A stretch of DNA of 20,455 nt, from the IMG/VR virus record IMGVR_UViG_3300025648_000734, positions 1 through 20,455 of that record; one strand, 5' to 3'. Each line of letters starts with the position of its first letter. Position 1 is the first letter of the stretch. The notes beneath the pieces are model-generated. The model did no database searches and had not been told where the DNA came from. It saw only the letters and a program-made list of their open reading frames with translations. Positions 1 through 20,455 of the stretch are shown one piece after another. Both the position numbers and the translations under genes were made by a program. The DNA comes from a virus.

Positions 1-702
1 ACCAATTCCAGCACCAATGCCGACGTTAGCAAGGTTAGCCATTTCTTCTGGCGAACGTGCCAAACCAGCACCAATGCCGACGTTAGCAAGGTTAGCCATT
101 TCTTCTGGCGAACGTGCCAAACCAGCCACCAACTTACCAAGAGTTCCACCAGCGCGTAACACACCTGTTGGAGAAGGATTAAACCCTCCCAGAGGCATAG
201 CAGCTATTTCACCAGCAGTTGTGGCATTAGGATTCTCTTGTTGTGCAGCGGCTAGAGATTGTTTGTATTGGTCAGATGTTAGTGTGTCCTGTGCGCCACG
301 AACAGCTTTAGAACCAAGGTAAGCACCGACTAGCCCAATAGGAATACCCAACAAAGCACCAGCACCGGTCATATCTAAACCAGCACCAATAGCTAGTGCT
401 AGAGCAGAAGCAACACCAACACCGCCGCCAGCAACAGAAGGAGCTTGGTCAATAGTTGTGCGAATACCTGTTTCAAGTGGCGACGATACTGCCCGTTTAG
501 CTAACGGAGTAACTTGAACTTGAGGAGTATCCTCGAAGTCCTTGTCAGTTACGATGTGGTCTTCTTGTGTTGCACTTGAAGATTGGACAGCACTCTTTAA
601 CTGCATCCCTGTTCCGTCAGGGGTTATCTCCCATTGTGCAGGGTCAAGACCGTGTGCAGCAATGATTTTACTCTGAATATCCGGCGAAGTTAAATCTGGC
701 AT
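1..702 (-). CDS. Internal virion (ejection) protein-like, N-terminal 234 residues, runs off the left edge
   Basis: An open frame starts at ATG 702 (MPDLTSPDIQSKIIAAHGLD) and stays open to base 1, so only its N-terminal part is in the window. It begins 4 bases after the stop of the preceding gene, in the same operon. After a hydrophilic N-terminus, residues about 93-135 form a Gly/Ala-rich hydrophobic stretch (GGGVGVASALALAIGAGLD, then GALLGIPIGLVGAYLG) that could span or insert in a membrane. Residues about 191-230 hold two exact copies of a 19-residue repeat. Short-tailed phages often encode a large protein at this place, last in the virion cluster, that is ejected and crosses the host envelope. 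The position and glycine-zipper-like segment fit that role, but I recognise no catalytic domain in the visible part. Confidence 0.6.
   Translation of the reverse strand, partial: MPDLTSPDIQSKIIAAHGLDPAQWEITPDGTGMQLKSAVQSSSATQEDHIVTDKDFEDTPQVQVTPLAKRAVSSPLETGIRTTIDQAPSVAGGGVGVASALALAIGAGLDMTGAGALLGIPIGLVGAYLGSKAVRGAQDTLTSDQYKQSLAAAQQENPNATTAGEIAAMPLGGFNPSPTGVLRAGGTLGKLVAGLARSPEEMANLANVGIGAGLARSPEEMANLANVGIGAGIG
8..121 (-). repeat. Perfect 57-bp tandem duplication inside the left-edge gene
   Basis: Bases 8-64 and 65-121 are identical. The unit encodes 19 residues (GLARSPEEMANLANVGIGA) twice in frame. The sequence to the left of base 8 (GAGIG in the protein) no longer matches, so I see exactly two copies. 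It may be a real recent duplication in the protein or an assembly artefact near the window edge. Confidence 0.9.
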
Positions 703-706
703 ACTG

Positions 707-1873
707 TTATTGCGCTAGAGGAGTTGGATTAACTGTTGGAACAGTGGCTGGATTGATTATAGTTCTACCAGAAGCAGGGTCGAAGATGTATTGTGGCTGT
801 TGTGCACTTTGTAGTTGCTGCAATAAACTTGCTTGTGGAGGAAGTAGACCTTGCCCCATGTCCGAACTGCCACCGAAGTTAGGAGGAAGATTAACTTGAA
901 CAGGAGTTGGATTAACCTGTGAAACTCCGCCGTCATTGCCAGCAAGTGCAGCTTTGACTTTGTCTGGTTGCAATGGAACAACCACACTAGCACCGGGTTG
1001 TCCACCAGAACTTCTGCTAACTGAGCCGCCGGGATTAGTGCCACCATACATTAAATCAGGATTGATGACTTTTGTTTCAGTAGTAGGATTACCAGTGCCA
1101 AAGTTCTCAAAACGAACACCAGAGCTAGGGTCAAGCATTGTCGACGAACCACCAAGAGGAGCTTCATTGATAAGCGGCGGATTGTAGCCGCGATTCAATC
1201 CAGCTGTGACATTACCGAGAAGCGAAGGGTCTTGTAAAGCTTGACCTTCAACACCCAGCTCTTTAGCAGCATTTTGCTGTTCTTTCTGTTGGACTTTATT
1301 AGTCTGTGCCTCAAGACCACCTTGTCCTATCGAATTAGACTCTGTTAGGGTTATTGCAATTCCGGGGGTTGGTGATACTCCATAGGTATTATCATGACGA
1401 GTAGCTTGGTCAATACCCTGACCAACAACAGCATTGCCACGAGCGTTAGCAGTGAGTGCATTAGCACGGTCGATAAAGTTCTTTTGTGCAAGTGCTTCTT
1501 GCTGTGTCTGCCAGTTTTGTGCTTGAGCAGCTTCTGTAGCTTTGCTGCCGTTCAGTAGTGCGTCAAGAACATGGTGTTTTGGAACCATATTACCATTAGT
1601 ATCCCTGACCAAGTCTGCAGAACCAAAAGCACGTCCAACAGAACCGGGAATAGCACCAACCAATCCAAGCAATCCAGACCCTCTACCAACAGATGAAGGC
1701 ATAGGAGAGACTTGTGGATTAGCGACAGCCACTGGAGTTTGTTCTGGTTGAACAAGGTGAGGAGCAGCTACCTCTGGTAATTGCGGTTGTATTTGTGGAA
1801 GGGCAGAAAGCTGTCCTTGTTGAGCATTTCTAGCCGCCATCATTGCCCTGTATTTTTGTAAGTTAGTTTCCAT
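707..1873 (-). CDS. Gln/Pro/Gly-rich low-complexity virion-associated protein, 388 aa
   Basis: ATG at 1873 with an AT-rich leader and no Shine-Dalgarno sequence; TAA at 709-707. I recognise no family. The N-terminal 20 residues form a short charged helix (METNLQKYRAMMAARNAQQG). The rest is dominated by Gln, Pro, Asn and Gly with no clear globular core, including a middle part rich in Ala/Gln (KATEAAQAQNWQTQQEALAQ) and a C-terminal QLQSAQQPQYIFDPASG stretch. It lies between two other low-complexity genes at the end of the virion cluster, where short-tailed phages keep internal or ejection proteins. A structural or internal-core role is inferred from position and composition only. Confidence 0.7.
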   Translation of the reverse strand: METNLQKYRAMMAARNAQQGQLSALPQIQPQLPEVAAPHLVQPEQTPVAVANPQVSPMPSSVGRGSGLLGLVGAIPGSVGRAFGSADLVRDTNGNMVPKHHVLDALLNGSKATEAAQAQNWQTQQEALAQKNFIDRANALTANARGNAVVGQGIDQATRHDNTYGVSPTPGIAITLTESNSIGQGGLEAQTNKVQQKEQQNAAKELGVEGQALQDPSLLGNVTAGLNRGYNPPLINEAPLGGSSTMLDPSSGVRFENFGTGNPTTETKVINPDLMYGGTNPGGSVSRSSGGQPGASVVVPLQPDKVKAALAGNDGGVSQVNPTPVQVNLPPNFGGSSDMGQGLLPPQASLLQQLQSAQQPQYIFDPASGRTIINPATVPTVNPTPLAQ

Positions 1874-1891
1874 ATTTGTTTGTGATATAGA

Positions 1892-2845
1892 TTATGCGAA
1901 AAGACTTCCAATAGCACTAGCCAATCCGCCACCAGCACTAGAGCCGGCTCCTGTTAAAGCGGAAGCTGGCCCACCCAATGCACTAGCTAGTCCACTTATA
2001 GAACTCCAAATTGAAGGAGAATTGGTGTCTGTTTGGCCAGATTTAACATTGCCTAGCATTGTTCCAAGAGTGTTTCCAGTGTTACTGTTGACCCCATTGA
2101 TACCGCCAAATAATCCTAGTGCATCATTGGCAGTATTGCTGGTTTCATTTGCGCCACCAGTAACAGTATTCCAAGCGTTCATTCCACCAACTTGTGATTG
2201 TGATTGTGGAAGGAATGATGTGGCGTTACCAATAGCACTACTCAAATCTTGTTTGGCCTGTTCTTGTTGATTATAGCCAGCCTGTCCGTATTGCATTGCA
2301 TTGCTAACAGTCTGTGCTTGCGAAGGAACATTTGATGTTCCAGTTTGACTATTCTGTCTGGCAAGAGACTGGTCAACAGCCCTTGTTACAGTAGGGCTTA
2401 AAGGATTGTTTAGAGCAGCAACGTCTGCTCCAAGCAAACTGTTTAGTGCATTACTATCTGCACTTCTTGTAGCATAGTATTCTGGATTAGCAGCTTGGTC
2501 TGCTGCGATAGAAGCTTTCAGTGCAGCTTGCCCTTGTGCAGAGTTGGCTACGGAAGCATTATTGCCAGCTTGGGCTAGTTGTGTTTGTCCACCGATAGCA
2601 GCACCTGCTGCAGCAAGTTGTGGAGCATATTGTGAATACAACTGCGTCATCAATTGATTCTGCTGACCAGCGGTTGCTTGTTGAGCAGCTAGTTGTGCTT
2701 CTGCTGAGGAGACAGCGTTACCACTAGCCATTGCATTTTGTTCTGATTGAAGTTGTGGATAATACTTCAATAGAGCATGATACATCTGACCGTAGTTAAC
2801 GCTAGATGACGAGCTACTGTTAAATAGTCCTCCAAGAAAAGCCAT
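1892..2845 (-). CDS. Ala/Gln-rich internal virion protein candidate, 317 aa
   Basis: ATG at 2845 (MAFLGGLF), TAA at 1894-1892. The protein begins with a short hydrophobic MAFLGGLF motif followed by a Ser run. It continues with long Ala/Gln-rich helical segments (residues about 40-110) and ends in a Gly/Ser/Ala-rich hydrophobic tail (SAGGGLASAIGSLFA). Podoviral internal core proteins of the T7 gp14 kind also begin with a hydrophobic Gly-rich segment followed by Ala/Gln-rich helices. The resemblance is of style and position, just after the tail-nozzle gene, not of a diagnostic motif. Hydrophobic ends could insert in the host membrane during DNA ejection. It could also be another minor structural protein. 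Confidence 0.7.
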   Translation of the reverse strand: MAFLGGLFNSSSSSSVNYGQMYHALLKYYPQLQSEQNAMASGNAVSSAEAQLAAQQATAGQQNQLMTQLYSQYAPQLAAAGAAIGGQTQLAQAGNNASVANSAQGQAALKASIAADQAANPEYYATRSADSNALNSLLGADVAALNNPLSPTVTRAVDQSLARQNSQTGTSNVPSQAQTVSNAMQYGQAGYNQQEQAKQDLSSAIGNATSFLPQSQSQVGGMNAWNTVTGGANETSNTANDALGLFGGINGVNSNTGNTLGTMLGNVKSGQTDTNSPSIWSSISGLASALGGPASALTGAGSSAGGGLASAIGSLFA

Positions 2846-2906
2846 AATTTATATTAGTTAATTGTTAATGTAGCAAGTTTAGTGCCAGTTTGTTGGCTGT
2901 GTTATA

Positions 2907-4610
2907 CTATTTTATACTTTGCTGCTTTTGTCCGTCACTGACCATTTTATTGATGTCAGTTGTAATTAGACGTATCTTCATTAAAGAAGCATCATTATCC
3001 CATGTTAGTATGTAGGATAGTTTGAAACCTTTTTTTGTATTATTAAAGTTAAATGTTACTCTGCTTCCTTCCGGTTCTATCAAAGGTTGTATGATTTCTA
3101 GCCCAGCAAATGGTGTTACTGCTGTGGCAGCATTGAGTTCTTTCGTCAGACTTTTGCTCCAAACACCATCACAAAATTCTGTGCAAGTAACAGTTCCGTC
3201 GAATGAACCGTCCCTGAAAAGTAGGTCAATCTTTTGTGACTTTAAGTCGGTAATAGGGCCTGGTGTATTAGCATAGCTAGCAATGCCAGAGTAATATTGA
3301 TTGGCTCCTATTGTGCTGTATGCCCTTGTCGAGAAAAACGGTTTAGCGACAGTTGCATCAGCAGAGTAGAGTTGGTAAATTTTATTGGCAGTTGCGCAAT
3401 AAACTCTTGTTTCCGAGTCAAGATTTATAGTGGCAACTTGAAGTATTTTTCCGATACTGAATATATCAAGTGCTGACCAATGACCGGCTATGGTATCATA
3501 CACAGCTAACAGATAACCGCAAACTGTATTAACAGAAAAGAAAGCGTAGTTGTTATAGCTAAAACAGGTGACGTAGTCTTGTTGCACTCCTGCGAATAGC
3601 TTAGCAACACCTTTTGAGAAAACAGAATTTCGGCCGGAAAACTTTAACTGCTGAACTGCGTTAAAATCTCTCAATCCTTCGCTACTAGCAAAAGCATAAT
3701 CACCACTTATTTCTTGTAGTGCATATTGATTGACAATACCAGTATTGATTATTGCGGATTGTGAAAACAGTGGTTCGCCAAAAATTGTAAGATTGTAATT
3801 AAGAGTTATTACACGAGTGTTGTTCTTGGTCGCGTAGATGAAAGAATCTGTCGCGTTGACAACCTGCAGACAAGTTATAGGGTCATAGTCGAAAGCAAAG
3901 GATGTTGTAGCTGCTCCACCAGATGCCTCAGAACCAAGTTTGTCACCATTTGTGTCAATATTGACCATGAAGTTTAGAGGTTGTCCTGACACAGATTGGT
4001 AGACAGACAGACCATCCGGCGCTACAATGAACAACTTCTGATTCAGAAACATCATCTGTAAACCGATAGGAACATATTCAGAGTCGGTTTGAGTCCAACT
4101 GTTGAAAGTTCCCAATGCTCTGCTGTGGAAGATGTTTGTGTTCTCATCGAACGTAATAAACTGTGGTATGTTTTGGCCATCCTGACAAACAATACCAGTC
4201 GGCATACCAACTGCGCGTCCAGAAACTGTCATTAAGATTGCATCAGTAACACTGCCAGACGAACTAAGTTTGCGAGTGTAGTCCATCGAAGATGCTGGGA
4301 CAGCACATGAGTAAATGTTGGGGGTAGTTGCGTCAAGAGTAAATCCCGGAACTTGAATCCATTGACTACTTGTGTAAAGTTTATACCAAGCGTTGCCAGC
4401 TACGAATGCAATCAAAGAATTACCAACTGTAATAATACCTTGTTTCAAACCTGCTGGTGCACTAGTTAATTCAACAGGCATGGTTACAGGTTCAATATAC
4501 CCATAACGTGAACGTCCGTTGACAAGCCATGTGTAGCCTGTTGTAGAGACTTGTGTGTCTGGATTGATTAAATCAAGACCAGCAGAAAAATTATCTTGCT
4601 CAATAATCAT
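2907..4610 (-). CDS. Tail nozzle / tail tubular protein B-like structural protein, 567 aa
   Basis: ATG at 4610, TAG at 2909-2907. The 567-residue protein is almost all beta. It opens with MIIEQDNFSAGLDLINPDTQ and a segment ending LVNGRSRYGYIEPVTMPVEL, followed by blade-like repeats (GNSLIAFVAGNAWYKLY, ADSFIYATKNN-type hairpins, LLAVYDTIAGHWSALDIFS), which suggests a propeller-like core. Tail hub or nozzle proteins of short-tailed phages open with similar segments pointing at parsed input or mesh values, and lie just after the connector gene as here. It probably forms the distal end of the tail tube. The match is by architecture and gene order; no enzymatic motif is visible. The leader ends in CTAATTGTT before ATG, without a Shine-Dalgarno sequence. 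Confidence 0.6.
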   Translation of the reverse strand: MIIEQDNFSAGLDLINPDTQVSTTGYTWLVNGRSRYGYIEPVTMPVELTSAPAGLKQGIITVGNSLIAFVAGNAWYKLYTSSQWIQVPGFTLDATTPNIYSCAVPASSMDYTRKLSSSGSVTDAILMTVSGRAVGMPTGIVCQDGQNIPQFITFDENTNIFHSRALGTFNSWTQTDSEYVPIGLQMMFLNQKLFIVAPDGLSVYQSVSGQPLNFMVNIDTNGDKLGSEASGGAATTSFAFDYDPITCLQVVNATDSFIYATKNNTRVITLNYNLTIFGEPLFSQSAIINTGIVNQYALQEISGDYAFASSEGLRDFNAVQQLKFSGRNSVFSKGVAKLFAGVQQDYVTCFSYNNYAFFSVNTVCGYLLAVYDTIAGHWSALDIFSIGKILQVATINLDSETRVYCATANKIYQLYSADATVAKPFFSTRAYSTIGANQYYSGIASYANTPGPITDLKSQKIDLLFRDGSFDGTVTCTEFCDGVWSKSLTKELNAATAVTPFAGLEIIQPLIEPEGSRVTFNFNNTKKGFKLSYILTWDNDASLMKIRLITTDINKMVSDGQKQQSIK

Positions 4611-4615
4611 AACAA

Positions 4616-5605
4616 TTAGTTGTCACAAATATCAGCATAATACATTCCGTAGTCATTACCCGACATACGATGACGCCCTCTTGTAAAAATACCATAGTAT
4701 TTATTACGACCCCAATTAAGTTTCTTGTGCATACCTGTTTCAGTTCCATCTTTAACAGACTTCAAGATTTGAGTTGCCCTGGCTAATTCAGCTTGTGCTT
4801 GTGCATCTTTTCCACCCTGCGTTAGGTAGTTAAGATGCAGCATCATATGATAGATAGCTTCATCATAGTCATCACCACCTGAGAAGCTGTCAGTGTCATT
4901 CTTGCATAATAAGAATGGCAACTTGTAGCAAACATCTATGAAAGAATTGCCGTCAATGGTGTCACTCGCTGGCCAGAATATCTGCGAAACATCCATCAAT
5001 TTGTAACGTGTTTTCTGTTCTTTGTTTCCAAGAACAGCTAAAACATTGCCTTGATTGTCACTAATTGTTATGTCATTATTACGGTCATCGAAGCAAGCAA
5101 TACTAAAAATGAGTGGCCCAAACATATTAACAGTAGTCATGCTTGTGGAAGTTATAACTAAATCTTCCTCTAGCTTGCTAGCCGCATTTGTCTGTCCAGA
5201 AATCTTGATAGTAACTGGTGTGTTTTCGATGGCAGGGCAAGTGACAGTAAGTGGCCCAATATTAGTAAGATTTGTGCTAATAGGACTATCTCCCAAATCA
5301 CGCCAGTTCTTTATTTTGTAAAGAAGTGTGCTATTTGTATAGCGAGGAACATTTAATGATTGCAGTGGCACGAGCATTTCTGTTGTGTGAACACGCAAAC
5401 CTTTGACTTCACCAATGAACGATGGCAGAGAGATAATCTTGTCTGGTGGGACAACCAAAGTTACCTCACGAAACATCTTGTTTGACTCTAGCTCATAGTG
5501 AAATATGCGACAAGCGGCATTGAAGTAGTCTACAAGAACTGCCCTATCTTGTGCTAGGTCAATCCCTGTTTCTGCCGCAACTCGTTTAATGACGGGATAT
5601 AGCAT
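4616..5605 (-). CDS. Head-tail connector / tail tubular protein A-like, 329 aa
   Basis: ATG at 5605, TAA at 4618-4616, ending 5 bases before the next gene. The N-terminus is helical (VIKRVAAETGIDLAQDRAVL, then DYFNAACRIFHYELE) and the C-terminal third holds a second helical region (YDEAIYHMMLHLNYLTQGGK, followed by QAELARATQILKSVKDG). Between them lies a beta insertion of about 150 residues (roughly residues 105-200). Helices at both ends that close into a ring, interrupted by a beta domain, are typical of adaptor or tail tubular A proteins that dock under the portal. The basic tail (KKLNWGRNKYYGIFTRGRHR) could contact DNA or the nozzle. Position directly before the nozzle-like gene supports the call. 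Confidence 0.6.
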   Translation of the reverse strand: MLYPVIKRVAAETGIDLAQDRAVLVDYFNAACRIFHYELESNKMFREVTLVVPPDKIISLPSFIGEVKGLRVHTTEMLVPLQSLNVPRYTNSTLLYKIKNWRDLGDSPISTNLTNIGPLTVTCPAIENTPVTIKISGQTNAASKLEEDLVITSTSMTTVNMFGPLIFSIACFDDRNNDITISDNQGNVLAVLGNKEQKTRYKLMDVSQIFWPASDTIDGNSFIDVCYKLPFLLCKNDTDSFSGGDDYDEAIYHMMLHLNYLTQGGKDAQAQAELARATQILKSVKDGTETGMHKKLNWGRNKYYGIFTRGRHRMSGNDYGMYYADICDN

Positions 5606-5620
5606 AATAGTGTAAGAGTG

Positions 5621-6829
5621 TTAAGCTTGTGGCAATGAAATACGCTTAAAAATTGCACTAAAGAAAAGACCAAGTGCTGTGAACACTGGTGCACCAGATG
5701 TAGTGGCAACAGTTATTGTAGCAGTAACCGCTGATGAACCCATTGCTTTTGTTACAACCAACAATCCTTGTAGAGGAACACTTACCGGAAAGTTTGAGCC
5801 AGAACCAGTGTTAGAACCAACTGTCTGTGACGCAACAGAAACGGCTGCTGCTAAAACATTAAACGATAGTGCACCAACCCCAGAATTATTGCCAAAAGAA
5901 CCAGAGATAAAACCAGTGACTAAGTAAGTTCCCGGACTCAGATTTTTAGCAGCGTCAAATGTTATAGAATGTGTTCCAACAGCAAAAGTTGTTGAACCAG
6001 CTGCTGTTCCTGTTACAAGAATAACTTCACTAGCTGTATCAGCTGGATTGAAAAACTCAACAGCAGGTGAGGATAGACCAGAGTTGTAACGCAACATTGA
6101 ACCGTTCAAACCTGTAGGTGGAGGCAGCAAGTTGCTGACGTTTTGAGCAGCAGTGAGACCGGCAGAAAGTGCAGCTTGTAGTGCAGCAATTTGTCCGTTA
6201 AGACCACCTGAGCCACTGGTAGAATTACTGCTACCAGAAATAGCCAAAAACAGGGCTATGTTGTTTACTGTCGCAGCCGTAGCTACGTTATTGACGTAGG
6301 AGATTTGTGTCTGTAAATTTGTTGAGCCAATGCTACTATAACCGATAGCTGTTTTAATAGCAGAAATATCAGTCCCAGCATTAGTGGCTGCAATGATAGC
6401 ATTAGTAGCATTGGTGTTAATTGAATCAATGGCAGCTTGTAAGGGTGTTCCAGCACCACCACCAGCAGTAATGTAGGAAGAAGGGTCAACTAAAATCCAA
6501 TGCTTGTATGTAGCATTGTTTGTAGCCGCATCAATCCACATATAAACTTGTGGCACAAATGTGGTGGCAGTATTATATGGACGCCTATTCCACAAATAGC
6601 GTTTCCACTTATTAAAAGAAGCTGACTGTGTTGGGTCTGGCACAGCAGGAATACCGAGAGCAGTATCAGTGGTAGTGATGATAAAAGCGATACCCTGCTG
6701 TTCATCAGCGCCATCTGTGTATGGGTATGCTTGTTCTACGAGTTGATTATGCTGTGCTGCTGTTCCAGTAATAGCACCGGTGAAATCAACTCCTTTGACA
6801 AAATCTTGTGTAACTATTGGTTTAGACAT
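5621..6829 (-). CDS. Tail appendage / fibre-like structural protein, 402 aa
   Basis: ATG at 6829 (MSKPIVTQDFVKGVDFTGAI), TAG or TAA end at 5621-5623. Three parts are visible. Residues 1-125 form an attachment-like domain (QHNQLVEQAYPYTDGADEQQ; KRYLWNRRPYNTATTFVPQV). Residues about 130-245 are Ala/Asn/Thr/Ile-rich with heptad character (AAIDSINTNATNAIIAATNA), which suggests a trimeric coiled coil or fibre shaft. Residues about 265-400 are a beta-rich Thr/Val/Gly tip (VILVTGTAAGSTTFAVGTHS) resembling the tumour-necrosis-factor-like or Ig-like tips found on phage fibres. An anchor, shaft and tip arrangement between the connector and the other appendage genes suggests a tail fibre or head fibre. 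No enzymatic site is seen. Confidence 0.55.
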   Translation of the reverse strand: MSKPIVTQDFVKGVDFTGAITGTAAQHNQLVEQAYPYTDGADEQQGIAFIITTTDTALGIPAVPDPTQSASFNKWKRYLWNRRPYNTATTFVPQVYMWIDAATNNATYKHWILVDPSSYITAGGGAGTPLQAAIDSINTNATNAIIAATNAGTDISAIKTAIGYSSIGSTNLQTQISYVNNVATAATVNNIALFLAISGSSNSTSGSGGLNGQIAALQAALSAGLTAAQNVSNLLPPPTGLNGSMLRYNSGLSSPAVEFFNPADTASEVILVTGTAAGSTTFAVGTHSITFDAAKNLSPGTYLVTGFISGSFGNNSGVGALSFNVLAAAVSVASQTVGSNTGSGSNFPVSVPLQGLLVVTKAMGSSAVTATITVATTSGAPVFTALGLFFSAIFKRISLPQA

Positions 6830-6835
6830 AATGAA

Positions 6836-7444
6836 TTAGTTTGTTAGCCAAGGGCCATTTGTATTGTAGTTGTCAACAGTTGCTGGTAAAGCTGTCTGCA
6901 ACTGTGCAAGAGTGACTATTTGAACTGGTTGAATAATATTTCCAGTGTCTTCGTAGGAAGATGGATTGTAGATTCTTCCAGTATTTATGAAAAGTGATTT
7001 ATTGATAGAAGGTATACCAGCACTTGTTTGCCACACTTCTATGACAAAATTTCCTAAGATAGGCTGATTATGGTAATCAGGACAAGGTATCAGTGAACGT
7101 GCGATACTACTGGTTTTTGTCAATAGGTAACGATAAACTACCGAACCAATCCTGTAACGCAGGGCTAAGGCAACTCTTGTCAAATTTGTGGTGTTAAAAG
7201 AGTTATCTGCCGCGTTGATAATACTGACAGGAGTTCCAACAGAATAGTTGAATTGTCCAACAATTAAAGGAACAGCAAAACCGGAATTTGAAAAAGTTGT
7301 AGCAGGTATCTGTAGGTAAACTACATTTGGTTTGATGTAGTCAACAGAAGTAATTGACAGAGCTTTGGTGTTTTCAACAGTGTCCTTTTTAACAGGACTA
7401 AAGGTGAATACTTTTGCTAGATGTTGCCAATCAAAGTAGCTCAT
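6836..7444 (-). CDS. Unknown beta-rich tail-region protein, 202 aa
   Basis: ATG at 7444 overlaps the TGA of the preceding gene by 4 bases (ATGA), so translation is probably coupled. It ends just before the fibre-like gene. I do not recognise the family. The sequence is beta-rich with many Asn, Ser, Thr and Ile residues, an N-terminal MSYFDWQHLAKVFTFSPVKK and a central FAVPLIVGQFNYSVGTPVSI stretch. There is no signal peptide and no membrane span. Its place between an IPT/TIG-like protein and a fibre-like protein suggests a tail appendage or baseplate-like component, possibly a fibre adaptor. This is inferred from context only. Confidence 0.65.
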   Translation of the reverse strand: MSYFDWQHLAKVFTFSPVKKDTVENTKALSITSVDYIKPNVVYLQIPATTFSNSGFAVPLIVGQFNYSVGTPVSIINAADNSFNTTNLTRVALALRYRIGSVVYRYLLTKTSSIARSLIPCPDYHNQPILGNFVIEVWQTSAGIPSINKSLFINTGRIYNPSSYEDTGNIIQPVQIVTLAQLQTALPATVDNYNTNGPWLTN

Positions 7445-7959
7445 GGAGTAATGTTTAAAAGTCCAGGTAAATCAGTAATAATACCAGCACTTTCATATCT
7501 AAAATTAAATGTGCCAGAAAGGGTTCCAGCTGTAAATGTAGCAACTAATGTTCCATCTGGTTGTATGTTTATAGCCGAAAATGCTCCACCATCAGAAGTT
7601 AGGACTGCAAATGGATTAAGACTGGAACCATCTATTACAACAGAGGCACTACTAGAAACACTAAAAGTAGAAGGAGTAATGTTGGTAATACTGTCACTAC
7701 CAGATGTTCGCATATCCACAGCGTTGCCATTATTCAATAATAACTGCAGATACTTTCTGTATGCTGCAAGTGCTAAGTCTGCTGTTGAATAAGTGTAACA
7801 GAGCGCAGATGATTTACCTGCTGTTATACCATGATATAAATATACATTATTCGGTTTTGCTGTGCCACTAAAATAACCTCCCCACAAAATCTTGGACAGA
7901 AAGTCAAGATTGACTAAATCACCTTTATCGGTGATAATCCAATTTTTTAGTGAAGACAT
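7441..7959 (-). CDS. Structural protein with C-terminal IPT/TIG-like Ig fold, 172 aa
   Basis: ATG at 7959 with the leader CCTAATTGTT and no Shine-Dalgarno sequence; TGA overlaps the next gene's start by 4 bases. Residues 1-85 (MSSLKNWIITDKGDLVNLDF; LAAYRKYLQLLLNNGNAVDM) are an unrecognised mixed alpha/beta domain. Residues about 90-170 (SITNITPSTFSVSSSASVVI, then DGSSLNPFAVLTSDGG and FRYESAGIITDLPGLLNI) follow the IPT/TIG pattern: an I-xx-I-x-P opening, V-x-I-x-G, and alternating hydrophobic strands. Such Ig-like domains are common add-ons of phage virion proteins and often bind surface glycans. Most likely a tail or capsid appendage. The domain call is by pattern and is moderate. Confidence 0.6.
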   Translation of the reverse strand: MSSLKNWIITDKGDLVNLDFLSKILWGGYFSGTAKPNNVYLYHGITAGKSSALCYTYSTADLALAAYRKYLQLLLNNGNAVDMRTSGSDSITNITPSTFSVSSSASVVIDGSSLNPFAVLTSDGGAFSAINIQPDGTLVATFTAGTLSGTFNFRYESAGIITDLPGLLNITP

Positions 7960-7970
7960 AACAATTAGGA

Positions 7971-7988
7971 AAAAGAAAGAAAGAAAGA
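7971..7988. repeat. AAAG microsatellite, pyrimidine tract on the coding strand
   Basis: The + strand reads as four AAAG-type units in the 58-base gap between the 172-aa gene and the spanin-like gene. On the transcribed (minus) sense it is a TTTC tract about 12-30 bases upstream of the 172-aa start codon. A weak GAGTGTCTC hairpin precedes it, but I do not call a terminator. Confidence 0.7.
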
Positions 7989-8017
7989 GTAAATTGTTTG
8001 TTATAGTAATGAGACAC

Positions 8018-8212
8018 TCAACTATTTGTTAGTGTATTTAGTTTGTGTAACCAGTCAATCATTACAGCAGGTGGAACAATATAGTTTGTTCCATCAAATT
8101 TTACCTGCCTGTCCGAAGAGATTACTACCAGTCGAGTTTGGCAGCCTATCATGCAAGAAAACATTGATAGTGTCAGTGTCACCAGTAACAACAGCTTTGT
8201 CGAGTTTTTCAT
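8018..8212 (-). CDS. Small lipoprotein overlapping the upstream membrane gene; o-spanin candidate, 64 aa
   Basis: ATG at 8212, TGA at 8020-8018. The N-terminus is a lipoprotein signal: KNSTK, then LLLLVTLTLSMFS, then a Cys at residue 20 or 24 (MIGC), followed by a short mature part of about 40 residues (TRLVVISSDRQVKFDG; YIVPPAVMIDWLHKLN). AGGA lies about 8 bases before the ATG, a better ribosome site than most genes here have. The first 119 bases lie out of frame inside the 74-aa membrane gene. A tiny outer-membrane lipoprotein that starts inside an inner-membrane protein gene, next to a holin, is the Rz/Rz1 plan, which disrupts the outer membrane at lysis. No sequence match to known Rz1 proteins is claimed. 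Confidence 0.6.
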   Translation of the reverse strand: MKNSTKLLLLVTLTLSMFSCMIGCQTRLVVISSDRQVKFDGTNYIVPPAVMIDWLHKLNTLTNS

Positions 8213-8318
8213 TTGTATTTTCCTGTTTTGCTTGAGGAGTATTCGATGACGCTACCGCTGCGAGAATAACCGGCAGTAGCAGCACAATGATTTGTATGAT
8301 ACCGCCGGCTATTCCCAT
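8094..8318 (-). CDS. Small single-span membrane protein, lysis-region, 74 aa
   Basis: I place the start at ATG 8318 (MGIAGGIIQIIVLLLPVILA), 6 bases downstream of the holin-like stop. A longer frame exists up to 8426, but it would run through the holin gene and its extra residues look like an out-of-frame reading. Residues 6-23 form one strong transmembrane segment. The remaining 50 residues are hydrophilic (TPQAKQENTNEKLDKAVVTG; FLHDRLPNSTGSNLFGQ) and probably periplasmic. The 3' half overlaps the lipoprotein gene in another frame. It could be an inner-membrane spanin partner, although it is shorter than usual and lacks a long coiled coil. It could also be an antiholin-type accessory protein. 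Confidence 0.6.
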   Translation of the reverse strand: MGIAGGIIQIIVLLLPVILAAVASSNTPQAKQENTNEKLDKAVVTGDTDTINVFLHDRLPNSTGSNLFGQAGKI

Positions 8319-8323
8319 AACAG

Positions 8324-8578
8324 TTATTTCGTAGCCGCAACCGTAGTCGCAGTGGTTGATGTAACCGTAGCAACCGGAGTCTGCTTGTGAATCACACTCC
8401 ACACGCCAGTCATCACTGCCATGCACGTTCCAATGAACGCTGGGTCAGTCAACTGCGTCGTCAACGAAGCAAGCTGGTCTTGCGTAATCTTACCCTTGCC
8501 GACGAGGATACCACCACCGAACGCAAGAAGCGCACGAAGCACACCTTGAAGCGTATTTGCATTTAGCCAACTGAACAT
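8324..8578 (-). CDS. Holin-like two-span membrane protein, 84 aa
   Basis: ATG at 8578, TAA at 8326-8324. Two hydrophobic segments are visible, residues 11-27 (GVLRALLAFGGGILVGKG) and 46-63 (PAFIGTCMAVMTGVWSVI), joined by a short polar loop (KITQDQLASLTTQLTD), followed by a Thr/Val/Ala tail. The pattern R-x-LLAF-GGG-LV-KG-IT, a loop, then a second span ending W-S-x-x-x-K resembles the small phage holin family named after Pam3 gp28, which I recall from marine and freshwater phages. Such a protein would make holes in the inner membrane at the end of infection. The neighbouring small membrane proteins and lipoprotein support a lysis cassette. No endolysin accompanies it in the window. Confidence 0.7.
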   Translation of the reverse strand: MFSWLNANTLQGVLRALLAFGGGILVGKGKITQDQLASLTTQLTDPAFIGTCMAVMTGVWSVIHKQTPVATVTSTTATTVAATK

Positions 8579-8594
8579 AGGTTTCTCTTTCTCT

Positions 8595-8912
8595 TTAGTT
8601 GTTGTTATGTTTCTCTGTCCCTAACCGACTGTCTGCTAACACAACGTCGGGACGTGGTAACTTTGTGCTAGAATTGTCATTGCCCGGACGTGGCATTTCT
8701 TTCTCTGGCATTGTGCGAATGTGGTTGTAATACAACGCTGCCTGAATATGGTCAATCTTCTTGTCTCGCTCGTTGTTCTGCTGGAAGTTTTCATAACTTA
8801 ACCAGCAAAGACCAAGGAGCAAGATGGTATTGACAGCAGTTAATCCACTATTACTTTTTAGCATTTTCTCCATAGTTCCCCCAAGAAAAGCGTCTATGAT
8901 TATTTTGAACAT
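8595..8912 (-). CDS. Single-span membrane protein with charged periplasmic tail, 105 aa (i-spanin or lysis accessory candidate)
   Basis: Two starts are possible: ATG 8912, and ATG 8873 (MEKMLKSNSGL), which has GGGGGA 3-8 bases upstream and may be the true one, giving 92 residues. Residues 24-40 (LTAVNTILLLGLCWLSY) form one transmembrane span. A charged, helix-prone segment follows (NFQQNNERDKKIDHIQAALY), then a Pro-rich, polar tail (MPEKEMPRPGNDNSSTKLPR). An N-terminal anchor with a charged helix is the usual build of inner-membrane spanins, but the helix is short. It lies directly upstream of the holin-like gene in the same operon, so a lysis role is the best guess. Confidence 0.6.
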   Translation of the reverse strand: MFKIIIDAFLGGTMEKMLKSNSGLTAVNTILLLGLCWLSYENFQQNNERDKKIDHIQAALYYNHIRTMPEKEMPRPGNDNSSTKLPRPDVVLADSRLGTEKHNNN

Positions 8913-8927
8913 ACATTTGTTAAAGAG

Positions 8928-9212
8928 TTATTTCTTCCGAAAATTGATTGGTTTGGTGGCGCTGTTCGTCAGGCAGTTGCTCCAATCGGATTCAAAGCCG
9001 TTGGTGTCCGTCTGCGTCACGGCGGCGTAGCCGCCCGGAGGCGGAATCAAGTTGAAAACATTCGTGGTGAAAGTGGTTGTGTTCGTCGCGCCATTGTTCA
9101 CCACATACACCGTGTAGCTCGTCGCCGTAGGGCACGGGTCGCACGTCAGATTGACCGGAGCCGCCGAGCAGCCAGCCGCCAGCAACGCAAGGATGAGGGT
9201 GAAGGGTTTCAT
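8928..9212 (-). CDS. Phage-encoded lipoprotein with a fibronectin-III-like domain, 94 aa
   Basis: Start ATG 9212 overlaps the TGA of the spike gene by 4 bases and is preceded by AAGGTGG, the clearest Shine-Dalgarno sequence in the window; a longer frame up to 9368 lies inside the spike gene and is rejected. The N-terminus MKPFTLILALLAAGC is a textbook lipoprotein signal with lipobox LAAGC (Cys 15). The mature part (SYTVYVVNNGATNTTTFTTN; PPGGYAAVTQTDTNGFESDW) has the Y-x-V-Y opening and G-x-Y-x-x-V-T-x-T-D-x-x-G-x-E-S-D-W-S-N ending of fibronectin type III domains. It should be anchored on the host membrane, possibly in the outer membrane, during infection. The role is unknown: surface exclusion, adhesion, or partner of the exported spike are possible. 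Confidence 0.65.
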   Translation of the reverse strand: MKPFTLILALLAAGCSAAPVNLTCDPCPTATSYTVYVVNNGATNTTTFTTNVFNLIPPPGGYAAVTQTDTNGFESDWSNCLTNSATKPINFRKK

Positions 9213-11503
9213 TGTTCCACCTTGTAAGTCCAGATATAAGTGGTTGACGTAGCTAATCCCGTCGCCCCGCCCCACACGATGAATTTTAGACTGGATGAAG
9301 TCGCCGAGTCCGGCCAAGTTGTAGTTGCGCCGGAAAGCTGCGCGGCGGCAGTGTTGGCCGGCGTCCAAACGATATGCGGTGCAGTTTTATAGGGTGTGGC
9401 ATAGGTATTCGTAAAGATACCCGTCGCTGAAGGAACAACTACACCAGTAGCAATGGTTACTGTTCCAGACGAATCGCTGGCGGAGGCGTCGGCTGTGACC
9501 GTAGCCGCTGCCCCCAGCACGTTGGTATTCAATCCAAGCACCGGATGACCGTGCTTGAAGTTACCCGCGTAATGGGGAGAGAAAGTTGTTCCATTGGTTG
9601 TCCAGAAGAACGGCACCGCATAGCCGCTGTCCCAAGTCGGGTTTCCTGCGTAAAACGGTGAGAGAACAAAATCGTCCACAGGATAAGCGTCCCCGCCGCC
9701 GCCGCTCTGGTCTTGAATACCCGGTTGCCAAGTAACCTGACCACTGCCAGATTCCCACACATCATAAACCTGCCCCGCAGAAGTGGTCTGAATGTCTCGA
9801 ACCGCATAGCCTGTCATATTTTTACAGGTCTGGACAACCGTATTTGAAAAATAAGCACTCCCAAAGTGGCTATATCCGCCGGGGTTTCCGACATTCCCAT
9901 AACCTCCAACCCCATTAAAAATTGCCCCACCCGTTGATTTCATCGGGCCTACAAAAACTGTGTTAGTATTGAAAGTTTCCAATGCGCGCCATACCTTCGG
10001 CGTGCTGTCCTGCTCGGCATTGCCGTAATTTTCCTTATACCAAAACGCCGTGCCTTGACCAAAAGTGTCATCCGCATCCGTCACCACTGCTCTTGGCCCT
10101 TCGCCTAACTTTTGAACCGTGACTTTACTCCCGAAATTTAACGCAGTTGAATGTCCGTTGTAACCGATAACTTGCGGTGCATTGGTCAGCCAGTCAGGAG
10201 TATTGCCGGGATAGATGTCGCGGGCATAAACATCAACATTGATGTCTGGTGCCCAAGTGCCTGTCCGATTGACGGTATCAATCCAGTTCGCACACGCGGC
10301 AGGATAAAAATGGTTCACCTTCCCAACCCCACTTCCGCCCGTCATGCGACAAGTGAAACAATTAGAACACCCCGACATGAATAAATGGTCAAAATTAAAG
10401 ATGCCTGCATCAACGCCGTTCATAAACGAATTGATGCTTACAATATCATAGAAATACCCATAAGAGCCTTCGTAGTTATTGGGCATTATCATTGCGAAGC
10501 CGTTGGTGCCTAAGGGGGCGGGTAGCGAACTGCCGTTGATAGTTGAGCTAAAAAAGAATAAGTTGCCGCCGCCGACTTCGCCAGCCCCCAGCAAGTTTAG
10601 CACACAGCAGTTGGCATCATAGCCGGTAATAAAAGACAAGTCATCAAACTCCTCTCGCATTCCCGCTGATGGCACATAAATACTACCGTCAGTCATTACA
10701 TAAGCAGGATTTGCAAACGGTCTAAAATCAAACACCGACGCGCCGCACCTGTTAGTTCCCGTCCAGTTCGCACCTTGAAGGTTGGAAAGAAAGCCTGCTT
10801 CGTAATTTAATGGGGCGAATTTGTTGTTGAAATAGTTCCATGCCGGTGCGCTCCGTCCAATCATCTTGAACCGTGGCCCCATATTTTCTTGGCCGCGAGC
10901 GGGGATGATGATTTGAGCGTTGTTTTGGTTGGTTAATTGCGGCGGATTAAGAATAGCTACCACCCCCACGTCGTTAAAGAAAACATCCGGCGGCACGGCG
11001 TTTGACCATTGATTCACCCACGTTTGAACGGCGGCGCTAGAATCGTAACCGTAGGCGCAGTTATATCCAGCCGTCAGCGCGGCCACATTCCCCGGTAAAG
11101 CATTTGAGTAAGACAGATAAACCGAGTTGGATAGAACAATTTGATTGGGAGCAAGCACGTTGGAAATGCCCGTCCAAAATCCGCGCCGATTGAAGCCCGC
11201 ACCATCAATGAAGATAACCTTACCAATGTCGCCCGCCACGAAATTTGACGAAGTAAAGGCGACAACGGGATTATTGGAAACCGCCAATGCTCCAAACGCC
11301 CATTTCCACGCCGTTGCACCGTAAGCGGAAAGCCGGTTGGTGTAGATGACCGCGCCGGTCTGACCCGCATTGACGATGGAGATTACGCCATTCGTCGTCA
11401 ACGCGCCGGGGGTGGTGGAGCCGGAACTATCTATATTTATGAACTCACCTTGACCAAAACAAGTAAAAGAAAAGAACAAAGAACAAAATAGAAAATTTTT
11501 CAT
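9209..11503 (-). CDS. Beta-helix tail-spike-like protein with an N-terminal signal peptide, 764 aa
   Basis: ATG at 11503, TGA at 9211-9209. Residues 1-18 (MKNFLFCSLFFSFTCFGQ) look like a Sec signal peptide with cleavage near FG-QG. Residues about 83-160 match the head of pectate-lyase-like spikes: FTSSNFVAGDIGKVIFIDGA, a turn, then QIVLSNSV and YGYDSSAAVQTWVNQW, the last resembling the usual YGTDDTAAIQ. Residues about 170-560 fit a right-handed beta-helix, with irregular Gly/Asn-rich turns. The C-terminus (DSSGTVTIATGVV; APHIVWTPANTAAAQLSG; TTYIWTYKVEQ) follows the adhesin domain widespread at the ends of phage tail fibres. It probably binds or cuts a surface polysaccharide; I could not identify catalytic residues. 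A signal peptide on a spike is odd. Base composition is clearly more GC-rich than in the flanking structural genes. Confidence 0.65.
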   Translation of the reverse strand: MKNFLFCSLFFSFTCFGQGEFINIDSSGSTTPGALTTNGVISIVNAGQTGAVIYTNRLSAYGATAWKWAFGALAVSNNPVVAFTSSNFVAGDIGKVIFIDGAGFNRRGFWTGISNVLAPNQIVLSNSVYLSYSNALPGNVAALTAGYNCAYGYDSSAAVQTWVNQWSNAVPPDVFFNDVGVVAILNPPQLTNQNNAQIIIPARGQENMGPRFKMIGRSAPAWNYFNNKFAPLNYEAGFLSNLQGANWTGTNRCGASVFDFRPFANPAYVMTDGSIYVPSAGMREEFDDLSFITGYDANCCVLNLLGAGEVGGGNLFFFSSTINGSSLPAPLGTNGFAMIMPNNYEGSYGYFYDIVSINSFMNGVDAGIFNFDHLFMSGCSNCFTCRMTGGSGVGKVNHFYPAACANWIDTVNRTGTWAPDINVDVYARDIYPGNTPDWLTNAPQVIGYNGHSTALNFGSKVTVQKLGEGPRAVVTDADDTFGQGTAFWYKENYGNAEQDSTPKVWRALETFNTNTVFVGPMKSTGGAIFNGVGGYGNVGNPGGYSHFGSAYFSNTVVQTCKNMTGYAVRDIQTTSAGQVYDVWESGSGQVTWQPGIQDQSGGGGDAYPVDDFVLSPFYAGNPTWDSGYAVPFFWTTNGTTFSPHYAGNFKHGHPVLGLNTNVLGAAATVTADASASDSSGTVTIATGVVVPSATGIFTNTYATPYKTAPHIVWTPANTAAAQLSGATTTWPDSATSSSLKFIVWGGATGLATSTTYIWTYKVEQ

Positions 11504-11510
11504 AGAGTAT

Positions 11511-11559
11511 TAAAAAGAAGGGCTGTTGTGCTAACTAGAAGAAGTCAATCACAACAGCC
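11511..11559 (-). terminator. Rho-independent terminator-like hairpin downstream of the capsid operon
   Basis: Bases 11521-11530 (GGCTGTTGTG) and 11550-11559 (CACAACAGCC) are perfect inverted repeats with a 19-base loop. Read on the minus strand, the stem is followed by CTTCTTTTTAA. It begins 9 bases after the stop of the 175-aa gene, as expected for a terminator of the capsid transcript. The T tract ends only 7 bases before the spike ATG, so no promoter fits between them. Confidence 0.6.
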
Positions 11560-11568
11560 AGTGAACAA

Positions 11569-12096
11569 TTACTTGTTAGGAGTGTAGTAGATAATGGCAG
11601 TTGTGTTAGTCGTCGCAAGAGCTACAACACCCTGCTGAAATGAGGCAGGAGTATTATAGGTTGAGATAACGCCAGAAATCACAGGATATAAACCCTGCGG
11701 ATTCAAGGCATTGGTAGCCGCAGCATTAGTCACTGTATAAGTCCAGTAACCAGCATTAGTATACCAATTAGTGTAGCCATTGTAACCAACATATGACGTA
11801 ACATAGTTAGTCGCATAACCAGCACGACTAACATACGAAGACGTAACATAATTGGTTCCGTAGTAAGGAGCAGCAGTATTGTAGCTATCGTAGAGCGAGA
11901 CAAGTCCCGTTCCAGACGGCGTCAGGAAAGACACACCCTGAACTGTAATGTTATTGGTGATAAGTGCAGTAGCTACACCCGGAGTAAGCGTAACAGTCAT
12001 GATGGAAGGCGTTGGCCCACCAGTATAACCATTAGCACCGAAGGCAACCAAGGCACTAAAACCAAGAACACTGACTAATGTCGATAATTTTTTCAT
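11569..12096 (-). CDS. Exported Tyr/Asn/Thr-rich protein next to the major capsid gene, 175 aa
   Basis: ATG at 12096 with AAAGGA about 11 bases upstream; the gene starts 25 bases after the capsid stop. Residues 1-21 (MKKLSTLVSVLGFSALVAFG) form a standard Sec signal peptide: KK, a hydrophobic core, and cleavage near FGA-NG. Residues 30-75 are beta-like (TPGVATALITNNITVQGVSF). Residues about 68-125 form an irregular Tyr-rich array (YGTNYVTSSYVSRAGYATNY, then VTSYVGYNGYTNWYTN), with Tyr roughly every 3 to 5 residues. The C-terminus is beta-rich again. I do not recognise the family. The place right after the major capsid gene is where decoration proteins usually sit, but the signal peptide argues for export. 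Both readings are open. Confidence 0.65.
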   Translation of the reverse strand: MKKLSTLVSVLGFSALVAFGANGYTGGPTPSIMTVTLTPGVATALITNNITVQGVSFLTPSGTGLVSLYDSYNTAAPYYGTNYVTSSYVSRAGYATNYVTSYVGYNGYTNWYTNAGYWTYTVTNAAATNALNPQGLYPVISGVISTYNTPASFQQGVVALATTNTTAIIYYTPNK

Positions 12097-12121
12097 AAAT
12101 GATGAATTCCTTTATTGTTAA

Positions 12122-13408
12122 TCATTGACCACGTTTACGCGCAAACAAAATGGGAATGATGTTGCGCGGTTGTTTACGTTTGACACCAAACGTAACCTGA
12201 CTGATGAACTTGAGATATTCACCATATTGATTGGTTTCCCAATACAAAGTTCCGTCGTCAGCGTAGCACGGAATGAGGAAGTTCTTGGTAATCTGGACTT
12301 CACCATTCCAGAACATTTTACCAAATCCTTTCGGCATACCAGAGCCAGAGAACGCAGACGGAGGAGGCCCGACTTCAATGCTTTCATAACCCTCAGCACC
12401 AACCAAGAAAGCGAACTCATAAGGAGAACCGCTGACAGGGTCAAGAGAGGTATATGAAGGTGACGGAACAGACTCACCAACATTGTATGCATTAGGGTCA
12501 AGTTCACGCACTTCCGGTGCAGCAAATGAACCATCAACCTTCATACGCAAAGGTTTGTCCTCAAGCACGCAAGTAATGCGACCAAACAAGGAACCCTTGA
12601 AACGGTCGTTAATCACGTCAAGTGAGCAGTTCTTGTTGTTCAACAGCCACGGGTCAAAGGTAAACTGATTAAAAGCTTCGGACGAGCAGACAAGCACATA
12701 CTTATCAGCCATTCCTTCACTATCTTTCGGGATACCAGAGCCAGAGAACGGAGGAACACGAAGGTCGGTTTCCATCACCGTCAGCAGTTTGTTAAGAGTC
12801 TGGAACGATAAGTTACCAGCATTACCAATCTGCGGAACAAGTGTTTGCAAGAAACCTTGTGTTTTACCATCAGTGCCAGCCAAGTTACCAACACCAATAG
12901 GTGCAGCAATAAGTGGATTAACAGCATCAGGAAGCCACACCCAAGGAGCAGCATGGAATACACGGCCACGAAGATAAATATCTTCAAAGCGCTCTTCCTT
13001 CTCCATGATATCTTGACCACACGCATCAACGTGGTCAGTCAAGAAGTCACGGAAAGACGGAACAAAGTTAAGGACATTGCTTTCAAAGCGATGCCGATAA
13101 ACCTGTTCGTCAATGCTGCGTTCACGAATATCAATTACGTCCTTTTTCGGAGCAACTGAAATTTCGTTAGGATAGGCAAACTGCCGAATGTGCGGAGAAG
13201 GTTCCTTTGTAACGGAACGCATCGTTGCACCCATATTCGGGGTCCACTTAGTTTTACCGAAGAAACGACGCCAAGTCGTCCAAGTTTTACGACGCTCCAC
13301 TTGCATTTTGGCAAGATAGAAAGGTAACTTGTTATACAAGTTTACATCCTGTTCTGTCCAACCGGAACAAATGTTAGCATCGATGGCAGGAATAGTAGCC
13401 AAAGGCAT
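12122..13408 (-). CDS. Major capsid protein, 428 aa
   Basis: ATG at 13408, TGA at 12124-12122. It is the only gene of suitable size downstream of the scaffold gene, and its leader is the longest non-coding gap inside the virion cluster. Residues about 35-125 ([58 protein letters not shown]) carry a basic, conserved-looking segment that I associate with capsid proteins of uncultured short-tailed phages. Residues about 110-160 ([32 protein letters not shown]) follow. I assume the HK97 fold, the norm for tailed phages, but cannot show it from sequence. The leader ends in ACAAATAACTT before ATG, with no Shine-Dalgarno sequence. A 27-base repeat gives two FSGSG-x-PK loops inside the protein. Confidence 0.75.
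12329..12355 (-). repeat. Internal duplicated loop of the capsid gene, copy 2 (copy 1 at about 12725-12751)
   Basis: The + strand at 12336-12354 and 12733-12751 shares 19 identical bases (ATACCAGAGCCAGAGAACG), and the match extends about 8 bases leftwards with one mismatch. In the protein the copies encode FSGSGIPK near residues 222-230 and FSGSGMPK near residues 353-361. They lie in the same frame, about 132 codons apart. Confidence 0.75.
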
Positions 13409-13594
13409 AAGTTATTTGTGTTAAAGTTTACTAACAATCGCTGGTTTATGATTCTATCAAACCAACAAACGTAGTTTCCGGCCCAAGAAACAGTTAGAAG
13501 CCATCGAACATGGAGTGCTCAACCTCCGTAGAAGCAAGAGACTTAAAGCAACTTTTATGCCAAGTGCTTTAGTAAAGTATAAGGCGCTGTCGCT

Positions 13595-13644
13595 CGCTCC
13601 GCATTAGACGACCCTTGCAGAAGAACGCCGCAGGTTCGCGGAGC
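13595..13644 (-). promoter_or_regulatory. Second GC-rich inverted repeat in the capsid leader
   Basis: CGCTCCGC (13595-13602) pairs with GCGGAGCG (13637-13644), 8 of 8 bases, enclosing 34 bases. CCGC at 13627-13630 can instead pair with GCGG at 13637-13640, so two mutually exclusive folds are possible. The function is unknown. Together with the 13661-13704 stem it makes a structured domain of about 110 bases. Confidence 0.45.
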
Positions 13645-13660
13645 GTCTTTGGGCCTTTAG

Positions 13661-13704
13661 TGCAAGAGTTGTGCTACCGCCTTCGGCATCAGGCACAACT
13701 CTTG
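13661..13704 (-). promoter_or_regulatory. Long perfect hairpin downstream of the exonuclease gene
   Basis: Bases 13661-13673 (GCAAGAGTTGTGC) and 13692-13704 (GCACAACTCTTGC) are perfect 13-base inverted repeats. The 18-base loop itself contains a GCC-TTC-GGC mini-hairpin (13678-13686). The minus-sense stem is not followed by a T tract (it continues CACTAAAGG), so it is not a standard terminator. It could stabilise the 3' end of the upstream mRNA, serve as an RNase III site, or be part of a small RNA. Confidence 0.65.
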
Positions 13705-13727
13705 CGCGGCGCAACCACACCCGAACG

Positions 13728-14303
13728 TCACAGCATAACGTGACGGTTATCGCAAAGCCACTTGAACACTTTGGCAGTAGCTTTGACATCCGAAAGAGCA
13801 TCATGTGCTCCTTTGAAATCTTCTTTGAAACAATACTGATATGCTTCTTGAAGTTTCGGCCATTTGTAAGTTTGTCGCTGTGAAGCAAGTTTGCAAATTG
13901 GTGTCATTAACTCCATTGTGCAAATAAACTTCCTATGAGACCAGTCAACCTTAAAGTCTGACTGTTGATTTTCAATGTCGACAAGCTGCGAGTCGAATCG
14001 AATGTTGTGTGCAACAACTTTGTCTGCCCTGTTCAAGCAACTGTTAAACAGTGGCATAACATTGCTGATATGCTCGCCAAACTTATTGCACTGGTCTGTG
14101 CTGATTCCGTGTGCCGCTTGTGCGCCAGATGACACTGATTTACCGGTCGGCAGTTTAACCAAAGACTTAAAACAAGACAACTCTTTGAAGTTATCATCTA
14201 GCACAAGAAATGCTAGTTGAATAATTCTTGCTTGTGCTGGATTGTCTTTGGGGAGATTCTTGGAAGGGAATCCAGTTGTCTCTGTGTCAAAGATGAGAAT
14301 CAT
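13728..14303 (-). CDS. DEDDh 3'-5' exonuclease, DnaQ-like, 191 aa
   Basis: ATG at 14303 overlaps the scaffold TGA by 4 bases, with AAAGG 8 bases upstream, so translation is coupled to the scaffold. All motifs of the DEDDh class are visible: Exo I FDTETTG (Asp 6, Glu 8), Exo II VAHNIRFDSQLV (Asp 104) and Exo III GAHDALSDV (His 167, Asp 172). The length is typical for a stand-alone exonuclease of the DNA polymerase III epsilon or RNase T type. It should remove nucleotides from DNA or RNA 3' ends in the cytoplasm with two metal ions. It is intact. Its place between scaffold and capsid genes is unusual, since such enzymes normally sit with replication genes; a role in head maturation or DNA-end processing cannot be excluded, but it may simply be a passenger. 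Confidence 0.88.
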   Translation of the reverse strand: MILIFDTETTGFPSKNLPKDNPAQARIIQLAFLVLDDNFKELSCFKSLVKLPTGKSVSSGAQAAHGISTDQCNKFGEHISNVMPLFNSCLNRADKVVAHNIRFDSQLVDIENQQSDFKVDWSHRKFICTMELMTPICKLASQRQTYKWPKLQEAYQYCFKEDFKGAHDALSDVKATAKVFKWLCDNRHVML

Positions 14304-15430
14304 TCGTCAGCCTTTACTTTAGCAAAATCATCCATTGTTACTTCACCCTTATTAGAAGTATTGTCAGCCGACAAGCCAGATGCAGTAGGGCCAGCTTTTG
14401 TTTGGGCTAACTTCTTCTTGTCCTCAACAGTAACAGTTGCTTTTCCTGTCTCGACGGATTTCAATTTTGCAAGTAGAGCATCTATGGAAGTCAATGCTTT
14501 GGCAAGAGGCGAAGCAAGTATGTTCTTCTGGACAGCTTTTGGCATCTTGCTAAGTGTATCTTTGTAAATAGCATTGAGAGGTGTTTTGTCATCCTCAAAC
14601 ACTTTGAAAAAGTCTTTCTCCCATGTGCGAATACTGTTGGTGAGTTCTGTGTGTTTCGATGAATACTCTGCCTTAACGCGACCAAGAGACTGTTGAAACT
14701 GTGATGCTTGTGAGTTAGCACTAAAGAACAAAGATTCCAAATAAGACTGTGTTCTCTGGTCAACTTTCTGTTTTGCAGCATAGACAATCTGCTTTGACAC
14801 AGGGTCGCGTTGTAGTGTAACAAAGTCTGTTGCTCCTTGACGAACATTGTCCAACTGCTCACGCCAATGTTCTAGGACAAGTTGTGCTTCATTAGCAGCA
14901 GTTGCAGCTTGGTTATATTCAGGGGTTAAAGTGTAAGCTTCTGGATGTTCATAGTATGTCTCTGGAATACCACCAGCTTGTGCAATAGGAGAATTCTTCT
15001 TCAACTCTGCCAGTTCAGCCTGTGCTTTGGTGGCCTCAAGATAGAAAGGCTTTAGGGTGTTAAAAGCATCATTGCCCATTGTCTTGAACAACGGGACAAC
15101 ATTCTCCGGCAAGCCAGAATAATCTCTAGCAATAGCACCTTTCTTTCCAATAACAGGTTGACCAGCCGCTTTCACTTCTGCAGCAGGTTTAGCGACTATC
15201 TCTTCTTTTTTAACTCCGGAGGCTGGAGCTACCTCAGCTTCAACTTCCTTAACAGGCTCCTTTTCTTTCGACATTTCTGGCATATCTTTGACAGCACCGA
15301 AGCTATCAAAGTTTATCTCTGGTTCTGTCGAAGTTACTTCTGCGACAGGAGTTTCTACTGCTGCCTCTGCGACAGGAGTAGCTTCACCAGAGGGAACACC
15401 GTCAGGACTGATTTCATTTGTTGCTGGCAT
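14300..15430 (-). CDS. Capsid scaffolding protein, 376 aa
   Basis: ATG at 15430, preceded by AGG about 7 bases upstream; it overlaps the end of the 92-aa gene by 17 bases. Residues 1-90 are low-complexity and rich in Glu, Pro, Ala, Val (EMSKEKEPVKEVEAEVAPAS). Residues about 115-260 are helical with heptad character (PFYLEATKAQAELAELKKNS; AAQLV-type helix LEHWREQLDNVRQGA; QSLGRVKAEYSSKHTELTNS). The C-terminus is again helical and charged (AVQKNILASPLAKALTSIDA; MDDFAKVKADE). An acidic, extended, coiled-coil protein between portal and major capsid genes is the standard picture of a scaffold that guides capsid assembly and then leaves. The call rests on composition and position, not on a specific motif. 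Confidence 0.7.
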   Translation of the reverse strand: MPATNEISPDGVPSGEATPVAEAAVETPVAEVTSTEPEINFDSFGAVKDMPEMSKEKEPVKEVEAEVAPASGVKKEEIVAKPAAEVKAAGQPVIGKKGAIARDYSGLPENVVPLFKTMGNDAFNTLKPFYLEATKAQAELAELKKNSPIAQAGGIPETYYEHPEAYTLTPEYNQAATAANEAQLVLEHWREQLDNVRQGATDFVTLQRDPVSKQIVYAAKQKVDQRTQSYLESLFFSANSQASQFQQSLGRVKAEYSSKHTELTNSIRTWEKDFFKVFEDDKTPLNAIYKDTLSKMPKAVQKNILASPLAKALTSIDALLAKLKSVETGKATVTVEDKKKLAQTKAGPTASGLSADNTSNKGEVTMDDFAKVKADE

Positions 15431-15692
15431 ATTTACCTACGACTTTCCGAAGCATGTTTGCTTCTATGAGTTTATGGACGATTTGTTTGTTGTTGTCTGA
15501 CTGATGATTAACAAGCGCCAACCCGATAGCATCAGCTACTAGCGAGTCAGATTGTGCAAGTAATTCTTTGAATACTTGTTGTGTTCTGGAAGAAGAAAGC
15601 CAAGCATGACGAGCGTTTAATGTTTCAGCATCTTCTTCCACGATAGGTTCTTTGTCTGCGGAACCATGAAGTGCAGCATAGTATTTACTCAT
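15414..15692 (-). CDS. Small helical protein between portal and scaffold, 92 aa
   Basis: ATG at 15692 overlaps the portal TGA by 4 bases, with AAAGGTG about 10 bases upstream. The protein is helical and soluble (SKYYAALHGSADKEPIVEED; RTQQVFKELLAQSDSLVADA; NKQIVHKLIEANMLRKVVGK), with no signal peptide or membrane span. I do not recognise the family. Small helical proteins at this place in other short-tailed phages are sometimes minor head proteins or assembly helpers. That role is inferred from position only. Confidence 0.7.
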   Translation of the reverse strand: MSKYYAALHGSADKEPIVEEDAETLNARHAWLSSSRTQQVFKELLAQSDSLVADAIGLALVNHQSDNNKQIVHKLIEANMLRKVVGKYASNK

Positions 15693-17608
15693 TGCGGAAC
15701 TGCACCTTTCTGTTGGCCATGCTCAACTGACTGTTTAATCTTGTCTCCTTCCATCATTAACTGACCAAGTTTAGCTTGGTCTTCTGGCGACAATTGTTTG
15801 ATAGTGACATCGTGCTGTTTAACAAGTTCTTGACACAGCGTTGTAAACCCTGCAATAACTTGGCCAGCTTGTGCTAATTGCTGTTGCAACTGTGTTTGTT
15901 GATTTTGTTTTCCTTGTTCAATAACTTTAGCATATTGCTCTCCTTTGGAAGGATAAGACAAACGAATAAGGTCAGCGAGAAACTGGTCAGCAAGTGCTGT
16001 CTTTTGAACTACTGCCCAATCTTGTTTCATCTGTTGCAGTAACTCAGAACGCTGCACAACATCAACATCGCCAGCCGCCCTAACTTCAAACACTTGTTTA
16101 ATGGTGTCAATGTCATTGTGCCAGTTTGGTTTGGTCATCGGTTGACCATTTTGAATGATAGGCTGCTGTGTTGCTGGATTAAGGATAGGTGTAGGAGTAT
16201 TGATTAACAGAAATGTGATAAGATTCTGTTGTGCCTGTGACTGAGCAATCTTCCAGCACAAAGAATAGATAGCACGAATGTAGGAAGAAAACAGTGTTAG
16301 CTGAACAGAGTTAAGAAGATTGGATTGCTGTTCTGCCAGTGACATTTCTTTTGCTGTCTTACGTGAATCTTCACGATTCATTACAGCAAAGTTAGTCTGG
16401 TTGGTTTCTTGTGAGTTGCTGGTGTCCATATACTGCAAAGCTTTCAGAATCTGAAAGTCAGGATATGGAGCAGAGAAAAAGTTGAAAGGTTTGTTTAGAA
16501 CAGTTCCACCTTCAATTGGATTGTCAGCTATCTCTTTGACAGAATTGCCAGAACCGTCATCCTGCGCAGGAGAGGCAAGAATCTTTGTAGCCCGCGAAAC
16601 ACCATTAACAAAAGCTGACAGAACACCAGTTTGCGCTTCTTGTTTAGGCGCATCCAAGAATACTCTGCCATGTTTCTCTACCAATTTTGGTTTCTCTGAC
16701 TCACGATAAGGTAGAATAAAGTATGGATACTCTGTCAAACTAACCGGTTCCCAAGAAGTAGTTGGTTGTTGTGTGATAGGGTCAATGCTCTGCTGTTCTT
16801 TATCAATTCCAAGATAAAGATTTTCCGGCGCTTTAAGCCAGTCAGAAACTCCATCTTCAACAGAGAACCATGCTACCTTGACAATGCCATCTTCCTTATA
16901 CATGACTTTATGTATACGACAGGTTTCACTTTCTTTCTTTCCTTCTTTGCGAGCGTTGACAATTTTGTTTACTTCCGAAATATTCCAGCCAAATTGTTTG
17001 ACGAAAGTCTGCAGTTCGATTAGTGAGTAGTCGTAGGCACGAATTACACGAGGAGCTTGCTGGATATCTTTAGTTGTTCTAGGCCAGAATAAACTATCAA
17101 AACCAACGTGTTCAATACCAATGTTAAGAGGCTTGGTAGAGTCATAGACCACCTCAACACTATCCCAACCATGTGTTGCAGCACCATCAACAGTCTTGTA
17201 GTGAACTTTCTCCCAATCTTGATATGTCATTCCACGGGTAAACTCTAGTTCAATTTTGCTGGTGTCAAGGTCTGGAAGTGACAGACAGTTGAAGATGCAG
17301 ATACGACGAGAATTCTTGAGATAGTTGATGTATGGAGGCTGCTCTCGTTGGATGTTTGTATCAATGATACGGACAGGAATCATTGTCTCATCTTCATCAA
17401 GAGTTCCCTCACGACGCAGAACTTCAACAGAGAACTCTACATCACGAGTTTTGCGGTTCTCTTTGGCCTTCTCACGAAAGTGTTCCCAGTCATTTATGAG
17501 AGCCTTTAGTTTGATGGATGCAGTCTGGAAGTCAGTCACCGTGCTAATCTTCTCAGGTTGTTCTGCATCCTTTAGGAGAGCACTATTGTCAGGTTGAAGT
17601 TCATTCAT
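15689..17608 (-). CDS. Portal protein, 639 aa
   Basis: I choose ATG 17608 (MNELQPDNSALLKDAEQPEK), one base after the stop of the preceding gene. A longer frame exists from TTG 17647, but it would overlap that gene by 38 bases. AAGGAG lies 13 bases upstream of the chosen start. The size suits a podoviral portal, and the gene lies directly downstream of TerL as expected. Visible regions: an N-terminal helical part with LKALINDWEHFREKAKENRK; the GWDSVEVVYDSTKPLNIGIE and FDSLFWPRTTKDIQQAPRVI segment, common in podoviral portals; a middle part VLSAFVNGVSRATKILASPA; a long helix near residues 430-480; and a Gln-rich C-terminal helix (QNQQTQLQQQLAQAGQVIAG) as in the barrel or crown of portals. Twelve copies should form the DNA entry ring. 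Confidence 0.78.
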   Translation of the reverse strand: MNELQPDNSALLKDAEQPEKISTVTDFQTASIKLKALINDWEHFREKAKENRKTRDVEFSVEVLRREGTLDEDETMIPVRIIDTNIQREQPPYINYLKNSRRICIFNCLSLPDLDTSKIELEFTRGMTYQDWEKVHYKTVDGAATHGWDSVEVVYDSTKPLNIGIEHVGFDSLFWPRTTKDIQQAPRVIRAYDYSLIELQTFVKQFGWNISEVNKIVNARKEGKKESETCRIHKVMYKEDGIVKVAWFSVEDGVSDWLKAPENLYLGIDKEQQSIDPITQQPTTSWEPVSLTEYPYFILPYRESEKPKLVEKHGRVFLDAPKQEAQTGVLSAFVNGVSRATKILASPAQDDGSGNSVKEIADNPIEGGTVLNKPFNFFSAPYPDFQILKALQYMDTSNSQETNQTNFAVMNREDSRKTAKEMSLAEQQSNLLNSVQLTLFSSYIRAIYSLCWKIAQSQAQQNLITFLLINTPTPILNPATQQPIIQNGQPMTKPNWHNDIDTIKQVFEVRAAGDVDVVQRSELLQQMKQDWAVVQKTALADQFLADLIRLSYPSKGEQYAKVIEQGKQNQQTQLQQQLAQAGQVIAGFTTLCQELVKQHDVTIKQLSPEDQAKLGQLMMEGDKIKQSVEHGQQKGAVPQ

Positions 17609-17609
17609 A

Positions 17610-17915
17610 TTAGTCTTGTGACTCCTTGGCTTCGTTGAAGTCGTCAACAGTCACTTCTTTCTCGTTACGCAATTCTTCGTCACGCTGATATGCCATGTCA
17701 CGGATGAACGATAACTGTTCTTTGGTGGCATCTTTGATAAGCTCCATTACTTGCATCTGGAATTCTTCGGTAAGAGGGACTTCTGCTTCGCTAACTTCCT
17801 TCTCTCCCTTGTCAGTTCCTTCTTGAGTTTCTTCCGGAGAAGTTGCACCAGTTTTATCAAGCTCATTGTCTTCCTGTTCAGGTTGTTTTTTTTCAGTTGT
17901 CGGAATAGATGCCAT
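17610..17915 (-). CDS. Small acidic helical protein between TerL and portal, 101 aa
   Basis: I choose ATG 17915 (MASIPTTEKKQPEQEDNELD), with AAGAAG 6 bases before it; the longer frame from 17948 would only add a basic, TerL-overlapping stretch. The gene overlaps the TerL end by 23 bases. The N-terminal 45 residues are disordered and very acidic (TGATSPEETQEGTDKGEKEV); the C-terminal 55 residues form a charged helix (TEEFQMQVMELIKDATKEQL, followed by SFIRDMAYQRDEELRNEK). There is no membrane segment. I recognise no family. It may be a packaging or portal assembly accessory, on position alone. Confidence 0.65.
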   Translation of the reverse strand: MASIPTTEKKQPEQEDNELDKTGATSPEETQEGTDKGEKEVSEAEVPLTEEFQMQVMELIKDATKEQLSFIRDMAYQRDEELRNEKEVTVDDFNEAKESQD

Positions 17916-19707
17916 ATGTATCTTCTTTGTTGTTTGTTTTGCCAACACCCAATGCTACTTGTAAAGAGCCTTTGGCTTTGTGTTTACCACCAGTATTACC
18001 TTGAATCATTTCGTATTCTTTAAAAGTAATACCATCATAAAAATCTTGGACTTCCTGCGAAGTCTTTAGAACTTTTCGCTTTGGTTCATCGTCTTTCTTG
18101 ACCCGTGTTTCTCCTAGAAAATCTTCTATAGTTAAACCGGAGAAAGTAAGACAAAATGCATCCGCTCTGTCCGGCGAGTGTTGTCCCTCAGCCTTAGCTT
18201 CTTTCTTTGGTTGAAGAAAAACGCGGCCACCTTGCTGTTGTTTGAACTTACGCGATACCAACTGTTCTCTGCACTTACGAGAAATACCTTTAAGGTTAAA
18301 GCACTTTTCCTCAAAGATTCGACGAACATTGAAATACAACTCTGCACCACGATTGCCAAATCGTTTGCGATTATAGGCTGCCGATTGATTAAGAACTCTG
18401 TGAATTGTCCAGCCATACTGCTCGCCTGTTAGCATATCTATTACAGCATGACCTATGCCACCATCGTCAGCAAAAATATAATCGTGAGTTTTAGATATGC
18501 CCATTCTAGTAAGTCGCTCATTAAGCCAGCGAGCAGTGACAGTGGTGTCTTTCTCGACAAGGAACTCCTCTGATACTATCTTAACTCCTCGGCAAGCAGT
18601 AATTACTGTTTCATCACCACCAGCAGCTATATCAATACCAATGCGAAGTGGCCAAGATAAGAAGTCAAAAATAGGCGGTTCAGCTATGAGTAAGTCAACA
18701 ATAGTGGCAGGGATAACTGTCTCGGTGTCAAGGTAGGTGAACAAGGCTAGATGCTTGGAACGATACTCTGGAGAGTCTTCACCCAACTCTCTCTTATCTT
18801 CTTCTCTTTCTTGTTCACTAATGTGTGGACAATCATACGACGTAACCGAACGTCCTGTTTTCCAATTAGTGGCAGCATAATGGAAAGCGCCAATGGGTGC
18901 ACCGGGAGAAGATATTTCAAGCCAGTAGTTGTATCCAGTGCATCTTTTAAGTGCTTTATGGATGTCTTCGGGAATTGATTTGGACTCATTTTTAATGATA
19001 GCCATCTCTGCATTTGGCTCTAGTGGATGGTATCCCTCTGCTTTACCAGCTTCGTCTGTTGCAAACATCCGTATTACAGAACCAGACTTGAGACAACGAA
19101 TGTAACGCTGACGTATCTTAAAGATTGGTGTTCCTAGTTTCTGATTAACACGTTCTGCAAGGGAACGAATATAGGATTCTGTTTGTGCAGTAAGCTGTGT
19201 TCCAGAAGCTGACGTAATGATTACTTGTGAACGAATTTTCGAGAGAACAAACCATATAGCAAAAGGTGCTATCACGAAAGCATCTTTGCCAGAACCATTT
19301 GCTGCAACTAGAAAATATTTAAGTGGATTCTTGCTGGTTGGTTTAACAGCAGGAGCAAGGTCAAGATTAACGTCTTTCTGCCACTGATGCATTGTGACTT
19401 CACCAGTCATAATGCTATCATTGAACATTGCTAGAACATGGGCAGGAGTGGGAAACTCAAACGCAGCCCAACCTTCATTAGGACGTTCTTCATCCTCTGC
19501 AAAGTCACCGGCATACTTTCTACCCTGTGTGTAAGTTATCTCTGACTTTGTCTCTGCTGCCGGAACTTGAATAGGAGTGATTTCTAGCTTTTCTGTGGGA
19601 GTCGGTTCTACTGCAACTTGTTGTTTAGGAGAGGCGGGCTGGGATAACTCTGGAATCTGGCCAGAGTTAATCATGTGTTCAAGTTGTTCTACCGAGTAGT
19701 CACTCAT
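17893..19707 (-). CDS. terL: Terminase large subunit, 604 aa
   Basis: ATG at 19707 overlaps the TerS TGA by 4 bases. Residues 1-80 are a polar, Pro/Glu-rich extension of a kind not universal in TerL. The ATPase follows: Walker A LVAANGSGKDAF at residues 133-144 (Lys 141), and a Walker B-like strand AEMAIIKNESK near residues 233-243, where the usual Asp before the catalytic Glu is Asn. The nuclease domain shows the RNase H-like acidic triad: IGIDIAAGGDET (Asp 359), YIFADDGGIGHAV (Asp 414/415) and SPDRADAFCL (Asp 513/516). Walker A and all three nuclease segments are intact, so the enzyme should translocate and cut DNA at the portal. It packages concatemers; the cut type (cos or pac) cannot be told from this. 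Confidence 0.93.
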   Translation of the reverse strand: MSDYSVEQLEHMINSGQIPELSQPASPKQQVAVEPTPTEKLEITPIQVPAAETKSEITYTQGRKYAGDFAEDEERPNEGWAAFEFPTPAHVLAMFNDSIMTGEVTMHQWQKDVNLDLAPAVKPTSKNPLKYFLVAANGSGKDAFVIAPFAIWFVLSKIRSQVIITSASGTQLTAQTESYIRSLAERVNQKLGTPIFKIRQRYIRCLKSGSVIRMFATDEAGKAEGYHPLEPNAEMAIIKNESKSIPEDIHKALKRCTGYNYWLEISSPGAPIGAFHYAATNWKTGRSVTSYDCPHISEQEREEDKRELGEDSPEYRSKHLALFTYLDTETVIPATIVDLLIAEPPIFDFLSWPLRIGIDIAAGGDETVITACRGVKIVSEEFLVEKDTTVTARWLNERLTRMGISKTHDYIFADDGGIGHAVIDMLTGEQYGWTIHRVLNQSAAYNRKRFGNRGAELYFNVRRIFEEKCFNLKGISRKCREQLVSRKFKQQQGGRVFLQPKKEAKAEGQHSPDRADAFCLTFSGLTIEDFLGETRVKKDDEPKRKVLKTSQEVQDFYDGITFKEYEMIQGNTGGKHKAKGSLQVALGVGKTNNKEDTYGIYSDN

Positions 19708-20144
19708 GCTGGTTTACTTTCAACATCCACTGGTTTGTTATAGATTAGTTCATTGGCCCTGCGCAACTGCTCATTGAACATTAGAACATTGAAAGTTGTT
19801 CCCGCCAAAGCTTTAACAGCGTCAAGACGACCTTTCTTGTCTTGACGTATGTATTTGCAAGCATCAAGGGCCACTGCTTCCGAGTCAGAGCTAACTGCAA
19901 TTTCGTAGATACGGTCATTAACTCGTAGGAGTTGTTCGTCTGTGAAGTTAAGGTCAGTCTTTCCGGCATTGCTGTCGGAAGAATTTCCGGCTTCAAGTCC
20001 GCAATCTTTACGATACTTCGCCGACGACGAAGCCAGTGTCATCTTTACAGCCTCCGGCTCCAACTGTCTGTCTTCGGCAATCTCTGCCGGTGACATACCA
20101 AGTTGTTCGTAAGACAATCTAATTTGTTCTACTTCTGTTGACAT
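19704..20144 (-). CDS. terS: Terminase small subunit candidate, 146 aa
   Basis: ATG at 20144, directly before TerL with a 4-base ATGA overlap. Residues 1-40 look like a homeodomain-type helix-turn-helix (IRLSYEQLGMSPAEIAEDRQ, then LEPEAVKMTLASSS), the usual DNA-binding start of small terminases. Residues about 65-135 form helices (FTDEQLLRVNDRIYEIAVSS; ALDACKYIRQDKKGRLDAVK; NEQLRRANELIYN) suited to oligomerisation. It should bind the packaging site and feed DNA to TerL. Position is strong support; the sequence match is by pattern only. No Shine-Dalgarno sequence precedes the start (GGTTGCCTGT). Confidence 0.75.
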   Translation of the reverse strand: MSTEVEQIRLSYEQLGMSPAEIAEDRQLEPEAVKMTLASSSAKYRKDCGLEAGNSSDSNAGKTDLNFTDEQLLRVNDRIYEIAVSSDSEAVALDACKYIRQDKKGRLDAVKALAGTTFNVLMFNEQLRRANELIYNKPVDVESKPA

Positions 20145-20272
20145 ACAGGCAACCAGAACTTCACTGTTGAGGACAACTCTCTACCCTCCGAAAGTAACCA
20201 CCTACCATAATCCGACAAGGAGAATCGTTCGTCCATAACTATCTGTTCTGTTCCTATTGAGTTATCGGTCAT
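20129..20272 (-). CDS. Possible small ORF of 47 codons upstream of TerS
   Basis: ATG at 20272 (MTDNSIGTEQIVMDERFSLS) runs to TAG at 20131-20129 and overlaps the TerS start by 16 bases in another frame. The translation is fairly protein-like (YGRWLLSEGRELSSTVKFWL), but no Shine-Dalgarno sequence precedes it and the length is within chance. It may be a leader peptide or not a gene. Confidence 0.3.
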   Translation of the reverse strand: MTDNSIGTEQIVMDERFSLSDYGRWLLSEGRELSSTVKFWLPVCQQK

Positions 20273-20455
20273 ACAAGTAGAGGAAAGCAAGAAGTATGCC
20301 AAAGGAAATGTGTTATATCCAGAGAATAGTTGTGGAGGAGGAATTTTGTGCGAGTATGGGTATATGCGAATCGGGCTTCATTTCTGGGTCATATCAACTT
20401 CTGACTCAAACTTACGGCATAATACACTACTAAAGTAGTGTATGTTTGACTGGCC
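20145..20455 (-). other. Leader region upstream of the packaging genes
   Basis: Apart from the doubtful 47-codon ORF, this 311-base stretch has no gene on either strand. It holds the palindrome at 20422-20443, and TATAAC (minus sense) near 20312 that could be a -10 box; no good -35 box lies 16-18 bases upstream. It may contain the late promoter of the virion operon or, since it lies before TerS, the packaging recognition site. Neither is shown by sequence alone. Confidence 0.5.
20422..20443. promoter_or_regulatory. Near-perfect palindrome, operator-like
   Basis: Two 10-base arms, ATACACTACT and AGTAGTGTAT, are perfect inverted repeats separated by AA. The very short spacer favours a dimeric protein binding site over an RNA hairpin, and no T tract follows on either strand. 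It lies 278 bases upstream of the TerS start, at the head of the transcription unit. Confidence 0.55.

Follow-up and report, generated by a model that had tools for sequence, protein, structure and literature searches.

Complete loss of GATC and GTAC from a tailed-phage fragment suggests past restriction in Verrucomicrobiota hosts

Why should a stretch of viral DNA contain not a single copy of two particular tetranucleotides? The window analysed here, by which we mean the whole 20,455-base stretch of IMG/VR record IMGVR_UViG_3300025648_000734, had been described in a first-pass annotation as fully devoid of GATC and GTAC, and an exact count gives zero for each word on either strand, both being self-complementary. 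The annotation had put the expectation at about 70 copies per word; base composition alone yields 77.5 for each, and a maximal-order Markov model lowers this to 52.0 for GATC and 50.6 for GTAC. A Markov count of all 256 tetramers, as the annotation had suggested, places these two words lowest, with z = -9.0 for both, and the Poisson probability of finding none is approximately 1e-20 to 1e-22 per word. The remaining 14 self-complementary tetramers are all present at 27 to 104 copies each, in keeping with the earlier remark that such words are easy to find, and two of them fall mildly short of the Markov expectation (CATG, 36 observed and 71 expected; AATT, 91 and 134). The absence also extends, as had been claimed, through the GC-rich spike block, where 5.3 kb contain neither word (11 and 14 expected). 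Both words fall within the range that defines site elimination, an observed/expected ratio below 0.1 at an expectation of at least 15. When synonymous codons were permuted within genes, which leaves proteins and codon usage unchanged, the window genes were expected to carry 45 GATC and 51 GTAC sites and carry none, which rules out codon or amino-acid bias as the cause. The avoidance acts on DNA, and protein or codon usage is not its source.

Judged by its large terminase gene, the window derives from a tailed-phage genome, and its genes, those given here all on the minus strand, include a structural module with terminase, portal-like, scaffold-like, capsid-like and tail genes. The major-capsid-like protein (428 aa, 12122..13408; function by position and conservation) and the terminase served as the queries that retrieved relatives in IMG/VR, among them eight longer contigs of 47-55 kb (G1, G2 and G4-G9). 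The large terminase subunit (604 aa, 17893..19707) is 77-79% identical to those of G1 and G2, 48-52% to those of G4-G7 and G9, and 42% to that of G8, and the capsid-like protein is 58-92% identical in relatives. Upstream of the terminase lies a 146-aa protein (19704..20144) that, by position, is probably the small terminase subunit. The portal-like protein (652 aa, 15689..17647), syntenic in all relatives, is likewise assigned by position, and the putative scaffold protein between portal and capsid (14300..15430) by synteny; next to it lies a DnaQ-type 3'-5' exonuclease (13728..14303; phrog_192, PF00929). A GC-rich block encodes a receptor-binding-like protein of 764 aa (9209..11503), whose function is suggested rather than established, and two further conserved proteins, one of tail/neck type (567 aa, 2907..4610) and one structural (329 aa, 4616..5605), have no assigned function. 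At the contig start (window positions 1-130) some 60 bases are repeated in tandem, either as a virion-gene repeat or as an assembly-end effect.

The annotation had further suggested looking for the same double avoidance in related contigs, and five of the eight longer relatives lack both words almost wholly: observed and expected counts are 0/122 GATC and 2/116 GTAC in G1, 1/233 and 0/116 in G6, 3/242 and 0/129 in G7, 7/156 and 0/196 in G8, and 0/156 and 2/87 in G9. The other three divide the trait. G2 is without GATC only (1/147, with GTAC at 145/173), G4 without GTAC only (7/114, with GATC at 209/254), and G5 fully lacks neither word (GATC 166/233, GTAC 79/150). Against the codon-shuffle null, G4 holds 180 GATC sites where 175 are expected and G2 holds 135 GTAC sites where 157 are expected; avoidance, where it is missing, is therefore wholly or nearly missing. 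The ends of G1 overlap exactly over 127 bases and those of G2 near-exactly over 222 bases, and since these overlaps close each contig we regard both as near-complete. When five structural proteins were concatenated for a tree, G1 paired with G2 and the window branched outside the pair; G4 and G5 took separate positions, that of G4 at an unsettled fork. Taken together, this tree and the patchy counts argue that GATC and GTAC avoidance come and go independently.

These relatives also bear on whether digestion or filtering at the two words, during library preparation or assembly, could account for the pattern. Both words are common enzyme sites, and we found nothing else in favour of such an artefact. 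Independent contigs from further metagenomes show the same pattern, which is therefore not specific to the assembly of the window; that family members keep one word while losing the other refutes the artefact, and G1 closes by its exact overlap. A 6.9-kb contig, L004, which matches part of the window at 99.4% identity, has one GATC where the window reads GACC (position 17147, in the portal-like gene), the difference being isoleucine in L004 and valine in the window. A filter can select, yet it cannot make a genome with zero of some 50 expected sites, and we regard an artefact as practically out of the question.

How sites are lost can be followed between the sister genomes. G1 shares not one of the 87 GTAC sites at which G2 genes could be aligned with it; at 54 of these sites the two genomes differ by a single base, synonymously in 46 cases. 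Control words are retained between the same genomes at 25 of 48 sites (CATG), 23 of 112 (AGCT) and 30 of 91 (ACGT). Some other words are also scarce in this group. G4 and G5 (L024-L029) are low in TCGA against the codon null (20/91 and 31/91), and G5 additionally in CCGG (4/19) and GGCC (13/30), deficits that likely reflect other restriction pressures; the viral contig L015, from a distantly related phage, has lost another palindrome completely (CGCG, 0 of 35 expected). Separately, the DNA polymerase gene of G1 (L008:12041-14008) encodes 655 aa, compared with about 345 in relatives, and carries an insert that may be an intein.

Do the phages themselves encode the cause? Scans of G1 (Pfam, PADLOC and PHROGs) and of G2, G4 and G5 (Pfam) revealed no DNA methyltransferase, nor did a motif search of the window fragment and all relatives; in these four genomes the scans returned genes for replication, an ATPase that resembles sigma-54 activators, kinases, and nucleases belonging to the PD-(D/E)XK and RNase-T types. 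Protection by a methyltransferase in the non-avoiders G2, G4 and G5 was considered and rejected, as none was found. Alternatively, a phage-encoded GATC or GTAC nuclease might serve host takeover, with the phage immune through having no sites. Complete absence would indeed confer such immunity, and small unknown proteins exist in the phage, but gene presence does not track avoidance: no family is present in all GATC avoiders yet missing from G4 and G5, and none is present in all GTAC avoiders yet missing from G2 and G5. The close relatives G1 and G2, moreover, differ totally in GTAC. An unrelated enzyme in each lineage would still fit, and we judge a phage nuclease highly unlikely. Because no methyltransferase is recognisable and no gene tracks avoidance, we favour passive site removal over self-protection or a phage nuclease. 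Strong and lasting selection by host restriction, as first proposed in the annotation, is the reading best supported by an avoidance that acts at the DNA level, is specific to each word, arises independently for the two and has no explanation in a phage methyltransferase or nuclease.

Which hosts could have exerted this selection? The nearest isolated terminase relatives are those of the Akkermansia phages DTMo-2021a, Chambord and Chantilly, at 27-34% identity; among isolated phages there was no near-DNA match to the window, tblastn with the capsid gave no match, and a capsid search of genome contigs retrieved no relative. A terminase profile matched 27 genome contigs, most of them from Verrucomicrobiota (Akkermansia, Luteolibacter, Opitutales and subdivision 3). 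The best of these, L047, from the metagenome-assembled genome G010, shares the window's gene order, with identities of 49% for terminase, 39% for portal and 43% for capsid, and contains GTAC at 0/20 and GATC at 34/54 of expectation. G010 combines this phage-family contig with a PabI homologue of apparently exported type and a chromosome almost free of GTAC (5 of 275 expected in 185 kb of sampled pieces); it falls in the GTDB phylum of Luteolibacter marinus, with which it shares a phylum draw. L047 could be misbinned, given a GC content of 50% vs 62% for G010. From the terminase relationships we infer that Verrucomicrobiota are the hosts of this phage family. Some Akkermansia genomes (L063, L070, L088 and L096) are low in GATC (0/35, 11/59, 14/63 and 31/82) and have normal GTAC, opposite to the pattern of the GTAC-free group. 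The available portion of the Lake Biwa methylome study reports neither a GATC nor a GTAC motif for Verrucomicrobia (PMC6329791).

Enzymes with suitable specificities occur in this phylum. Among 289 sampled Verrucomicrobiota genomes, DpnII-type genes (PF04556) were found in 9, PabI genes (PF09522) in 4 and MutH/Sau3AI-type genes (PF02976) in 3; within G010's order, DpnII-type genes are rare (3/320). At least two genomes hold both enzyme families. G327 has a DpnII type together with an apparently exported PabI homologue, and G173 has a PabI-type and a MutH/Sau3AI-type gene, each adjoining a methyltransferase, and is low in both words in its sampled DNA (GTAC 15/150, GATC 164/353). By inspection, the methyltransferase beside the MutH-type gene of G173 resembles those beside the DpnII-type genes of G352 and G327, which supports GATC specificity for that gene. 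The canonical PabI genes of G173, G200, G144 and G219 all have an adjoining methyltransferase. Other words are depleted in Verrucomicrobiota chromosomes as well, GGCC strongly so in L172-L180 of G173 and G200 and in L127, L128, L131 and L144 (42/360, 26/285, 14/61, 17/93, 21/71 and 10/96), and GCGC in L129 and L130. MutH also raises the question of whether GATC was lost to methyl-directed mismatch repair, in which MutH nicks unmethylated GATC, as for enterobacterial phages (Deschavanne and Radman 1991, as cited in PMC4687349). The presence of the family in the phylum would allow this, but its genes are rare there, the G173 copy, the one inspected in detail, adjoins a DNA methyltransferase in the manner of a restriction pair, and the loss of GTAC would go unexplained; we therefore consider mismatch repair a very improbable cause.

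Several Verrucomicrobiota chromosomes are themselves nearly free of GTAC. Besides G010, G019 has 0 of 126 expected sites in 121 kb of sampled pieces, and G115, a 6.1-Mb single contig (L132 and L146-L165), has 7 of 755 in 420 kb, six of the seven falling in two clusters, as in acquired islands. In these chromosomes GATC is near normal to moderately reduced, and among the genomes examined none is without both words as fully as the phage. A phage could have drifted towards such host word usage with no restriction involved, and the existence of GTAC-free chromosomes is what makes mimicry of this kind conceivable. However, the candidate chromosomes keep GATC near normal when the phage has none, and their GC content of 56-64% is far from the 42-44% of the phage. 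These two contrasts imply that the words were removed individually, and mimicry seems to us very unlikely.

PabI homologues are associated with GTAC loss in the chromosomes. They occur in 7 of 78 genomes of the order of G010 and in G019, eight genomes in all, and the GTAC ratio is near zero in seven of these eight (the exception being G347, 28/54), compared with a range of 0.44 to 1.3 among six genomes in that order that have no homologue (Mann-Whitney one-sided p 0.0015, on small samples and uncorrected for phylogeny). All eight (L192:7617-8786, L193:8573-9460, L194:8963-9802, L195:9792-10643, L196:5732-6607, L197:1553-2383, L198:143-949 and L213:1495-2349) begin with signal-peptide-like N-termini, that is, first residues of positive or neutral charge, then a hydrophobic segment and a site of signal-peptidase type, all ahead of the conserved domain, an arrangement from which canonical PabI proteins differ; apparently, then, these proteins are exported. 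A motif IV search found no methyltransferase adjoining any of the seven homologues tested; the only motif matches, in L195 and L197, were distant. The homologues score above the PF09522 cut-off, match the PabI structures PDB 2dvy and 7cfa (E about 1e-25 to 1e-33), and retain equivalents of the glycosylase residues Y68, H211 and D214, as well as R32 and E63; at the position of K154, four homologues carry lysine and the other four arginine. These features point to a PabI-type adenine glycosylase as a frequent agent against GTAC. G115 gave no PabI match and is nevertheless GTAC-free, so at least one other GTAC agent must exist. We tentatively raise the possibility that an exported PabI-type glycosylase attacks foreign GTAC with no modification enzyme, the cell being protected by its GTAC-purged chromosome and the extracytoplasmic location of the enzyme, and that phages lacking GTAC survive. 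In a review, PabI genes always adjoin a methyltransferase (PMC10273834), and in a survey almost all do (PMC4615327); the literature that we searched held no paper on an exported or solitary PabI form.

A defence other than restriction might also read these words, through phosphorothioation or through methylation-dependent type IV enzymes. To our knowledge, GTAC is not a phosphorothioation word. GATC is both an archaeal phosphorothioation word and a methyl-dependent target (PMC7230728, PMC4687349), but site elimination has been described chiefly for orthodox Type II systems (PMC6286503), which makes such a defence a very unlikely source of the pattern.

We think it likely, then, that this phage lineage infected Verrucomicrobiota with two separate restriction activities and lost its sites by selection. 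The window would be a fragment of a lytic-type tailed phage; one host activity would cut unmodified GATC and the other attack unmodified GTAC, site-bearing phage genomes would be cut on entry until point mutations, mostly synonymous, had removed every site, and selection would keep both words out thereafter. In one group of hosts, those with GTAC-depleted chromosomes, the GTAC agent may be the apparently exported PabI homologue with no adjoining methyltransferase. The annotation's suggestion that the host could be predicted from its restriction systems holds up as a lead, as the terminase points to Verrucomicrobiota, a phylum with both enzyme families and with GTAC-free chromosomes. The word statistics of a viral fragment can in this way yield a testable host prediction, and close phage relatives without GATC only, GTAC only, both or neither form a natural experiment. 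If the enzyme works without methylation, telling self by a missing word would mean that restriction can follow a different logic.

Compared with known GTAC systems, the PabI family (R.PabI, HpyAXII and CcoLI) is GTAC-specific and its Helicobacter hosts avoid GTAC, as the Verrucomicrobiota carriers of homologues mostly do. In H. pylori GTAC stands at 0.11 of expectation, a bias attributed to its PabI enzyme (PMC12366791), and the Verrucomicrobiota chromosomes are poorer still (0 to 0.02); their homologues differ from the R.PabI family in the signal-peptide-like N-termini and, in the seven tested, in having no adjoining methyltransferase. The three Akkermansia phages, unlike the window, carry GATC and GTAC at 0.68 to 0.88 of expectation, and Chambord and Chantilly encode integrases and methyltransferases, the latter not found in the window's family. 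In the HF1-group haloviruses CTAG and GATC are wholly absent from all seven isolates, which has been attributed to host restriction (PMC7230728). Like the window they have completely lost two palindromic tetramers; unlike it they are archaeal myoviruses, their second word is CTAG and not GTAC, and several encode methyltransferases, for which we found no counterpart in the window's phage family. Rusinov 2018 presented the removal of Type II sites as a strategy against restriction, with near-total loss (observed/expected below 0.1) that is stronger in non-temperate phages and with GATC avoided in 46 of 46 phages of hosts that carry a methyl-directed GATC enzyme; its main text does not mention GTAC (PMC6286503). 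That study starts from known hosts, whereas the host of the window is deduced. With these two precedents the site loss in the window belongs to a known phenomenon: the elimination of restriction sites in phages is established, and the novel lead is the host-side enzyme of Verrucomicrobiota.
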